Part shown: piece by piece, positions 1-64,000 of the stretch | Position numbering within the stretch: the stretch's first letter is position 1 | Layout: every line of letters begins with the position of its first letter | From: Caballeronia novacaledonica | GTDB taxonomy: Bacteria; Pseudomonadota; Gammaproteobacteria; Burkholderiales; Burkholderiaceae | Assembly (NCBI RefSeq): GCF_900258035.1 | Contig: NZ_OGTP01000005.1 | Span: 124,001-188,000 of the forward strand | Reading direction: 5' to 3' | Length of the DNA stretch: 64,000 bases | Notes under the pieces: generated by a model | The model's input: the letters and a program-made list of their open reading frames with translations, nothing else | Database searches by the model: none | Told to the model about the DNA's origin: nothing | Made by a program: the position numbers and the translations under genes

Positions 1-19
1 CAAGTCGAACAGTGGCTTT

Positions 20-1417
20 ATGAGTAATACGCGGAAGTTGGCATTCCTCCGAGAAGGCTCGATTATTGCGCCCGCAGGTCACGGAAAAACTGAGGAAATT
101 GCAAAAGCAGCGGCTCACGGAACTCGATCATTGATTTTGACGCATACCCATGCCGGCGTCCACGCTATAAAGTCACGCCTGAAACGCATGGGAGTCTCAC
201 AGTCGGCAACCATTGTCGACACCATCGCCGGTTGGGCGATGCGATATGCAAACGCATTCCCGAGGACCGCAACTCCACCGAATGGTATGCCACGAAATGC
301 TGGGGAGTGGACTTGTCTTTACGACGGTGCCCATCGACTATTGCAAATAAGCGCCATCAAAAGGGTAGTTGAGGCGTCTTACGATCGCGTCTTCATCGAC
401 GAATATCAAGACTGTGAAGCCGGCCAGCACCAGATCGCTATCGCGTTATCGAAAATTTTGCCGACGGTGGTCCTCGGTGATCCGATGCAGGGAATCTTTG
501 AATTCACGGGATCAATCGTTAGCTGGAACAGAGACGTATTGCCAGTATTTCCAGAGTTGATGTCCTTGGACCGCCCTTGGAGGTGGGAGAAGAAGAACGA
601 AGACTTAGGAAATTGGATTGCGCAGGTGCGTCAGAAATTGCTACGAGGCGAGCGAATAGATCTTTGGGACGCACCGGTGAAGTTCATTGAAAGCGACGAT
701 CAGTTCGACATGGGAGCATTCTTTGATGACTTCGATAGTAGAGATGGCTCGGTCGCTGCAATTCATTGCTGGAGGCAAACTTGCAATCAGTTAGCCAAAG
801 CAAGTCGGGGTGCTTATCAGTCAATCGAAGAAGTGGCCGCAGCCCGCCTTATGGCGTTTGCGCAGCAATGGGATGCTGCAGAAGACGGGGCAGAACAACT
901 GACTGCGATACGGCAACTGCGGGATGAATGTGTCCATATTAAACCGTCTGTTGAGCACCAAGAGGGCGCTTCGTCAGACGCTGAGGTCTTGGCAAGAATC
1001 AAATCCCTCGCTGAAGTTGTAAAAAAGGGCGACGCTCCCGGCGCTGCTAGCGCGATCATCAACTTATCTCGCAAGCTCTCTAACTGGCGAGTCTATCGTG
1101 GCGAACTCTGGCGTGATGCTGAGCGCACGCTTGAAGAACTGGCACGCGGAAGGGCTGGGTCAGCGGTCGCCGGAGCCACGGCCGTTCGGCAGCGCGTCAG
1201 CCTTACTGGCCGCTCGCCCCACAAACGTATCATCTCTACACCACTTCTACTAAAAGGCCTGGAGTTCGACCACGTGGTATTGCCTTACGCGACGCATTTC
1301 GCGCAGCAGCGTCTTGCTGCCGCAAAACTATTTTATGTCGCCATCTCGAGGGCCACCCGTACGTTGACTGTTAGTGGGCGAGAGCGCTTTTTACAATTCC
1401 CGGTTCCCACGCTTTAG
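20..1417 (+). CDS. UvrD-like superfamily 1 helicase, GajB-like
   Basis: A 465-residue UvrD/Rep-type ATP-dependent DNA helicase. Visible motifs in order are a Walker A in the form APAGHGKT (about residues 17-24, His instead of the usual Ser), motif II DEYQD (127-131), motif III LGDPMQGIFEF (152-162), a motif V-like KGLEFDHVVLP near 410 and motif VI ISRATR near 443. Size and motif layout fit GajB, the helicase half of Gabija anti-phage systems, and other short UvrD proteins that pair with OLD-family nucleases. The gene starts at the window edge. Upstream reading frames stop at 23 and 27, so it overlaps the preceding gene by a few bases and is probably translationally coupled to it. That partner is not in the window, so the Gabija assignment is inference; the helicase call is firm. 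Confidence 0.82.
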   Translation: MSNTRKLAFLREGSIIAPAGHGKTEEIAKAAAHGTRSLILTHTHAGVHAIKSRLKRMGVSQSATIVDTIAGWAMRYANAFPRTATPPNGMPRNAGEWTCLYDGAHRLLQISAIKRVVEASYDRVFIDEYQDCEAGQHQIAIALSKILPTVVLGDPMQGIFEFTGSIVSWNRDVLPVFPELMSLDRPWRWEKKNEDLGNWIAQVRQKLLRGERIDLWDAPVKFIESDDQFDMGAFFDDFDSRDGSVAAIHCWRQTCNQLAKASRGAYQSIEEVAAARLMAFAQQWDAAEDGAEQLTAIRQLRDECVHIKPSVEHQEGASSDAEVLARIKSLAEVVKKGDAPGAASAIINLSRKLSNWRVYRGELWRDAERTLEELARGRAGSAVAGATAVRQRVSLTGRSPHKRIISTPLLLKGLEFDHVVLPYATHFAQQRLAAAKLFYVAISRATRTLTVSGRERFLQFPVPTL

Positions 1418-1546
1418 GCCCTGATGAAAGGGACCTAGGACCTCGGACGCGGCCTTTTGATCTGCGACGAAGGCGATGGTCGGCGCCGATACGACAGTCT
1501 TCGTCTAGTCTGGTAGGGCTTTGAACACATGCCCGGCAAGGTTGAG

Positions 1547-2713
1547 CTAGCGAGGATGTGGGGCCCAGACGCCCTCGGCGGTGTAATTGAACGACCGGGC
1601 TAGTCCGGCTGATTGCCATACCAGGTCGAAGACAGGTTTTAAAACTTGTTCAGGTGGTAGCTCGGCGGGTAAAAGGATATCGGGAAGAACAAGCGTTTGT
1701 CGGTCGAAAAAGCCTTGGTGATCGTCAAGGAGGAAATGCGCGCGATTGATGCCGAGTTCAACATTGTCCGCGCCCAAGATCGAGAGCATACAGGTCATCT
1801 CGAGACCGATACCTAGGTGTGTGTATTCCGCACGTAAGCGGGTGAGCAGCGCGATGAATTCTTCTTCATAGGACAAGCTGCCGAGAGAAGCGCGTGCGCC
1901 CTCGGCGTATTCGAACACCTTGACGGTTTCGAAGTATCCGTTACGAAAAAGAAGCGAGTATCCGTATGTGCCGGCCGGTTGTGGATTGCGAACAACCAGC
2001 GCTCCGTCGGCGTTCACCCTTGCGTTGGGAATGGTGCGGCTAAGAATAGGCAGTGCGCGCTCCTCCATGTACTGGATTGGGTCAACATTCACTGTTCCGA
2101 GCGCGGATTGCGTCGGAATAAAATGGGCGACGAGTCGCGCCCCAGGTACAAGCCGGTGCGGCCCCTCACCGGCGAGGATTGCGCTCAATCGCTCCGTCCG
2201 AAAATCTCGTATCTGTTGCGCTTGTCGATCTGAGCGGAGAAAGAGGCCGCGAATTTCAGGAACATCAAGCTGACGCTTGCGACCGTTCTCTCGAACAAAG
2301 AAGTGTTGATTGGTATTCACACGATGAGGTCCGGCCCAGCTTTGAGGGACCCGGACGATTGCAACGAAGCCCCCATCGACCGGTACCGTTTGGATCTGCA
2401 CGCCAGGAATTCGCGGCTGCACGCCGTTCAGCAGCATGTCCTGCAAACGCCTGGACTCTTCGTCAGCGTTCCCTGCAAGAGGCCGGACTTCGAGAGCGCG
2501 GCCTTCGCCATCTTCCTCGATCCCGTAGACCAGGTCTCCGCCAGATGCATTTGCGAACGCAGAAACGTCGGCGACGAATTCATGCCGTGCTTCGCCGTTG
2601 CGCCCGGGTAAATCACGCTTGAAGTCGAGGTGTGTACCTTCGACTGCCTGCTCCTGTACGAGCGACTGAATATCGCGATCTACAGTCGTAGCGAGGTTGC
2701 GTGGAAGGGCCAT
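1547..2713 (-). CDS. AlbA_2 (Schlafen-like) domain protein
   Basis: A 388-residue protein with an N-terminal AlbA_2/divergent AAA_4 (Schlafen-like) domain. Its hallmark HLDFKRDLP lies near residue 28, followed by ANASGGDLVYGIEE and a VRENGRKRQL segment near residue 145. The C-terminal half resembles nothing I recognise. I chose the start at 2713 because GGAG sits 8 nt upstream; an in-frame ATG at 2779 would add 22 unlikely residues. Proteins with this domain are common in defence islands and as regulators or nucleases of unknown specificity. The gene converges on the helicase with 129 nt between stops, so the two are not one operon. The domain call is good; no function can be assigned. Confidence 0.75.
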   Translation of the reverse strand: MALPRNLATTVDRDIQSLVQEQAVEGTHLDFKRDLPGRNGEARHEFVADVSAFANASGGDLVYGIEEDGEGRALEVRPLAGNADEESRRLQDMLLNGVQPRIPGVQIQTVPVDGGFVAIVRVPQSWAGPHRVNTNQHFFVRENGRKRQLDVPEIRGLFLRSDRQAQQIRDFRTERLSAILAGEGPHRLVPGARLVAHFIPTQSALGTVNVDPIQYMEERALPILSRTIPNARVNADGALVVRNPQPAGTYGYSLLFRNGYFETVKVFEYAEGARASLGSLSYEEEFIALLTRLRAEYTHLGIGLEMTCMLSILGADNVELGINRAHFLLDDHQGFFDRQTLVLPDILLPAELPPEQVLKPVFDLVWQSAGLARSFNYTAEGVWAPHPR

Positions 2714-3712
2714 GGACACCGCTCCAGAAAATAATGTCAGCGGTATTCTGCCACGGCTTTCTGGCAGTTCCAGTTCCAATGAGGCTCATCGGTTAGGACG
2801 CGTTCCCGCCCAGTGAATATCGGGAGACTCTCGTTGAGGTGTTGTTCGCCTCGCTTCTTTACCGGCGGATGGCCTCGACGCCGCTGAGCGTTTGAGCGAC
2901 TGCCCCGGCAAAGCCTTGGTGGAGGTTCGCGGGGGCGTTGCTCGCACGCGCGGCGTCCCGCTCTGAGCCTCGCATTGCACGAGCAGCGGTCACGTTCAAG
3001 ACACCGACCGAAGCCGACCGACGGGGCGCCCGGCATCGCCTCGAGTCGAGCGTCGCTCCCGTCGTCGCGGCGGCGGCTACTGTAAAGCGCGCTTTGCCGT
3101 AGAGGCATCATCGGTACGGGCCGATCGGATGCTTTGGGTCGCCGTGCCTCATGCGTCGCACATTGGCTGAGAAAAGGGCGGTTGGTCGCTGCGTCGACTT
3201 GGTAATCGGTATTGTTACAAATGAATTCACGATTGAAGTTTTGAAAATCATTCGCCAAATAGCGGCTTTTTTTATCGGCGGTGAATTGAGCGCGGATTTC
3301 AGCACGAATATCGCATTGTTTTAACCGCGAGCGAGTGATATACATCCCCATGTCACGCGTCGGCCGAGCACCGAGCCGCCCGACGTTATAGCCAACTCTT
3401 CCGACTGAAGAGCTTCGGTTGTGACCGCCAGCGCGGACGGGTGTGACCGGTGGCGCGCTGGGGAGATCCGCACCACGGGGATGGGACCTGAGAAGCGGAC
3501 ACGCTGGCGAAGCTAGAGGCGTGGGACCCGAAATAGTCTGGCGGAGTCGGTTGTTGGATGACCGATGGAAGGGGCACCTGCTTTATTGCCAGGGGCCCCC
3601 GGCATGACCTTTCTACTCTAAAAAAAGATATGCTCACTAAGGAAATTCTTTAGCGAGCAGTGTTCGCATTTCTCAAAAAAGAGATCCTCACAAAAGGATA
3701 TGCTCAACCCTT

Positions 3713-3744
3713 AAAAGGAGATGCTTATGTAAGCATCTCCTTTT
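3713..3744. terminator. Perfect palindrome, bidirectional terminator-like hairpin
   Basis: AAAAGGAGATGCTTA (3713-3727) is followed after two bases by its exact reverse complement (3730-3744). The RNA would form a 15-bp stem flanked by A and T runs, so it could terminate transcription in either direction. No gene ends nearby, so its client is unknown. Confidence 0.5.
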
Positions 3745-3768
3745 GTGTTTCGCGTTTCGGCGATTGAG

Positions 3769-3968
3769 GGCCGCTGCGCGGCTGGCAGCCAGGGCGGTGC
3801 GTGGCGGGCGCGAGTATGGTGTATCGGCCGTTGGCGGCGCGGAGGTTCTCGCAGCGAAGGGCGTTTCATCGCGATCCTGCTCAGCGCTTTCTCGATGTCG
3901 TCGCGCGAGTATGGGATTCATGTTTTGCAAGCGCGGTATGTTGGCCGCTGCGCGGCTGGCAGCCAGGG
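3769..3968. repeat. 26-bp direct repeat, two copies
   Basis: Identical 26-bp copies lie at 3769-3794 and 3943-3968, beginning GGCCGCTGCGCGGCTGGCAG. Each is itself rich in inverted GC words and lies near a CGCGAGTATGG word. It may be a dispersed repeat of this lineage; function unknown. Confidence 0.6.
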
Positions 3969-4678
3969 AGGAGCGCAGAGGGCTTCGCGTCCGCATCGTT
4001 CCCACCCGCGCTGGCTTTACGCGCGCTCGAACGTTAAGCGCCGTATGCGAGGCCGATGTCGTCACGAGTGGGTTGCCATTGTCGTTGTGCTCGATCTTGC
4101 GTTAGTCGCTGATGGCAGCACGAGCGCAAGTTCGACGAACACTTGGGAGCGTTATGGCGCCGCTTTTCGCCTGGTTGCCATATGCGCCGTACGCGTGCCG
4201 CTCTTCGCCGGTCCTATTGGCAAACTGGGGTTGTCTCTCAGTCTTCGCGCAAAGCGCAATGTATCTTGATACTGCTTGTTTTCGCTGAAGAGCGCGCGCG
4301 GCATTCCCGCAATAGCGACATTGGCAAAACACGTATAGGACGCAATACCGGTCGAAATATAAATTCCCTTTTTTTAAAGCTGCCCGGGAAAATAGCACGA
4401 AGCATTGAAACGTAAGACGAATCGCGTTATAATAGCGGCCAGCTTTCTTCTGCATTCTTGTTCGCCGACCAGGCGAGAGGAATGTGGACCTTTCCGAGGA
4501 CGAGTTGAACTCGATGCACTGAAACACCTTTGATCTTTGGCGCTGGCGCGATATGACTTGTCGCGTCCGCTCGAGTCTGGGGCAAATGCTCCGGGGTGTT
4601 GTCGTCCGTGCTTAGACGGACGTGCATTGGAGCCGCTGCAATCGCCGCGGCAAAACTCTCATCGGAATAGACCAAAAA

Positions 4679-5293
4679 ATGGAAGCTACTTTCTGTCTCA
4701 ACATCGCAGGCTGCCCCGTCGGAATTGGCGGCATCGTAGACTTGCGGTCACTCCCTGTACGCCCGAAGCAAACTATCGGGATGCCCGCCGACACTCCAGT
4801 ACTGACGTGTCCGGTCGCGCCCGCAGACGCTCGTTGGCTGTCAAAGAGTAATGGCCGGGCCTGTTTCGGCTTTGGGTTCATCCCACGCGAAGACGGCCTT
4901 CTGATGACTATCCGCGCGCAGATTGGCGGGTTGCAGGTCTACTGGGTCGCCGAAATGGCCGACCCGCAAGTGTGGGCTGCCATCGACAAGTGGAAAAAGG
5001 CGAAACGCGTTCCTGTCTTGTTCGAAACCCGTGAAGGTGAGCGAATCGACCACGCTTTCGGTGTGTTTGATTTGCCTCCGGGAACCTTGCGCAACGAGGC
5101 GCATCGACATGAGCCTGACCCTGAGCCGACGGTTCAAAGGTTTCAGAGAATAGTATCCTTCGTGGGTAGCGGAGCTTTGCAGATGCGGGCAGGGACCGAC
5201 ATCTCGGGAGTTCCGTTGCAGAAGGTACTGGCCAACGTGATTATCACGGAACGGTTCGCGCAGTTTGTAGAGGCGTCGCCGGTTCCGGTGTAA
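4679..5293 (+). CDS. Hypothetical protein, about 204 aa
   Basis: An uncharacterised protein with natural-looking composition (alternating hydrophobic strands, few rare runs). I placed the start at the ATG at 4679 (MEATFCLNIAGC); a longer frame from 4622 reads into arginine-rich, non-protein-like sequence. No signal peptide, membrane segment or known motif is visible. The middle part, with a W at about residue 83 and DKWKKAKRVPVLFE after it, looks like a small alpha/beta domain. It converges on tniQ and is separated from it by a hairpin, so it is best read as cargo beside the Tn7-like module. I do not recognise the family. Confidence 0.6.
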   Translation: MEATFCLNIAGCPVGIGGIVDLRSLPVRPKQTIGMPADTPVLTCPVAPADARWLSKSNGRACFGFGFIPREDGLLMTIRAQIGGLQVYWVAEMADPQVWAAIDKWKKAKRVPVLFETREGERIDHAFGVFDLPPGTLRNEAHRHEPDPEPTVQRFQRIVSFVGSGALQMRAGTDISGVPLQKVLANVIITERFAQFVEASPVPV

Positions 5294-5314
5294 GAGCTCG
5301 TTACGAGCGACTGT

Positions 5315-5343
5315 GAGGTGTGCGGCTGCCGGCCGCGCACCTC
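5315..5343. terminator. Hairpin between convergent genes
   Basis: GAGGTGTGCGGC pairs with GCCGCGCACCTC (one G-U) around a 5-nt loop. It lies exactly between the stop of the hypothetical gene at 5293 and the tniQ stop at 5371. There is no T-run, so termination would be weak or Rho-assisted. Confidence 0.5.
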
Positions 5344-5370
5344 CTTGGCTGCCCGTCGTTCGGAAGAATC

Positions 5371-6690
5371 TTATGGCAAGGTCGCGGACCGTGAGCCCTC
5401 GATTTTCCGTTTCGCCTCCTGGATCATCGCGATAACTCCGCGAACAGCGCCAAGAACGTTTCGGGGGACCATCTGCTGAACCTCGCGAAAGTTGGGCGCC
5501 TTTCCGCTTGAAAGAATCTCTTCGACAGCCACTTCGATCGCTCGGGCGGCCTCACGTCTGTGTTGCTCGGTACAAGCGTGTTGATGCTCTTCCCATCTCG
5601 CCCCAATGCGGCGCGTTTTCTCGTGCTCCAGACGATAGAGTTGTCTCCGACGGACTTTCATTCGCCGCGCCGCTTCGCTGACACTGATCGCGACGTCTGA
5701 CTGACGCAACTTGTCCATTATCGCTTCGATTTCAGCGGTATCACGGTGAACTGGCAATGCTCGCTTCTTGTAGTCTGGGACAAGCTCCGCCAACGAAGGA
5801 GATTCATGCAAGCTAACAACGCTGTCACCGATAGCTCCGGTTAGCAGCGCCACGAGCGATACGCCTGTCTGTGATGCGATGCGCAGGTGAGCGGCTAGTG
5901 TCGGAACCCCGCCTTGCTTCAGCCAGTAATGCACGGTCGATTTATTCAAGCCGATACGCCGAGCAAACCTTGCGCTCATCCCACCGTCAAGTTGTTCGAC
6001 GAGCTTCAAAATCCCAGCTATCATGGTGCCGCGATCCGGTACCGAGCTTATCGACGATTGCGCCGCCAGAAGTTGCCCGACTTGCGCCGCCTTCCACGTC
6101 TCGTCAAGAGTCGCCGAAGAGGCAGCGGTTCGGACGCCGCCGAGAAACGCTCCGCAATAGCAACACCACCCAGGAACAACCCACACAGCGTTGTTCCTCG
6201 CTCCAGTACGGCCGCAGTCCGGACAGGTATCTGTGAGACGGGTGTGATCCTTCGCACAAGCTTCAAGGTCACCTACATCCCACGCGAGCCTGAAGTAGGG
6301 CATTCCTTCGTTAGCCAAGTCCTCTTCAAAGCACGCGCCGCACCAGCGCCCCTTCGCCGGTGCCTGACTCCTCTGCGCGATCACGTTTCGCCACGGCCGA
6401 AGCGTCAACGAATCCAGACGCTCGACGCTCGTCATCTCAGACAATGCGCACGCATATCGTTCGGCGACATCGCCCATGCCGCTCAAGTTGACGTCCTTCC
6501 AAAAGTTCTTCGCCGGAGCCGGCAAGCCGCAAGTCTTCGAAATCCTGTGCAGCAGGTCCGTTGACGAAACGCAATGCGTTACTGCCAAGCGACAGAAAAA
6601 ACTCACAAGGCTCTCTACGTTTGCGGTTCCCACGCCGATGGGCTCCAACGCATAGAGCGCCGAGCGAGGAGGGCACAAGACCTCGTTCAT
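5371..6690 (-). CDS. tniQ: TniQ/TnsD-family target-selection protein
   Basis: A 439-residue TniQ-family protein, the target-choosing subunit of Tn7-like elements. The N-terminal TniQ domain contains zinc-ligand clusters: WCGACFEED near residue 116, CAKDHTRLTDTCPDCGR near 145-161, and CCYCGAFL near 175. A helix-turn-helix-like segment (RIGLNKSTVHYWLKQGGVP) near 245 and a basic C-terminal half follow, which would suit sequence-specific DNA binding as in TnsD. It is the last gene of the transposition operon, starting 14 nt after the tnsC stop. TniQ proteins recruit TnsC to the target site; whether this one reads a fixed attachment site or works with another targeting factor cannot be told from the sequence. 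Confidence 0.85.
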   Translation of the reverse strand: MNEVLCPPRSALYALEPIGVGTANVESLVSFFCRLAVTHCVSSTDLLHRISKTCGLPAPAKNFWKDVNLSGMGDVAERYACALSEMTSVERLDSLTLRPWRNVIAQRSQAPAKGRWCGACFEEDLANEGMPYFRLAWDVGDLEACAKDHTRLTDTCPDCGRTGARNNAVWVVPGWCCYCGAFLGGVRTAASSATLDETWKAAQVGQLLAAQSSISSVPDRGTMIAGILKLVEQLDGGMSARFARRIGLNKSTVHYWLKQGGVPTLAAHLRIASQTGVSLVALLTGAIGDSVVSLHESPSLAELVPDYKKRALPVHRDTAEIEAIMDKLRQSDVAISVSEAARRMKVRRRQLYRLEHEKTRRIGARWEEHQHACTEQHRREAARAIEVAVEEILSSGKAPNFREVQQMVPRNVLGAVRGVIAMIQEAKRKIEGSRSATLP

Positions 6691-6704
6691 TTTGCCGTTC
6701 CTCC

Positions 6705-7727
6705 TCAGCTAGCTATCTCTAGCTCGCCCACCGAGCACATCAAGTTCGGGCCAATCCCGGCTTCGCCATCGAGAATCTCCTCCAGAATGCGATTGTGCTG
6801 TGCCGTCGTCAAGAATGCGCGCTCCAACGAGCTTGTTGTCCAGGCTTTCGTGGTGCTCGCGAGCCTGGCCGCACGCACAAGCACGCTGCTCAGCGTACCG
6901 ATGCATCCCAGGGTGTTCTCATGGAGCGCTTTCGAATGTCTTTTAAGCTGTCCTCCGCCCCACAGTTCGGGAAGCGTTTTCTCAAAACCAGAGACGCAAC
7001 GCTCGAAGGCCAGAGCGTCTTCTGGTTGATCTTGCCGGTAGCGTTCAAAATGCACCACGTGTGTACGACGAGCGAGTTGCCCGGAGAGGGAAACGAGCTT
7101 GTACAGGTCATAGGAGCCAATCAGGACCATTTGCGTTCCACACAGATTTGCCAGCGACTTCAAGGTGTCGAGCTGGATTTCGAGCCGTTTTTCGCCGCGC
7201 GTCTGCCGAATGATGTGTGCCGCTTCGTCGATAACGAGAAACTGCACCTGACGCGCGCGAAGGCCGCGCTCGACTGCGGTGCGTAGAGCCGCGAGCGTCG
7301 TTCCTCGGTTGAGGGCTCGAGCTTGGTTCATTCGGCCCGTTTCTTGGTCGATGCCATACACCAGCTTGGGCGAGTCGGCATCGTCGTCGAGCTGCGCGAG
7401 AACGCGCTGATAGAATAGTCGCCATGAGAAGTCGTTTTCGCCAGACGAGGGTGCCTCCGTATAAATCGCGGGAATGATTCCACGCTGCGTCTCGAGTTGA
7501 CTCCGCGCTTGTTTCAGAGCATTGTGGACCATGTGTCGGGCGAGCGTCGTCTTGCCGGCGCCGCTGGGGCCGCACACGAGCAGGATGCTGTCCTGGCTGC
7601 TCGGATAGATGAGCGTGTCGAGCTCAGTCATTACCTTGCTCACGCGCGTGTGCTTGATCCGCTTCGCAGCCAAGACTTCAACCTGCGAATTTACTTGCGA
7701 ATTCTTATTGCTATTCTGAGAGTTCAT
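6705..7727 (-). CDS. tnsC: TnsC/TniB-family AAA+ transposition ATPase
   Basis: A 340-residue AAA+ ATPase with Walker A GPSGAGKT (residues 53-60) and Walker B LVIDEAAH (about 164-171). The Glu and the following AAH match TniB/TnsC regulators of Mu- and Tn7-type transposases. It couples target selection by TniQ to activation of the transposase. It begins 9 nt after the stop of the tnsAB fusion and is followed 14 nt later by tniQ, so all three are one transcription unit on the minus strand. The N terminus is short and polar (Asn/Gln/Ser-rich), the part that contacts the transposase in relatives. Identification is firm; the name TniB would be equally valid. Confidence 0.87.
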   Translation of the reverse strand: MNSQNSNKNSQVNSQVEVLAAKRIKHTRVSKVMTELDTLIYPSSQDSILLVCGPSGAGKTTLARHMVHNALKQARSQLETQRGIIPAIYTEAPSSGENDFSWRLFYQRVLAQLDDDADSPKLVYGIDQETGRMNQARALNRGTTLAALRTAVERGLRARQVQFLVIDEAAHIIRQTRGEKRLEIQLDTLKSLANLCGTQMVLIGSYDLYKLVSLSGQLARRTHVVHFERYRQDQPEDALAFERCVSGFEKTLPELWGGGQLKRHSKALHENTLGCIGTLSSVLVRAARLASTTKAWTTSSLERAFLTTAQHNRILEEILDGEAGIGPNLMCSVGELEIAS

Positions 7728-7736
7728 GTCTAGCTC

Positions 7737-10448
7737 CTAAAGGTCATCGAAATCATCGAGGTCTGAAAGCGCAGCACTATCGGCTTCAGGATCATGAGAT
7801 AGCGTGGCGTTATCAGACGTGTCATGTAGCGGCGCCGGCCTGCGTGCAACGGGCGGCTCGCTTGGCAGGCGAGGGCGACGAGGCTCAGCGATGGGCTCGA
7901 TGCTTGCCATTCCCAGCGAGTTGTACAGGCCTTTGTTTTCCGACTGCCGCTCCAGCTCCAGTGCGAGTGCGCCCTTTGGCGTAAATACCTGCATGAACTC
8001 TCGCAGGCGTTGCGCGTGTTGCTCGTCGTCGTCAGGCGCCTTGTAATGGCTTCGGTATTCAGAAGTCAGCGCACGTTTCTCAATGTCCGTCAATTGACCG
8101 AGACCGTGAAGGCTTCTGCAGCTAGCTTGAACCCATTCGTTCTTCAGTCGGATGTAGACGGATGCCCCGTCCCAAGGGTCGTATCTCACAGGCAGCGACT
8201 CTCCAGCGACGTTTGAGGACTTGAAAACCGTGTTCGCGTAGTATCGATGGTCGTATTTCACGCCGCGCTGAGGATTGACTGTCCGTACGCCGGAGCGGTC
8301 GACGGGCGGACACGTGGCGATCAGAAAATCTCGATTGAACACGATGTGCCGCTGAGGGCGGTGTCCGTTTTCTCGCACGCCGCGCCGAAATGCATCTCGC
8401 GGCGATTCGTCCAATGCAGGATGTGTCTCTTGGTCGTAATACTCACATGCCCAGTGCTGCAGTCCGTAATAGAGGCTGCGCAACGTCCACTCGGCCAGGT
8501 TCTTTGGAAGATGTGAGCCGCTCACCATGCGGACATTCTTAGTCGCTTTCGTGTTGCCGGCGAGATTGTGGATGTACTCAGTGTTGAGCCGACCGAACAT
8601 ACGCTCGAGCACCGCCCCATGCCTTGGCTGTCCCGCTGGACGGAAGCGCAACTGCGTGCCCATCACGCGAAGGAAGGTTGCGAAGGCCAATGTCATGAAA
8701 TCACGACCATTGTCGACGATGATAAACTCGGGAAGCCGACCGAACCGCCGCACTATGTCCCGCACGACCATCATGACTGAGTGATATGACGGCGTATCGA
8801 AGGTAAGATAGAAGGCAACTATTCGCCTCGACCACGCGTCAACCGCTAACGTTAGCCACGGGCGGCCCAACGGCTTGCCAGTACGACTCGAAATAAGCTC
8901 AATGTCGAGTTCGGTATGGTCAATGTGGACGTATTGAAAGGGGCGGCTACCATGCACGGGAGTGTCGTAGTACAGGACGTCGATAAATACATCTTCCTGA
9001 TATGCGGCGCGCTTCCCTTGGCGGGTTCGTACGTCGCGGTTCGTCTTCCGTGCCTTGATCCGCGCGATCAAGGTCGGGTAAGACGGCGCCTTCTCGCCTG
9101 TGCCGTTGAAGGCGGTTTCCAATTTCCGGTAGCACGTACCGTAATTGATTGCATTGCTATTGCGCCACTCGATGTCAATGACCTCGTCCATTCGACGGAC
9201 CTGCGTCTCGGTCAACCTTGGCGTCCGATTGCCTTTCGCCGCGTTCCTGGGTACCAACGCGAGGGCAGCGTTATCTCCATTGGCCAGAGCGACGAGTCTC
9301 CGCGCGAGCCAACGTCGTAGTGTCCGGGGCGATACTTTCCCTTCGGAATTCATCGAGTCGAGGATCGTCTGTCTGCGGAAGGCGGTCTGCAACTCCTCGT
9401 GTGAGAAGAGGCTAATGTCCTTGCCTGAGGTCGTCACGCCCTTTTTGAGCGCTGTGATCTGATTCCCGTCGTGCGCAAGTTCAATCCATTCGCGGGTGAG
9501 CTGGATGTTCGTGCCATCCTGTCTATTACATACAATCGACTCTTCTCCAACTAAAACCATCGTCAGCTCCTGGCCTTCGAACAGGAACCGGGAGCCGGGC
9601 GCGATTTCGAGCGAAAAGCGTTCCACTCCGGGCATCTGTCCGAAGCTCTTGTCCGCAAGGAGCAGGTCGCGTAATGCTGCGTCACGGTAGAGAAAGAACG
9701 CTCGCTTGTCTGCGAGGGTCTCTTGGTCGAGGGCAGTCGCGATGAGATCGTCTGCGATAGCCTGGTTGAGGAAGTCGGCAGAGAACCCGTATGGCGCTTC
9801 GAGCAGCTCGAAGAAGGACAGGGCGCCATGCTCAGCTAGAGCGGCGTTCAAACGTCCGACGCTGTCCGGAGGAAGCGGTTCTGCGCCCGGCAGGAAATAA
9901 TCGGCGAGGTGCAGAAGGTTCTCCACGCGTCGACGTGGAATGCAATCCTCGCTGAAGATGCGGTACCGCACGCCTCGTTCAGCAAGTTGCTGCTCAATCT
10001 GCGGCGAGTACCATTGTCCGTCGCTGGCACGGACATAGCGATACGGATACTTGTCCGCCAGGCGCAACAGCTTCGCTTCGGACTTCCATTCCTCGAGCGT
10101 GAAGCCGTCGCTGCGAACGGTGAGATAATCCGGGAAGTGCTGGATCTTTTTGAACTCGCCGGTGGACTCGTCTACGAGATTGAGCTTGAGTTCACAAGGC
10201 TGCGCGTAGTATTCCAGGACGTCGGCGGCGTGCTCTTTCGTGACGGCAACGGCGAACTCAATGTGTCGGCTTTCAGTTCGAATTTCGCGCCCCATCTTCT
10301 GGCTGGCGAGAACGGTGATGACGTTGCCACCTCGCGAGGTCACCTCGCGAACCGGCGCTTGTATCCTAGCGTTGGCAATGAGCTTCTGGCCGGCAGGCGG
10401 GGTGCCAAGTCGTTCGAAGAGCTCGGCCAGTTGAGCCTTAGTCAGCAT
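7737..10448 (-). CDS. tnsAB: TnsA-TnsB fusion transposase
   Basis: A 903-residue transposase. Residues about 480-700 form a retroviral-integrase-like DDE domain with D510 (HIDHTELD), D579 (VDNGRD) and E615 (LERMFG), the last two 36 residues apart, followed by a Mu-transposase-type C-terminal region. The first 190 residues do not resemble TnsB. They read like a TnsA endonuclease: an acidic residue at 59 or 64 (TESRHIEF), PDY with D107, then EWK (E120, K122), a restriction-endonuclease-fold pattern, then a TnsA-like segment with YSPQIEQ and NLLHLADYF. I therefore call it a natural TnsA-TnsB fusion, which would cut both strands and move by cut-and-paste. No separate tnsA exists upstream. The TnsB part is very secure; the TnsA part rests on motif reading and needs a profile search. 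Confidence 0.82.
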   Translation of the reverse strand: MLTKAQLAELFERLGTPPAGQKLIANARIQAPVREVTSRGGNVITVLASQKMGREIRTESRHIEFAVAVTKEHAADVLEYYAQPCELKLNLVDESTGEFKKIQHFPDYLTVRSDGFTLEEWKSEAKLLRLADKYPYRYVRASDGQWYSPQIEQQLAERGVRYRIFSEDCIPRRRVENLLHLADYFLPGAEPLPPDSVGRLNAALAEHGALSFFELLEAPYGFSADFLNQAIADDLIATALDQETLADKRAFFLYRDAALRDLLLADKSFGQMPGVERFSLEIAPGSRFLFEGQELTMVLVGEESIVCNRQDGTNIQLTREWIELAHDGNQITALKKGVTTSGKDISLFSHEELQTAFRRQTILDSMNSEGKVSPRTLRRWLARRLVALANGDNAALALVPRNAAKGNRTPRLTETQVRRMDEVIDIEWRNSNAINYGTCYRKLETAFNGTGEKAPSYPTLIARIKARKTNRDVRTRQGKRAAYQEDVFIDVLYYDTPVHGSRPFQYVHIDHTELDIELISSRTGKPLGRPWLTLAVDAWSRRIVAFYLTFDTPSYHSVMMVVRDIVRRFGRLPEFIIVDNGRDFMTLAFATFLRVMGTQLRFRPAGQPRHGAVLERMFGRLNTEYIHNLAGNTKATKNVRMVSGSHLPKNLAEWTLRSLYYGLQHWACEYYDQETHPALDESPRDAFRRGVRENGHRPQRHIVFNRDFLIATCPPVDRSGVRTVNPQRGVKYDHRYYANTVFKSSNVAGESLPVRYDPWDGASVYIRLKNEWVQASCRSLHGLGQLTDIEKRALTSEYRSHYKAPDDDEQHAQRLREFMQVFTPKGALALELERQSENKGLYNSLGMASIEPIAEPRRPRLPSEPPVARRPAPLHDTSDNATLSHDPEADSAALSDLDDFDDL

Positions 10449-10594
10449 GGCGCTTGGCGGGAGACCGACCCGGCAGAAACGGTTAGAGAAGATGCGTCGG
10501 GCATGCAGACGCTGGCGCGCGTATATGGTGAAATGCCACCTGAGGCAAGTGCAGATAGCGGGCGCGAACGATTAACCGAATCAAGAATTAAGCA

Positions 10595-10846
10595 ATGAGC
10601 AAACGACCGGACATGGCGCCCCCAGCCGAGAATGTCTACGGAGAGTGGGAGGAGGAGGCGCGAGAACTCATCGTATCGAAGATGATCGAGCGCAAACTCA
10701 GCTACAAGGCATTGGCGCTGCGACTCGAGCGCCTTGGGATCGTTGAGTCCCCAGGCCAGCTTAACCGGAAGATCAATCGCAAACGGTTCTCGGCCGCCTT
10801 CATGCTGGCGTGTTTTGATGCGATGGAAGAGGAGACCTCGACCTAG
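10595..10846 (+). CDS. DUF6471 small protein
   Basis: An 83-residue protein made almost entirely of one DUF6471 domain: a WEEEAREL helix, then SYKALALRLERLGI and RKINRKRFSAAFML, a pattern resembling a compact helical DNA-binding module. It is divergent from the tnsAB operon with 146 nt between the starts. A second DUF6471 gene with two domains lies 1.3 kb to the right. Domain function is unknown; a regulatory role is only a guess from its size and fold pattern. A long minus-strand frame across this gene is judged a shadow. Confidence 0.65.
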   Translation: MSKRPDMAPPAENVYGEWEEEARELIVSKMIERKLSYKALALRLERLGIVESPGQLNRKINRKRFSAAFMLACFDAMEEETST

Positions 10847-11273
10847 GGGAACGGATGCCCTCATTGCACCGGTCACCGCTGGCGCAACTTCGCGACCAGT
10901 CTTCTCTTTCTTTTGCAACATCGCCGCCTCCCGGCACAGAGCGTCTCTATTCCGGCTCAGTGGGAGGAAGTGTTTCGCGCTGCCATCGCTCCAATAGGCG
11001 GCGGACATGCACGTCGGAATGCACCGAACCTTCGAAACGATTTCTTCCAGCGCATCGACGTCGAAATCGCGACGGCTGAGACGCGATCTAACCATCCAGA
11101 ATTCCAATGTAGGCCAGACTCTTTCGGCCCATTCTTCTCGAAGTTCTCTCTTTGACGATTTCATTTGATTTCTCCCAATCGAAGTTTCCTCGGAACGAGC
11201 GAATTCATTCACTGAGCGCGAGAGCATTGAGTTCGAGCGTGTGCGAACGCACCACCGAAGACGGCGCTTCGGC
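10847..11273. other. 427-bp gap right of DUF6471 gene
   Basis: No convincing gene. On the minus strand an ATG near 11164 has a good GGGAG ribosome site and opens a frame that reads plausibly for about 90 residues, then runs antisense through DUF6471. It might be the remains of a small gene. If the Tn7-like element ends just upstream of tnsAB, its right end should lie in or near this gap, but I could not pick out terminal repeats by eye. Confidence 0.3.
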
Positions 11274-11765
11274 CTAATCTTGGCAATGCGAATCAATGAA
11301 ACGACGCAAGATCGCGGCGAACTCGGATGGACACTGGATGTCCGACTCGCTCACACAGATAGATCGGTGGAGTAGCTCGGTAGGGATTGCAGTTCGCGAG
11401 GCATCAACGATGGTGATCTGAGTGGGCTTGCGTCTCTCGACGTCTTCGCGCAGCAGTTCGGCTCTCGCACGGTATGCTATCGGCCGACTGTGCAGCCGAT
11501 TTCCGTTGATTGTTGCGCCGATCGTTTTTTGTGCTATACCAACGGGTAGTGTGCGAAGAAGTTTTCGGAAGCCGTAATCGATCACTAGCCAACTGTTGAG
11601 CACGATCTTGAGGTTCGTCTCGCGCGCGACGATTGTCGACACTGATTCGAGCAGCGGCAGGGGTTCCGGAGAAGGGACTGCGTGCGCACGGCACGGAACC
11701 GTATGACTGTGCGTGTGGGCTCGAAACAGCACACCTTCTATGCCGAGGTAAAGAATTGAGTCCAT
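11274..11765 (-). CDS. HAD-domain protein, HAD_18-like
   Basis: A 163-residue protein of the small HAD-like family often found in Burkholderia islands. The N terminus ILYLGIEGVLF aligns with the HAD motif I (hydrophobic-DxDGVL), but the nucleophile Asp position is Gly and the second acidic position is Glu. LKIVLNSW near residue 53 is a motif II-like segment and TIVDAS near 137 is a motif IV-like segment. Loss of the usual DxD suggests that it may not be a phosphatase. It is divergent from the two-domain DUF6471 gene (142 nt between starts). Family call moderate, function unknown. Confidence 0.6.
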   Translation of the reverse strand: MDSILYLGIEGVLFRAHTHSHTVPCRAHAVPSPEPLPLLESVSTIVARETNLKIVLNSWLVIDYGFRKLLRTLPVGIAQKTIGATINGNRLHSRPIAYRARAELLREDVERRKPTQITIVDASRTAIPTELLHRSICVSESDIQCPSEFAAILRRFIDSHCQD

Positions 11766-11907
11766 GGCGGCGGTTCTCTGTGCCGCTTGTTTTTACAGGC
11801 GATGGGGCCTGGATCGTTGGATTGCGGCGGGGAAGAGGGGTCCTCTCGAGGGGCTTTTTCTTTGTAGTGAGAGGCCGCATGGGTTTTCACATCACTTATT
11901 AAAGCAC

Positions 11908-12444
11908 ATGTCAGCGAGAATGCAAGGCGAAGAAACGCAGACGATCGATTCGGCTTGGGCTCATCTCGCCTCCAGAGCGCTTCGGGCTGCGCTGGTCCAC
12001 AAGGGTGTGAGCTACGAGGACCTTTCGCGCAGGCTCGCCGAGATCGGCATTCAAGAATCTGCGCGTTCGATCGAAGGAAAAGTGCACAGGGGGACGTTCA
12101 AGTTCACTTTTTTCCTTCAGGCGCTCAGCGCAGCGGGCTCTGCACTCCCCCGTACATGGGTGTATCCGCAACAGGTTGCAGGATCTTGGGAGGCAAGGGC
12201 GGCAGGGGCCTTCAAGGCGGACCTTGCGACTCAGCCCTGGTTGGATACGAACCTGCTGAGCAGGCGGCTTGAAGAGTTGGGCGTGCATGTCGAAACGGAA
12301 ACGCTTGAGAGCCAGATAGAGGACGGCGTGTTCAGTGCTGCCCTGTACTTCCAGTGCGCAACGGTCTGTCGATTTGACGCACTGTGGCTCTATCTCGACA
12401 TCAGCGCTGTCAATGAAGTCGCTATGAGCAGAAAGTTGCGATAG
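11908..12444 (+). CDS. Two-domain DUF6471 protein
   Basis: A 178-residue protein with two tandem DUF6471 modules. Module 1 (about residues 14-70) has WAHLASRALRAALV, YEDLSRRLAEIGI and KVHRGTFKFTFFLQAL. Module 2 (about 87-150) has WEARAAGAFKADL, LLSRRLEELGV and QIEDGVFSAALYFQC. I chose the ATG at 11908; the frame is open to 11764 but upstream residues look non-coding, and an ATG at 11923 is an alternative. Module 1 is closer to the canonical domain than module 2. It probably arose by internal duplication and is a paralogue of the single-domain protein at 10.6 kb. Confidence 0.7.
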   Translation: MSARMQGEETQTIDSAWAHLASRALRAALVHKGVSYEDLSRRLAEIGIQESARSIEGKVHRGTFKFTFFLQALSAAGSALPRTWVYPQQVAGSWEARAAGAFKADLATQPWLDTNLLSRRLEELGVHVETETLESQIEDGVFSAALYFQCATVCRFDALWLYLDISAVNEVAMSRKLR

Positions 12445-12651
12445 CAACGATCGTCGGCAGGCGGAAGTGCGCCTTGAACTTCGCGCACGAGGGCTCTATA
12501 GTTGAACGCATGGGAATCCCCATGCAGTCGGACGAGCCACCAAGTCAAATACCAACTCTCTCGCCGCGACATTTGCCGCCCGGTACATCGGGCTGCCGGC
12601 ATTTCAATGTTGAGCGCATGCTCGATGCCGGCCCTCTTGTCGAGGGCAATC

Positions 12652-12987
12652 ATGCCAATCTGGTCTCTGCCGTCAGTATCGAGCGAGCCTTGTATTCGCC
12701 TGCTCGAATGGCGCGTCTTCGAAATCCTTCCGCAAGATACCCGTCATTTCGTCGGCTTAAACGCGAGCGATCGAACGGGACGAGTCAGCTCGGCTATCGA
12801 GACTTTCGATGTCGTAGCCTCGCAAGGCACGACACGGTCCGGGCGCGTCTACACGCTTGTTGGCGACAGCGGGTATGCCGATGATGCGAAGTATGTATGG
12901 GATCGCTGGTGCGAGGCGAACGGCGTCGAGGAATGCGTTGATGTGACTGACAAGATGAACTCGTGGAGCGCGCATGAGCACCGCTGA
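12652..12987 (+). CDS. Small conserved hypothetical protein
   Basis: A 111-residue protein. I chose the ATG at 12652 because GAGGG lies 5 nt upstream. From about residue 20 it reads as a compact beta-rich domain: EWRVFEI, HFVGLNASDRTGRVSSAI, SGRVYTLVG, then YVWDRWCEANGV and DVT. This pattern matches short hypothetical proteins in Burkholderia islands that I recognise as a type but cannot name. The first 19 residues look weak, so the true start could be later. It overlaps the next gene by 14 nt, indicating translational coupling. Confidence 0.6.
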   Translation: MPIWSLPSVSSEPCIRLLEWRVFEILPQDTRHFVGLNASDRTGRVSSAIETFDVVASQGTTRSGRVYTLVGDSGYADDAKYVWDRWCEANGVEECVDVTDKMNSWSAHEHR

Positions 12988-13207
12988 GCAGAGGACGCGA
13001 GCCGTGGTGGGTGCTCGCGCCTTGCTCGCAACTCTGGCGGATGGGCGCGGCCCTTACTGCGCTGACCTCGTGCGAACGTTGGCTATGACGCTGCTCAGAC
13101 ACTACCCGAGCGAAGCCGACATCGATGTGTCCGCGATCGCGCTGCCGAGTCTGTGGGCGGAACCGGCGCAGGTTGATACGCGCAGGGAGCATCGACGAAG
13201 GAGCTAG
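12974..13207 (+). CDS. BPSL0761 family protein
   Basis: A 77-residue protein with the typical BPSL0761 layout: an N-terminal ERTRAV-like segment (here QRTRAVVGARALLATLA), then LLRHYPSEADID and ALPSLWAEP. The family is confined largely to Burkholderiaceae and related island DNA; its function is unknown. It is translationally coupled to the gene before it. The last ten residues, after WAEP, are encoded by an 18-bp repeat unit and may be a recent extension. Confidence 0.75.
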   Translation: MSTAEQRTRAVVGARALLATLADGRGPYCADLVRTLAMTLLRHYPSEADIDVSAIALPSLWAEPAQVDTRREHRRRS

Positions 13208-13221
13208 CATCGACGAAGGAG
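13188..13221. repeat. 18-bp tandem repeat at a gene end
   Basis: AGCATCGACGAAGGAG occurs at 13188-13203 and again at 13206-13221, spanning the stop codon of the BPSL0761 gene. It is a simple tandem duplication likely made by slippage. Confidence 0.7.
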
Positions 13222-13651
13222 GGCAGCCAGGGGAGTGGCGCTTTGCGCTGCGACGAGGGATGGTTGGTGAGCTGGATATCCGCCGGGTGTGTTTCACGCG
13301 GCCGTGACGTTTGCTCGTGGCAGGGTGCAGCGTTCGACCGCTCGTCCTTGGCTGCGCTTTTGACAGTCCGTCGCGTCCGAGCGAACTACTGGAAACCCGC
13401 GCTTGCCCTGATGCTAATGGGCAACCAGGTGCATTCGGCTGCGACGTCTGATGGCATCGCGTGTAGTTTCGAAGCGGCATGACGCCGCGAAGAGATGCTT
13501 AGTCGCCTGTACAGCATCGCGGGGAACTTCGAGTCCCACTGTCGCAAGGGGGATCGCGGCGATAGCGAGAAACACGATGCGACAAGTTGACGCCGGCGGC
13601 GCCTTCGGCCCCCACCCAACAGCGTTTCGCTGTGATTTTTGAGGCACGACG
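13208..13651. other. 444-bp gap, possibly decayed coding DNA
   Basis: Short plus-strand fragments around 13225-13480 (such as LAALLTVRRVRANYW) look vaguely protein-like in two successive frames, which would fit a frameshifted small gene. No family is recognisable and there is no ribosome binding site. Confidence 0.3.
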
Positions 13652-14326
13652 ATGCCACGGTCTTCACGTGCAACAGACGACAATCCTCCCCTCGACGACG
13701 CTCGGCTGCAGCTCGTATTTCGCCGCGCTGCTGTGGCGGTAATCCTGTTCGACCCGATCGCAGCCGAAGCGCTTTTGGACCTTCCGGATGCTGAGGTCGG
13801 ACGACGCTTCAAGATCTGTCTTGCGCGAACCATGGGTCGGGCCACGGCGCTGAATTTAGACCTGCGTGCGATTCGCGAGGAAGAAAAGAAGCAACTTGGC
13901 GCTAGCGAACGTGGTCCGAAACGGCGAAGGTCGGGGCGGTATTCGCTCGTTGTCGAAGGAAAGTTGCTGCGCGCACCGATTGTCTCCGAAGCATTGGGTA
14001 TCACAGAGCAGCGGCTGGCCAAGGACGTCGAGGCATCTCGCATATTCACTGTTAAGGTCGGCGGCGACGAATACTATCCGGCGTTCTTTCTTGCGCCCGA
14101 ACTCGACCGCAAATCACTGGCAAAGGTCGTGCGCCAGCTGGGTGATTTCGACGGGTGGAAAAAGTGGAGCTTCTGCACCAAGCCGAAGGAGTCGCTCGGC
14201 GGTATCACGCCGCTTCAGGTGCTTATGCATGGCGAGGTGAAACGGGTGTTGCGGGCGGCTGAAATCTTCGTAGCGCAGTGGGCGAGGCGTGTTAATGGCA
14301 ACGAATCGCGTGCGCGGAAATCGTGA
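13652..14326 (+). CDS. Hypothetical protein with MbcA/DUF2384-like C terminus
   Basis: A 224-residue protein. GAGG lies 8 nt before the ATG. The C-terminal part (about 165-215) has DGWKKWSF, then PKESLGGITPLQVLMHG and a V-x-x-A-A helix. This resembles the toxin-binding domain of Xre/MbcA/ParS antitoxins (W, G-x-x-P-L, then a helix). The middle (residues 95-150: YSLVVEGKLLRAPIVSEALGITEQRLAKDV) looks like a winged-helix reader of the operator. No RES-type toxin gene follows; instead a small membrane protein starts inside its stop codon (GTGA overlap). Family assignment is tentative; an orphan antitoxin-like regulator is the best guess. Confidence 0.5.
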   Translation: MPRSSRATDDNPPLDDARLQLVFRRAAVAVILFDPIAAEALLDLPDAEVGRRFKICLARTMGRATALNLDLRAIREEEKKQLGASERGPKRRRSGRYSLVVEGKLLRAPIVSEALGITEQRLAKDVEASRIFTVKVGGDEYYPAFFLAPELDRKSLAKVVRQLGDFDGWKKWSFCTKPKESLGGITPLQVLMHGEVKRVLRAAEIFVAQWARRVNGNESRARKS

Positions 14327-14718
14327 AGTTCATTGAAGCGCTTTGGACCTTCGCGCTCAGAAATCCGCACTTGCTGTATGTACCGGCCATCGGATTCGTG
14401 TTGAGCCTGGTCGTGCTACGCATCGAGAAGCGATACGTGGAGGCGGGAGTCTTTTTTGGGCGCAGTTCTGCGTCGTCGCGCGTGAACCGAACCTCGAATA
14501 CCGCGGAAGGTGGAGAGATGCCCGTTGACAATCAAATCGATCTTTCCATAGCGCTCAAGAAAATTCACGAACTGGCGTTGGCGGACGGTGACCTCGGTTT
14601 CGAGTACTGGCATCACGTCGGCAACCTTCTGAAGCGGGCAAACGGCATGCAAGCGGAGATAGATTCGCTCAGCAAAGAGCTGGAACGATGCCGCACGATG
14701 CTTCGCAAATCGGAGTGA
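14323..14718 (+). CDS. Small membrane-anchored coiled-coil protein
   Basis: Read from the GTG at 14323, which overlaps the previous stop (GTGA), it has 131 residues. They comprise a short amphipathic start, one transmembrane segment (LLYVPAIGFVLSLVVL, about residues 17-32), a linker, then a soluble helical domain ending in LSKELERCRTML. A second start at 14518 behind GGAAGGTGGAGAG would make the soluble 66-residue part alone, so two products are possible. The last 42 codons are duplicated, in degenerate form, on the far side of the TnpB element. Function unknown. Confidence 0.55.
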   Translation: MKFIEALWTFALRNPHLLYVPAIGFVLSLVVLRIEKRYVEAGVFFGRSSASSRVNRTSNTAEGGEMPVDNQIDLSIALKKIHELALADGDLGFEYWHHVGNLLKRANGMQAEIDSLSKELERCRTMLRKSE

Positions 14719-14860
14719 GACAGAAAACTTCAGGAATCATCTCAGAGTCGAGAGGGCGGAAGAGCGCCCCTGGTTGTTGTAGCCGCAAGCAGAATAAGAG
14801 CTTCGTCTCCATTACCCGGCGTTCTTCATTGCAATCGATCTTGACCGGGCAGCCCGACAA

Positions 14861-16250
14861 GCCCCGTCGTTCACGGCGGGGAGGATAGCGCTGACACCGT
14901 AGGTGTCCTTCTCAGTGCCATGTCTGTCGCGTAAGTCGCTTTCATGCCTCATGGACCGAGCTATACGGTCTCATGAGACGCCTCCAAGCCTTCAAGTTCG
15001 AACTCACGCCCACCGGTGAGCAGGTGCGCAAAATGCGCCAGTTCGGTGGTGCGTGCCGGTTCGTCTATAACAAGGCGTTGGCGTTGCAGCAAGAGCGCCA
15101 TGCGGCCGGCGAGAAAAGGCTCGGTTATGTTGGCCTGTGCAAGCTGCTCACCGAGTGGCGCAACAGCGCGCGGACACCCTGGCTGGCCGATGCGCCCGTG
15201 CATCCATCGCAGCAGGCGCTAAAGGACCTCGAGCGCGCCTACACGAATTTTTCGAGAAACGGGCAGCTTTTCCGCGGTTCAAGCGCAAGGGCAGTTGCGA
15301 TAGCTTCCGGTTCCCGGACCCGAAACAGGTCAAGCTCGACCAGGGCAACAGCCGTCTGTTTCTGCCAAAGCTCGGCTACATCCGCTACCGCAACAGTCGG
15401 CCCGTGCTCGGTGAGGTGCGCAACGTCACGGTCAGCCAGTCCGGCGGAAAGTGGTTCGCCAGCATCCAGACCCAGCGCGAAGTCGACGTACCCTTGCCGA
15501 CGGCCACAAGCGCGATCGGCGTAGACGTCGGAATCGCACGGTTCGCCACGCTGAGCGATGGCTCGCACATCGCCCCGCTAAACAGCTTCAAAAAGCACGA
15601 GAAGCGGCTCGCCAGGTATCAGCGGCGCATGGCGCGCAAGAAGAAATTCAGCCGTAACTGGAAGAAGGCGAAGGCCCGCGTCCAGAAGCTTCACACCGAC
15701 ATCGCGAACGCCCGCAAAGACTTCCTGCACAAAGCTTCAGCAACGATTAGCAAAAACCACGCGCTCGTATGCATCGAAGACCTGCAGGTGCTCAACATGA
15801 GCAAGTCGGCAAGGGGCACCATTGAGGCACCGGGCAAGAACGTCCGGGCGAAGGCCGCGCTCAATAAGGCTATCCTCGACCAGGGCTGGGGCGAATTCCG
15901 GCGCCAGCTTGAGTATAAGATGGCCTGGTCCGGCGGCATGCTGCTCGCGGTACCAGCGCACAACACGAGCCGCACGTGCCCGTGCTGCGCACACGTGGCG
16001 AAGGAAAACCGGAAGACTCAAGCCCGGTTCGCGTGTGTGTCGTGCGGCTATAAGAATCACGCCGACATCGTCGGTGCAATCAATATTTTAGAGCGCGGAC
16101 AGCGCTTGTTAGCCTGTGCAGATTCTTCGCCTGAGGTAAGGGCGTCGTGGCAGGAACCCGCCGAAGCGACTACGTGGTAGCGCAGTAGGAATTCTCCCCC
16201 CGTCCCGGCCTTCGGCCGGCGAGCGTCAGCGAGAGGGGGAGGTGGATGTC
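14861..16250 (+). mobile_element. TnpB-only IS200/IS605-type element
   Basis: An IS1341-type element with a TnpB gene and no TnpA. The left side carries a GC-rich hairpin at 14861-14881 (GCCCCGTCG...CGGCGGGG), which commonly lies before such tnpB genes. The right side, just after the tnpB stop, carries nested hairpins. An outer CTCCCCC/GGGGGAG pair lies at 16194-16200 and 16235-16241, and an inner CCGGCC/GGCCGG pair at 16205-16219. This is the expected site of the element's right end and of the 3' part of the TnpB guide RNA. The guide would then be read from bases just after about 16245, but the exact boundary cannot be fixed without an empty site. Confidence 0.7.
14973..16180 (+). pseudogene. 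tnpB: tnpB, RNA-guided nuclease, one-base frameshift
   Basis: TnpB is the RuvC-like RNA-guided nuclease of IS200/IS605 elements and the ancestor of Cas12. Residues 1-93 read in one frame (MRRLQAFKFELTPTGEQ to ERAYTNF), the remaining ~310 in another. The break is in a T5 run at 15248-15252: one more T would restore NFFEKRAAFPRFKRKG. After the break all catalytic parts are intact: RuvC Asp in GVDVGIARFA, Glu in CIEDLQVLN, zinc finger CPCC...CVSCGY, and the final Asp in HADIVGAINI. So a single base loss (or a base-calling error in a homopolymer) separates this from a normal TnpB of about 400 residues. Downstream segments could still be made from internal starts, but without the N-terminal domain. 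Confidence 0.85.
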
Positions 16251-16252
16251 AA

Positions 16253-16378
16253 CTCGGCTACGCCTACTGGCATGACGTGGGTGCGCTTTTGAAACGGACT
16301 AATGGCATGCAGGCAGAAATCGATTCGCTTAGCATAGAGTTGGAGAGGTGCCGTGCGATGCTTTCAAAAGCAAAATGA
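16253..16378 (+). pseudogene. Remnant copy of the 14.3-kb small gene
   Basis: Forty-two codons (LGYAYWHDVGALLKRTNGMQ onwards, to the TGA at 16376) match the C terminus of the protein at 14323-14718: YWHxVGxLLKRxNGMQAEIDSLS and ELERCRxML are conserved. There is no start or upstream part; the TnpB element's right end abuts it directly. This is a duplicated gene truncated by the element or by a deletion linked to it. Confidence 0.75.
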
Positions 16379-16436
16379 GCGAAGAGGGACGATTTATTTC
16401 GCGTCTAAGAGTCGCTTAGGGCCAAAGCTTTACGCG

Positions 16437-16471
16437 TTTTCCACAGATTTTGTTGACAAGCTTGTGGATAA
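16437..16471. other. Inverted pair of DnaA-box-like sites
   Basis: TTTTCCACA at 16437-16445 (fits TTWTNCACA) faces TGTGGATAA at 16463-16471, which is the reverse complement of the consensus TTATCCACA. They are separated by 17 nt containing TTGACA. It could be a relic of a plasmid or phage origin, or chance. No replication gene lies nearby. Confidence 0.4.
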
Positions 16472-16779
16472 CATCAAGGCAGGAGGTCGCCGGCGCAATT
16501 GCCTCGGTCGTTTTGATACCGTGCTCAATTCGGCGACGCGAGGGGGACTGTCTACGAGGGCTGTGAAGCGGTGCTTTGTTGGCAGGTTCAGCGGACGCTG
16601 TTAGCGTTGCGTTGGCGCGGGCCGGGAACGAATCGCTGGCGAAGAGTCGCAGAATTCACGCGTTAAACGTCGCGCAAACGATGAATCTCCACGGGAGAAC
16701 GCGTGTAGCATAACGGGCCGCATGATGAGCTTCTTCAAGAGGGCCTCGCATCAGATTCAAACTACCGACATTGTCGATT

Positions 16780-16992
16780 GAGCGGACCATCCGCATGCCG
16801 CTCGAGCGCATCCCGCCGCGGCATGATGCTCTTGGCCGTCGAGGCCATGCGACTGTAGGTCTTCTGGTCGATGAGGACTGACGCGACGTTCATGGATGTC
16901 AGAAGCAGGACACCAGCCGCGAGCATCTTTAGGACGAGCAGGACACCAGCCGCGAGCATCTTTAGGACGATGGAGCGTTCGTCGGTGGGAAG
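16780..16992 (-). pseudogene. Degenerate copy of HExxH gene, internally deleted
   Basis: The minus-strand frame reads LPTDERSIVLKMLAAG, then AYSRM-like text (TYSRMAST) and RRDALERHAD. These match FPADERSIILDMLARN, AYSRITSM and RQEALKRHAD of the intact protein at 18122-19006, with about 130 residues between them missing, including the HEAAH motif. A 33-bp tandem duplication inside it repeats LKMLAAGVLL. It cannot be functional. Confidence 0.75.
16904..16969. repeat. 33-bp perfect tandem duplication
   Basis: Two head-to-tail identical 33-bp units (16904-16936 and 16937-16969) start AGCAGGACACCAGCCGCGAG. They keep the reading frame of the pseudogene in which they lie. Confidence 0.9.
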
Positions 16993-17317
16993 GGCGCCTA
17001 CCGCTCCCGGACGCGGTTCATGCTGGCATTTTTTCCTCCAAGAAACGCATCGCCGAGCGCAGGCTTTGGCAACTAGGCGAGTGTGCTGCGCAAACTGAAT
17101 GCGTTGGTCCACGGCAAGTTCTTCCCGACGGCGTAAAGGAAACGGAGCCCAATGCCACGGGGAGAATCATTGAGACCAGTGCGCACGATCTGTCGGTGCG
17201 TCAGCTTGGACGCAGCAACTCAGCCGGTGAGTTGTTCCTCGATGCAAGAGTAGCTCCCCGTATAATGAATAAGCCCCCCAGCTACTCGACGCTCGCATCC
17301 GAGAGAATAATACTTCC

Positions 17318-18030
17318 GTGAATAATTCAACTTCCCACCAGCCGCTTACTGACGCCGAACTCGACCGTCTTGCCGAGTTTCTCAACTCCGTCGGCAATCC
17401 GGCGTTGAACATCGAATTTCTCGACGGCTACTTCGCTGCATTGATCTGTGGTCCCGAAGTGGTGTTTCCCAGCGAGTACCTGCCAAACATATGGGGGAAG
17501 GGCGTGGCGTTCGAGGGCGACGAGCAAGCTGCCGAGATCACGCATCTTCTAACGCGACACTGGAGCGCGATCAGCTCAGAACTGCAGCGCACGCTGCAGG
17601 AGCCGGACGTGTATCTGCCAATCTTGTTGGAAGGGGAAGATGATGTAGCTCCAGCAAACGACTGGGCGCATGGCTTCATGCGAGCGGTGCAAATGCGACC
17701 GGAAAGTTGGAGCGAACTCATCGACGATGAAGAGAACGGCGGCGCCATGGTGCCGATCATGATGCTGCATCATGAGCACGACCCTGACCCGCACATGCGA
17801 CCTCCGGCGATTACTCCGGAAAAGCGCGAACACGTGCTTGAGACTATGATCGCCGGGCTGACGCACATTTACCGATTTTTTGAGCCGCATAGAAGGGCGT
17901 CGTCGGGTATGGCGCTGCGGCGGTCATTTCAACGGGAGGCGCAGAAATCGGCCGAAACGAACCATGCCCGTGCGGCCGCGGCAAAAAATTCAAGCATTGC
18001 TGTCTGGATAAGCCGTCGACGCTTCATTGA
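17318..18030 (+). pseudogene. UPF0149 (YecA/YgfB) protein with SEC-C tail, frameshifted
   Basis: The first ~190 residues are a UPF0149 domain ([54 protein letters not shown]). The family usually ends with a zinc-binding SEC-C motif, and it is present here but in another frame: [19 protein letters not shown] at about 17946-18002, followed by a stop at 18028. The frame changes in the linker between about 17893 and 17940. Without correction the ORF runs on to 18301 as an arginine-rich tail and would lose the zinc motif. Start is GTG at 17318. Either a recent pseudogene or a sequencing error; the domain parts are otherwise well kept. Confidence 0.78.
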
Positions 18031-18121
18031 TCCGGGCGCGAAAGTTCGTGCGGCTGTCGCAGGCCTGAGAAGAGCCGCGGTCTGGGACCTGGGTTGTATG
18101 TTCTTCGCGCGTGAAGATACA

Positions 18122-19006
18122 TCAGCGGACCTTATCAGGGGCGCATCGCTTAAGGATGTGCTGCCAGCCGTTGCGGGCTCGAACGGCTTCGCCAAGTATG
18201 TCGAGATATTCGCCATGGTCGACGCGTTCGTCCGGCGGAAGAAAGTCATCCGCGTGTCGCTTGAGAGCTTCCTGACGCTGCGTGGTGCTCGCCGTCATTG
18301 AGGTGATGCGGCTGTAGGCTTCGCATGCATACGCGAACGTCTCGCGCCTAGCGTAGTGGATGTTGAGCAGGTATTCTTTGCGACGGCTCTCATTTAGCCC
18401 GAGAGTAGTGCGCTTGCAGTTGTGGAAGACGTGTGCCGCCTCGTGGACGACGAAATCCGCGCACGGATCGGTCTCGGCGAAGTACGACATCGAAACGTAG
18501 CAAGTCGTTTCTTCGCTCAGTCCCACGATGTGGCAGGCGTCCTGCGATAGAACGGACGCGCCGATGCTTGCGAGGTAGAGGTTCGCGATGTCCCAAGCTG
18601 TCGAGAGCCACATTTGCTGCTTGAGAATCCGCTCGATGTTCTCGGCTGTGAGAAACACGACGTTGCGAGCAAGCATGTCGAGGATGATGGAGCGCTCGTC
18701 AGCAGGGAACAGCCCATCGACCATCGGTGAAAGCTTATTGCGGGCCCACGCATGCAAGTCGTCCGGCACCATCACCTGGCTGCAAAAGCCGTCTGCTCGC
18801 CGATGCGTTTCCTCAACGAGGGAAGTTCGCAGGCGCAGAGTCGCCTTTTGAGCGACGTCGACGAAATTGTCGCCCGGCCAGCCCGTGAAGTTGCTGTCGT
18901 AGTCGCCACTATCGAGGTAGCGCTTCACTTCGCATTGGAGCCACGCCGGCGTGCCGACTTTCGGGCTCTGATGGTCGCGCTTCGCGACATTCGATGACAT
19001 TTGCAT
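18122..19006 (-). CDS. Putative zinc metallopeptidase, HEAAH motif
   Basis: A 294-residue soluble protein of unknown family. Its striking feature is VVHEAAHVFHN near residue 190, an HExxH zinc-peptidase signature. C-terminal to it, ETFAYACEAYSRI supplies a Glu that could be the third zinc ligand (gluzincin-like H-E-x-x-H...E). No signal peptide, so it would act in the cytosol or be exported by another route. N-terminal half has WLQCEVKRYLDSGDY and an ADERSIILDML helix. Start at 19006 or 19000; ribosome site weak. Two broken paralogues lie on both sides (16.8-17.0 and 19.3-19.5 kb), so this is the survivor of a local gene family. Catalytic role is inference from the motif. Confidence 0.65.
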   Translation of the reverse strand: MQMSSNVAKRDHQSPKVGTPAWLQCEVKRYLDSGDYDSNFTGWPGDNFVDVAQKATLRLRTSLVEETHRRADGFCSQVMVPDDLHAWARNKLSPMVDGLFPADERSIILDMLARNVVFLTAENIERILKQQMWLSTAWDIANLYLASIGASVLSQDACHIVGLSEETTCYVSMSYFAETDPCADFVVHEAAHVFHNCKRTTLGLNESRRKEYLLNIHYARRETFAYACEAYSRITSMTASTTQRQEALKRHADDFLPPDERVDHGEYLDILGEAVRARNGWQHILKRCAPDKVR

Positions 19007-19993
19007 ATTTTGAGAGTCGGTTCATGCGGAGGGACAACGCTCGAAGATACCGCGGAACACGACACGCTTCAAATGGTTGGGAAATATGCCTTCAAAGGCG
19101 TCTGCAAGGTTTTTGGCTTGATACGTTCGAGAGCCATTCTTGCGGTTGGAAGTAAGTGTGCTGTCGAATCAGTATCAGCGCGGCCAAGCGGTTGTAGAAA
19201 TTGAGCAACGCTCTCCGAAAGGGCGTGGATTGACATTCACTCACTCTGTAGTGGCCAGGGCGTTCCACGCTTTTTTGATAAAAATTCGGCTTGGGTTCGC
19301 GCTGGTCATAGGTTGTAGCGCGCTCTCATCCTCGATGGTCGGCCGCTTGCAGTTGTGGCACACATTGGCCGCTTGATGGACGATGAAATTCGGATCGTAT
19401 CGGCCTCGGCGAAGTACGGCAGGGGGAAGCAGCGTTTTGCTTCTTCGCTCAATTGAGCGATAGCCACGAAATCGGGGCGTGGCTAAGTCAGCACGTTGCA
19501 TCATAGGGGCCGCTGCATACTTAACGATGCGCCTGGGCGTCGGGCCGTTCCGGTGTGGATATTTTCGACGAGATAATGCAGCACTGGTGCCCGTAGCCAA
19601 GTTCGATGTGGTTGCCTCTACACGGGGCATCAGGTGCTCGCGCTGCATCGATAGGCTAACATGCGTCGCTTTGCAACACACGCGAGGATTCGCGAACACC
19701 GACTGCTGCTCTCAAGCTGGCTGACACTTCATCTGGTGCCCTTACAGCGATTGCGTCCACGCCTGCTTGTTCCCGCGCTTCGCCAAGCAAAAACGCTTGC
19801 TCCGCAGAAAGCTGGAGCTCGCAACCTCCGTGAGTTGACTTAAGGCTTGGCTCTGTTGAGCCGCCGACGTGATTCACCTGCGATGCGATCGCAAACTCGT
19901 ATGCGGCAGCACGAGCCAGGCGGGCCCGGCGAACAACACCGCGAGCAATCGCTTGAAGTGCTGCCCAATCATGGAAGCACTGGAGCAGGCAAG
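19007..19993. other. Decayed region between HExxH gene and GFA gene
   Basis: No intact gene. Holds the third, frameshifted copy of the HExxH gene (about 19.33-19.47 kb) and otherwise unrecognisable sequence. Confidence 0.55.
19330..19470 (-). pseudogene. Second degenerate copy of HExxH gene
   Basis: In one minus frame QLSEEAKRCFPLPYFAEAD matches GLSEETTCYVSMSYFAETD of the intact protein. After a frameshift near 19396 the next frame gives DPNFIVHQAANVCHNCKRPT, matching DPCADFVVHEAAHVFHNCKR. The HEAAH zinc motif has become HQAAN, so both the catalytic Glu and the second His are lost. Confidence 0.75.
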
Positions 19994-20401
19994 CTACGAC
20001 TGACCTTCACAACCAGGCACATCATCGAGTTCAGTTAGCCAAGAGAATCGACGCTTCATCCAGATCTGCCGCGAGGGAGACCCGAGCTCATATCGTTGAT
20101 TTAGCGCCCCGATTCTCAGTGAATATGTCTGCGGGTTTTCGGCAGCACAGGCATAAACCGGCCCTCCGCAGTTCTCGCAGAATGCGTGGATGCGCTTTGC
20201 TCCGCTGTCGGAAATTTTTAGGTATTTCCGAGGCGTGCCCGAGACAATTCGGAAGGACCCCGCAGGCGCCGGGATATTAGCTCGAAAGACCGAGCCAGAC
20301 TGCCTTTGGCAATCCTCGCAATTACAGATGACCACGTTGCCCGGTTCTACCTCTGCTTCATACTTAATCGCACCGCAGTGACATTGACCATCGACTTTCA
20401 T
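19994..20401 (-). CDS. GFA-family zinc protein
   Basis: A 135-residue protein of the glutathione-dependent formaldehyde-activating enzyme (GFA/CENP-V) family. It has the characteristic zinc ligands: CHCGAIKYE at residues 7-15, ICNCEDCQRQSGS near 25-37 and FCENCGGPVYA near 74-84. GGAG lies 5 nt before the ATG. Members bind a structural and a catalytic zinc; few have a proven reaction, and formaldehyde-glutathione chemistry should not be assumed. It stands at the boundary between the decayed island and the catabolic cluster and is divergent from the first operon of the cluster. Confidence 0.85.
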   Translation of the reverse strand: MKVDGQCHCGAIKYEAEVEPGNVVICNCEDCQRQSGSVFRANIPAPAGSFRIVSGTPRKYLKISDSGAKRIHAFCENCGGPVYACAAENPQTYSLRIGALNQRYELGSPSRQIWMKRRFSWLTELDDVPGCEGQS

Positions 20402-20564
20402 CTTTGCTCCAATGCGAAGTTCGACATGGAATGGCCTTCCGATGGTAACAGCTACAGCGGCGCCACGCCCGTGTCTGCTTGTCCACCGCCTCTACCGTTC
20501 CATTCACCTAAGATACCCGCCCTTGCTTAGACGCGTGACAGGTGTCAAGAAATGCCCGTTGAAA

Positions 20565-20624
20565 GTTCCGTTCAGTGAAACCAATTTCAAAAACATTGAC
20601 GATGACGGCCTTAGTGTTTACATT
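20565..20624 (+). promoter_or_regulatory. Operator-promoter, site 1 (distal type)
   Basis: Operator GTTCCGTTCAGTGAAAC (20565-20581), third half-site ATTTC 2 nt later, -35 TTGACG (20596-20601), 17-nt spacer, -10 TACATT (20619-20624). It drives the Bug-protein gene at 20702. Belongs to the ten-member GTTYC-N7-GRAAY set. Confidence 0.75.
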
Positions 20625-20701
20625 CATGATCGACGGACCGTAGCGGTGCAGGTACGATGGTCCTCGACTGTGGTGAACAGATAAGACGTGTGAGGTTGGG
20701 G

Positions 20702-21694
20702 ATGCTTGGAAGGAAGATTGTCCAGATTATTGTCTTGCTGTCGTTGAGTCTAGCCGGGCTCAACAGCGTGAGGGCGAAGGATTTTCCAGCTCAAACCATC
20801 AGATTGCTGGTCGGCTTTGCTGCTGGCGGCGGCACCGACACGATTGCGAGGCTCTATGCTCGCGGCCTGCAAGAAGAGTTGCATGCGACGGTTATTGTCG
20901 AGAACAGACCCGGCGCGTCGTCTCTCGTTGCCATCAGAATGCTGATGGCGTCACCGCCCGACGGATACACGCTAATGCTCGCAAGCGGAAGCGCGCTGGC
21001 TCAAGGGCCGGGAGTCAGGAAAGACCTGCCTTATGACCCTCTAAACGATTTTAGTCTCATTTCGATGGTTGCAACGGCGCCAGGCGTCTTCGTGGTCAGC
21101 CCTAAGACAGATATTCATTCCATCGACGATCTCATTGGCTACGCCAAAGCACACCCAGGGCAATTGAATTTTGGCTCTGCAGGCGTTGGTGCAGCCAGCC
21201 ATCTTCAAGTCGAGTACCTGAAAAGCGTCGCTGGAATATCGATGACCCATATTCCGTACAGGTCTGATCAAGAGCTGACTCAAGAAATCGGGATGGGCGA
21301 TATACAGGTAGGCCTGAGCGTGCCGCAGTTTGTCATTCCTCTTTTGAAGGCTGGGAAATTGAGGGCTATTGCAGTCACGGGTAACCACAGGCTGAGCGCA
21401 TTGCCTGAAGTCCCGAGTCTCGCGGAATCCCACAACGCCTCGTTGCACGGCATCGAAAACTATACGTTCTACGGAGTCATCGGACCGAAAGGCGTTCCTT
21501 CCTCCGTGATTGAGCGTATCAGTGCGGCTGTGAATAAGGTATCGAGTTCTCCGGAAGTAGCCAGCCGGATGCGTAATTCGCTCTATTGCGAGCCAGTTTC
21601 GGGTGAAACCGCGTACTTTTCCGACTACATGTCAAAAGAGGTCCCGAAATGGCGGAGGCTGGGCCAGTCCGTCACTGTCGGTGACGGAGGGTAG
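20702..21694 (+). CDS. Bug-family periplasmic solute-binding protein
   Basis: A tripartite-tricarboxylate-transporter (TctC/Bug) type receptor of 330 residues. It starts with a Sec signal peptide (basic start, IIVLLSLSLAGL core, cleavage near VRA-KD). The mature part opens with FPAQTIRLLVGFAAGGGTD, the family's ligand-binding loop, followed by VIVENRPGASS and GYTLMLASGSAL. Such proteins bind organic acids in the periplasm. The ATG at 20702 behind GAGG gives a proper signal peptide; the longer frame from 20657 does not. It is followed by an IclR regulator gene. No TctA/TctB genes are adjacent; those at 39-41 kb may serve it. Confidence 0.9.
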   Translation: MLGRKIVQIIVLLSLSLAGLNSVRAKDFPAQTIRLLVGFAAGGGTDTIARLYARGLQEELHATVIVENRPGASSLVAIRMLMASPPDGYTLMLASGSALAQGPGVRKDLPYDPLNDFSLISMVATAPGVFVVSPKTDIHSIDDLIGYAKAHPGQLNFGSAGVGAASHLQVEYLKSVAGISMTHIPYRSDQELTQEIGMGDIQVGLSVPQFVIPLLKAGKLRAIAVTGNHRLSALPEVPSLAESHNASLHGIENYTFYGVIGPKGVPSSVIERISAAVNKVSSSPEVASRMRNSLYCEPVSGETAYFSDYMSKEVPKWRRLGQSVTVGDGG

Positions 21695-21841
21695 GATCTG
21701 CGAAGTGAGAGGGCGCATTCCCGACATCTTGAGCGCGAGGGCGCTCAACCCAAGCAGGGAGATTTACGGGGTGTCTTGTGGGGACACGAAACTTTCGGTC
21801 GTCGCTAAACGATAGGTGCAGCGGTCTTCAGCCGCGTGACT

Positions 21842-22621
21842 ATGACAAACATTGCAAGCGAGCCATCTACAGCGAACCGAAACATGATGCGGTCTGTTCA
21901 GCGCATTCTTGCTGTGTTCGAAAGCTTCAGTTCGGATCGAACCAGTCTGACCTTACAAGAGGTCGCGGAGCGCATCGAACTGCCGAAGTCTACCGCCTTT
22001 CGGATAGTGCAAAGTCTTGAGAAGGCAGGATACCTGGTCCGTCTCGAAGATCAACAGTATTGCCTCTCCTTTAGGTTCACTCGCCTGGCGGGCATGGTCA
22101 GGAGCACCTTGGACGTTCGAGCAATCGCTCGACCAATACTGGTTGAACTAGCTCAACAGACGAAGGAAACGGTTTCATTGCATACCTTGTCGGGACGAAG
22201 CCGTGTTTGCATTGATGCCTTATCCACTGTGTCTGCGCCGTTGCGAGCGGTTACCCAACCGGGAGAGGAAACGCCATTGCTCGGCGGTTCGGGTTCGAAG
22301 GTACTTTTAGCTCACATGCCGCCGCTCGAGTTGACGTCGATCTTGCCGTCGGTGGCCCGCGTTTTGAACGTAACAGATGAGGCGCTCATCGCAGAACTTG
22401 AGCTGATACGCGCACATGGTTATGCAGTTTCTCACGGCGAACGGCTACTCGGCATTTCGGCGGCATCGGCGCCAATTCGGGATGCAAATCAGGAAGTTCG
22501 TTACTGCTTGTCCGTTGCTGCGCCCACCGTAAGATTACGGGTCAACGAAGACGAGGCCATACGGCTGGTGGTGAGTGCGGCCGAAAAGATCTCGCGTCGG
22601 TTTGGCGCGCTCTACCAGTAA
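21842..22621 (+). CDS. IclR-family transcriptional regulator 1
   Basis: About 259 residues. N-terminal winged helix (about residues 15-75) with MMRSVQRILAVFESFSS and recognition helix LPKSTAFRIVQSLEKAGYL, then an IclR effector-binding domain (ETVSLHTLSGRSRVCID, GSGSKVLLAHMP, SHGERLLGISAASAPI, YCLSVAAPT). A GTG at 21836 is an alternative start. Its DNA-binding half is nearly the same as that of regulator 2 at 41.5 kb, so both probably bind the same operator while sensing related ligands. No GTTYC-N7-GRAAY site lies directly in front of it; it may be co-transcribed with the Bug gene (147 nt gap). Confidence 0.9.
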   Translation: MTNIASEPSTANRNMMRSVQRILAVFESFSSDRTSLTLQEVAERIELPKSTAFRIVQSLEKAGYLVRLEDQQYCLSFRFTRLAGMVRSTLDVRAIARPILVELAQQTKETVSLHTLSGRSRVCIDALSTVSAPLRAVTQPGEETPLLGGSGSKVLLAHMPPLELTSILPSVARVLNVTDEALIAELELIRAHGYAVSHGERLLGISAASAPIRDANQEVRYCLSVAAPTVRLRVNEDEAIRLVVSAAEKISRRFGALYQ

Positions 22622-22747
22622 TCAAACTGTCGTTACCGATCTGTTGAAGGTTTGGCGTTTCCGTCGGAGGTTGCGACCGCATTTCGGCGTTGCCGTTGAA
22701 ATGAGGTGGAGAAAATCCACGAGCGCAGCGTTTCGCAAGCTATCGCG

Positions 22748-22787
22748 AATCCAAGAATCCAAGAATCCAAGAATCCAAGAATCCAAG
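22748..22787. repeat. Five tandem copies of AATCCAAG
   Basis: Five uninterrupted 8-bp units. There is no ORF across it, so it is a candidate slippage tract in a spacer. It is too short and without spacers to be a CRISPR array. Confidence 0.95.
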
Positions 22788-22997
22788 CCGCCATCCCACA
22801 CTCCCTTTCCGGCTCTTCGTGGGCGGTGCAATCCGGCGTCGTTCCGTAGCTTGTCCTCCTGCTCGTCACTGTCGGTTCGTGCGCCTCCAGCCATAGCCCG
22901 TGATGCGAGTTCCCACCGCGTCTCAGCGACTCGTAAATCCGTGTCGTGTTGTCAATCGTCGCGCCAGTCTCTCGAATCGTGACATCTCGGTGCGGAA

Positions 22998-23045
22998 GTT
23001 CCGATCAGTGGAATTAATGCTGATCATCGGAACGCGTGTTACGAT
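22998..23045 (+). promoter_or_regulatory. Operator-promoter, site 2 (proximal type)
   Basis: Operator GTTCCGATCAGTGGAAT (22998-23014); 2 nt later the -35 ATGCTG (23017-23022), 17-nt spacer, -10 TACGAT (23040-23045). Outer arms GTTCCGAT (22998-23005) and ATCGGAAC (23026-23033) form a larger palindrome. Drives the gene at 23203. Confidence 0.7.
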
Positions 23046-23202
23046 GGGCTGAAGTTTTCTTCTGCGCGGCGAAGGACGGTTCGGAGGTGGGAAGGTCGAC
23101 TCCCGGGGAGGCATCTGCGGTTCAACGTGCCTTCCTCGGGAAAGGATTTCACAGGATTAGCTGACCCACCGTCAGCGATTTTGATATTAAGAGAGACACC
23201 TG

Positions 23203-25317
23203 ATGAGCGATACACAGAATGTCAGTTATCACGTCGAGGGCGGCGTGGCAGTGATTACCGTCGACAATCCGCCGGTCAATGCGCTGGCACCCGGTATGCG
23301 GGAGGGCATCATTGATGGCCTGGAGCGCGCCGGCGCTGACCCTGCAGTGAAGGCGGTTGTGCTCATCGGGTCAGGCAAGAACTTCATCGCCGGAGCCGAT
23401 ATCCGACAGTTTGGGAAGACGCGCCAAATCAGTACCAGCGTCAGCACTGCTGCCCTGGACGCATGTGAGAAGCCCGTGGTAGCCGCGATGCAAGGCTACG
23501 TTCTTGGCGCGGGACTCGAGCATGCCCTCGCATGTCATTATCGAATCGCCGCGCCTGACGCCAAGCTGGGACTGCCTGAGGTAAGCATCGGGATAATTCC
23601 AGCTGGGGGTGGGACCCAACGGCTGACGAGGTTGATCGGACCGAAGGTGGCTGTTGACATGATCAGCAGTGGTCGTCATGTTTCCGCGTTCGAGGCGTTG
23701 AATTCCGGAATCGTTACGCAGATTGTGAGTCAGGAAAATCTTCTGGCTAGCGCAATTTCTTACGCGAAAGACGTCGCGCCCGTGCGCCCATTGCCACGGG
23801 TTCGGGACATGACTGATCAAATTACCTATGCGGGTCAGCACCCTGAAGCCTGGGAAGCGGCGAAGAAGGCCGCTCTTAGCAAGGCTCGTAACGTGAAGGC
23901 ACCGCACTGCGCTGTCGCTTGCGTGGAAGCGGCACTAACCGGTAGCTTCGAGGACGGACTGGCCCTTGAGCAGCGACTGTTTTCGGAGCTCGAGGGCTCG
24001 GATGAAGCGAGGGCATTGCGATATGCTTTCTTTGCCGAGCGTGAGGCGAAAAAGATTCCGGGCGCGCCCGCGTCCTATAAGCCTGAAGGCGTGCGATCCG
24101 CTGCAATCGTGGGCGCTGGAACAATGGGGGCTGGAATCGCAATCTGTTTTGCGGACGTTCGCGTTCCGGTGATAGTGCTCGAAGTCACGCAAGAGGCACT
24201 CGATCGAGGCATGAAGCGGATTCACGACACGTATGCGGTAAGAGTGCGGCGCGGAAGCCTCACACAAGAAGAAATGAACGAGCGACTGACGTACGTACAA
24301 CCTGTCTTGCGATATGAGGACATCGGGGACGCCGATGTTGTCGTGGAAGCAGTGTTCGAGCGTATCGATCTGAAAGAAGATGTCTTCACGAAGCTGGACG
24401 CGGTGATGAAGGAAGGGGCGCTCCTGCTTACCAACTCTTCGGCGATCGACATCAACACGATGGCGGCCGTTACACGACGTCCGCATGATGTCGCGGGGGC
24501 ACACTTCTTTGCGCCTGCGAATGTCATGAAACTCTGCGAAGTCGTCAGGGGCGACCGGTCGTCAATAGAAACGATACTCCGAGCGACGAAATTGGGGCGT
24601 GACCTCGGCAAAGTAAGCGTCGTTGCAGGTTCTTGCGATGGTTTTGCGGCAAATCGTAGCCGCGCGCCGCTGGTGACGGAGATGATGCTGATGCTGGAAG
24701 AAGGCGCGCTGCCCCAGCAGGTGGATAAGGTCATGGTTGGATTTGGCTATCCAATGGGACCTTTTGCGGTCAGCGATTTGTCGGGTCTCGACGTTAGTTA
24801 CGATACGCGCAAGCGCCGCGCCGCTGCAGACCCGACCTATCGAAAGCTCCACGTCCCCGATCGCATGGTTGAGATGGGTAGAAAGGGGCAGAAAAATGGT
24901 GCGGGTTGGTATCGTTACAGCGAAGGTGATCGCACGCCGCATCCGGACGAAGAGGTTTCGAAGATTATCCGTGACGTTGGTCGTGAGCTTGGCGTCCCGC
25001 AACGTGAGTTTTCAGACGACGAGATCCTGAACCGCTTGCTCTTCGCTTCGGTGAACGAGGCCTGCAAGATACTGGAAGATGGTAAAGCCTACCGCGCAAG
25101 TGATATCGACGTGATGTGGCTGTATGGTTTTGGCTTCCCGCGCCATCGAGGCGGACTGATGTACTGGGCAGACTCGATTGGTGCACAAAAGATCTTTGAG
25201 CAGGTCAGTGCGTGGCACGAGCAGTACGGAAAGCGCTGGAAGCCAAGTCAGTTGTTGGCGCAGATCGCCGAAGTTGGTGGATCGCTTCGAGAAGCCCAAG
25301 CGCCTAATCTTTCTTAA
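23203..25317 (+). CDS. FadB/FadJ-like enoyl-CoA hydratase/3-hydroxyacyl-CoA dehydrogenase
   Basis: A 704-residue bifunctional beta-oxidation enzyme. The N-terminal crotonase domain (1-190) has the oxyanion-hole IAGADIRQFG, AMQGYVLGAGLE and both catalytic-Glu positions in LGLPEVSIGIIPAGGGTQRL. The NAD-binding domain starts near 300 with AAIVGAGTMGAGIA and carries NSSAIDINTM and the catalytic His in GAHFFAPANVMKLCEVV; a C-terminal 3HCDH domain (from about 475) follows. It would hydrate an enoyl-CoA and oxidise the 3-hydroxyacyl-CoA. It is controlled by operator site 2 and followed 129 nt later by a rubredoxin gene. The substrate chain is unknown. Confidence 0.92.
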   Translation: MSDTQNVSYHVEGGVAVITVDNPPVNALAPGMREGIIDGLERAGADPAVKAVVLIGSGKNFIAGADIRQFGKTRQISTSVSTAALDACEKPVVAAMQGYVLGAGLEHALACHYRIAAPDAKLGLPEVSIGIIPAGGGTQRLTRLIGPKVAVDMISSGRHVSAFEALNSGIVTQIVSQENLLASAISYAKDVAPVRPLPRVRDMTDQITYAGQHPEAWEAAKKAALSKARNVKAPHCAVACVEAALTGSFEDGLALEQRLFSELEGSDEARALRYAFFAEREAKKIPGAPASYKPEGVRSAAIVGAGTMGAGIAICFADVRVPVIVLEVTQEALDRGMKRIHDTYAVRVRRGSLTQEEMNERLTYVQPVLRYEDIGDADVVVEAVFERIDLKEDVFTKLDAVMKEGALLLTNSSAIDINTMAAVTRRPHDVAGAHFFAPANVMKLCEVVRGDRSSIETILRATKLGRDLGKVSVVAGSCDGFAANRSRAPLVTEMMLMLEEGALPQQVDKVMVGFGYPMGPFAVSDLSGLDVSYDTRKRRAAADPTYRKLHVPDRMVEMGRKGQKNGAGWYRYSEGDRTPHPDEEVSKIIRDVGRELGVPQREFSDDEILNRLLFASVNEACKILEDGKAYRASDIDVMWLYGFGFPRHRGGLMYWADSIGAQKIFEQVSAWHEQYGKRWKPSQLLAQIAEVGGSLREAQAPNLS

Positions 25318-25446
25318 GCATTCAGCGCCTGGTTCAATGATAAGTAGGAGCCATCGAAACGGATTTGGTTCTTGCAGTCGCGAACGCGCGGCAACGACCC
25401 AAAGTTAGTTCCAGGCGCTCGTCGAACCGAGTTGCGAGGCAATGAT

Positions 25447-25653
25447 ATGACGGCTGAAAACGAAGGACAAAGTACCGAGATTCGTGAATTCAAGGTTTGG
25501 CAATGCCTTCTGTGCGGATTCACGTATGACGAGGTTGAAGGTCTACCGAGCGAAGGGATCGCGCCCGGTACTCGTTGGGAAGACATTCCGGAAGATTGGG
25601 TATGTCCCGAGTGCTCGGCGAAGAAAGGCGATTTTGAAATGGTCGAGATCTGA
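25447..25653 (+). CDS. Rubredoxin 1
   Basis: A 68-residue rubredoxin. Iron ligands are the two CxxC pairs CLLC (near residue 17) and CPEC (near 50), with the usual GFTYDE and TRWEDIPEDWVCP segments. GAGG precedes the ATG at 25447. It is a one-electron carrier, often to alkane-type monooxygenases or oxygen-detoxifying enzymes. No such partner oxygenase is in the window. It is highly similar to rubredoxin 2 at 48.6 kb, especially from KVWQC to FEMVE. Confidence 0.93.
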   Translation: MTAENEGQSTEIREFKVWQCLLCGFTYDEVEGLPSEGIAPGTRWEDIPEDWVCPECSAKKGDFEMVEI

Positions 25654-27057
25654 CGGAAGTCAAAAATCGCCATAATCAAACTTCCAATTCATTCCACGCA
25701 ATGTCGATAGTAAGGTGTCGAGTACGACGTTCTGCCGCTGAATAGCGGTGCGCAGTTGCAGCGGCCCTATCTCACGGTGGTGTGCACTGCTCTTCGCAAG
25801 GCTCTTTCGAAACGTCAAGAGCTCCGTGCGACTATTTCCACGGAGCTTCGGGCGTGTTGCTTTCTACGGGACTGATTGTTCAGCATGGTCTCGTGATGGA
25901 ACGCCTGCTCAACAGACCGCCTTCCGAATCAACTCCTGTGCAGTTCCCGAAGTCGCGTCTCATGAAATGTAACGAAGGCGCCGACTTACGGGTTGATCGG
26001 CGCTGGCCTTCTCGTCAACCCAGCGCACAGCATTCTTCTGTAACTCACGTCCCCGACTTCGCCGCCTCCGCAAGCTTTCGTCCGGTTGTGGAATAGCGCG
26101 GTTCGCAATCTACCGGGGCACTAATCGCATTCATGGCGCTCGAGGTAAAGCACAAGAAGCGTCGGGCTGTTGGCCCGTTGTGGATAGATGCTCTCGCAGG
26201 GCCGCACAGGCCGGGTCTCGCGAAAATTACTCGCCGCCCCAAAGTTGGGCAACCAGTTCGCCGGCTGCCTGCACAGCGTTCAGCCGCGATGACCGGGATC
26301 ACCTATAGCTGATCTGCGATTTCTGGCAGCGAACGCTCGTTGTGAACGGGCATCCAGGATGTCGACGATATACGCCGCACGCGCAATTTCGAAGTCGATG
26401 GTGCGTTCGTGTCGAGTCATTTCGGGGATCGACGGCGCGCTCGCGTCCTTGCGAACGCTACCCAAAGTCGTCGTTGCTGCCGTCTTTTGCTGCACGGCGA
26501 TGATCGGTGGTGGCTTCCGGCGTGGTGACGAAGCGTTGATGAGGCATGCGCTCGGTGAACCGTGTGATTCTTGTTGGCAGACTGTTCAATGGAGAGGCGA
26601 CTGCGGCCGAAACTGGCATTCTTCGCGCAATCGCGATCTTAGCGAGTGAGATGACGCACAAAATGTCGATGCTGGGCGCCGATGCGGTCAGTTAACGCGG
26701 GCTGCTCATCGATTTGCAGGTGCACGGATGCAGCACGGTGAGGCTTTGGTCACATCCCCAACCACCTCCGAAAAAGAACGCCCGCCTCTTTGGCGGGCAA
26801 TTGAGAGGGCACGGGTGTGGCAAGCCCAAAGTCAACAGCAGGGCGAGGGGTGCCAGATAGCAACCTCATGCCAATTCCGAAACAGCGAATTATCGCGGGC
26901 TCGCCTCCAACCAGTGACAATCAAGTCTATCGGAACCACCCGCGCGCCGACGGACCCGTTGCTCGATTGCCGGTCGCAGTGAAATCGGCAGGGCAATGCA
27001 GTGCGTGGATCAACGGCGGCTGGACGACTCGTACGTGCAACCAGGGGGTGTGACAGT
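25654..27057. other. 1.4-kb region without a recognisable gene
   Basis: All frames are short and overlapping. No ribosome sites or domains support any of them. It contains a probable terminator for the MFS operon near 26.78 kb and may be remnant DNA separating two blocks of the catabolic cluster. Confidence 0.5.
26771..26798 (-). terminator. Intrinsic terminator for MFS/cupin genes
   Basis: Read on the minus strand, GCCCGCC-AAAGA-GGCGGGC (26780-26798) is followed by GTTCTTTTT, a hairpin with a T-run. It lies about 260 nt after the MFS stop. Confidence 0.65.
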
Positions 27058-28512
27058 CTAATCTTCGACCGCGTTGGTCTTCCGGGCGTCGATGCCTCTC
27101 GTGTCGGACGCTAACTGGGCAAAAATGAAAGCAGATGACATCGTGATTAACCCGACGCACACGAACGTAGAGTGAAACACGGGTAGAGCTTGAGGCTGCA
27201 GATGCTTTGAAAATACGTTTCCAAACATCGCTAGCATCGCGCCCGCCACTGTCACCCCGAGGCTCATGGACAGCATTTGGGTGAGCGAGAACAGACTATT
27301 CCCACTGCTTGCGCCGACAGTATCCAAGTCCTTCAAGGTGAGCGCATTCATCGCAGTAAATTGGTTTGAATTGACCGCGCCAAAGAACGCAAGCTGTAGG
27401 AGTCGGACCCATAGCGGCTGCTGCGGGTCAACGAAGGCGAAGCTCGCCATGCTCAGTCCGGCAAGAACTGTATTGGAGACAAGGACCGTACGGTAGCCAT
27501 ACGCTGTAATCATCGCAACGATGACTCGTTTTGACGCGATTCCAGCTGCTGCCACGGGTAGCATCATCAAGCCCGCATGAAATGGTGTGTATCCAAGAGC
27601 CACTTGCAAGAACAGCGGCAGCAAGTATGGCATCGCTCCGCCGCCGATGCGAGCAAACAGGTTCCCAAGAAGACCGATCTTGAATGTTGGGATTTTGAGT
27701 AGGGTCAGCGGGAGAAGCGACGCTGGATTATCTGTGGAGTGCAGCGCATAGGATACGAGGAACGCGAATGCCAAGATTAGCAAAACCAATACGGAGGCTC
27801 TTTGTAGGCCGAGCTCCGCAAGTCCATCTAGCGCGATGGTTAGGGACAGCATGGCGAGCACTAGAAGAATGTATCCCTTGAAGTCAAATCGCGTCACAAT
27901 CGGCTGGGGCTTCCCGATCATGAAGAAAAAGCATCCGATGCAGCCGATTGCGCCGATTGGTACGTTGATGAGGAATATCCAATGCCATGAGGCGACGTCA
28001 GTAAGCCATCCGCCCAGGGTCGGGCCGAGCAGCGGACCCACTAGTCCAAGGACTGCTAGCGAACTCAATGCCGGCAGGTACCGTTCCCGTGGAAAATTGC
28101 GCAGTATTGCCAGCCGTCCAACCGGCAGCAGCATCGCCCCCCCCACTCCTTGAACGACTCGCGCAGACACCAGCTGCCATAGCGCACGGGAGTTTGCGCA
28201 CATCAAAGAGCCGACGGTAAAGATGATGATCGCAGCGAGGAAGACTCTACGCGTTCCAAATCGGTCCGCGAGAAACCCGGAAGCGGGAATCACGAGCGCC
28301 ATTGTCAGCGAGTAAGCAATCACGACGGATTGCATGTGGAGCGGAGCTTCTCCGAGACTGCGGGCAATCGAAGGCAATGCGGTGTTGACGATCGTCGTGT
28401 CGAGCGTCTGCATGAAAAAGCCGGTTGCAACTAGCCACAGTGTCATTGTGACTTTTCGTGCGCTTGTTTTGTCGAGTTCGACCGTTTGTGAGCCAATCGA
28501 GTTATCGCTCAT
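27058..28512 (-). CDS. MFS transporter, DHA2 (EmrB/QacA) type
   Basis: A 484-residue integral membrane protein with 14 predicted hydrophobic segments. It opens with LWLVATGFFMQTLDTTIVNTALPSIA, the DHA2 signature of helix 1 (motif D1). The motif A-like GFLADRFGTRRVFL near residue 80 and motif C-like GLVGPLLGPTLGGWL near 155 are also visible. These are proton-driven exporters of drugs or metabolic intermediates. It lies downstream of the cupin gene on the same strand with a 313-nt gap containing a hairpin, so it may be partly uncoupled. A role in exporting a toxic pathway intermediate is inference. Confidence 0.9.
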   Translation of the reverse strand: MSDNSIGSQTVELDKTSARKVTMTLWLVATGFFMQTLDTTIVNTALPSIARSLGEAPLHMQSVVIAYSLTMALVIPASGFLADRFGTRRVFLAAIIIFTVGSLMCANSRALWQLVSARVVQGVGGAMLLPVGRLAILRNFPRERYLPALSSLAVLGLVGPLLGPTLGGWLTDVASWHWIFLINVPIGAIGCIGCFFFMIGKPQPIVTRFDFKGYILLVLAMLSLTIALDGLAELGLQRASVLVLLILAFAFLVSYALHSTDNPASLLPLTLLKIPTFKIGLLGNLFARIGGGAMPYLLPLFLQVALGYTPFHAGLMMLPVAAAGIASKRVIVAMITAYGYRTVLVSNTVLAGLSMASFAFVDPQQPLWVRLLQLAFFGAVNSNQFTAMNALTLKDLDTVGASSGNSLFSLTQMLSMSLGVTVAGAMLAMFGNVFSKHLQPQALPVFHSTFVCVGLITMSSAFIFAQLASDTRGIDARKTNAVED

Positions 28513-28825
28513 CAGATACTGTTCCGGTTATCGAATCGGTGAAGTCGGCGTTTGGGACATGACCAGAGAGCAGCGTTCTGCCGTGGCGCAGCGGGAGTGC
28601 GAGAGAAGGAGCGCTTGATGAGGCAGGCGATGACCTGCATCGACGGTGAGGTTGTCGCCGCCGAAGGCCGACTGGAGCGTCGAAGCCCCATGGAACATGC
28701 AGGGAGCAGACCACGTCTTTGTAATGGAAAACCACTGAAACTGGTGTGGCCCAAATTATTACTCGTTTCGGAAAGCCGGGTTACGGCCCCTGCGTGAGGA
28801 AGCAGGGGCGCAAGTCTGACTTGAC
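28513..28825. other. 313-bp intergenic region, cupin to MFS
   Basis: No gene seen. Holds the GC hairpin at 28786-28809 immediately after the cupin stop. No GTTYC-N7-GRAAY operator was found in it. Confidence 0.5.
28786..28809 (-). terminator. GC-rich hairpin after cupin gene
   Basis: GCCCCTGC (28786-28793) pairs with GCAGGGGC (28802-28809) over an 8-nt loop, 17 nt after the cupin stop. It lacks a T-run, so it may attenuate rather than end transcription into the MFS gene. Confidence 0.45.
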
Positions 28826-29578
28826 TTAGCGTTCCTCCTGCGGGTATTGCAGGACCAGCGCTTCCAGACCTTTATCGCCCGCCCGGATGTCGAACTTCTC
28901 TTCGCTAGGTTCCACCACGACCATTGACCACAGCGGCAGTTCTTCGTCGTTGTGCAACAGAGTGCCGTTCCCAACGAGCACGTAATAGCCGCCCGCTGCT
29001 TTCGGATCGGGTCCGGGGACGCTCATACCTGCGCCGAGGCGAACGACCTGGGCATGCATGCCGTCACTCGAGTCCTCAAGCAATGTCTCCCAGACTGCCT
29101 CTTTTCTTGCTGCAAGCACAGGTTCGATAGAGAAACGAACAGGCTCTGACGTGAGATGGCGACGCTTGCTCGGTTCAAGGCGGTCCCTGTAGCCGGGTTT
29201 ATCAAGATACACGGGCTCCGAGTTGCCTGTGTACATGCGCATTGCAACGAACGAAAGCCCTTGAGGGCCGGCGACGATCGGGCCGTAAGCGGTGTGGTGA
29301 TCCTTGAATTGAACCGTCAGAGGCTCCAAAACCTGTTTGCGGGCGCCCAAGGTACCCGATCCCGCGATGAAGCATTGGAACATCGTCACCCCGTGGAAGT
29401 GGGAGACAACGGATTCGTGGGGATTGAGTTCCGACATCGTCGCCTGCGGCCCAGCGCCCGCGCTGTTCGAACTGCGAGGCCCAAAGAAGACGGTGCCCCA
29501 GTGCTCGTTACCCGTGCCGGGCGAAACCACGACGTTGCGATTTGCGAGAGCGTCTGTGCCGCTTCGTGTGTAAATCAT
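28826..29578 (-). CDS. Cupin-fold protein
   Basis: A 250-residue protein without signal peptide. The N-terminal half has a cupin-like pattern SVVSHFHGVTMFQCFIAGSG with His residues in HFH, and a second, weaker repeat ends with VLVGNGTLLHNDEELPLWSMV. Start set at 29578, where AAGGAG lies 8 nt upstream; the longer frame from 29662 has no such site. It is the first gene of the minus-strand unit under operator site 3, divergent from the acyl-CoA synthetase operon. Could be a metal-dependent dioxygenase or isomerase, or a small-molecule sensor; nothing in the sequence decides. Confidence 0.7.
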   Translation of the reverse strand: MIYTRSGTDALANRNVVVSPGTGNEHWGTVFFGPRSSNSAGAGPQATMSELNPHESVVSHFHGVTMFQCFIAGSGTLGARKQVLEPLTVQFKDHHTAYGPIVAGPQGLSFVAMRMYTGNSEPVYLDKPGYRDRLEPSKRRHLTSEPVRFSIEPVLAARKEAVWETLLEDSSDGMHAQVVRLGAGMSVPGPDPKAAGGYYVLVGNGTLLHNDEELPLWSMVVVEPSEEKFDIRAGDKGLEALVLQYPQEER

Positions 29579-29668
29579 CAGAAATCTCCTTGTGTCTAAC
29601 CACTGCCTGCAGGGTCGGTGTGTCGGATGGATCGCGGTCTCGTCGGCTGCTTTAGCGATCACAGGTGC

Positions 29669-29716
29669 ATCCTATCATGGGTTTTGATAAGTAGCATGGG
29701 TTCCGTTGATCGGAAC
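29669..29716 (-). promoter_or_regulatory. Operator-promoter, site 3 (proximal type)
   Basis: On the minus strand GTTCCGATCAACGGAAC (29716-29700), 2 nt, -35 ATGCTA (29697-29692), 17-nt spacer, -10 TAGGAT (29674-29669). Drives the cupin gene starting at 29578. Confidence 0.7.
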
Positions 29717-29788
29717 AGATGACCCGCTAAGCGCGATATGCGAGGAGGTGGCTGTTTCGGTCGTTGTAGCGACGTGTCAGGGGTTTGT

Positions 29789-29849
29789 GTTTCATTGAGC
29801 GAAACCAATTCCATTTTTTGTTGACGTGGCAGTTTTCCAGGAATAGAGT
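29789..29849 (+). promoter_or_regulatory. Operator-promoter, site 4 (distal type)
   Basis: GTTTCATTGAGCGAAAC (29789-29805), third half-site ATTCC, -35 TTGACG (29821-29826), 17-nt spacer, -10 TAGAGT (29844-29849). Drives the operon starting at 29948. Confidence 0.75.
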
Positions 29850-29947
29850 TCAGTCAACCAGCGGTACATCGATGACGCGTCGTGACCGTGCAATTTTTTC
29901 GTTTCAATCCGAGCGGCATCTAGCTCAAGCCCGAGATTTATTGACCT

Positions 29948-32077
29948 ATGAACTCCTTCAAACATTTATTTGAACCCCGATCCGTCGCAGTCGTGGGTGT
30001 GTCGGACGACGCGGCTCGCCCCGGTTCACAAACCGTCCGAGCGTTGCTCAAGAATGGGTTCGCGGGACAAATTTATCCAGTCAACCCCAAGTACGAGCAG
30101 TTCGAAGGGTTGAAGTGCTACCCGGCAGTCGATCAGATTGACGGACCGGTGGATCTCGTCGTTATTGGTGTGCCCGCAAAAGGTGTACTGGCGGTTCTCG
30201 AGCAAAGCGCTGCCAAGAAGATCCCGTTCGCTGTTGTGTTGAGCGGTGGCTTCCGTGAGAGCGGTCCGGAAGGCATCGAGCTGGAAAAGAAGATGCTCGC
30301 GATCGCCCGTGAGTCGGGCATGCGTATCATCGGACCGAATTGTCTTGGGTTTGCCAATATTCACTCGAACGTGTATGCCGCATTCGGCAGCATTACGCGT
30401 GAGCCGAAGCTCAAGGTAGGATCGGTTTCTCTCGTGACGCAGAGCGGCGGTTTCGGCTATAGCCTCGCTCTTGGGTGCGCCGCCGCCGGTGTGGGTTTTC
30501 GCCATGTGATCGCGACAGGAAACGAGACCGACATCGATACCGTTCAGCTTATCGATGCCCTCCTGGACGATCCCGAAACCGAAATCATCGTCGCATATAT
30601 CGAAGGTACAAGGGATGGACGCGCGCTGCTGGACGTTGGGCGCCGTGCCCTGGCGGCAGGGAAGCCCGTGCTCCTTTGGAAAGGGGGCGTGACGGAGCAA
30701 GGCGCTCGCGCGGCAGCCTCTCACACTGCAAGTCTGACAGGCAGCTACGACTTCTATCGCGCGCTTTTCAAGCAGACTGGAATCGTCGAGATCCGGGAGA
30801 TCCACGAGGCTGTCGACTTTCTGAAGGCGCTTGCCGGTGCGAAGTACCCGTCTGGTGGCGGGGTCGGTGTCATGGGCGTGTCGGGAGGATCGGCAATCGT
30901 GTTTGCCGATGCGGGGGAGCCGGAGGGACTCTCCCTGTGCGACCTTAGTGAAAGCACACAAGCACGGCTCAAGGACGTCGTCCCGAATATCGGAGCAGTA
31001 CACAACCCCATTGACCTGACTGCTGGCTACTTTTCCGCTGCAAACCGTGAAAAGTTGAAGGCGGCGGTTCTTGCCACGCTCGACGATCCATCGGTCCACT
31101 CGGTCTGCATCAACCTTGCTACGACCGGCAACGCCGGGAGCGTCGCTGCTGCTGAAGTCTTGGCGGGCATTGCAAGTGAAGCCGGCAAGCCGGTACTTGT
31201 CTTCTCTTCAGCTCCCGCAGACCAAATTGCTCCCGCGCTGGAGATCTTCGATCGCGCGAGGATTCCAGTTCTTCCGTCGCCTTCACGTGCGGCCAGAGCG
31301 ATCGCAATGCTCAAGCGATATGGCGAAGCTAAGATGAAGCTGACTGGCTCAGCGCATGCGTTGGAGGCGGATGACGCTGGAGCTCGAACCAACGGTCTCT
31401 CGGACGCAATCAAGAAGGGTAGTTTGTCGGAAATCGAGTCGAAGGAAATTTTGGCTGCAGCAGGCATTCCTGTCACGAAGGATGTCATCGTCGAGGGTGT
31501 CGACGGGGCACTTTTCGATACGCTGAAGGGTCCTTTGGTCGTAAAAATTGTCTCCCCCGACATTCCGCACAAGACCGAAGTCGGTGGCGTTAAGGTGGGG
31601 TTGCGCACGCGAGAAGAACTCGAATCGTCGATCGCAGAGGTGCTTGAGAATGCGCGAACACACGCACCGGCGGCGCGCATTGAAGGCGTGTTGGTTTCTG
31701 AAATGGTTCGGGGTGGCTTCGAGCTGATCGCTGGCGTCGTGAATGATGAGGTGTTCGGCCCCGTGGTTGTGGTCGGGGCGGGAGGCATTTATACCGAGCT
31801 TCTTCGAGATTCCGCTTGCCGCCTCGCGCCCTTTGACGTGAAAACTGCTCGCGAGATGGTTGACGAACTGCAATGCCGACGGATCATGGACGGCGCGCGC
31901 GGATCCGCTGCCCTTGATGTCGAAGCGGTGGCCCAGGCTCTTTCGGCCCTTTCCCGCTTTGCGTGGGACAACCGAGGCATCGTGAAAGAGGTCGACGTTA
32001 ATCCCCTTTTCGTGCTCACGCAAGGTGTGGTCGCAGCCGACGCCTTGATCATTCCATCCACCACGGGCAACGCGTAA
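29948..32077 (+). CDS. NDP-forming acyl-CoA synthetase, fused alpha-beta
   Basis: A 709-residue acetate-CoA ligase (ADP-forming) type protein. It has an N-terminal CoA-binding Rossmann domain (FEPRSVAVVGVSDDAARPG, IYPVNPKYE), a succinyl-CoA-ligase-like domain with GPNCLGF and the probable phospho-His in ASHTASLTGSYD near residue 259. The C-terminal ATP-grasp domain contains VVKIVSPDIPHKTEVGGVKV and VVGAGGIYTELL. It would activate a carboxylic acid to its CoA thioester using ATP. It heads an operon with the ferredoxin reductase (44 nt gap) and two enoyl-CoA hydratases, so it probably supplies the CoA substrate for them. Confidence 0.9.
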   Translation: MNSFKHLFEPRSVAVVGVSDDAARPGSQTVRALLKNGFAGQIYPVNPKYEQFEGLKCYPAVDQIDGPVDLVVIGVPAKGVLAVLEQSAAKKIPFAVVLSGGFRESGPEGIELEKKMLAIARESGMRIIGPNCLGFANIHSNVYAAFGSITREPKLKVGSVSLVTQSGGFGYSLALGCAAAGVGFRHVIATGNETDIDTVQLIDALLDDPETEIIVAYIEGTRDGRALLDVGRRALAAGKPVLLWKGGVTEQGARAAASHTASLTGSYDFYRALFKQTGIVEIREIHEAVDFLKALAGAKYPSGGGVGVMGVSGGSAIVFADAGEPEGLSLCDLSESTQARLKDVVPNIGAVHNPIDLTAGYFSAANREKLKAAVLATLDDPSVHSVCINLATTGNAGSVAAAEVLAGIASEAGKPVLVFSSAPADQIAPALEIFDRARIPVLPSPSRAARAIAMLKRYGEAKMKLTGSAHALEADDAGARTNGLSDAIKKGSLSEIESKEILAAAGIPVTKDVIVEGVDGALFDTLKGPLVVKIVSPDIPHKTEVGGVKVGLRTREELESSIAEVLENARTHAPAARIEGVLVSEMVRGGFELIAGVVNDEVFGPVVVVGAGGIYTELLRDSACRLAPFDVKTAREMVDELQCRRIMDGARGSAALDVEAVAQALSALSRFAWDNRGIVKEVDVNPLFVLTQGVVAADALIIPSTTGNA

Positions 32078-32121
32078 GCGGCGACGCAAATACACTCCAG
32101 TTAGTAAAAGGTAAATCTGTC

Positions 32122-33165
32122 ATGAGTGAGGGTCAAGTTTTTTCGGACACCTTCCCAGTCCTCTTCAAACCGCTGGACCGTACCCTGGACGTGCGATCTG
32201 AGCAGACCATTCTCGAGGCCGCTCTAAGCGCCGGATATCCGCTGCCCTACAGCTGTAAAAGCGGTGTGTGTGGGTCGTGTAAGGCGCGGGTGGTCGACGG
32301 AGAGTTAGACCCTGGTATGGCTCAATCGGCAACGCTTACGCAAGCGGAAATCGACGAGGGCTACACGCTGCTCTGCCAATCTAAACCACGTTCTGCGTTG
32401 ACCGTCGAATGCAACGTGGTTCCGGTGGTGGAGGGCTATCCGGTGCGCAAGTTGGCCTGTCGAGTGGATCGCCTTGAGCGGCTAGCAGACGACGTAATGC
32501 GGATTCGTCTGCGACTTCCGGTCAATCAGAGTCTGGCGTTCTTGCCCGGGCAGTACATCAACATCGCCATTCCAGGTGGTATCCGTCGGAGCTTGTCTAT
32601 CGCCAACTCGCCCGATGACGCGGGGTTCGTTGAGCTGCATCTGCGCAATTACGACGGGCCATTCAGTCGGCACGTGTTCGGAAAGATGGCAGAGAACGAC
32701 CTTCTCAGATTCGAAGGGCCGCTCGGTACCTTCTTCATCCGCGAAGCTACCGAGAAGCCGATCATTTTCGTTGCGAGCGGGACGGGGTTCGCGCCTATCA
32801 AATCGATGATCGAGCAAGAGGTTCGCAAGGGTCACGGCCGTCCTATGACATTGTACTGGGGTGGCCGGCGGCCGAAGGACCTCTATTTGCATGACGTTGC
32901 CAAAGCTTGGGTAACGGACGTCGGACTCAACTATGTTCCGGTGATATCCGATGCTTCGGCAGAAGACAGCTGGACTGGACGATCCGGGTTCGTGCATCAA
33001 GCCGTAATGGAAGACTTTGCCGATCTTTCGCAGCATCAAGTTTATGCATGCGGGGCGCCCATCGTTGTTCAATCAGCCCGCAAGGACTTCATTAACGAAC
33101 GCCGTCTGCCAGAAACTGAATTTTTCGCCGACATCTTTGTGTCAGGCGCAACGCCGGCGGCCTGA
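32122..33165 (+). CDS. 2Fe-2S ferredoxin/FAD/NAD reductase
   Basis: A 347-residue three-domain reductase. The N-terminal plant-type ferredoxin has ligands in YSCKSGVCGSCKARV and LLCQSKP. The FAD domain (about 110-205) carries RRSLSIANSPD, and the NAD(P)-binding domain has IFVASGTGFAPIKSMIEQ and YACGAPIVV near the end. Such proteins pass electrons from NAD(P)H to an oxygenase or to a CDP-sugar dehydrase. Here, in an acyl-CoA operon, an oxygenase or reductive enzyme is the likely acceptor, but none is obvious in the window. RBS AAGG about 10 nt before the ATG. Confidence 0.9.
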   Translation: MSEGQVFSDTFPVLFKPLDRTLDVRSEQTILEAALSAGYPLPYSCKSGVCGSCKARVVDGELDPGMAQSATLTQAEIDEGYTLLCQSKPRSALTVECNVVPVVEGYPVRKLACRVDRLERLADDVMRIRLRLPVNQSLAFLPGQYINIAIPGGIRRSLSIANSPDDAGFVELHLRNYDGPFSRHVFGKMAENDLLRFEGPLGTFFIREATEKPIIFVASGTGFAPIKSMIEQEVRKGHGRPMTLYWGGRRPKDLYLHDVAKAWVTDVGLNYVPVISDASAEDSWTGRSGFVHQAVMEDFADLSQHQVYACGAPIVVQSARKDFINERRLPETEFFADIFVSGATPAA

Positions 33166-33199
33166 GGCCACCCGAGCGAAAGAAACATATGGAGATGCA

Positions 33200-33943
33200 A
33201 TGATGCAAAGTGTCAGTCCTGCTTCAGCGACTATCGCTGTGGACGTCGAGCAGCGAAATGCTCAGATCTGGATCACGATAAGCCGCGCCGAGAAAGCAAA
33301 TGCGATGACGGTCGCAATGGTGGAGCGCATGACTTCCGCAATTGCCGAGGCGGGCAGCAATCCTGACGTGCAAACAATTCTATTGACAGGTGCTGGAACC
33401 CGCGTGTTTAGCGCTGGGGTGGATGTGCGCGAAAAGCCAGTGGACGGAGACCAGGCGGGCCAACGTGAGCGCCGCTCCCACGCGTTGGCATCGTTGCAGG
33501 ACGCGGTCATGAACTGCCCGAAGCCGGTGATTACGGTCCTTAACGGCACCGCAAGCGGAGCCGGAGCAATGCTCGCGCTTCTGTCAGACGCCTGTGTTGC
33601 CGCCGACGAAGCAGAACTGACGCTGCCCGAGATCAATCTGAGCATCCCCACGTTCTCCGGGGCGAACATTCTTGAAGTGATCGGAGGTCGGGCCCTCGCA
33701 TTGGATCTTATTCAGACGGGCAGGCGTATGCCGGCGCGGGAGGCTCTGAGTCGTGGTTTGATCACGAGCGTCGTCCCACCTAGTGAGTTGCAATCGGCCG
33801 CCGAGGTCGTCGCCGAAGGGCTCGGGTCTAAGGATCCTCACGCCTTCGCGGCGAACAAGCGCTGGATCAACCGCTCGCTCAAAAAAGCTTTGAACGAGGC
33901 GCGAGAGGAGCACGCGCGGCATCGACAGAAGGTTGCGAAGTAG
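33200..33943 (+). CDS. Enoyl-CoA hydratase/isomerase family protein 1
   Basis: A 247-residue crotonase-fold protein. GGAG lies 5 nt before the tandem ATGs at 33200/33203; the frame is open further upstream but overlaps the preceding gene. It has FSAGVDVRE (oxyanion hole, part 1), NGTASGAGAMLALLSD (part 2) and LPEINLSIPTFSG. The Glu in LPEI is at the first catalytic position. The second catalytic Glu of true hydratases is not evident (PTFSG instead of GGGTQR), so it may be an isomerase, hydrolase or C-C lyase. Third gene of the synthetase operon. Confidence 0.87.
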   Translation: MMQSVSPASATIAVDVEQRNAQIWITISRAEKANAMTVAMVERMTSAIAEAGSNPDVQTILLTGAGTRVFSAGVDVREKPVDGDQAGQRERRSHALASLQDAVMNCPKPVITVLNGTASGAGAMLALLSDACVAADEAELTLPEINLSIPTFSGANILEVIGGRALALDLIQTGRRMPAREALSRGLITSVVPPSELQSAAEVVAEGLGSKDPHAFAANKRWINRSLKKALNEAREEHARHRQKVAK

Positions 33944-34023
33944 GTAACGACCGCCGACCGTTCTTAATAGTTGGCGACACGCGACGAATGGACTGTAGAA
34001 ACGTGCCTTGGCAAGGAGACTAA

Positions 34024-34818
34024 ATGGCGGACCTCGAGCTTGAAAGAACTGACCGTGTACTCGTCGCACGACTGAATCGACCCGAAAAGAAGAACGCCCT
34101 TAGCGAGGAAATGCTGGAGGTCCTTCGCAACGCCCTAAAAGAAGCAAATGAGGATAGCGATATCGGCTGTTTCGTAATTACTGGGGCTGGAGACGCGTTC
34201 TGTTCCGGGGGCGATCTCGGACGACGTGCGGCCGAAAGTGCAACTGGAGACCTGACGCCACTTGATCGAAAGCTCCGTTTGCAGAAGGTTACGCATCAGG
34301 TAGCGTTGGCTGTCGAGGAATTCGAGAAGCCTTTGATTGCTGCTGTCAACGGCGCAGCGGTCGGGGCGGGAATGGACCTATCCCTAATGTGCGACATGCG
34401 TTTCGCAGGGACTTCGGCTCGATTCTCAGAGGGGTACGTGAAGGTCGGCCTCATTCCTGGAAACGGCGGCTGTTACTTCTTACCTCGACTCGTTGGGCCC
34501 GCGAGAGCGCTTGAGTTGCTGTGGACGGGAGACTTCGTTTCTGCAGACGAAGCACTGAAGGTCGGCCTCGTCAATCGTGTCTTCAATGATGCGGATCTCT
34601 TTCAAGAAACGCTTACTTTCGCTACGCGCCTGGCCGAGGGGCCGCCTATTCAGATTCGCGACATCAAGAAGCTAATGTATCAGTCGCTACGTACCGATCT
34701 GCGCACGAGCCTCGAGTCCGTGGCAGCTCACATGGCGGTCATCCAATCCACGAACGACTACAGAGAAGCAATCTCCGCGTTTAAGGAGAAGCGCAAGCCG
34801 AAGTATCGAGGAAGCTAA
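34024..34818 (+). CDS. Enoyl-CoA hydratase/isomerase family protein 2
   Basis: A 264-residue crotonase with FCSGGDLGRRA (oxyanion hole), AVNGAAVGAGMDLSLMCDMR and SEGYVKVGLIPGNGGCYFLPRLVG. This matches 2-(1,2-epoxy-1,2-dihydrophenyl)acetyl-CoA isomerase (PaaG)-like and related hydratases. AAGGAG precedes the ATG. 80 nt separates it from the previous gene; it ends the synthetase operon. It is clearly different from hydratase 1, so the two probably act on successive intermediates. Confidence 0.88.
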   Translation: MADLELERTDRVLVARLNRPEKKNALSEEMLEVLRNALKEANEDSDIGCFVITGAGDAFCSGGDLGRRAAESATGDLTPLDRKLRLQKVTHQVALAVEEFEKPLIAAVNGAAVGAGMDLSLMCDMRFAGTSARFSEGYVKVGLIPGNGGCYFLPRLVGPARALELLWTGDFVSADEALKVGLVNRVFNDADLFQETLTFATRLAEGPPIQIRDIKKLMYQSLRTDLRTSLESVAAHMAVIQSTNDYREAISAFKEKRKPKYRGS

Positions 34819-35477
34819 TCGCTCCCGCATTACGCATCGCTCTCCATTTCGACTCATGCGATGACTCGCCGCGTGTCCGACGCTGGTTCATCTCGACGTC
34901 GGTACGCGTGGGGAGCTGGACCTGAGCGACTCACCTCGTCCGTTTCGCCGTCGCGCGAAACCGGCGCGCGTTCGAACACTCGACGCGGCTTTCATAATAC
35001 GAAACGGCCTTCCTATGGGCGCAGCTAGGCGTTCATGGTCGGAGAGAGGATCGCCGCCCTCTCGAAGCTGAACGCTCGCTAACCGGTCGCGTCCCGCTCT
35101 CGCGAGCGCTTGCCGACAGCGCATGCGGTCCCTCGTGCAATCTGCCGCCAACATTGTCGTAACCGCCAGCGAGGTCGCGTTAGTCCCACGACGCTTGCTG
35201 ACAACCGTAGCGCGGCAGACCTCCTAGGCTTATTCGACATCTCGGGCCCTGATTCGGCCTAGCCAAAACAAATCGACGAGCTTCATGTTCCAATGAATGA
35301 AACTTGTACCAATCAACGAAATTGGTTGTAGACTAAAGTCACGACAGGATAGACGTCGCGGCGGAGTCGGTGCCGGGAAAGGAACTCGACCGGATTCGTT
35401 GGATTGCAGATGTGGGACGAGGCGTCGGATGAAGTTTCCTCTAACGCCGACGGTGAGGAACAGGCGAGGAGTTGATG
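34819..35477. other. 660-bp region ending in promoter site 5
   Basis: The first 450 bp hold no convincing gene (minus frame 34888-35154 is arginine-rich and unsupported). Operator-promoter site 5 lies at 35287-35334. Confidence 0.5.
35287..35334 (+). promoter_or_regulatory. Operator-promoter, site 5 (proximal type)
   Basis: GTTCCAATGAATGAAAC (35287-35303), 2 nt, -35 GTACCA (35306-35311), 17-nt spacer, -10 TAGACT (35329-35334). Likely transcribes the small ORF at 35478 and tcuA-tcuB beyond it. Confidence 0.6.
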
Positions 35478-35717
35478 ATGAAAACGGACGGGCAGTCATT
35501 ACGCTGGTTGGTTCACAAATGGTTTGGCTCAGCGCCGGCAAGTGGGATCCGGGTCACTCGAACCATACCGGTGAAATCGAATCCGTTTCGAGGCGTTTGC
35601 GTCGAGACGACTCAGTCGGACCGAGACCTCGTCATTTTCTTCTTCCGTCACGACGACGGTTCGTGGAGCGTCCTTCCCCCATCTGCAAGGCGCCCGATGT
35701 TCAGTCTGTGTGTCTGA
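35478..35717 (+). CDS. Small basic protein, possible leader gene of tcu operon
   Basis: A 79-residue frame with a strong GAGGAG 6 nt before the ATG at 35478 (a second ATG at 35475). Text such as LRWLVHKWFGSAP, FRGVCVET and LVIFFFRHDDGSWSVLPP has natural protein composition and resembles small hypothetical proteins of Burkholderiaceae that I cannot name. It lies between promoter site 5 and tcuA, with 216 nt before tcuA. No membrane segment or known motif. Confidence 0.55.
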   Translation: MKTDGQSLRWLVHKWFGSAPASGIRVTRTIPVKSNPFRGVCVETTQSDRDLVIFFFRHDDGSWSVLPPSARRPMFSLCV

Positions 35718-35933
35718 GCCAGCCGTGATTTAAGAGCTTCGCATTGCTTGAGCGAAGGATTCAAACCGCGAAAACGTCAATAACGAACAAGCCTCGCTGT
35801 TGGTACGAACAAAGCAGGTTTCGCGTGCGTCGCGGTAAGAGTTGCGTGTTTGTGAAGACGTGTTGCCTCGATCCTAGTTTTGATCAAAAACCCCGAGGCC
35901 TACGCTGAAAAAAATGTAAGTCGGAGCGAGACG

Positions 35934-37343
35934 ATGATAGATGTGCTTGTGATTGGAGGTGGCAACGCAGCCCTTTGCGCTGCCCTGATGGCGCGAGAAG
36001 CGGGTGCTTCAGTTCTCGTGCTTGAGGCCGCGCCAAAGGAGTGGCGTGGAGGGAATTCTCAACACACGCGTAACCTGCGCTGCATGCACGACGCACCCCA
36101 AGACGTGCTAGTCGATGCTTATCCCGAAGAAGAGTATTGGCAGGACCTTCTCAAGGTTACTGGTGGGTTGACCGATGAGAAACTCGCCCGAATCGCAATC
36201 AAAGCTTCGTCGAACTGTCGAGACTGGATGCGTGGACATGGGGTTCGATTCCAGCCACCGCTGTCTGGAGCCTTGCACGTCGCGCGAACTAACGCCTTCT
36301 TCATGGGCGGCGGTAAGGCGTTGGTGAACGCTTACTACCGTAGCGCGGAAGCGCTCGGCGTTCAAATTCGCTACAACGCGCCAGTTGATTCGATCGAGCT
36401 CGATGGCGAGCGCTTCGTGGCTGCTCGAATTGGCTCTGAGCGCATTGAGGCACGTACTTGCGTGCTCGCCGCTGGCGGATTTGAATCGAATCGCGAGTGG
36501 CTGCGGGACGCGTGGGGGCAAGTGAACGGTCAGTGGATCGCAGATAACTTCCTGATCCGGGGTACCCGCTTCAACATGGGAACCTTGCTCAAATTCATGA
36601 TTGACGCGGGTGCCGATACTATCGGAGATCCGTCGCAATCGCATTGTGTGGCTATCGATGCGCGAGCGCCGCTTTACGATGGAGGCATCTGCACAAGAGT
36701 TGATTGCGTTTCGCTTGGAGTCGTCCTCAATCGAGACGGAGACCGTTTCTACGACGAAGGCGAAGATTTTTGGCCTAAACGCTATGCGATCTGGGGACGC
36801 CTCGTTGCTCAGCAACCTGGGCAAATCGCATATTCAGTGATCGATTCGAAGGCTGTGGGGCGATTTATGCCCCCTGTCTTTCCTGGCACTCGAGCTCATG
36901 CGCTCCCTGAACTTGCCCGTGCGATGAAGATTGATGAAGCGCGGTTCATGAACACGATCGAGTCATATAACGCGGCGTGTCGCGTAGGGACGTTCAACCA
37001 TGCCGTTCTTGACGACTGCCATACCGAGAATCTAACGCCCCCAAAAACGCACTGGGCACAACCTCTCGACAAACCTCCGTACTACGCCTACGCGTTGCGC
37101 CCAGGCATCACGTTTACCTACCTGGGGCTGAAGACTGACCCCCGCGCGGCCGTCTACTTCGACGGAACCCCGTCCGAAAATCTCTTCGTAGCAGGGGAGA
37201 TGATGGCGGGCAACGTCCTCGGGAAAGGATATACGGCGGGGGTCGGTATGGCTATCGGCACCGCATTTGGCCGCATCGCAGGTACTCAGGCTGCACTCGC
37301 GGCAAGAAACGTGAAAGGGAAACATGACCATGCAATCGCTTGA
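35934..37343 (+). CDS. tcuA: FAD-dependent tricarballylate dehydrogenase, TcuA-like
   Basis: A 469-residue flavoprotein of the fumarate reductase/succinate dehydrogenase FAD family. The N terminus [18 protein letters not shown] is the FAD-binding Rossmann motif, followed by [16 protein letters not shown]. The C terminus has [19 protein letters not shown], the second FAD contact. TcuA oxidises tricarballylate to cis-aconitate and hands electrons to TcuB; in this cluster the true substrate may be another acid. Start at 35934 with GGAG; the frame is open to 35880. tcuB begins 20 nt before its stop. Confidence 0.88.
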
Positions 37344-38496
37344 AGCTTTGGCTCGAGAGGCATCTGCGCTCGCTAAGAACGAAATCATCGTTCGATCTGC
37401 TCTGTCGGAGCAAGAGAACGAAGTAAGCAGAATCATGCAGATTTGCAACGCTTGTCGCTACTGCGAGGGCTTTTGCGCCGTTTTCCCGGCTATGACTCGC
37501 AGGCTGGAATTCGATCGCTCTGACGTGCATTTTTTGGCCAATCTCTGCCACAACTGCGGTGCGTGCCTTCATTCCTGCCAATACGCACCGCCGCACGAGT
37601 TTGCAGTAAACGTGCCCAAAGCGATGGCACAAGTCCGCTTGACTACCTACGTCGACTACGCGTGGCCCTCCGCGTTCGGACGGCTTTACAAGCGTAACGG
37701 GCTGACGGTGTCGGCCGCGCTCGCGGGTGGTTTGGCGCTTTTCCTCGTGCTCGGGATGTACATGACGGCGGGATCGGTGCCTGCCGCTGGTGCGAATTTT
37801 TACGCAGTTTTTCCGCACAATCTGCTGGCATTGATGTTCGGCGTTGTCTTTGCCTTTGCAGCGCTAGCGCTGGGCATCGGAGTGAGACAGTTCTGGAGAA
37901 ACGAAAATCCCGGCGCACCGTCAATGTCTGCTGCGTCGGAAACCGCCGGTGATGTATTGAGCCTTCGCTATCTTGGTGGTGGTCATGGAGATGGATGCAA
38001 CAACGAGGACGACGCGTATACACTCGCACGCAGGCGTTTCCATCACTTTACCTTCTATGGATTTTTACTGTGCCTCGCCTCGACGTGCGTTGCGACCGCC
38101 TACCACTATCTCTTCAGGTGGGAGGCGCCATATGCACTTAGCAGCCTTCCGGTGTTTCTTGGATCGTTCGGCGGCATGAGCTTGCTCGCCGGAACCAGCG
38201 GCCTCTTTGTTCTTAATTTGAAGCGGCACCCGCTCCATGGAGACCGTGGCCAAAGAAGTATGGATGTCGGTTTCATTGTTCTCCTGTGGTTAACCGCTTT
38301 AACCGGTTTGATTCTCCTGGCTCTAAGGGAAACCTCTGTTATGCCCGTATTACTCGCGGTTCATCTCGGGGTAGTCATGGCTCTTTTCGCGACCCTTCCA
38401 TACGGAAAATTCGCACATGGAATCTTCCGCACGGCGGCTTTACTGAAATGGGCAATTGAGAAGAGAAAGCCGTCGACCCTGTTGGTTGAAGATTGA
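37324..38496 (+). CDS. tcuB: Membrane iron-sulfur electron acceptor, TcuB-like
   Basis: A 390-residue partner of TcuA. The N-terminal soluble part holds two cysteine clusters, [11 protein letters not shown] near residue 40 and [11 protein letters not shown] near 78, that bind iron-sulfur centres. After it come about six transmembrane helices (for instance near 138-155, 165-185, 240-255 and 275-295), with His residues that could carry haem. TcuB reoxidises the TcuA flavin and feeds electrons to the quinone pool. Translationally coupled to tcuA by a 20-nt overlap. Firm family call. Confidence 0.88.
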
Positions 38497-38963
38497 TGAA
38501 AGTTGTAGGTTAGCTAATGAACTAGGTGTGCCACGTCGATCGATTGGGAGTGCCACTCCACTAATCAGATTCGACATTCAAATGAGTGTGAATTATTCAA
38601 TTACAGGAGACTGAGTGTCTTACGGGCAAGTGATGTTGTTAAAACATCGCAAGAATCGACCCGAAGTCCTCAAACAAATCATGCCCCTCAAGAAATTCCA
38701 TCTGCGCGCTCCGAGCGTGAGAGGTCGTAGCCGTAGCCCCTTATCAATGACGCTCGGTCGTTGCCGAACCGCCTTCCGATCTATTTTGGTCGACGCTGCG
38801 GCCGGAAGCGTGTGCGATGCCGTTGTGCACTTCGACGGCATCGCCGCGTACCAGCTCTTTCTAGCGGACTTCCAGACATCCAAGAATTCGCTGGGTCTGG
38901 AGGCGTGAAACGGTAGCTCGATCGGCGCGTAACGGCGCTTAGAAATATATAAAAGGAGGCGTG
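38497..38963. other. 467-bp spacer before tctB
   Basis: No gene seen; the plus frame at 38615-38908 lacks any recognisable feature. No GTTYC-N7-GRAAY site was found. tctB has a strong AAAAGGAGG ribosome site at its end. Confidence 0.5.
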
Positions 38964-39431
38964 ATGTTCGGAAAAAGCCTAAACAGGGATGTCGTTGGAG
39001 GCGTCTTGATGTTTGGCATTGGGATTGCAGTAGCAATACATTCAATGTCGTTACATCTAGGTTCACTCAGCCAGATGGGTCCAGGGTATTTCCCATTTGC
39101 GCTTGGTGCCATCCTGACCGTAGTCGGACTTGCGATCGCTGTGCAGGGTCGTCTCTCGCCGCCTGCTGAAGAAGAGAAAGAACAGCACGGTGCGGAGTGG
39201 AAGGCCTGGTTTCTCATATGCCTCGGTGTGATGGCATTCGTTGTCCTAGCAAGGTATTTGGGACTCGTTGTCGCGACCTTCGCGGTCGTATTTATTTCAG
39301 CGCTCGGTGATCGAAAGAACACGTGGAGATCCGCTGCGCTTCTCGCCATCGCGCTAGTTGGGGTCGCCATTGTGGTCTTCTGGTGGGCGTTGCAAATTCA
39401 GTTGCCTTTGTTCAAGTGGGGTTTCGCATGA
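38964..39431 (+). CDS. tctB: Tripartite tricarboxylate transporter small subunit TctB
   Basis: A 155-residue membrane protein with four hydrophobic segments: GGVLMFGIGIAVAIH, then YFPFALGAILTVVGLAI after the family's MGPGYFP motif, FLICLGVMAFVVLARYLG and LAIALVGVAIVVFWWAL. It is the poorly conserved small membrane subunit that works with TctA and a Bug/TctC protein in secondary uptake of carboxylates. AGGAGG lies 5 nt before the ATG. Its stop overlaps the tctA start (ATGA). Confidence 0.9.
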   Translation: MFGKSLNRDVVGGVLMFGIGIAVAIHSMSLHLGSLSQMGPGYFPFALGAILTVVGLAIAVQGRLSPPAEEEKEQHGAEWKAWFLICLGVMAFVVLARYLGLVVATFAVVFISALGDRKNTWRSAALLAIALVGVAIVVFWWALQIQLPLFKWGFA

Positions 39432-40990
39432 TCGCTCAGACACTTCACGACCTGTGGTTCGGCTTCAGCGTTGCGTTGTTGCCGCAGAACCTATTTTGGT
39501 CTTTCTTCGGGGTGCTTGTTGGCAACCTGATTGGTGTGCTTCCCGGGATGGGCGCGCTGTCGGCAATCGCCATGTTGTTGCCGCTCACTTACTCGATGCA
39601 TGCTGTGCCTGCTCTCTTGATGTTGGCAGGGATCTTTTACGGCTCGCAGTATGGCGGCGCGCTTGGTGCGATCTTGCTTAACCTTCCTTCCCATCCGCCG
39701 CATGCGGTGACATGCATTGATGGGTATCCGATGACCAAGCAGGGAAAGGGTGGTACGGCGCTCGGCATCACGATGGTTGCATCGTTCTTTGCGGCCTCGG
39801 TCGGCATTATCGTCATGATCTTTGCCTCCCCATTGCTTGTAAAAGTCGCCTTTGAATTTGGGCCGACCGAAATTGTTTCGATCATGATGCTCGGACTTAT
39901 CGCCGGCTCGACGATGGCACGCGGTTCAAAACTAAAGGGAATCGCGATGACGGTCTTCGGGCTTCTTTTGGGCATTGTCGGTACGGATGTCAATACTGGT
40001 ATCCAACGCTTCACCTTCGGCTTTACAGAGCTTTCGGACAAAATTGAACTCGTGGCTCTTGCGATGGGTCTCTTCGGCGTTGCCGACTTCATGCTCAGTG
40101 TCAATCGAGTCGCATTCATCGGTACGCAGGCCAAAGTTCGTTTTCGCGATATGCGGCCATCGGTCAAGGAATTGAAGCAGGCGTTTTGGCCTATGGTACG
40201 CGGAACGTGCGTTGGTACCTTGTTCGGCGCGATGCCAGGCACGGGGCCGACCATCACAACGTTCATTGCGTATGCTTTAGAGAGAAAAGTGGCGAAGGAT
40301 CCTAATCGGTTCGGGCAAGGCGCAATCGAAGGGGTGGCGAGTCCCGAAGCGTCCACGCACGCAAAAACGCAGGTTGACTTCATTCCAACGATGACCCTTG
40401 GTATTCCCGGCGACGCCGTGATGGCATTGCTCCTTGGGGCGTTGCTGATTCAAGGGTACCAGCCGGGTCCGCAACTCATCACTGAACATGCGGATCTGTT
40501 CTGGGGACTGATTGCCAGCTTCTGGATCGGAAACGTGCTTCTCCTGATCTTGAACGTGCCGCTGATTGGAATCTGGGTGAAGCTGCTTCAGGTTCCGTAC
40601 CGGCTGATGTATCCGTCGGCGTTGTTCTTTATTGCGATCGGGGTCTATAGCACGAACAATAGCCTGTTCGAAGTTGCCGAGGTCCTCGTTTTCGGTATCA
40701 TCGGAGCCATACTGTTAGCACTCAAATTCCCAGTTGCGACGATCTTGTTGGGGTACGTACTTGGCCCAATGGTCGAAGAGAACTTTCGACGTGCGCTGCT
40801 GCTTTCAAGAGGCGATATGGGGATCTTCATTGAGCGACCCATCAGCGCGGCGTTCATGTCTGCCTGTATGCTGCTTATCGTTGGTCAAGCGTACTTCGCA
40901 TGGCGCGGTGCAAGAAAGAAGAAGGGTCCGCTGGCGGACGCCGACAAACAGGCCCCGTCTCTGTCAAATACTGTTGTAGCCGAGGACTAG
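39428..40990 (+). CDS. tctA: Tripartite tricarboxylate transporter large subunit TctA
   Basis: A 520-residue permease with about 11-12 membrane segments. Family hallmarks: GVLVGNLIGVLPGMGALSAI near residue 28, FYGSQYGGALGAILLNLPS near 63-82, and the repeat-related GTLFGAMPGTGPTITTFIAY near 265, the two GxxPGxG loops of the inverted repeats. It forms the substrate path driven by an ion gradient. No tctC gene adjoins it, so it must use one of the three Bug proteins encoded elsewhere in this cluster, or another. A terminator follows at 41.1 kb. Confidence 0.93.
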   Translation: MIAQTLHDLWFGFSVALLPQNLFWSFFGVLVGNLIGVLPGMGALSAIAMLLPLTYSMHAVPALLMLAGIFYGSQYGGALGAILLNLPSHPPHAVTCIDGYPMTKQGKGGTALGITMVASFFAASVGIIVMIFASPLLVKVAFEFGPTEIVSIMMLGLIAGSTMARGSKLKGIAMTVFGLLLGIVGTDVNTGIQRFTFGFTELSDKIELVALAMGLFGVADFMLSVNRVAFIGTQAKVRFRDMRPSVKELKQAFWPMVRGTCVGTLFGAMPGTGPTITTFIAYALERKVAKDPNRFGQGAIEGVASPEASTHAKTQVDFIPTMTLGIPGDAVMALLLGALLIQGYQPGPQLITEHADLFWGLIASFWIGNVLLLILNVPLIGIWVKLLQVPYRLMYPSALFFIAIGVYSTNNSLFEVAEVLVFGIIGAILLALKFPVATILLGYVLGPMVEENFRRALLLSRGDMGIFIERPISAAFMSACMLLIVGQAYFAWRGARKKKGPLADADKQAPSLSNTVVAED

Positions 40991-41521
40991 TCTAAGCTTC
41001 GGAATTTCAATTAGAAGCGATGGCCGCCGTTCGTTCTCTGTAACGTAGAGTCAAGCGCGCGACCGCGAAAAAGTCCTCTCAGGGGTGGGGCGCCGACCGT
41101 GTCATGGGGGAGGCGCCCTCTTTTTTTTGAGCAACGTCTAAGTACTAGTAATGGGAGTTGCGATGCCAGCGGTATGGGGATCATCGACGAAGTAGATGTG
41201 GATCATTTACCTCTGTAATTCAGAGGGTGGGCGCGAGCCTCAATGTGGTACCAGCGCACTCTGACTCTTGTGAAGGCTTAGATCGTTGTCCCAACTCCGT
41301 GCGGTCTACCGTTCAGAAACGCCGCTCCAGTTGCCAGACGATTCTTCACCAATTAGTCCACTTCGTACGAGGTTAATAGTGGGCTTTTATGCGCCTCTCA
41401 TATGCAATGTGGGAGGAATTTTTTTGGAGAAAGCGTCGTTGGACGTGGCTCTGTATCGCGGAGCCACCTGTGCTGTTGTACCATACGGCATCACAGAAAC
41501 ATTCGAACGGAACTTCATCCT
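40991..41521. other. Spacer between tctA and IclR gene
   Basis: Holds the tctA terminator (41087-41128). The remaining ~390 bp before the IclR start contains no gene I trust and no copy of the operator motif. Confidence 0.5.
41088..41128 (+). terminator. Intrinsic terminator after tctA
   Basis: GGGCGCC (41088-41094) pairs with GGCGCCC (41112-41118) across a 17-nt loop, then a run of eight T (41121-41128). Confidence 0.75.
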
Positions 41522-42283
41522 ATGATGCGCTCGGTGGAACGGATTTTGGCGGTTTTCGAGAGTTTCAGCACTGAACGAAGCAGTCTATCGCTCCAGCAGA
41601 TCTCTGACCGCATTGAGCTGCCGAAGTCGACGACGTTTCGTATCGTCCAGAGCTTGGAGCAGGCAGGTTACCTCGTGCGATTGGAGGACCAGCAGTACTG
41701 TCTTTCGTTCCGGTTTACGCGCCTCGCAGGCCTTGTGAAAAGTACGCTCGGTATCCGCGAGATTGCGCGACCGTTCATGACTGATCTTGCAGAGAAGACG
41801 AAAGAGACGGTCTCGCTGCATACAGTGTCCGGACGTAACCGAATCTGTATCGAATCGATATCGACTGTTATGGCGCCATTGAGGGCGGTCGTTCAAGCAG
41901 GCGAGCAGATCCCGCTGCAGGCTGGCTCTGGGTCAAAGGTGCTGATGGCTTATATGCCGAAGGCTGAGCTCACTCCGTTACTTGCGAGCGTGGGTAAGGC
42001 GTCAAAGCAAACTAAAGCTGAGCTCCTTGCGGAGCTTGAGCGGGTTCGCGAAGCTGGGTTTGCTGTGTCGCATGGGGAACGACTGATGGGAATTTCGGCG
42101 ATCTCCGCCCCAATCACGGATGTCAATGAAGAGGTGCATTATTGCCTGTCCGTAGGCGCGCCTACGGTTCGAATGCAGATGCATGAGAAGGAGTTTGTGA
42201 AGCTGGTTGTGGACGCCGCGGCGAGCATCTCGCGGCAATTCGGGGGGCAGGCCGAACTGTCTGTGCCGATTGACGAGCCCTGA
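41522..42283 (+). CDS. IclR-family transcriptional regulator 2
   Basis: A 253-residue regulator starting MMRSVERILAVFESFS at 41522, the point where it aligns with regulator 1. The winged helix (recognition helix LPKSTTFRIVQSLEQAGYL) and the following VRLEDQQYCLSFRFTRLAG are almost identical to regulator 1. The effector domain is clearly related but more diverged (GSGSKVLMAYMP, SHGERLMGISAISAPI, YCLSVGAPTVR). The pair thus probably shares DNA targets, namely the ten GTTYC-N7-GRAAY sites, while responding to different or related inducers. It faces the convergent SDR gene with 23 nt between stops. Confidence 0.9.
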   Translation: MMRSVERILAVFESFSTERSSLSLQQISDRIELPKSTTFRIVQSLEQAGYLVRLEDQQYCLSFRFTRLAGLVKSTLGIREIARPFMTDLAEKTKETVSLHTVSGRNRICIESISTVMAPLRAVVQAGEQIPLQAGSGSKVLMAYMPKAELTPLLASVGKASKQTKAELLAELERVREAGFAVSHGERLMGISAISAPITDVNEEVHYCLSVGAPTVRMQMHEKEFVKLVVDAAASISRQFGGQAELSVPIDEP

Positions 42284-42306
42284 GCGTCCACGTATTCGTT
42301 TCTGAC

Positions 42307-43083
42307 TTAGAACAATGAGCTAACCATCCCACCATCCACCGGCACCGTTGCACCGGTGATGAAACCTGCTTGCATCGACGCGAGAAAAGTGACCACCCCC
42401 GTAAGTTCTTGCTGAGTTCCCATGCGCCCCAGTGGCGTAAGCTTCTTTCGTGCTGCGGCCTGTTCTGGAGTGTACGCTGCGGAACCCGCGCGGTGAGGCG
42501 TTTCGATCAGTGCGGGCGCCACGCAGTTGACCGTGATGCCTTTCGTTCCCACTTCGTTGGCCAAGTGCTTCATATAGGCTGTCACGCCCGCCCTGAAGAC
42601 GGTCGAGAGACTGTGGTGCGGCATTGGCGCCTTTACAGACGCAGAGGTGACGGCGATGATTCGCCCCCAACCCCTCGTCATCATCTGCGGCGTAAGCTGA
42701 CTCACCACCTGGATCGTCCCCCACAGCTGGCTTTGATACGCCTCGGTCCATCGTTCCTCTTCGGTCTCTTCGACCGTGGCGCGGATGGGGTTTGGTGGCC
42801 GACCAGTGTTGAGGACGGCGATGTCCACGCCTGAAAATTCGGTTTGCAGCCTTCGCACAAGGTTGTCGACATCACTGCGAGAGAGCATGCTGCCCCGAAT
42901 CGCGAGCGCTCGGACGCCATGCTGTGCCTCAATTTCCTGCGCTATTGCCTGCAGCTTGTCCGCAGAGCGCGCGAAAAGCGCCAGATTGACCCCCTCGGCG
43001 GCTAGCGCATGTGCAATGTTTCGACCCATTCCCCCGCTCGAGGCGGTGACCAATGCTGTTTTGCCGCGTATTCCCAAATCCAT
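42307..43083 (-). CDS. SDR-family protein with atypical active site
   Basis: A 258-residue short-chain dehydrogenase/reductase fold. The cofactor motif TASSGGMGRNIA and the NTG stretch (VLNTGRPP) are normal. The catalytic Ser is kept in ITVTSASVK-like text (VTSASVKAP), but the YxxxK pair is replaced: in HSLSTVFRAGV the Tyr position is Ser and the Lys is Arg. Such variants form a known SDR subgroup of unknown chemistry. It ends with TGATVPVDGGM, a typical SDR C terminus. It lies 42 nt downstream of the CapA-like gene on the same strand. Confidence 0.85.
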   Translation of the reverse strand: MDLGIRGKTALVTASSGGMGRNIAHALAAEGVNLALFARSADKLQAIAQEIEAQHGVRALAIRGSMLSRSDVDNLVRRLQTEFSGVDIAVLNTGRPPNPIRATVEETEEERWTEAYQSQLWGTIQVVSQLTPQMMTRGWGRIIAVTSASVKAPMPHHSLSTVFRAGVTAYMKHLANEVGTKGITVNCVAPALIETPHRAGSAAYTPEQAAARKKLTPLGRMGTQQELTGVVTFLASMQAGFITGATVPVDGGMVSSLF

Positions 43084-43125
43084 AATCAGCTTGCCTCAGG
43101 TGTACGTTTTTCAGCGTTCGCACGC

Positions 43126-44244
43126 TTAGCCGGTGATGAGCACTTCGTCTCCGACCACTTCGAAGCGGTGTGGCATGTCTTCGGAGACCCATTCCATGTA
43201 TGCGACGAAGTCGTCAAAACGCTTGTCATCGCGCAGCAACACTTGGGGGCGATAGCGCTCATCGAAGGTCATCGGCAGAAATGAAACTCGGCCAATCCCG
43301 TTCTTTGAAACTTCTGCCTTTGCCAGCAGACCAAGAGTGCAGTCCTTCCCGTAAGGCATGAGGGGGTAGGTAGGGTCTAGGTCGGTATGGTTCCTGACTG
43401 CACCGTGCGCCCAAGCCGGCTCATTGGTCCACGAAGGAGCAGCAAAGGACTTCGTCATGGCGAAAACACCCAAGCTGTAGAAGACTACCTTTCCCTTGTA
43501 AACCTCGATAGCCTTCGGAATATGGGGTGCGTGGCACACGACCATATCGGCACCTGCGTCGATCGCCGCATGCGCCACGGTGACTTGGTAGTCGGAGATC
43601 ACCCGTGGTAGGCGGATTACGCCAGAGTGGAAGGCCAGGATGACTACATCAGCCTGAGAGCGTAAGGCGGTGACGTCCTCAATGAGTCGCCGTAGGTCGT
43701 CAGCATTAGGTTCGGTGTGCACGCGCACAGGTTGATGCGGCCCGCGCGTTTCATAGGTCGTCTTGACCCGCACATTTGTCACGCCGGGCTTCTGAGGTCC
43801 GGCGTCGCTGCCTGCCGCTCCTACCGAGGTGTAGCCCAGGTAACCGACCCTCACGCCGTTGCGCTCGACAATCGCGGGCTGGCGCGCCTCCGCGAGATTA
43901 CGTCCTGCGCCCGTAACCTGGACGCCGCTTTCCATGAGCAGGTCTCTCGTATCCACAAGAGCGTCAGGTCCAGCGTCATAGCTATGGTTGTTGGACATTG
44001 TCACAGCGTCGAACAGCCCTCCGGTGAAGAGCTTCGACATTTCTACGGGCTGACATACCTGCGGTGCATGGTCAGACTTGACCCCGCGAGTCGAATAGGT
44101 CCGCATACAGTTGACGAACCGGAAGTTCGCCTTCTCCAGAACCGGCTGGACCAGCTCAGTGTAGCCCTCAATCGGGTATCCCTCAGCAGGCCCATGGGTG
44201 GGTCCACAATCTCCAGCAATAACTACGGTTGAAGTGTCTGACAT
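43126..44244 (-). CDS. CapA-family metallophosphoesterase-like protein
   Basis: A 372-residue protein of the CapA/PgsA family, which has a calcineurin-like metallophosphoesterase fold. Motifs: VVIAGDCGP at the start, FVNCMRTYS (usually N-x-E in relatives), AVTMSNNHSYD (SNNH metal motif) near residue 88, and VCHAPHIPKAIEVYKGKVVFYSLG near 245. There is no signal or membrane anchor, unlike capsule PgsA. It therefore acts in the cytoplasm and is probably a hydrolase of the pathway rather than a polyglutamate synthesis factor. AAAGGAGG precedes the ATG. Confidence 0.82.
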   Translation of the reverse strand: MSDTSTVVIAGDCGPTHGPAEGYPIEGYTELVQPVLEKANFRFVNCMRTYSTRGVKSDHAPQVCQPVEMSKLFTGGLFDAVTMSNNHSYDAGPDALVDTRDLLMESGVQVTGAGRNLAEARQPAIVERNGVRVGYLGYTSVGAAGSDAGPQKPGVTNVRVKTTYETRGPHQPVRVHTEPNADDLRRLIEDVTALRSQADVVILAFHSGVIRLPRVISDYQVTVAHAAIDAGADMVVCHAPHIPKAIEVYKGKVVFYSLGVFAMTKSFAAPSWTNEPAWAHGAVRNHTDLDPTYPLMPYGKDCTLGLLAKAEVSKNGIGRVSFLPMTFDERYRPQVLLRDDKRFDDFVAYMEWVSEDMPHRFEVVGDEVLITG

Positions 44245-44539
44245 TGCGCCTCCTTTGATGTTCGGTCCGCTGAAACCTTCTGACCCGTTCGACGTCGAGT
44301 CTTTCCGAGAAATCCTCTTCTTTCAGTCGAAATTGTTCCACCATGAAAGATCATGCCCTCAGGGCTTCAAGAGGGCGCTCTCAAGCGAGATCGATTCTTT
44401 CAGTTCCGGTCAATGAAATGCGTGCTGATTATAGAAACCCATGATAGCATTTTCTTGCCGGTCCACGAGTCTATCTTGTGGATCGAGGAGGCTTGGGAAG
44501 CGCAACCGGCTGCATATACGAGACATAGCGAGGACAGAC
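44245..44539. other. Divergent control region, CapA and SDR genes
   Basis: No gene. Plus-strand promoter site 6 at 44403-44450 serves the SDR gene. A weak GGAAC-A-ATTTC word near 44330 on the minus strand might serve the CapA gene but does not fit the operator spacing. Confidence 0.5.
44403..44450 (+). promoter_or_regulatory. Operator-promoter, site 6 (proximal type)
   Basis: GTTCCGGTCAATGAAAT (44403-44419), 2 nt, -35 GTGCTG (44422-44427), 17-nt spacer, -10 TAGCAT (44445-44450). Drives the SDR gene at 44540. Confidence 0.7.
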
Positions 44540-45376
44540 ATGGATAGAAGTGATCGCGGGCAAGGATGGACGAGTAGGGCTCGACTGGAAGGGAAAGTCG
44601 CGGTGGTCATTGGGGCAGGACAGGCGCCTGGGGAAGGGATCGGCAACGGCAGGGCGGCAGCCGTTCGCTTCGCGCGGGAAGGGGCGCGCGTGGTGGCCGT
44701 CGACCGGTCGATCGAGTCAGCTGAGGAAACAGCCGAGATGATCCGGGCCGAAGGTTTTGAGGCCGTTGCGTTCGGCGCGGACGTGACTCGTGAGAACGAA
44801 CTTGTCCAAGCCATCTACGGCGCAAAAGAGCGGTGGGGCTCGCTGGACGTACTCCACAACAACGTCGGGGTCAGCTTGGGCGGCGGTGACGCTGATTTAA
44901 TGGACATCACCGAAGACAAGTTCGACAACATATGCCGAATTAATCTGCGAGGAACGGTGTTCGCTTGCAAACACGCCGTCGCGATCATGCGTGCGCAGCG
45001 CTCGGGCTCGATTGTCAACGTGTCATCCGCCGCAGGACCTGGGAAATACCCTTACGTGGCGTACAAGGCCAGCAAAGCGGGGGTGATCGCGTTTACAGAA
45101 CAACTCGCGCTGCAAAATGCGCCGTTTGGGATTCGCGCCAACTGCGTGCTGCCGGGGTTGATTGCGACACCGATGGCGGTTGAGGCACGGGTTCGTGAAT
45201 GGAGCCAGTCACGCGAGCAGGTGTTGGCGGACCGCGATGCCAAAGTACCGCTCGGGCGTCAGGGCAGCGCTTGGGATGTTGCGAACGCTGCGCTCTACCT
45301 TGCTTCTGACGAAGCGGATTTCGTCACTGGCGTTTCGCTTCTTGTCGACGGCGGCCGCATTCTGAATCGAATCTGA
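44540..45376 (+). CDS. SDR-family oxidoreductase
   Basis: A 278-residue classical SDR. Cofactor site VVIGAGQAPGEGIGNGRAAA (an extended TGxxxGxG), NNVG at the adenine-pocket end, catalytic Ser in VNVSSAAG and the Tyr/Lys pair in YKASKAG, so it should be an active NAD(P)-dependent alcohol dehydrogenase or ketone reductase. The ATG at 44540 is chosen over an open frame upstream; it lies 90 nt after the promoter. A convergent hairpin separates it from the lactonase gene. Confidence 0.9.
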   Translation: MDRSDRGQGWTSRARLEGKVAVVIGAGQAPGEGIGNGRAAAVRFAREGARVVAVDRSIESAEETAEMIRAEGFEAVAFGADVTRENELVQAIYGAKERWGSLDVLHNNVGVSLGGGDADLMDITEDKFDNICRINLRGTVFACKHAVAIMRAQRSGSIVNVSSAAGPGKYPYVAYKASKAGVIAFTEQLALQNAPFGIRANCVLPGLIATPMAVEARVREWSQSREQVLADRDAKVPLGRQGSAWDVANAALYLASDEADFVTGVSLLVDGGRILNRI

Positions 45377-45379
45377 GTT

Positions 45380-45407
45380 GCCGTATTCGCCTTGTGGCGA
45401 ATACGGC
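45380..45407. terminator. Perfect convergent hairpin
   Basis: GCCGTATTCGCC (45380-45391), loop TTGT, GGCGAATACGGC (45396-45407). It lies between two convergent stops (45376 and 45416), so it can serve both directions. Confidence 0.7.
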
Positions 45408-45415
45408 ACAAAGCC

Positions 45416-46585
45416 TTACTTCGCTGAGACAATTCCCATCCAATATTGGAGTTCATTCCCGGAAGTCTCGACATCGTACTTCTGCATGAAGTCGAGACTT
45501 CCATCTGCACCAATCCGGAAAACGCTCAGGGCTGCAGGGACCTCTTTAAGTCCTGTACCAACCTCGACGGAGAGAGCCTTGATGCTCGCTGTCACGAGCA
45601 ACGAGCCGCTTGGGTCACACGCGAAGGTCCGGACGTGAAAGGAATGCGTGTCGGCATGTTGCATGAGTTGAGGTTCGCCGGTATCTTGATCAAGCACATA
45701 CACCGCAATGTTGTTTTCTCCGCCCGCAAAGACCTTTTGGCCATCTCTTTCGATTGTGTGGTCGGCTCGATTGGCGACATAAACGTATCGACCGGACGGA
45801 TGAACGTGGATCGGGCCGGCAATTTGCCGCGCAGCGACGCTTTTGGAGTCTGCGAGCGTCTCTCGTGTATAAGCTGGTTCTTGTTCTATACGACCGTCAA
45901 TGATGCGGAACATATACAGACGGTTCATACGCTCGTCAGACGCGTAAAGCCACGGTTTGGATGGGTGGAAGTCGACATGCCGTGGCCCGAACCCATACCC
46001 CCCCCATGGCGCAGCGACGTTTCCGACATCAAGCACACCATTGCGCATTTTGAACGAGCGAAGAGCGCCGGGGTCCTCGGGCTTGTCGCTCTGTGGTTTG
46101 TTCCCTCGGTCGACAATGAGTGCCGCATCTCCGGATGGAAATGTCATCACCTGGTGAGGATAGATTCCATAGTCGAGAGAGTGCGGTTGCTCAACTGCTT
46201 TGCCAATAGTCCCGTCCGCATTGATGCTATGAACGGTTATGCCGCTCATCGGATGATTGTGCGCGTTCAAGATGAACTGTCCGGTCGGGTCGACGCACAT
46301 GTGGACCGCGCGCCGGTCGAGTGGCTGCGGATTGCCGTGCTGCGTCAGGGCTCCGTCTGGCCCGATGGCGAACGCACTGACGTGGTTGTAGTCCGACTTG
46401 ACCCTGGGGCCACCGTTGCTGGTCGTAACGTAGAGGTACTGTCGCGACGGATGTGGCCACGCATACTGAATTTTCGCAGGGACCTGGATGCTGCACCTTC
46501 TCTCCAGAACGCCCGAAGCAACGTCGACCTGGTATTGGGTCAGGACGTTGTCGACGGCGCTATACAAGAACACCTTCCCTGTCAT
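45416..46585 (-). CDS. Beta-propeller lactonase family protein
   Basis: A 389-residue protein with a repeated beta-blade pattern typical of the 6-phosphogluconolactonase/lactonase family: AWPHPSRQYLYVTTSNGG, CVDPTGQFILNAHNH, GPRHVDFHPSKPWLYASDE, IHVHPSGRYVYVANR and FACDPSGSLLVTASI are successive blades. No signal peptide. It probably opens a lactone formed in the pathway. It lies 89 nt downstream of the DUF35 gene on the minus strand, and the three genes may form one unit. The long frame on the opposite strand is a shadow. Confidence 0.87.
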   Translation of the reverse strand: MTGKVFLYSAVDNVLTQYQVDVASGVLERRCSIQVPAKIQYAWPHPSRQYLYVTTSNGGPRVKSDYNHVSAFAIGPDGALTQHGNPQPLDRRAVHMCVDPTGQFILNAHNHPMSGITVHSINADGTIGKAVEQPHSLDYGIYPHQVMTFPSGDAALIVDRGNKPQSDKPEDPGALRSFKMRNGVLDVGNVAAPWGGYGFGPRHVDFHPSKPWLYASDERMNRLYMFRIIDGRIEQEPAYTRETLADSKSVAARQIAGPIHVHPSGRYVYVANRADHTIERDGQKVFAGGENNIAVYVLDQDTGEPQLMQHADTHSFHVRTFACDPSGSLLVTASIKALSVEVGTGLKEVPAALSVFRIGADGSLDFMQKYDVETSGNELQYWMGIVSAK

Positions 46586-46674
46586 GTCTCCTCCAAGAGT
46601 GTGGATCGCTCAGTTGTTTGTCAGCTGTCGGTCTCAGCAGGGGACCGTCACGGCTGGCGTGCGCAGAAACATTC

Positions 46675-47079
46675 TTACGAAGACGGAGTGAACATCGGGA
46701 TTGACGTGCCATTCGCTGATGTTTTGAAGACGGCCTTTACGCGCTGGCCGATCTTCACCGTGTCTAAATCGACGTCGACGATGTTTGTCATCACCACGGG
46801 TCCCTCATCAAGCGCCACGTACGCAATGCAATAGGGTGCTCCTGCTCCCCGTCGAGTCACGCTGTAGGTGTAGATTTCTCCATCGCCGCTTGCATCGCTC
46901 CAGACTACATCCGAACTCCAGCAGAATGGACACAGTTGGCGGGGATAGTGATGCGGCTGCCCGCAGGAGTTGCAGCGTTTGATCAATAGCCGGCCTTCCT
47001 TTGCGGCCGCGAAATATGGCTCGTCGCCCGGATTCATCGCGGGGTCGCCAATCTTTCTTTCAGGATTCTGTGCAGTCAT
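46675..47079 (-). CDS. DUF35 OB-fold zinc-ribbon protein
   Basis: A 134-residue protein with an N-terminal rubredoxin-like zinc ribbon (CNSCGQPHHYPRQLCPFC, about residues 36-53) and a C-terminal OB-fold (IYTYSVTRRGAGAPYCIAYVAL). These proteins form complexes with thiolase-like subunits in acyl-CoA thiolysis or retro-aldol cleavage, where the OB domain lines the CoA tunnel. It begins 6 nt after the thiolase stop, consistent with a fixed complex. Confidence 0.9.
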   Translation of the reverse strand: MTAQNPERKIGDPAMNPGDEPYFAAAKEGRLLIKRCNSCGQPHHYPRQLCPFCWSSDVVWSDASGDGEIYTYSVTRRGAGAPYCIAYVALDEGPVVMTNIVDVDLDTVKIGQRVKAVFKTSANGTSIPMFTPSS

Positions 47080-47085
47080 CTCTTC

Positions 47086-48255
47086 TCACTCCCGTTCCAA
47101 GATAATGGTGGCTGCTCCATGGCGATGACCAATAGCGCCGCCGATACTGGTAGCAAGCGCCAGCGCGCAATCAGGAACCTGCACCTTGGCGTGAGCTTCT
47201 CCGCGCAGTTGCCGCACTGCTTCGATGATTTTTGTCATACCGCCCCTGTTCGATGGGTGGTTGTTACAGAGACCACCGCCATCGGTGTTGAAAGGGAGCC
47301 TCCCTGAACCGGAGATCAAGTTACCGTTGGCGACGAATTTGCCGCCTTCCCCCTTTTTGCAGAAACCGAGGTCTTCGAGTTGGAGAATTACAGTGATGGT
47401 GAAGCTGTCGTAGATCGACGCATACTGGATGTCAGATGGCGACACGCCTGCCTCTTCGAAAGCACGCGGACCCGTCCATGCTGCACCTGTGTACGTCAGG
47501 TCAATCTTCCCGCCCATCTGGTGTTTCGTTGATTCACCGCAGCCTAAAAGCTTAATCTTCGGACGGTTCAGGCTTTTAGCGATTTCGGGGCGCGCGACGA
47601 TAATCGCCCCGCCACCGTCGCTTACAACGCAGGAGTCGAGACGGTGCAAGGGATCGGAAATCATCGGCGACGCCAGGACCTCGTCGACCGTTACGACGGA
47701 CTGTAACATTGCTTGAGGGTTGTATTGCGCGTGGTGTGAAGCCGCAACCTTGACCCACGCAAGTTGCTCGCTAGTCGTGCCGTACTCATGCATATGACGC
47801 ATCGCAGCCATTGCATATAGGTTCAACGTCACGGGGCTGTACGGAAGCTCGTAGGGCGCGTCAGGCAGGTTCACGCCACGAACGCGTACCTGCGTTCCGG
47901 AGATTCCCTCGGAATTTGGCCGGCCCGCGAGCGTGATGAGCGCGACGTTGCACTTCCCGGCGGCAATCGCCTCCGCGGCATGAGCAACGTGGATCAAGTA
48001 GGAGCACCCTCCCATGTCCGTCGAATCGATATGCTTCAGTTGATTGAGATTCAGATAATTCGCCAGGGACCACGCGTTGGCTCCTGGTGCGTCGCCGGCG
48101 CAAAAGAAGCCGTCGATATCATCTTTGGTCAAACCGGCATCTTCTATCGCACCTTTTGCTACCTCGGCATGCAATTGCGCCACAGAGTGATTGGGTGCTT
48201 TACGTAGTGGATGCTCATAGGCCCCAACGATGTAAGCCTTGCCTTTTACAGTCAT
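47086..48255 (-). CDS. Thiolase-family protein, SCP-x/lipid-transfer type
   Basis: A 389-residue thiolase-fold protein: KAYIVGAYEHPLRKAP start, a Cys in DMGGCSYLIHVAHAAEAI at the nucleophile position, YDSFTITVILQLEDLGFC, NTDGGGLCNNHPSNRGGM and the C-terminal GGAIGHRHGAATIILE. It is of the type that partners DUF35 proteins, as encoded directly downstream; such pairs cleave beta-ketoacyl-CoA or act as aldolases on branched CoA esters. GAGGAG precedes the ATG. On the minus strand, a TTGAC follows the operator palindrome of site 7, so it is probably under the same control. Confidence 0.88.
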   Translation of the reverse strand: MTVKGKAYIVGAYEHPLRKAPNHSVAQLHAEVAKGAIEDAGLTKDDIDGFFCAGDAPGANAWSLANYLNLNQLKHIDSTDMGGCSYLIHVAHAAEAIAAGKCNVALITLAGRPNSEGISGTQVRVRGVNLPDAPYELPYSPVTLNLYAMAAMRHMHEYGTTSEQLAWVKVAASHHAQYNPQAMLQSVVTVDEVLASPMISDPLHRLDSCVVSDGGGAIIVARPEIAKSLNRPKIKLLGCGESTKHQMGGKIDLTYTGAAWTGPRAFEEAGVSPSDIQYASIYDSFTITVILQLEDLGFCKKGEGGKFVANGNLISGSGRLPFNTDGGGLCNNHPSNRGGMTKIIEAVRQLRGEAHAKVQVPDCALALATSIGGAIGHRHGAATIILERE

Positions 48256-48623
48256 ACGCTCAACTCCTCTTCAACAGGTGAAGTCGCGACTCCCAGCACG
48301 CGCCTAGGGCCTGGGGCCTGGTCATGAACCACTTGCACCTCCGTCAAGTTTCGATGGATGAAACCGGTGCTGTTCAGTAAAACCAATGATACCATTGGTG
48401 GTGTGGGGCAGGCTAACGCTAAATTGGGAGGAGACAGAGGGGTGGTGGTTGATGTGCTCGGGGCGGCCGGCTTTAGCACGGTTTCGGTGAAAGCCTTCTC
48501 GGGCTCGTTGTCTCGTGGGCGACGATCTGCCCGTGCAGCTTTTTAATCGACTCTGAGTCGCAGGGCGCGTTTTCGGCTGGCGACGTTTTATACCGGCTAG
48601 TGGTGCCGGTTGTTGAGGAAAAT
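48256..48623. other. Divergent control region, thiolase and rubredoxin 2
   Basis: No gene; contains operator site 7 (48348-48395), which by symmetry could serve both directions. Confidence 0.55.
48348..48395 (+). promoter_or_regulatory. Operator-promoter, site 7 (proximal type)
   Basis: GTTTCGATGGATGAAAC (48348-48364), 2 nt, -35 GTGCTG (48367-48372), 17-nt spacer, -10 TACCAT (48390-48395), towards rubredoxin 2. On the other strand the palindrome abuts a TTGACG, a possible -35 for the thiolase gene. Confidence 0.65.
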
Positions 48624-48848
48624 ATGAACGCGAAATTGAACGAACTTGACGATGTCTCGGCGGCTGCGCCGGTTCAGTCGGACTTTAAGGTGTGGCAGTG
48701 TGTCCTTTGCGGTTTCATTTACGACGAGGCCGAGGGTATTCCCGAGGACGGTATCCCTGCTGGCACGCGTTGGGAAGATGTGCCCGCCGACTGGCTGTGC
48801 CCGGAATGCTCGGTGGGAAAGAGTGATTTTGAAATGGTGGAGGTTTGA
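48624..48848 (+). CDS. Rubredoxin 2
   Basis: A 74-residue rubredoxin with CVLC and CPEC iron-ligand pairs, [15 protein letters not shown] and [17 protein letters not shown] lies about 6 nt before the ATG at 48624. It is closely related to rubredoxin 1 (25.4 kb): both end in DFEMVE-hydrophobic and share KVWQC. It is a monocistronic unit downstream of site 7 with a leader of about 220 nt. Electron partner unknown. Confidence 0.93.
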
Positions 48849-49064
48849 TGTACGAGGGAGCTTGCGCCGATACTTCGTTATTTGGAATCGAGCGTCTGAC
48901 TCGGGCCGCAAGAACGCGAGATCTCCGCATGCTTCCTTGTCTCGAGGATCTTTTATAATCACCCGCGCCGAGCATAGCGGGCAGCTCGGCGCAGGTCCCC
49001 TTGGTTCTCGCGATTCTTAGAGGCACGGAACAGCGCGCGTTACGCGCCCTAACAATGTTCCGCG

Positions 49065-50039
49065 TTATTGTTTTTGTATTCCGAGATTGGTAACGACTCG
49101 GCTCACTTCTGACACTTCATTCCTAAGGTACTTATTAAACTCCGGGGGCGTCATGGGAGACGTCTCAATGCCTTGACTAGCCAATCGCTCTCGAAGCGAA
49201 TTATTGTTTATCGAGTCGCGCAGTGCCTCTGAAAGACGTTGAACCGCGTCTTTCGGGGTTCCGACGGGTGCGACAAGGCCCATCCAGGTGTAGAAACTAT
49301 ACCCGGGAGCTCCTTGCTCAGCCAAGGTTGGAACATTCGGTAGCGCCTTGAGCCTTGAGTTTGACGTAACTCCGAGGGCTCGAAGCTTACCTCCGTCCAG
49401 ATAGCCCTTACTGCTGCTGTAAGCTTCGAAGATCATATTCACACGACCGCTCATCACGTCAGGCATCGCTGGTCCGTTGCCCTTGTAAGGGACGTGCAGA
49501 AGTTGCAACCCGGCCTTCTGAAGATAGAGTGCCGCCCCTAGATGTGTCCCGGTTCCGATGCCAGCCGAAGCATACGAAAGCTTGCCTGGATTCGCTTTCG
49601 CGCGGCTTATGAAGTCTGAAAGGGCTTTCTCTGGTTCGCTGGTAGAGACTTCGAGAAGTAGGGGCGATCTGCCGATGAACCCGATTCCGGTGAAGTCGCT
49701 CAAGAGGTTGTAGCCCGGATCCTGTCGCACCGATTGCTGATAAACCATAGTGCCCGCGGATGCTAACAGGGTGTATCCGTCGGGCCGAACCTCCTTGACG
49801 ACGTTGATGCCTACCAGACCATCGCCGCCGGCCCGATTTTCGACGATGACGGACTGTTTAAGGCTGAGACTCATTTGCTGGGCAATCAGACGTGTCGTTA
49901 CATCGAGCAGGCCGCCCGGACCGGTGTTCACAATGATCCGGACAGGGTGTGAAGGAAATGAATCTTCAGCGTGCACCTGGCTCGTTGAAATAAGCGAAAT
50001 GCAAAAGACGTGCGCAAGGTTGACCAGAAGCTTTGACAT
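49065..50039 (-). CDS. Bug-family periplasmic solute-binding protein
   Basis: A 324-residue TctC/Bug receptor with a signal peptide (VNLAHVFCISLISTSQVHA, cleavage before EDSFP). Mature features: PVRIIVNTGPGGLLDVTTR as the ligand loop, VIVENRAGGDGLVG, GYTLLASAGTM and ASAGIGTGTHLGAALY. It is more like the third Bug protein (58.7 kb) than the first: both have DVTTR, KPGYN/D-like and HVPYKGNGPAMPDV segments. It follows the 441-residue dehydrogenase gene on the same strand (115 nt). Confidence 0.9.
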   Translation of the reverse strand: MSKLLVNLAHVFCISLISTSQVHAEDSFPSHPVRIIVNTGPGGLLDVTTRLIAQQMSLSLKQSVIVENRAGGDGLVGINVVKEVRPDGYTLLASAGTMVYQQSVRQDPGYNLLSDFTGIGFIGRSPLLLEVSTSEPEKALSDFISRAKANPGKLSYASAGIGTGTHLGAALYLQKAGLQLLHVPYKGNGPAMPDVMSGRVNMIFEAYSSSKGYLDGGKLRALGVTSNSRLKALPNVPTLAEQGAPGYSFYTWMGLVAPVGTPKDAVQRLSEALRDSINNNSLRERLASQGIETSPMTPPEFNKYLRNEVSEVSRVVTNLGIQKQ

Positions 50040-50154
50040 TGAAGGCGACTCTTGAGAGGAAAATGTTTCTCAAATCCCGGCACCGGTCAGTTCGAAATTA
50101 CCAGAAAAGGCCGATGCTCGAGATCGGTGTCTCTAACGTTGGCTTGCCGAGGCG

Positions 50155-51480
50155 TCACTCTTGTCGCCGCATCTTGACTCCGGCCGTGTCCTCATACATG
50201 CGAGCGAGTTGCTCAACGCTGGAGGAGCCTCCAAGCTGATTTTTTGCCTGTTCGAAGATCGCGAGGACCACATTCGGTATCAGCGTGGGCGCGCCCACTC
50301 GGTTGGCCAGGGAGGAACATGCCTTGAGATGACCGAGGTAAGAATCTATGGCAGCCCCAGATTCTGACTTGCCAGACGCAAGCGCCGGAAGAAGCGTTCG
50401 CGAAGCGTCGCTCCAACCCGAGCCTTTATTCACAACCAGCGCTATGTCATCGAGCTTGAGCCCGTACTTCAGCCCGGCGGATACGCATTCGTAGGTCACA
50501 GTTCGCCCGAGACATTCAAGACTGTTGATCAGAACATCCTCAATTGCTGGCAGGGGGTCCGTCGAACCTGCAAGGTCAGGCTTTGTCGTCTCCTTAGCCG
50601 CGGCCAGCTTGGTCGCTGCCATAGACTCGACGAGACCAACCATGTCTTCCAAACGTGCGCGATCGCCAATGGTGTTCAAACCAATCTGCAGCAGTCCGCG
50701 GGTAATGTTCATGATGGGCATCGGCACTGAGCGAGTCATGCCAAGTGACACCGCCTGATTGACATCCTTCAGCATCAGGGAGAGGGCAAAGTTGGTCGAC
50801 TCCTTTCCTTCGACCAGAGCCGGAAGCATCTTCAATGTCGTTTGATTGCGAGCAGGTTCCCGGTTCAAAAATTCACTCAGGTATGCGAGCGAAAGGCCGG
50901 CCTTCACTCCCAGAGCGGCGATCTCCAAAGTGCCAAGGCGACAGGCCGCGTTCATCGCATTGTTGACCATCTTCATGGCTTGTCCGTCGCCAACGCGAGT
51001 GCCGCAGCGGAAGATTGTTTCAGTGATGGTTCGAAGCGCTGGAAGCGCCTTCTCAACTACATCGTCGGGGCCCGAAACCATGAGTGTTGCGCCACCGCTG
51101 GCAACAATGGATGGAGAAGCCGATACAGCGGCATCGATCATGCCAACGTCTTGACGAGCAAGAAGCTCTGCAATTTCTCGAGTCTCCTCGGGAACACCGC
51201 TGGTCTGATCGATAACAACTTTTCCGGCCGAAAGTCCTTCGCCTAAACCGCCAGGCCCGAAAATCAGTTCTCTTACATCGGAGCTTCGTGGAAGGCAAAG
51301 AAGGATCACGTCGCTCTCAGAGGCGAGCGCGGCCGCCGACGGAGCGACCTTCGCGCCCGCCTCAGCGAATGCCGTTGCAGCGTTCGCATTCAAATCCCAC
51401 ACGCAGAGCTCGTGCGCTGATAAAAATCGACGTGCCAGTTGACCGCCTAGCGCTCCCAGTCCGATGTAACCAATCTTCAT
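50155..51480 (-). CDS. 3-hydroxyisobutyrate dehydrogenase-like protein with duplicated C-terminal domain
   Basis: A 441-residue beta-hydroxyacid dehydrogenase; the family is normally about 290-300. N-terminal Rossmann domain (GYIGLGALGGQLARRF), VIDQTSG substrate loop, and catalytic Lys in GDGQAMKMVNNAMN, so the first 295 residues are a complete enzyme. The extra 140 residues (NSLECLGRTVTYECVSAGLK, VVNKGSGWSDASRTLLPAL, AIDSYLGHLKACSSLANRVG) repeat the helical NAD_binding_11 dimerisation domain once more. Ribosome site GGGAGG before the ATG. Controlled by operator site 8. One of three size-variant members in the window. Confidence 0.87.
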   Translation of the reverse strand: MKIGYIGLGALGGQLARRFLSAHELCVWDLNANAATAFAEAGAKVAPSAAALASESDVILLCLPRSSDVRELIFGPGGLGEGLSAGKVVIDQTSGVPEETREIAELLARQDVGMIDAAVSASPSIVASGGATLMVSGPDDVVEKALPALRTITETIFRCGTRVGDGQAMKMVNNAMNAACRLGTLEIAALGVKAGLSLAYLSEFLNREPARNQTTLKMLPALVEGKESTNFALSLMLKDVNQAVSLGMTRSVPMPIMNITRGLLQIGLNTIGDRARLEDMVGLVESMAATKLAAAKETTKPDLAGSTDPLPAIEDVLINSLECLGRTVTYECVSAGLKYGLKLDDIALVVNKGSGWSDASRTLLPALASGKSESGAAIDSYLGHLKACSSLANRVGAPTLIPNVVLAIFEQAKNQLGGSSSVEQLARMYEDTAGVKMRRQE

Positions 51481-51581
51481 CTTGCGTCGCCTCCCTAGTC
51501 GTTTGCCTATCTTTTCTACAGAACCCGCCTTCGTGGGCCGAGATCAAACGCCGGCTGAAGTGTTTCGGGTGTATGCGAAGC

Positions 51582-51629
51582 ATCGTAGCACGCATTCTAC
51601 TCATCAGTATCGATTCCATACAATGAAAC
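51582..51629 (-). promoter_or_regulatory. Operator-promoter, site 8 (proximal type)
   Basis: On the minus strand GTTTCATTGTATGGAAT (51629-51613), 2 nt, -35 ATACTG (51610-51605), 17-nt spacer, -10 TACGAT (51587-51582). Drives the 441-residue dehydrogenase and the Bug gene behind it. Confidence 0.7.
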
Positions 51630-51669
51630 CAAAAATGAAAGACGGCAGTCTGACGTCGTCGCGCTTACG

Positions 51670-51729
51670 GTTTCGTTGAATGGAACGGATTCCATTTATA
51701 TTGACGTAGAAGCGCCCCGGATATAAAGT
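51670..51729 (+). promoter_or_regulatory. Operator-promoter, site 9 (distal type)
   Basis: GTTTCGTTGAATGGAAC (51670-51686), third half-site ATTCC, -35 TTGACG (51701-51706), 17-nt spacer, -10 TAAAGT (51724-51729). Drives the MFS-dehydrogenase-amidohydrolase unit. Confidence 0.75.
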
Positions 51730-52025
51730 TGATGCAAGATTTCGTGGCGGCGCCAACCGTTGTATAGGACAGGGGTTAACCCTTTGTTTGTTCAGATGTG
51801 GCGAACGCGAAGTTGACATTCACAAAACTTAGGAGACGACCCACCATGCGGCATTCGACAATCTTCCAGACCGAGCGTTGACCGAAGGCATCCGTACGCT
51901 CGCCCTCTGCATGCTGTTCAACGCAGTGGACAGCCAGGCACGGGCCCTTTGCCTTTCGTGTCAAATGAGAACACCCTTGTGAACACAGACCAGTACGCAC
52001 GATAACTGGCGGGATGGAGCAGACC

Positions 52026-53393
52026 ATGGAGCAATCAGTACAGCCCCCTGTACAGGGTTGGAGCGGTGATCAGCCTGCTGAGGCATCGGCGACTGACAAG
52101 GAGGTGAAGGCAGCGTATCGGAAGGTCACCCTGAGACTTGTTCCGTTCTTATTTCTTTGTTGGGTAGTTAACTACATTGACCGGGTGAACCTCGGGTTCG
52201 CGAAGATTCCGCTGTCGAGAGATCTCGCGCTCTCGGACGCAGCCTACGGATTGGGGGTAGGGTTATTTTCGATCGGCTATGTCCTGTTTGAAGTTCCGAG
52301 CAACCTGATGTTGGAGCGAACCGGTGCGCGGCTCACCATGGCGCGAATTATGTTTCTGTGGGGCTGCATCACTTGCTTGATGATGTTCATACAGACGAGC
52401 ACGCAGTTCTACATCGCCCGAATTGCGCTTGGAGCTGCCGAAGCCGGCTTCTACCCTGGTCTATTGCTCTATCTCACCTATTGGTTTCCGTCCGCTCGTC
52501 GCGCACGCATCACGTCGCGCTTCTTGCTCGCAATTGCGGTATCAGGAATGATTGGAGGACCCTTGGCCGGTTGGATCCTCAACACGTTCGTCGACGTTGG
52601 CGGACTTCGTAACTGGCAATGGCTGTTCTTGCTTGAAGGGATACCCGCAGTCCTGCTCGGGGTCTTCGCTTACTTTTATCTCGATGATAAACCCGATCAG
52701 GCAAAATGGCTGACGGACGCGGAGCGCAAGATTATCTTGGATAACATCCAAGCGGATCGCGCATTCAAAGGCAAGCCTGCTCATTCTGGACTGGTCGCGG
52801 TTCTTCGCGACCCACGCGTCTATGTGGTCGTGCTCGCATCGTTGGTTACGCCAATGCTGGGCATCGTTATGAATTACTGGACGCCCACTATCATTCATCG
52901 AGCAGGTGTCACCAACATCCTGCACCTATCTCTACTTTCTGCGATCCCGTCCGTTATCGGTGCGATTGGGATGATTGTCATTGCCCGACACTCCGACCAC
53001 CGCGTCGAGCGCCGCTGGCATTACCTGTTCTCGATATCTATTGGGGCAGTGGGGCTCGTCCTGCTTCCGAGTGTGGTCCACAGCCCGGTCTTGACAATCG
53101 GCTGCCTTTCGCTGCTGGCAATCGCATATTACGCGGGTAGCACAATGTTCTGGACGATTCCCCCGGCGTATTTCCCGGCAGCATCTGTTGCGGCTGGCAT
53201 CGCGTTGATGAGCAGCTTGGGACAGGCAGGTTCACTGCTGACACCGACCTGGCTGGGCTGGCTGATGACCAATACTCATAGCATCGCCATCGGGCTATAC
53301 ACCATTGCAGCAATCGCACTTGCCGGTGGCTTCATCATTGTGTTGGGGGTTCCGGCTTCCAAGCTGAGGGAACGGCGTGATGAGTCCGTGTAG
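52026..53393 (+). CDS. MFS transporter, anion:cation symporter (ACS) family
   Basis: A ~455-residue permease with 12 membrane segments. ACS hallmarks are VPFLFLCWVVNYIDRVNLGFAK in helix 1, GVGLFSIGYVLFEVPSNL, and GAAEAGFYPGLLLYLTYWFP near residue 140. These importers take up organic anions such as tartrate, phthalate and hydroxy-acids. ATG at 52026 has GGAG 6 nt upstream; an ATG at 52014 would add four residues. First gene of the unit under site 9. Confidence 0.9.
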   Translation: MEQSVQPPVQGWSGDQPAEASATDKEVKAAYRKVTLRLVPFLFLCWVVNYIDRVNLGFAKIPLSRDLALSDAAYGLGVGLFSIGYVLFEVPSNLMLERTGARLTMARIMFLWGCITCLMMFIQTSTQFYIARIALGAAEAGFYPGLLLYLTYWFPSARRARITSRFLLAIAVSGMIGGPLAGWILNTFVDVGGLRNWQWLFLLEGIPAVLLGVFAYFYLDDKPDQAKWLTDAERKIILDNIQADRAFKGKPAHSGLVAVLRDPRVYVVVLASLVTPMLGIVMNYWTPTIIHRAGVTNILHLSLLSAIPSVIGAIGMIVIARHSDHRVERRWHYLFSISIGAVGLVLLPSVVHSPVLTIGCLSLLAIAYYAGSTMFWTIPPAYFPAASVAAGIALMSSLGQAGSLLTPTWLGWLMTNTHSIAIGLYTIAAIALAGGFIIVLGVPASKLRERRDESV

Positions 53394-53450
53394 CAGAAAG
53401 GCTTGGCGCTGTCCAAGAGATAATTGAATCTTGTCCTCTCGAGTTTAACA

Positions 53451-55304
53451 ATGACTGAACCAACCGCTCCTGCAAACCACGTTATCTCTGAGCCGATCGG
53501 ATTTATCGGCCTTGGGGCGATGGGCGCCCCAATGGTGCGTCATCTTGCGACGCTCGGGTACTCGTTGCTCGTGTACGACACCAACGCATCGGCCGTCGCT
53601 TCGGCTGTCGAGCGAGGTGCGCAATCGATGACGTCAGCCAAAGCGATTGCTGATCGCGCCGCAATCGTGTTGACTTGCTTGCCATCACTGCCGGCCATCA
53701 AGGAAGTCGTTTTTGGAGAAGAAGGTGTTTCGAAAGGCGGCGCCGCACGTATCCTGGTTGATTTCTCGACGACCGGGGCACGATTCGCTCAAGACCTCGC
53801 AGCGGATCTCAAGTCCTTCGAAATCGACCTGCTTGACTCTCCTATTACAGGCAACGTGACAACGGCGGGGAATGGCAAACTCGGAATCATGTGTTCTGGG
53901 CCCGAGCGCGCGTTCGAACGTGTTGCTCCCATCATGCGAGACCTGGCAAGCCTGGAGGTGCTGTATCTAGGTGAGGAGACCGGAAAGGCTCAGACGCTCA
54001 AACTTCTCAATAACTCGCTGTCGGCCACCGGCATGGCGTCCGCCTGCGAAGCGTTCATTCTGGGCGTCAAGGGCGGACTAAACCCTCAACGGATGCTTGA
54101 AATCATAAATTCAGGCGACGCAAGCAGCAGCGCGACCCGAAATAAGTTCGGACGGTCGGTGCTGCCGCGCAAGTTCGATTTCGGAGCTCGCATGGCCATT
54201 ACGGCCAAGGACATCTCACTGACGGTCGAAGAGGCCCAAAATCGCGGGGTTCCGATGTGGGTTGCACAAACCGTGCAGCAAGTCTGGAAGTATGCAGCAA
54301 TGCAGGGGGGAGCGGACCGCGACGGAACTTCGCTTATTACCTATCTTGAGCCGTGGTCTGGGGTCGAGGTGGCGAGCCGCGGAGAGGCCATCTCTTGCGA
54401 GCGGGCGGTTTCGGTGGGCGCAACCTTCGTTCCCCACATTCTTATATGTGACGAATCCGAGGCTGAGCCTATTTCTCTCCGATTGCGTGAGCAGGGATTT
54501 AAAGTCGAGATACCGCACGGTGAGGCAGGGGCGGCGCAACCTACGACCGTGCCAGCTCGATCTTTCGGGACGTGCGTCTTGATCGGCGTGAAGGAAAGTG
54601 ACGAACAGTCCCTTCTTGTGAAGCGCATTCGCCAAGCAGCCGGCGAAGGCGGGGTTGTCATCAACACTCGAACGATGTCCATAGCCGAATCCACTCGTTT
54701 TCACCAGCAGACACGAGAGCTCGGCCTCAAATGCGTTGATGGCTTGCACACTGGACCGTCCCACGAACGTCGATCGGGCCAAGGGGTAATCATCGTCGGC
54801 GGCGCGGCCGCTGCCATCGACGCAGTAGTGCCACTACTGGCCGCGTTGAGTCGTCGAGTGTTTGTGATCTCGGAGCGGCCAGGGGACGCCCAGTTGATGC
54901 ACATGATTCACGCGTCGTTGTTTGCGACACTTCTTGTCGTTACGTCCGAGGCATTCGTCGCAGGGGCCAAGGCTGGACTGACTCCGTTGCAGATGAGAAC
55001 GATTATGGGCATCGAGACCGGAAGAAACGCCGCGAGCGCTCGGATCCTCCCAGAGCAGGTAGCGACTCGCCGCTTTGACTATGGGTTGACCCTCGCACAG
55101 GCTAGGCGCCACCTGACTATGGCAACGGATGCGGCGCGTCAACTGGGTGTTACAACGTGGATTTTCGACAAGGTCTTGGGAGTCTATGGCCTCGTGTGCA
55201 GTGGCGGACATTCGCCTGAAGACGTGAGTTCTATCGCAAAGCAGTACGAGTCCTGGGCGCAAGTCAAGGTCGAAAACGTCGATCGCGCACAGCAGGCCGC
55301 GTAG
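53451..55304 (+). CDS. Tandem beta-hydroxyacid dehydrogenase, intact plus degenerate half
   Basis: About 617 residues with two family units. Unit 1 (about 1-300) is intact: IGFIGLGAMGAPMVRHLA, VDFSTTGARF, LLDSPITGNVTTAGNGKLG and catalytic Lys in AQTLKLLNNSLSATG. Unit 2 (about 310-600) keeps the outline but has lost key parts. It has no glycine-rich nucleotide motif at its start (ATFVPHILICDES), GLHTGPSHE in place of the substrate loop, and LMHMIHASLFA where K-x-x-NN should be. So one active and one pseudo-enzyme half are fused. It is mirrored by the 609-residue protein at 59.7 kb. An upstream TTG at 53424 is less likely as start. Confidence 0.87.
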   Translation: MTEPTAPANHVISEPIGFIGLGAMGAPMVRHLATLGYSLLVYDTNASAVASAVERGAQSMTSAKAIADRAAIVLTCLPSLPAIKEVVFGEEGVSKGGAARILVDFSTTGARFAQDLAADLKSFEIDLLDSPITGNVTTAGNGKLGIMCSGPERAFERVAPIMRDLASLEVLYLGEETGKAQTLKLLNNSLSATGMASACEAFILGVKGGLNPQRMLEIINSGDASSSATRNKFGRSVLPRKFDFGARMAITAKDISLTVEEAQNRGVPMWVAQTVQQVWKYAAMQGGADRDGTSLITYLEPWSGVEVASRGEAISCERAVSVGATFVPHILICDESEAEPISLRLREQGFKVEIPHGEAGAAQPTTVPARSFGTCVLIGVKESDEQSLLVKRIRQAAGEGGVVINTRTMSIAESTRFHQQTRELGLKCVDGLHTGPSHERRSGQGVIIVGGAAAAIDAVVPLLAALSRRVFVISERPGDAQLMHMIHASLFATLLVVTSEAFVAGAKAGLTPLQMRTIMGIETGRNAASARILPEQVATRRFDYGLTLAQARRHLTMATDAARQLGVTTWIFDKVLGVYGLVCSGGHSPEDVSSIAKQYESWAQVKVENVDRAQQAA

Positions 55305-55422
55305 AAACGTTTTTGTCAGCGAGTATCTCTAGTCGTCGAAGTGCCGGGGGCGGCGAGGCGAAGCTTCTGCCGGCCCGACAGTCGACAGCCAGCATCAGCA
55401 TTGAACGAAGAGAGGTTCCGAA

Positions 55423-56493
55423 GTGACGACGCAGAACGAGACTGACACCAGCCCAGCGACAGTGGTGGATTTTCGGGGCAACAACGATCGAGATCTCAAA
55501 GCGCTGGATTCCTGGACAAAGCGACGCGTCGAAGAAGCCCTGGAGCCTGAGCTTCCTATCATCGACCCGCATCACCATATTTGGAATGACGAGCGCGGGC
55601 GCTATCTCGCGGACGAACTGCTAGCTGACATAGGAACGGGCCATCGGATCGAGGCGACCGTGTACATGCAGTTTAAAGCGAACTACCGTGAGACCGGTCC
55701 AGAGTCGATGCGCCCAGTTGGTGAAGTTGAGTTCGCTAGCATGTTTGCCGATGCATGCGCGACCGAGCGACCGGAAGGCCCCAAGTTGTGCGCCGGAATT
55801 GTCGGGCATGCAGATCTTCTGCTCGGCAGCGATGTGCAAGCTGTACTCGATACGATGCTTGAGGCGGGTCGCGGCCGCTTGCGCGGAATCCGGCACGGTG
55901 CAACGTTTGATTCGGGACAGGCCGGATTTGGGCGCGCGTTCGCCCGTCCTCACGTTCTTCTGGATTCCAACTTCCGAGAAGGATTCGCGAGGCTCGCGCC
56001 ACTGAACCTATCATTCGATGCGTGGATTTTCTATCCCCAATTACCAGATCTGATAAGCCTTCTTCGCGAGTTTCCGGATACGAATGTCATCCTTGACCAC
56101 GCGGGTGGCATCCTCGGCGTTCCGCCGCATGTGAATCGTCCCGAGGTGTTCTCGACTTGGCGCGCGTACATCCAGCAGCTTTCGCAGCATCCAAATTTGA
56201 CGGTCAAGATCGGTGGGCTCGGGATGCTCTACTGCGGCTGGAACTATCATCTGTATTCGGAACCCCCGACATCCGAAGCACTAGCCGCATCTTGGAGACC
56301 GTACATTGAGACCTGTATCGAATTCTTCGGCCCTGAACGTTGCATGTTCGAGAGCAACTTTCCGGTCGATAAGCAAACCTGCGGATACGGTGTGCTTTGG
56401 AATGCCTTCAAGCGCGTAACGCGACACTACTCCGAATCTGAGAAGCGCGCGCTTTATCGCGACAATGCCGCTCGGATCTATCGGCTTCAGTAG
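55423..56493 (+). CDS. Amidohydrolase family protein (LigI/PDC-lactonase-like)
   Basis: A 356-residue TIM-barrel metal-dependent hydrolase of the amidohydrolase_2 family. Metal-binding IIDPHHHIWND near residue 47, LRGIRHGATFD, FYPQLPDLISLLREFPDTNVILDHAGG near 210, VKIGGLGM, and the C-terminal Asp-like position in FESNFPVDKQTCGY. Relatives hydrolyse lactones of carboxylic acids or decarboxylate them. GTG start at 55423 behind GAGAGG. Follows the double dehydrogenase by 118 nt in the site 9 operon. Confidence 0.88.
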   Translation: MTTQNETDTSPATVVDFRGNNDRDLKALDSWTKRRVEEALEPELPIIDPHHHIWNDERGRYLADELLADIGTGHRIEATVYMQFKANYRETGPESMRPVGEVEFASMFADACATERPEGPKLCAGIVGHADLLLGSDVQAVLDTMLEAGRGRLRGIRHGATFDSGQAGFGRAFARPHVLLDSNFREGFARLAPLNLSFDAWIFYPQLPDLISLLREFPDTNVILDHAGGILGVPPHVNRPEVFSTWRAYIQQLSQHPNLTVKIGGLGMLYCGWNYHLYSEPPTSEALAASWRPYIETCIEFFGPERCMFESNFPVDKQTCGYGVLWNAFKRVTRHYSESEKRALYRDNAARIYRLQ

Positions 56494-57191
56494 GGGTTCA
56501 GAACCTCCGGTGAGGTGCAATACCTGTTAGTTGGAAGCTTCGGTTGCTATGTGGAACGTGTTACGCCGTGAGCTTCACCGCCGCGTAAATTTAATCGGTG
56601 CGCTCATCGGGGAGTCGTTTGAGGAAACCTACCAAAGATTTCCGCAAGCGACTTTTTTTCACCCGCAGCTCAGCGGCGAGCAGGCATTTCTAGCTGGATA
56701 TATCGTTCGCACCAACGTACTGGCCCGACGTTGGCCGCTCGGAGCTGTCGATAAGCGTTTTCGTTTTGAGCATCGAGCGCTGCGTGCGCCCAGGAATGTT
56801 GACCGACGCGGCAAGACTACGACTGCTGTGACATAGGAGGCGTGGCCGAACACAAGCAGTCGTTCAACCGCTCAAGTAGAAATGCGAGTCCCGTCCAGCC
56901 TCGCTCCTCGATCAGCGCTCGGCGGTTCGAGAGTGCGGCGCTCACCAAAAACATTGTAAAACGCGGTCATCTTCAGGGCCGGCGACAGCGTTTTCACACC
57001 ATATCTGAGCCTCGATAGCCTTTCCGTAATCTACGGTCTCACCGAATTCGTAAGTTTCACTCAATGAAACGCGTTCCTTTTTCGTTGACACTGCGGTACC
57101 TTCGACGTACAGTCGATTCTGACGCTGCCGAGATTGCACGGCACCGATACCCTCCAGCTAATTCGCAGAGATGTGGGAACGCTAACCATCA
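56494..57191. other. 700-bp spacer with promoter site 10
   Basis: A plus frame at 56531-56836 (101 residues: MWNVLRRELHRRVNLIGALI and onward) is the only candidate gene; it has no recognisable domain and a poor ribosome site, so I do not call it. Operator site 10 is at 57054-57113. Confidence 0.5.
57054..57113 (+). promoter_or_regulatory. Operator-promoter, site 10 (distal type)
   Basis: GTTTCACTCAATGAAAC (57054-57070), third half-site GTTCC, -35 TTGACA (57085-57090), 17-nt spacer, -10 TACAGT (57108-57113). The best promoter of the set; drives the MmgE/PrpD operon. Confidence 0.8.
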
Positions 57192-58550
57192 ATGAGTGAA
57201 TATCTCTCTCTCCGTTACGCCAGCTTCATAACGGAATCGAATATTGAGCATATGCCGCCAGACGCGGTCGACTACGGGAAGATGCTTCTGGCAAGTACGC
57301 TCGCCAGCGCGGCGTTGGGATCAACTCTCGATTCGAGCAAGCTCATCAGGTCGCTGGAGCTGAGCAGAGGAGGAGCGTCTGAGAGTTCGGCGTGGTTCGG
57401 CAAGTGGGAGCATTTGCCAGTGGTGGCAAGTGCTAGGTTGAACGCGCTAATGAGCGACGCTGCTGCGTCTGACGATAGCGACCTTCGTAACATCGTGCAT
57501 AGCGGAACCCAAGCATGCGCAGCGGCGATGGCAGTGGGAGAAGCGCGCGGAGCATCGGGCGCCGAAATCGTTGAGGCGATCATTGTTGGGTATGAGATCG
57601 CGGGCAACATCAACACAGCGATGATTGGCGGGTTGCAGCGCAAGGGTTTCCACGGGTGCGTTGTTGCGACTTTTGCGGCGGCGGCGGCGGCCGCGCGTTT
57701 GCTCAACCTGAGCCGAGACGCTGCGGCGCATGCGTTATCGTTGGCCGCCACTTCCATGGGCGGCCTGCACGCAGCGGCAGCGACAAGTCTTGCTCGTGAA
57801 TACCACGCTGGCAATGCTGCAATGATGGGCGTCTACAGCGCTCAGGCGGCCGGGCTGGGATACGAGGCAGAGCTCGGAACATTCGAAATGAAGCGTGGTT
57901 TCTTCGAGACTCTGGGTGGGGAACACGATGCCAGCGCCGTGATCGACCAGTTGGGAAGTAAGTGGAGCATTTTGACTGAACTCGGAATCAAGATGGTCCC
58001 GGGCGGCTCTCCGTTTCATGCGGTGGCAGAAGCGGCGGCCCTCGCCGCAAGAGAAGGAGAGTTGGATGTGACTGACATCCACCACATCTCGTTCACGTTG
58101 CCCGACTACCCGTTTCCCGGACCAAAGAATCCAACCGATCTAATTGGCATCGCACATAGTCCCTTCTACTTTGCTGCGGCCGGCGCAGCTGATCAAGATT
58201 ACAGTTGGCCGCATGCATTCCCCGAAAAGATTTCTGACCCCCGCATTAGATCTCTGTTCGATCGCGTGACGCGGGTCGACTACGACGTCCCAGATAAGAA
58301 CCTGTACAAAAGCGGCGCTATCGTCAAGATTGAGACGAATGATGGACGTGTTATTGAGCGGTCGATCCGCTTTCCGAAAGGCGCTGCCGTGCGCGGCATC
58401 GAATGGGATCAGGTCGAATCTAAATATAGGGCGCTCATGCCATACGGAGGCGCCAATGTGGACGCGATTGACAGAAGCTTTCAATTGATACGAGGGCTGA
58501 CCGCACTTGATGATATTAAGGTTTTGGTCGACACGCTAAACAACGAGTAA
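57192..58550 (+). CDS. MmgE/PrpD family protein
   Basis: A 452-residue protein of the MmgE/PrpD family (2-methylcitrate dehydratase, cis-aconitate decarboxylase and racemases of related acids). Characteristic stretches: DYGKMLLASTLASAALGS near the N terminus, HSGTQACAAAMAVGEARGASGAEIVEAIIVGYEIAG, GFHGCVVATFAAAAAAARLLNLS, and GIKMVPGGSPFHAVAEAA near 270. It would dehydrate or decarboxylate a hydroxy- or tricarboxylic acid. First gene of the site 10 operon. TcuA at 35.9 kb makes cis-aconitate in its known role, so the two could act in sequence. Confidence 0.87.
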   Translation: MSEYLSLRYASFITESNIEHMPPDAVDYGKMLLASTLASAALGSTLDSSKLIRSLELSRGGASESSAWFGKWEHLPVVASARLNALMSDAAASDDSDLRNIVHSGTQACAAAMAVGEARGASGAEIVEAIIVGYEIAGNINTAMIGGLQRKGFHGCVVATFAAAAAAARLLNLSRDAAAHALSLAATSMGGLHAAAATSLAREYHAGNAAMMGVYSAQAAGLGYEAELGTFEMKRGFFETLGGEHDASAVIDQLGSKWSILTELGIKMVPGGSPFHAVAEAAALAAREGELDVTDIHHISFTLPDYPFPGPKNPTDLIGIAHSPFYFAAAGAADQDYSWPHAFPEKISDPRIRSLFDRVTRVDYDVPDKNLYKSGAIVKIETNDGRVIERSIRFPKGAAVRGIEWDQVESKYRALMPYGGANVDAIDRSFQLIRGLTALDDIKVLVDTLNNE

Positions 58551-58666
58551 GAAGATTCTAAGATCCGTTGGTCGTCGCCTGCATCGAATCGAGCGAGCCT
58601 TCGGGAAGAGATGCAGGCGGAAGAGGTCCAGTAAGCGAGACACAAAACAAGATTAGGAGACAGTTA

Positions 58667-59644
58667 ATGACTAGGTTGACGAGACTTATCGCAGGAGTGA
58701 TCATTTCGGCTACTGTGGCCGCGCCCCTCGGCGCTTGGGCCGCCGATGACTTCCCGACACGCTCGATCCGCGTTATCGTGCCAGTCGCTGCCGGCGGCTG
58801 GGGAGACGTGACGACTCGTGTGATTTGCCAGCGGCTCGGAGAAATCTTGGGGCAATCGATTATCGTTGATAATCGTACTGGGGCTGGGGGCTTGGTAGGA
58901 ATCCGTTACACCAAGGAGCAACCGGCAGATGGATATACTTTGATGTCGACAGGTAGCACGCTCGCAATCCAGCAGTCCCTCAATAAAGAACCCGGCTACG
59001 ACGCACTGAAAGATTTCATCGATGTAGGGACGATGGTTCGGTCACCGGCGCTGATCGTGACGAGCAGCAAGTCAACCTACAAGTCTCTCTCAGACTTGCT
59101 TAAAGACGCGAAGGAAAAGCCAGGCACTATCAGCTATGGCTCTGCCGGCGTCGGCACTACGACACACATCGCTGCCGCAATGCTGCTGAAGAAGGCGGGC
59201 GTACAGATGCAACACGTTCCCTATAAGGGGAATGGTGCAGCGATGCCTGACGTAATTGCAGGTCGGGTCAGTTTTTTGATTGATGCGTACGGCAGCAGTC
59301 AACCCGGTTTGAACGGCGGACTGCTGCGTGCCTTGGCAGTCACGTCCGACGCGCCGGTCAGCGTGCTTCCGAATCTCCCGACGGCAGCGCAACAGGGAGT
59401 TCCTGGCTTCAGTTACTACTACTGGCTCGCGCTCTTCGCACCGGCGGGCACACCTCCCGACAGAGTAAAGAAGCTATCCGACGCGTTAGCGAAGACGTTG
59501 AACGATCCGAAAATCAAGTCCAGACTTCAGTCCGAGGGAACTGAGCCTTTTTACGCATCGCCCACGGAATCCGAGGCCTTCTTGCGAAAAGATCTGGAAA
59601 CCACTAGTCAAGTCATCAAGGATACGGGCATTCCGAAGCAATAG
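58667..59644 (+). CDS. Bug-family periplasmic solute-binding protein
   Basis: A 325-residue TctC/Bug receptor. Signal peptide (LIAGVIISATVAAPLGAWA, cleavage before ADDFP), then TRSIRVIVPVAAGGWGDVTTR (note GGWGD in the ligand loop), IIVDNRTGAGGLVG, GYTLMSTGSTL and YGSAGVGTTTHIAAAML. RBS AGGAG with 6 nt spacing at the ATG 58667. Very similar in plan to the protein at 49-50 kb. Second gene of the site 10 operon. Confidence 0.92.
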   Translation: MTRLTRLIAGVIISATVAAPLGAWAADDFPTRSIRVIVPVAAGGWGDVTTRVICQRLGEILGQSIIVDNRTGAGGLVGIRYTKEQPADGYTLMSTGSTLAIQQSLNKEPGYDALKDFIDVGTMVRSPALIVTSSKSTYKSLSDLLKDAKEKPGTISYGSAGVGTTTHIAAAMLLKKAGVQMQHVPYKGNGAAMPDVIAGRVSFLIDAYGSSQPGLNGGLLRALAVTSDAPVSVLPNLPTAAQQGVPGFSYYYWLALFAPAGTPPDRVKKLSDALAKTLNDPKIKSRLQSEGTEPFYASPTESEAFLRKDLETTSQVIKDTGIPKQ

Positions 59645-59681
59645 ATTTCGAATCCGCCAAGGCATAAGTCAGGAGCAGACG

Positions 59682-61511
59682 ATGATTTCGGTAGCATACA
59701 TTGGACCGAGTGGCGATTGGGCGAACCGCCTGGAGTGCCTTCCCGAGTTGACGAGATGTAATCCAAGTGAGGCCGGGACGGCACCGGGAGGAGGTGGTCA
59801 CCGCCGAGCGCTTGTGGCTATTGAACAAGCCCTCGGTTGCAACATCGTGTTCTTACGCCTCGGCGAAGCAGATAAAGCAGAGCCTGCGAAGTTCGATAGG
59901 GAAGAATGCCTTAGCCGGCTTTCGCCAGGGACAGTACTTGTCGACCTGGACGGTGAGGCGAATTGGTGGAGTGAGGAAGCCGAACTTCGACTTAAGCAGC
60001 ACGATGTACTTTTTATATCGGCGACCACCATTCGCGACCTTGGATCAGAGGTGAGTACGGTACTCATTTCGGGGCACCAAGATGCCTATGCGAAGGCCTT
60101 ACCTATTCTTCAAGCAATCGACTCGGTCGTATACTGCGGACCGCGATTGGTGCATGCGCACGCAGTGGCGTTGATGAACCAGACGATGTACCTCACGGGT
60201 CGGCTTTTGAACTTGGAATCGGTGGCGATGGGGTTCCGAGCGGGACTCGCGTTGGCCGACATGGTCGAGGCGATAAACCTGAGCAGCGGACGAAGTCGAA
60301 TCTCCGAAAAACTGCTTCCCGTCTTGTATAAGGATGGTCGCACGAGTGAGCAATCTTTAACCTCCGCGATTGGCGATTTGAATCGGATGATCGACCTCGG
60401 CACGGCACTGGGTGTTCCCATGCCTCTGACGACGCACACACGTTCGTTGCTTACAATGGGTGCAAATATGGTCGGGGCTGGCGCAGACCTAAACGACATG
60501 CACACCGTCATTGGATCCATGGCGGGAATTTTGGTCGGCAAACAGCCGGTTGAAGTCGTTCCCAGCCATCGCTCAGAACTTTTCGATAGAGACGTTTCCT
60601 CCACTACGCAAGCGCCGATAATTGGCTACGTGGGCCTAGGAACGATGGGAGCGGCTTTGGCGCGGCAAGCGTTGAGCGTGGCAAGCGAACTCTATGTCTT
60701 TGATGTGAGTCAGGCGCGTGTCAGACAACTTGTCGAGATGGGGGCTTTTGCTGCGAGCGACATTCTCACGCTCGCGCGAAAGTGTGACGTCATCATGCTT
60801 TGCGTGCCGACTTCGAAGGACGTTCAGAATATCCTTTTTGGTGAGCGAGGAATAGCTGACGAATTAAGGACGGGAAAGATTGTCGTTGACCAAACGACAG
60901 GAAGTCCGTTCGATACGCGGATGATGGCTGAGAAGCTCCGAGAGCGGGGCGTTGCGCTAATTGATGCGCCTGTAACAGGCGGTCCAAAAGGAGCAGCCGA
61001 AGGTACGTTGGTCACTCTGTGTGGAGGGGACCCTACGGCGTATGCGGTCGTAGAGCCGCTATTGCAGAGGATGGGTGGGAAAGTTTCATATTTTGGCCCG
61101 AGCGGTAGTGGGCAAGCTGCCAAGCTGGTTAAGAACGCCCTAGGCGCGAGCAATCGAATCATTGTTTATGAATCGCTTGCATTGGCGTCAAAGATTGGCC
61201 TGCGTTTAGATCTACTGGATCACGTCATCGAACGAAGTTCGGGCTGGACTGCAGGCTTCCGCCGTGTCATTGCCGCAATTCGAACAGGTAAACCCACGGC
61301 CGACGTCAAGCTAGCATGGTATGTCAAAGACCTGGTACTGGTTTCGCAGATGGCGTCCGCCTTCTGTGTTCCGATGTCGCTGGCAAATACTGTTCGCGCC
61401 CGTGTTGAGGCAGCGCAGAACGTGCTTGGGGCAAATGTAAACGTCGATGCGCTAGCCGCTCTGTTTAAGATTCCACTCACGTATAGCGAAGAGAAAAATG
61501 AAACAATTTGA
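59682..61511 (+). CDS. Tandem beta-hydroxyacid dehydrogenase, degenerate plus intact half
   Basis: A 609-residue protein with the reverse order of the one at 53.4 kb. Unit 1 (about 1-300) is degenerate. Its start VAYIGPSGDWANRL lacks the glycine-rich motif, the substrate loop is altered (VDLDGEANWW), and ALMNQTMYLTG stands where the catalytic Lys and NN should be. Unit 2 (about 310-600) is intact: IGYVGLGTMGAALARQAL, VDQTTGSPFDT, LIDAPVTGGPKGAAEGTL and Lys in GQAAKLVKNALGASN. GGAG before the ATG. The ALDH gene starts 14 nt before its stop, suggesting coupled synthesis of the dehydrogenase and the next enzyme. Confidence 0.87.
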   Translation: MISVAYIGPSGDWANRLECLPELTRCNPSEAGTAPGGGGHRRALVAIEQALGCNIVFLRLGEADKAEPAKFDREECLSRLSPGTVLVDLDGEANWWSEEAELRLKQHDVLFISATTIRDLGSEVSTVLISGHQDAYAKALPILQAIDSVVYCGPRLVHAHAVALMNQTMYLTGRLLNLESVAMGFRAGLALADMVEAINLSSGRSRISEKLLPVLYKDGRTSEQSLTSAIGDLNRMIDLGTALGVPMPLTTHTRSLLTMGANMVGAGADLNDMHTVIGSMAGILVGKQPVEVVPSHRSELFDRDVSSTTQAPIIGYVGLGTMGAALARQALSVASELYVFDVSQARVRQLVEMGAFAASDILTLARKCDVIMLCVPTSKDVQNILFGERGIADELRTGKIVVDQTTGSPFDTRMMAEKLRERGVALIDAPVTGGPKGAAEGTLVTLCGGDPTAYAVVEPLLQRMGGKVSYFGPSGSGQAAKLVKNALGASNRIIVYESLALASKIGLRLDLLDHVIERSSGWTAGFRRVIAAIRTGKPTADVKLAWYVKDLVLVSQMASAFCVPMSLANTVRARVEAAQNVLGANVNVDALAALFKIPLTYSEEKNETI

Positions 61512-62922
61512 TAAGTTCTATATTGACGGACGCTGGTGCGAGCCGGTTGGCAAGGAGAGCTTCGAGCTAATTGACCCCGCAACTGAGCTTCCATACGGAC
61601 GCGTAGTTCTTGGCGCTCGGGAGGATGTTGATCGTGCAGTCGCGGCGGCGCGCAAGGCGTTCGAGTCCTTTAGCCAGACGCAGAAGGAACAGCGCATCGA
61701 ACTGCTACAGAACGTCGTTGAGGCGTTCATACGTCGGCAGGATGACCTTATGTCGGCAGTCACGCAGGAGATGGGCGCGCCTGCTGCACTAACCGCACAA
61801 ACGGGTACCGCATTGCAAGCCTTTCGGCAGGCTATTATCACACTCGGCGACTATTCGTTTGAACAGATGATGGCCGACAACATCGTTCGGAGAGAACCGA
61901 TCGGTGTCTGCGGACTGATCTCGGCATGGAACTGGCCCCTGCAATTGCTTTGCACCAAGCTTGGATCCGCTCTGGCCGCAGGCTGTACTGTGGTGGTAAA
62001 GCCGAGTGAATACACGCCGGTCAGTGCATTGGTATTGGCCGAGGTCTTCGATTCTGCGGGCGTACCACCCGGAGTTTTCAACCTTGTCAATGGTGATGGT
62101 CCGACGGTCGGAGAGGCCATATCGAGGCACCGCGGGATCGACATGGTTTCGTTCACTGGGTCCACTCGAGCAGGTGTGCTCGTAGCCCAGGCTGCAGCCG
62201 ATACGGTCAAGCGGGTGTGCCAGGAACTCGGCGGAAAGTCCGCGAATATCATTCTTCCAGACGCCGACCTGGAGGCCGCCGCGCGCTTTAACGTGACGAG
62301 AGGCTTTTCCAATACGGGACAATCGTGTCATTCTCCGACCCGTATTCTCGTTAAAGATGATCAACTTGAAACTTTTCTCAACTTCGTTCGCCGTGAAGCC
62401 GAGAAAGTGCGGGTCGGAAATCCACAGGACGCCAACACCACGATTGGGCCGGTTGTCAACCGAGCTCAATTCGATCGGGTCCAAAGCTATATCGAAAAGG
62501 GAGTACAAGAAGGGGCGAGGTTGATTTTCGGCGGACCCGGGAGGCCTGAAAGGCTCGATCGAGGTTACTTCATTCGTCCGACAGTATTTGCTGACGTCAC
62601 GCCCGACATGACAATCGCTCAAGAGGAAATCTTTGGGCCCGTCCTGTCTGTAATCACCTATCGCGACATTGAACAAGCGATTCAGATTGCAAACGGAACG
62701 TGCTATGGCCTTGGTGGTTATATCTTTGCCGGAGATCTTCAGGCGGCGCGAAAGGTGGGTGAACGCATGCAGGCTGGCCGCATATTCTTGAACGGCGCAC
62801 CGTCCAATAATGTAGCTCCGATGGGCGGATACAAGCAGTCGGGAAATGGTCGTGAAATGGGCGTTTTCGGTCTCGAGGAGTACCTCGAAGTCAAAGCAAT
62901 GATTGGCTTTGCCAGTTCGTGA
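61498..62922 (+). CDS. NAD(P)-dependent aldehyde dehydrogenase
   Basis: A 474-residue ALDH. Cofactor region SAWNWPLQLLCTKLGSALAAG and VKPSEYTPVSAL, catalytic Glu in CQELGGKSANIIL (about residue 246), catalytic Cys in NTGQSCHSPTRILV (about 280) and EEIFGPVLSVITY. It oxidises an aldehyde to the acid or CoA ester; the family cannot be narrowed further. Overlaps the dehydrogenase gene by 14 nt, so a hydroxyacid-to-semialdehyde-to-acid sequence is the natural reading. Last gene of the operon. Confidence 0.93.
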   Translation: MKQFDKFYIDGRWCEPVGKESFELIDPATELPYGRVVLGAREDVDRAVAAARKAFESFSQTQKEQRIELLQNVVEAFIRRQDDLMSAVTQEMGAPAALTAQTGTALQAFRQAIITLGDYSFEQMMADNIVRREPIGVCGLISAWNWPLQLLCTKLGSALAAGCTVVVKPSEYTPVSALVLAEVFDSAGVPPGVFNLVNGDGPTVGEAISRHRGIDMVSFTGSTRAGVLVAQAAADTVKRVCQELGGKSANIILPDADLEAAARFNVTRGFSNTGQSCHSPTRILVKDDQLETFLNFVRREAEKVRVGNPQDANTTIGPVVNRAQFDRVQSYIEKGVQEGARLIFGGPGRPERLDRGYFIRPTVFADVTPDMTIAQEEIFGPVLSVITYRDIEQAIQIANGTCYGLGGYIFAGDLQAARKVGERMQAGRIFLNGAPSNNVAPMGGYKQSGNGREMGVFGLEEYLEVKAMIGFASS

Positions 62923-63700
62923 GAGAGGCCAAATCGGGCATCTGACTGCCCTACCTGTGTGTCCCTCTGCCGTCTTCACGTCCTGAGACGAATTATTCGA
63001 CCTTCGAAAAGGAGGCCACCGAGCGCGCTTGTTTCCGGCGCGTTCGGCATTCACCTGCGGCAAACCAAGACCCGGCGTCGCGCGTCGACACGTTGCATCA
63101 ATGGGGTGAGCGGATCAAGGGAGTGATCAACCGAGTTTAACTCATCGGACGGGCGCTGCAAAGTCAGCTCCTGTAATTGGAACGGCGACATTAAGCAATG
63201 GCGCAGGCGAGCTTTTGGTATCGATTCACGCATGCTCTGGACGGTGGAGTCGCGTACGATTACACGCATCAGTGGCGCAATTGAGTTTTGGCTGCCCAAC
63301 ATACCATCAGGCCGCCGCTGGCTCAGGTTACTTTCGCAGCAAACCGATGCGTACACGGCGGCACCCTTCAAGAAAGGGTGGAATCGATTCGACGGTAAGA
63401 CAGCGGTTGCGTCGATAAACCAACTGACTCCGTCTGACTCGATTGAGGGCGAACGCCGATGGAAAAGGCTCCGCTCGCACTTCGGCGTGGCAACATGCTG
63501 CTCGCGCGCTAGATAACACGATCTCGGCTTCGCTCCCTCTCTCGAGGGGCTTCGACCGCGAGCTCTTCGCGGTAGCACAGACGCTCTTGTCGAGGCCGAA
63601 CAATGTTCATCACGTGTTGGTCGGGATAGGTTGGTCGAGCGTACCAACGGATGACAACCGCGCCGTACGGCGCGGCTGGTCAAGAGATGACGCAGATGGC
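62923..63700. other. Spacer between ALDH and porin genes
   Basis: No gene I can support. A minus frame at 63051-63683 is open for 210 codons, but it is arginine-rich in the first half and matches nothing recognisable; its second half (such as SIPKARLRHCLM) could be remnant coding DNA. Confidence 0.45.
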
Positions 63701-64000
63701 TCAGAACCGGTGAATAATCCCCACGCCCGCAGCAAACATACTTCTGGACGACGACGGGGTTGAACTGAAACCATCACCGATGGTGGCGGTTGCGTTGATA
63801 ATGTTGCCAGCACCGTTAGTGCCTAGAGTCTGCCCGTTCGCGCGTTGATAGGCTTGAAGGGCATACAGACCCGTGCGCTTTGATAATGCATAATATTCAG
63901 AAAGATTAAACTGCTGATATTGGGCACTGCTGCTGATTCCGTTCGCTTTCGTGGCGCGGGTGTAACTGTACGCGGCAGCGAGGTCCAACGGTGTGCTCGG
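63701..64000 (-). CDS. Gram-negative porin, C-terminal fragment
   Basis: The last 99 residues of an outer-membrane porin; the rest lies beyond the window edge. Successive beta strands (LDLAAAYSYTRAT, YQQFNLSEYYALSKRTGLYALQAYQ, FAAGVGIIHRF) end in the C-terminal Phe needed for outer-membrane insertion. This is the Burkholderia-type general porin (OpcP/Omp38-like). It may admit the substrate of the catabolic cluster, but no operator can be seen because its start is missing. Confidence 0.88.
   Translation of the reverse strand, partial: PSTPLDLAAAYSYTRATKANGISSSAQYQQFNLSEYYALSKRTGLYALQAYQRANGQTLGTNGAGNIINATATIGDGFSSTPSSSRSMFAAGVGIIHRF

Follow-up and report, generated by a model that had tools for sequence, protein, structure and literature searches.

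IclR of Escherichia coli, a member of the same family as the regulators considered here, represses from a site that overlaps the promoter. Its A/T-rich site, listed as TGGAAATNATTTCCA in the table of Suvorova and Gelfand (2021, PMC8222616), is unlike the motif described below. Closer to that motif is group 1, subgroup ii ('GTT-11-AAC') of the same survey, for which the consensus GTTYCRYW3RYGRAAC is given, and in which the palindrome centres of published IclR tandem sites lie 18-22 nt apart. Other members of the family, PcaU, PobR and HmgR, are listed there with three-box sites, that is, a palindrome plus an external direct repeat of a half-site. TtgV of Pseudomonas putida (PDB 2XRN, 2XRO) binds as a tetramer on several half-sites, the mode that, by analogy, we propose here; it is distant in sequence from the present regulators (E 1.1e-12) and controls efflux (PMC8222616), whereas the set described here is a catabolic, multi-operon one. 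Among the literature matches listed, none treats the present regulon, judged by title or abstract.

Here, we report an analysis of ten 17-bp palindromes of the form GTTYC-N7-GRAAY in a 64,000-nt stretch of Caballeronia novacaledonica DNA (hereafter, the window). A preliminary description had placed them at 20565, 22998, 29700, 29789, 35287, 44403, 48348, 51613, 51670 and 57054, and these coordinates are exact. The pattern has 19 strand-matches in the window, 17 at the ten sites and two at 15310, compared with a mean of 1.24 and a maximum of 7 in 100 shuffles of the window. We read the ten sites, with a probability of about 0.8, as tandem operators of one IclR-type regulon that are arranged in two promoter registers and most likely read by the regulators IclR1 and IclR2 (Table 1). 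All ten are intergenic as originally proposed, judged from the ORF lists; predicted ORFs overlap some of them (for example, 35230-35541, and the predicted SDR start within a promoter), and these ORFs look spurious or mis-started. The further claim that no copy occurs inside genes or in the first 20 kb fails at 15310, where the match lies within an OrfB_IS605/TnpB gene. This match, which has neither flanks nor core nor any downstream box, was rejected as an operator and looks like chance.

Table 1. Operator-promoters of the two classes and the two IclR-family genes in the window
Feature	Position	Strand	Elements	Gene context
Class A operator-promoter	20565..20624	+	palindrome 20565-20581; box 3 20584-20588; -35 TTGACG 20596-20601; -10 TACATT 20619-20624	TctC/Bug receptor gene 20657, then IclR1
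IclR1, IclR-family regulator	21836..22621	+	HTH_IclR + IclR_C; recognition helix LPKSTAFRIVQSL	
Class B operator-promoter	22998..23045	+	palindrome 22998-23014; second 23017-23033 (right box intact); extended -10 TGTTACGAT 23037-23045	FadB/FadJ-like gene 23203
Class B operator-promoter	29669..29716	-	palindrome 29716-29700; second 29697-29681 (right box 1 mismatch); extended -10 TGATAGGAT 29677-29669	gene 28826-29662 (no Pfam hit; cupin-like by eye only)
Class A operator-promoter	29789..29849	+	palindrome 29789-29805; box 3 29808-29812; -35 TTGACG 29821-29826; -10 TAGAGT 29844-29849	ADP-forming-type acyl-CoA ligase 29948
Class B operator-promoter, most complete tandem	35287..35334	+	palindrome 35287-35303; second 35306-35322 (1 mismatch); -10 TAGACT 35329-35334 (not TGn-extended)	conserved 81-aa ORF 35472, TcuA, TcuB
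IclR2, IclR-family regulator	41402..42283	+	recognition helix LPKSTTFRIVQSL; 68% identity to IclR1	true start probably near 41519-41522
Class B operator-promoter	44403..44450	+	palindrome 44403-44419; second 44422-44438; extended -10 TGATAGCAT 44442-44450	SDR gene (true start must lie downstream of predicted 44441)
Class B operator-promoter	48348..48395	+	palindrome 48348-48364; second 48367-48383 (right box 1 mismatch); extended -10 TGATACCAT 48387-48395	rubredoxin gene 48600-48848
Class B operator-promoter	51582..51629	-	palindrome 51629-51613; second 51610-51594 (right box 1 mismatch); extended -10 TGCTACGAT 51590-51582	3-hydroxyisobutyrate-dehydrogenase-like gene 50155-51480
Class A operator-promoter	51670..51729	+	palindrome 51670-51686; box 3 51689-51693; -35 TTGACG 51701-51706; -10 TAAAGT 51724-51729	MFS transporter gene 52014
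Class A operator-promoter	57054..57113	+	palindrome 57054-57070; box 3 57073-57077; -35 TTGACA 57085-57090; -10 TACAGT 57108-57113	MmgE/PrpD gene 57192

Each site forms the first half of a tandem of 17-bp palindromes (boxes 1 and 2, then boxes 3 and 4) with a period of 19 bp; in both classes the second palindrome keeps the +19 register, and one of its boxes is degenerate. In class A, boxes 1-3 are kept and a TTGAC -35 element takes the place of box 4, box 3 ending 7-8 bp upstream of the -35. In class B, boxes 1, 2 and 4 are kept upstream of the -10, so that the two registers differ by 12-13 bp relative to the promoter. For the divergent A/B pairs, phasing could be judged from only a few independent cases. 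The 'third repeat' of the preliminary description is better read as half of the second palindrome, the left box in A and the right one in B. The -10/-35 pair with a 17-nt spacer that had been assigned to every site holds for class A, where the -35 hexamers are good and the -10 hexamers fair (at 51670, an alternative 15-nt spacer outscores the 17-nt one); class B has a poor match at the '-35' position, and an extended -10 is the better description of its promoters, present at five of the six sites (the exception is 35287).

The present sites have the same arms (GTTYCR/YGRAAC) and length as group 1, and their 19-bp spacing falls within the published 18-22 nt (PMC8222616). They depart from the consensus at the centre, where the group has three A/T bases: the outer two of these are A/T in 9-10 of the ten sites, and the central base is C or G in all ten. 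The motif type is therefore already known and, by its sequence, the ten-site regulon is of the group 1 kind apart from the central base. In the text consulted, PMC8222616 gives no account of two promoter registers that each lose a complementary box. The earlier comparison with PcaU and PobR is partly apt. Class A resembles their three-box sites, but the gap between boxes 2 and 3 is 2 nt rather than the 3-4 nt of the PcaU-type group 2 pair (PMC8222616), the third box is better taken as one half of a tandem second palindrome, and in class B it is box 4, not box 3, that is kept. Against the PcaR/PcaU/PobR model TIGR02431 the two regulators reach 110.4 and 116.7 bits, far short of its cut-off of 284.75.

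Across the 6.78 Mb genome, the loose pattern has 129 strand-hits compared with 19 for the control, and is too common to define a regulon alone. The tight form GTTYCRNTSANYGRAAY, exact in eight of the ten sites and with one mismatch in 48348 and 51613, is concentrated in the cluster, which holds 14 of its 16 exact strand-hits (backwards control, 1). The two exact hits elsewhere, at C30:175919 and C40:152892, lack both a second palindrome and a promoter register, and were rejected as members. With up to one mismatch there are 62 strand-hits (control, 5), of which 39, by our own count, lie outside the cluster and an 11th site. This class A site is at contig position 191910, equivalent to window coordinate 67910 and 3.9 kb past the window end. 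The exact class A pattern finds the four class A sites of the window and one place elsewhere in the genome, and all four exact hits of the class B signature are class B sites of the cluster.

The abundance of loose and one-mismatch matches would be expected if the sites belonged to a dispersed repeat, or had clustered by chance, and were not operators. We consider this hardly credible: the bases between the boxes vary from site to site, every site in the cluster fits a register, and corresponding genes of other genera have the sites too. Each of the ten window sites fits a promoter register in a single orientation, and the 11th site also fits one register, compared with none of 14 other matches to the first palindrome (P1) in the own-genome loci tested. 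The class rules, with per-position backgrounds of 0.0015 (A) and 0.00016 (B), were drawn up after inspection of the window sites, so the fit at those sites is not independent. In the genome G173, none of 22 P1 matches across 21 loci fits. The shuffles, the register fits and these two controls contradict an origin in chance or repeat DNA.

Both IclR1 and IclR2 carry PF09339 and PF01614 above the cut-off, placing them in the IclR family. Their recognition helices, previously noted as almost the same, agree in an alignment by eye at the contact positions listed in PMC8222616. In the window, no site lies directly upstream of either regulator gene. Among 11 more distant members of the IclR1/IclR2 clade, six, those at 51-63% identity, have a P1 no more than 200 bp upstream of the regulator match, compared with 1 of 14 other IclR loci in the own-genome control; no P1 precedes the regulator gene in the five at 42-50% identity. 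Strand counts of the strict motif reach at least 5 in 5/6 genomes with the clade and in 2/243 without it (Fisher p 1.6e-8, with the cut-off of 5 picked afterwards and the genomes counted by eye). The published-type arms, the matching promoters elsewhere and this clade association give good support to one IclR-type regulon, and IclR1 and/or IclR2 are very probably its readers.

Proximity raises a different candidate, IclR3, which is encoded about 1.2 kb from the 11th site; another paralogue, on contig C59 (L042), has a P1 match of its own 103 bp upstream, and the motif type is common to 54 IclR groups in PMC8222616. That either of these reads the sites seems to us quite improbable, the clade that adjoins distant sites being IclR1/IclR2-like. 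IclR3 itself is disfavoured by its recognition-helix residues (SRST.YR, compared with PKST.FR); moreover, tblastn did not find it in the regions retrieved from G114 and G219, where the matching MFS gene is still preceded by class A sites.

IclR1 and IclR2 could also divide the work, one for each class or both at the same sites with different inducers. Seven of the ten genomes retrieved keep two paralogues, which, like the very existence of two site classes, would fit such a division, but the contact residues of the helices agree. A split by class is further disfavoured because the genome G178 has both site classes and a single IclR match at E up to 1e-60; it has one strict-motif hit only. We regard a division as unlikely.

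Corresponding promoters in other genera carry the sites as well. Of 93 distinct P1 matches counted in the window together with 29 further loci, 58 fit a register and 35 fit neither. Of the classified matches, 56/58 fall, by best match, in eleven target groups, none of which mixes A and B; each gene tends to keep its own register. The unclassified matches include near misses at the rubredoxin promoters of three loci (L027, L033 and L034), where the -10 is one base closer. The sites ahead of Bug1-like genes (43-47% identity) in Paraburkholderia and Trinickia belong to neither class and may reflect a change of register. FadJ at 64% identity or more is found in seven genomes, relatives near 45% having been left out as other proteins. 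We rejected FadJ as a marker of clusters without a regulator, since six of the seven carry a close IclR. The seventh, G173, is a 440-contig draft in which no close IclR was found (best 29%); it keeps one orphan site, class B by eye, ahead of a FadJ gene 93% identical, on a 4.4-kb contig.

We consider it a solid conclusion of these comparisons that the conserved switch set is real and would control most promoters of a large catabolic cluster in this soil bacterium. As to mechanism, we infer that IclR1 and IclR2 each bind the tandem operator as a dimer of dimers and answer to a common inducer. The class A operator is placed immediately ahead of the TTGAC -35, and the regulator could sit beside the polymerase and help it. 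The two palindromes of class B extend over the -35 region and across the spacer as far as the -10, and a regulator bound there should block the polymerase until the inducer arrives. A near-consensus -35 has no obvious need of an activator. The good -35 and fair -10 hexamers of class A, and the end of box 3 only 7-8 bp ahead of the -35, would also suit a plain repressor, for which the registers would be two ways of blocking a promoter. On geometry, however, neither the -35 nor the -10 of class A is covered, and the box that is missing, box 4, is the one with the greatest expected overlap with the polymerase. Plain repression is a serious possibility to which we give somewhat less than even odds. 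We put forward, equally tentatively, a two-position code, by which register A would be switched on and register B switched off by the regulator, with genes keeping their register wherever the patchy cluster occurs. Under such a code, opposite default states would apply to the genes for uptake and entry, which are mostly A, and to those for downstream enzymes, which are B.

A specific regulon of eleven operons is now defined, for which there are two candidate regulators and two layouts of the promoter, and it lends itself to asking if operator position alone decides between activation and repression for proteins of the IclR family. The regulon also links the parts of an uncharacterised catabolic cluster with tripartite tricarboxylate uptake, TcuAB, an acyl-CoA ligase and beta-oxidation-like enzymes. 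The cluster occurs in several Burkholderiales, and the shared regulon helps the search for its substrate.

The preliminary description had placed ten copies of a 17-bp palindrome, GTTYC-N7-GRAAY, in the catabolic cluster, and these are borne out: a pattern search of the window yielded 19 strand-matches, of which 17 belong to the ten sites and two to 15310, a total never attained in 100 dinucleotide shuffles of the window (mean 1.24 matches). The similarity extends beyond that description, the bases between the arms being RNTSANY in most of the ten sites. Read in the promoter direction, a second palindrome, in parts, lies 19 bp after the first (P1) at every site, with boxes at +0, +12, +19 and +31.

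Two operator-promoter registers can be distinguished. In class A, box 3 is retained and TTGAC at +31 or +32 replaces box 4, with a TANNNT -10 element 17 nt after the -35 element in 17 of 19 sites counted across the window and relatives; in the other two the distance is 18 nt, and at 51670, an alternative 15-nt spacer outscores the 17-nt one. In class B, box 4 is retained, TANNNT lies at +42 and TG at +39 in 37 of 39 sites (35287 is among the two without it), and box 3 usually reads RTRYY, its third position being T in none of the 39. Because such a box is poor as a -35 element, the earlier claim that each palindrome points at -10 and -35 elements separated by 17 nt holds for class A and only formally for class B. 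The window contains four class A and six class B sites, including the divergent B/A pairs 29700/29789 and 51613/51670; an eleventh site, beyond the window, is oriented towards an MFS-like gene, after which comes an amidohydrolase-like gene (gene names assigned by eye). At these pairs and those of loci L023, L026, L030, L031, L035, L066, L071, L074 and L077, sites are 46, 56-57, 67-68 or 89 bp apart, approximately in steps of one helical turn, from which the L035 pair (60 bp) departs.

In the whole assembly (6.78 Mb, 72 contigs; the window is C17:124001-188000), the loose pattern is widespread, with 63+66 strand-hits versus 10+9 for the control. The tight pattern GTTYCRNTSANYGRAAY, built from the window's own sites, gave 10+6 exact strand-hits, 14 within the cluster, versus 0+1; it matches eight of the ten sites exactly, and 48348 and 51613 with one mismatch. 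Allowing one mismatch gave 31+31 hits versus 3+2, and by our count 39 of the 62 fall outside the cluster and the eleventh site. Two exact hits on other contigs were rejected for want of any flanking feature of the cluster sites. The same applies to the match at 15310, which lies within an OrfB_IS605/TnpB gene, whereas the preliminary description had noticed no copy inside genes or in the 0-20 kb island. That island also holds adjacent TniQ, TniB/AAA and rve-integrase genes (rve just below cut-off), which we take to be a Tn7/Tn5053-like transposition module.

The class rules were fixed after inspection of the window sites, so tests outside the window weigh more. Background rates per window position were 0.0015 for rule A and 0.00016 for rule B. 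Among 24 loci of the same genome outside the cluster, a subset of the 129 strand-hits, one of 15 distinct P1 matches classifies, namely the eleventh site, seen in L041. In genome G173, none of 22 P1 matches classifies in 21 fetched loci, a set that does not include its FadJ contig. Genome-wide, the exact class A pattern finds the window's four class A sites and one position on contig C30. The exact class B signature has four hits, all class B sites of the cluster (48348 has one mismatch and 35287 does not match); with up to one mismatch it has 18 hits versus 12 in the control and is thus specific only when exact.

A search with IclR1, one of two sister IclR-family regulators encoded in the cluster, returned 17 loci in 10 genomes (2 Caballeronia, 4 Paraburkholderia, 1 Trinickia, 2 Cupriavidus and 1 alcaligenacean). 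Seven of these carry two paralogue loci, on one contig in five, where they lie 14.7-14.8 kb apart and flank the same genes; the window pair is 19.7 kb apart. The window and 29 loci, excluding L001-L019 and L037-L061 (short) and L024, L029, L032 and L036 (overlapping), contain 93 distinct P1 matches: 19 class A, 39 class B and 35 neither. When sites are assigned to the next gene through its best match, 56 of the 58 classified sites fall into eleven target groups, none mixing A and B, although the counts are not independent because many sampled species are close kin; the other two precede weak paralogues (30-38%). The 35 include near misses, among them the rubredoxin promoters of L027, L033 and L034, with the -10 element one base closer. 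Neither class fits before Bug1-like genes of 43-47% identity, so a register change is possible there; at L031:9671, TATAAT seems to begin ~27 bp downstream of P1, which might represent a third layout. An 81-aa ORF that follows the 35287 promoter and precedes tcuA has no Pfam match; counterparts of 42-94% identity lie directly upstream of tcuA in relatives, and it is probably a genuine small gene belonging to the operon.

Operator sites, associated features and target groups
Feature	Location	Strand	Class	Classified sites
Palindrome	20565
Palindrome	22998
Palindrome	29700		B
Palindrome	29789		A
Palindrome	35287		B
Palindrome	44403
Palindrome	48348		B
Palindrome	51613		B
Palindrome	51670		A
Palindrome	57054
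Eleventh site	C17:191910 = L062:5910	-	A
Exact class A pattern	C30:42569
Rejected tight-pattern hit	C30:175919
Rejected tight-pattern hit	C40:152892
TniQ, TniB/AAA, rve genes	5371-10448	-
OrfB_IS605/TnpB gene (Cas12f1-like TNB domain; chance motif match)	15137-16180	+
81-aa ORF	35472-35717	+
FadJ gene of G173 (contig C214)	L105:3619		B (by eye)
IclR paralogue (contig C59)	L042:2338
Unclassified Paraburkholderia/Trinickia sites near Bug1-like gene	L031:9671, L026:8821, L030:8819, L075:3768, L072:605
CoA ligase			A	7
MmgE/PrpD			A	4
Outer MFS			A	4
MFS_52014			A	2
Bug1			A	2
FadJ			B	11
Cupin-like gene			B	8
SDR			B	8
Rubredoxin			B	5
HIBDH			B	3 (one at 57%)
81-aa ORF/TcuA			B	2

IclR1 and its sister IclR2 both contain HTH_IclR and IclR_C domains and are 68% identical. 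Their recognition helices are nearly the same, as had been proposed: in a by-eye alignment at the contact positions listed in PMC8222616, both have P, K, S, T, F and R, and their only difference there is the residue separating T from F (A or T). An IclR1 match at E up to 1e-60 was found in 6 of 249 genomes of the family, so the cluster has a patchy distribution and is probably transferred from one genome to another; this survey overlaps the IclR1-locus set (G132, G114, G219 and probably G203 appear to be in both). Strict-motif strand counts in the six are 16, 14, 5, 9, 1 and 5, and a count of 5 is reached in 2 of the 243 genomes without a match (G025 and G088, counted by eye); the Fisher test on these counts used a cut-off picked post hoc. 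IclR2 matches at E up to 1e-55 occur in 7 of 399 genomes of the order, at 11 loci besides the two of the cluster. P1 lies within 200 bp upstream of the regulator in the six with 51-63% identity, in none of the five with 42-50%, and, within the genome of the window, at 1 of 14 further IclR loci. This proximity of P1 to the regulator gene is what ties the motif most strongly to the regulator. G178, where IclR1 has a single match at E up to 1e-60, carries both classes (L077 and L076), suggesting that one IclR protein can probably read both. Counting against the IclR link, G173 has a class B site (by eye) before a FadJ gene of 93% identity, and a close IclR was not found among its 440 contigs; this gene and promoter are possibly a relic. 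An IclR paralogue of 30% identity on contig C59 has an RTTYC-N7-GRAAY site 103 bp upstream, and cross-talk with it is possible.

In the sections of PMC8222616 examined, the same arms define subgroup ii of group 1, which differs in its A/T centre, not found in the cluster sites; tandem sites 18-22 nt apart are reported there for 94 of 181 groups, and sites with three boxes for 32. With arms and tandem spacing both described, the cluster sites are a newly met instance of a known IclR site type, and the orthologous group may already be in the supplementary lists of that paper. Those sections contain no description of two conserved promoter registers, and literature searches, judged from listings, found no paper on this regulon.

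Standard promoter spacing allows the palindromes to be placed relative to the transcription start. Class B palindromes would be centred at ~-46 and ~-27, where a bound regulator would shut out polymerase, and those of class A at ~-58 and ~-39, with just half of the second in place, adjoining the -35 element. With the palindromes over the promoter in B and beside the -35 element in A, this geometry favours, at modest odds, a regulator that represses class B promoters and activates those of class A. Class A targets comprise two transporters, a transport receptor, CoA ligase and MmgE/PrpD, and class B targets enzymes, rubredoxin, the 81-aa ORF with tcuAB and one gene without family assignment. 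The cluster encodes TcuA and TcuB (both above model cut-off), a TctA transporter protein, a TctC-type receptor, an acyl-CoA ligase, FadJ-like and thiolase proteins and rubredoxin, a content suggesting that its substrate would be a carboxylic acid, broken down via CoA esters.
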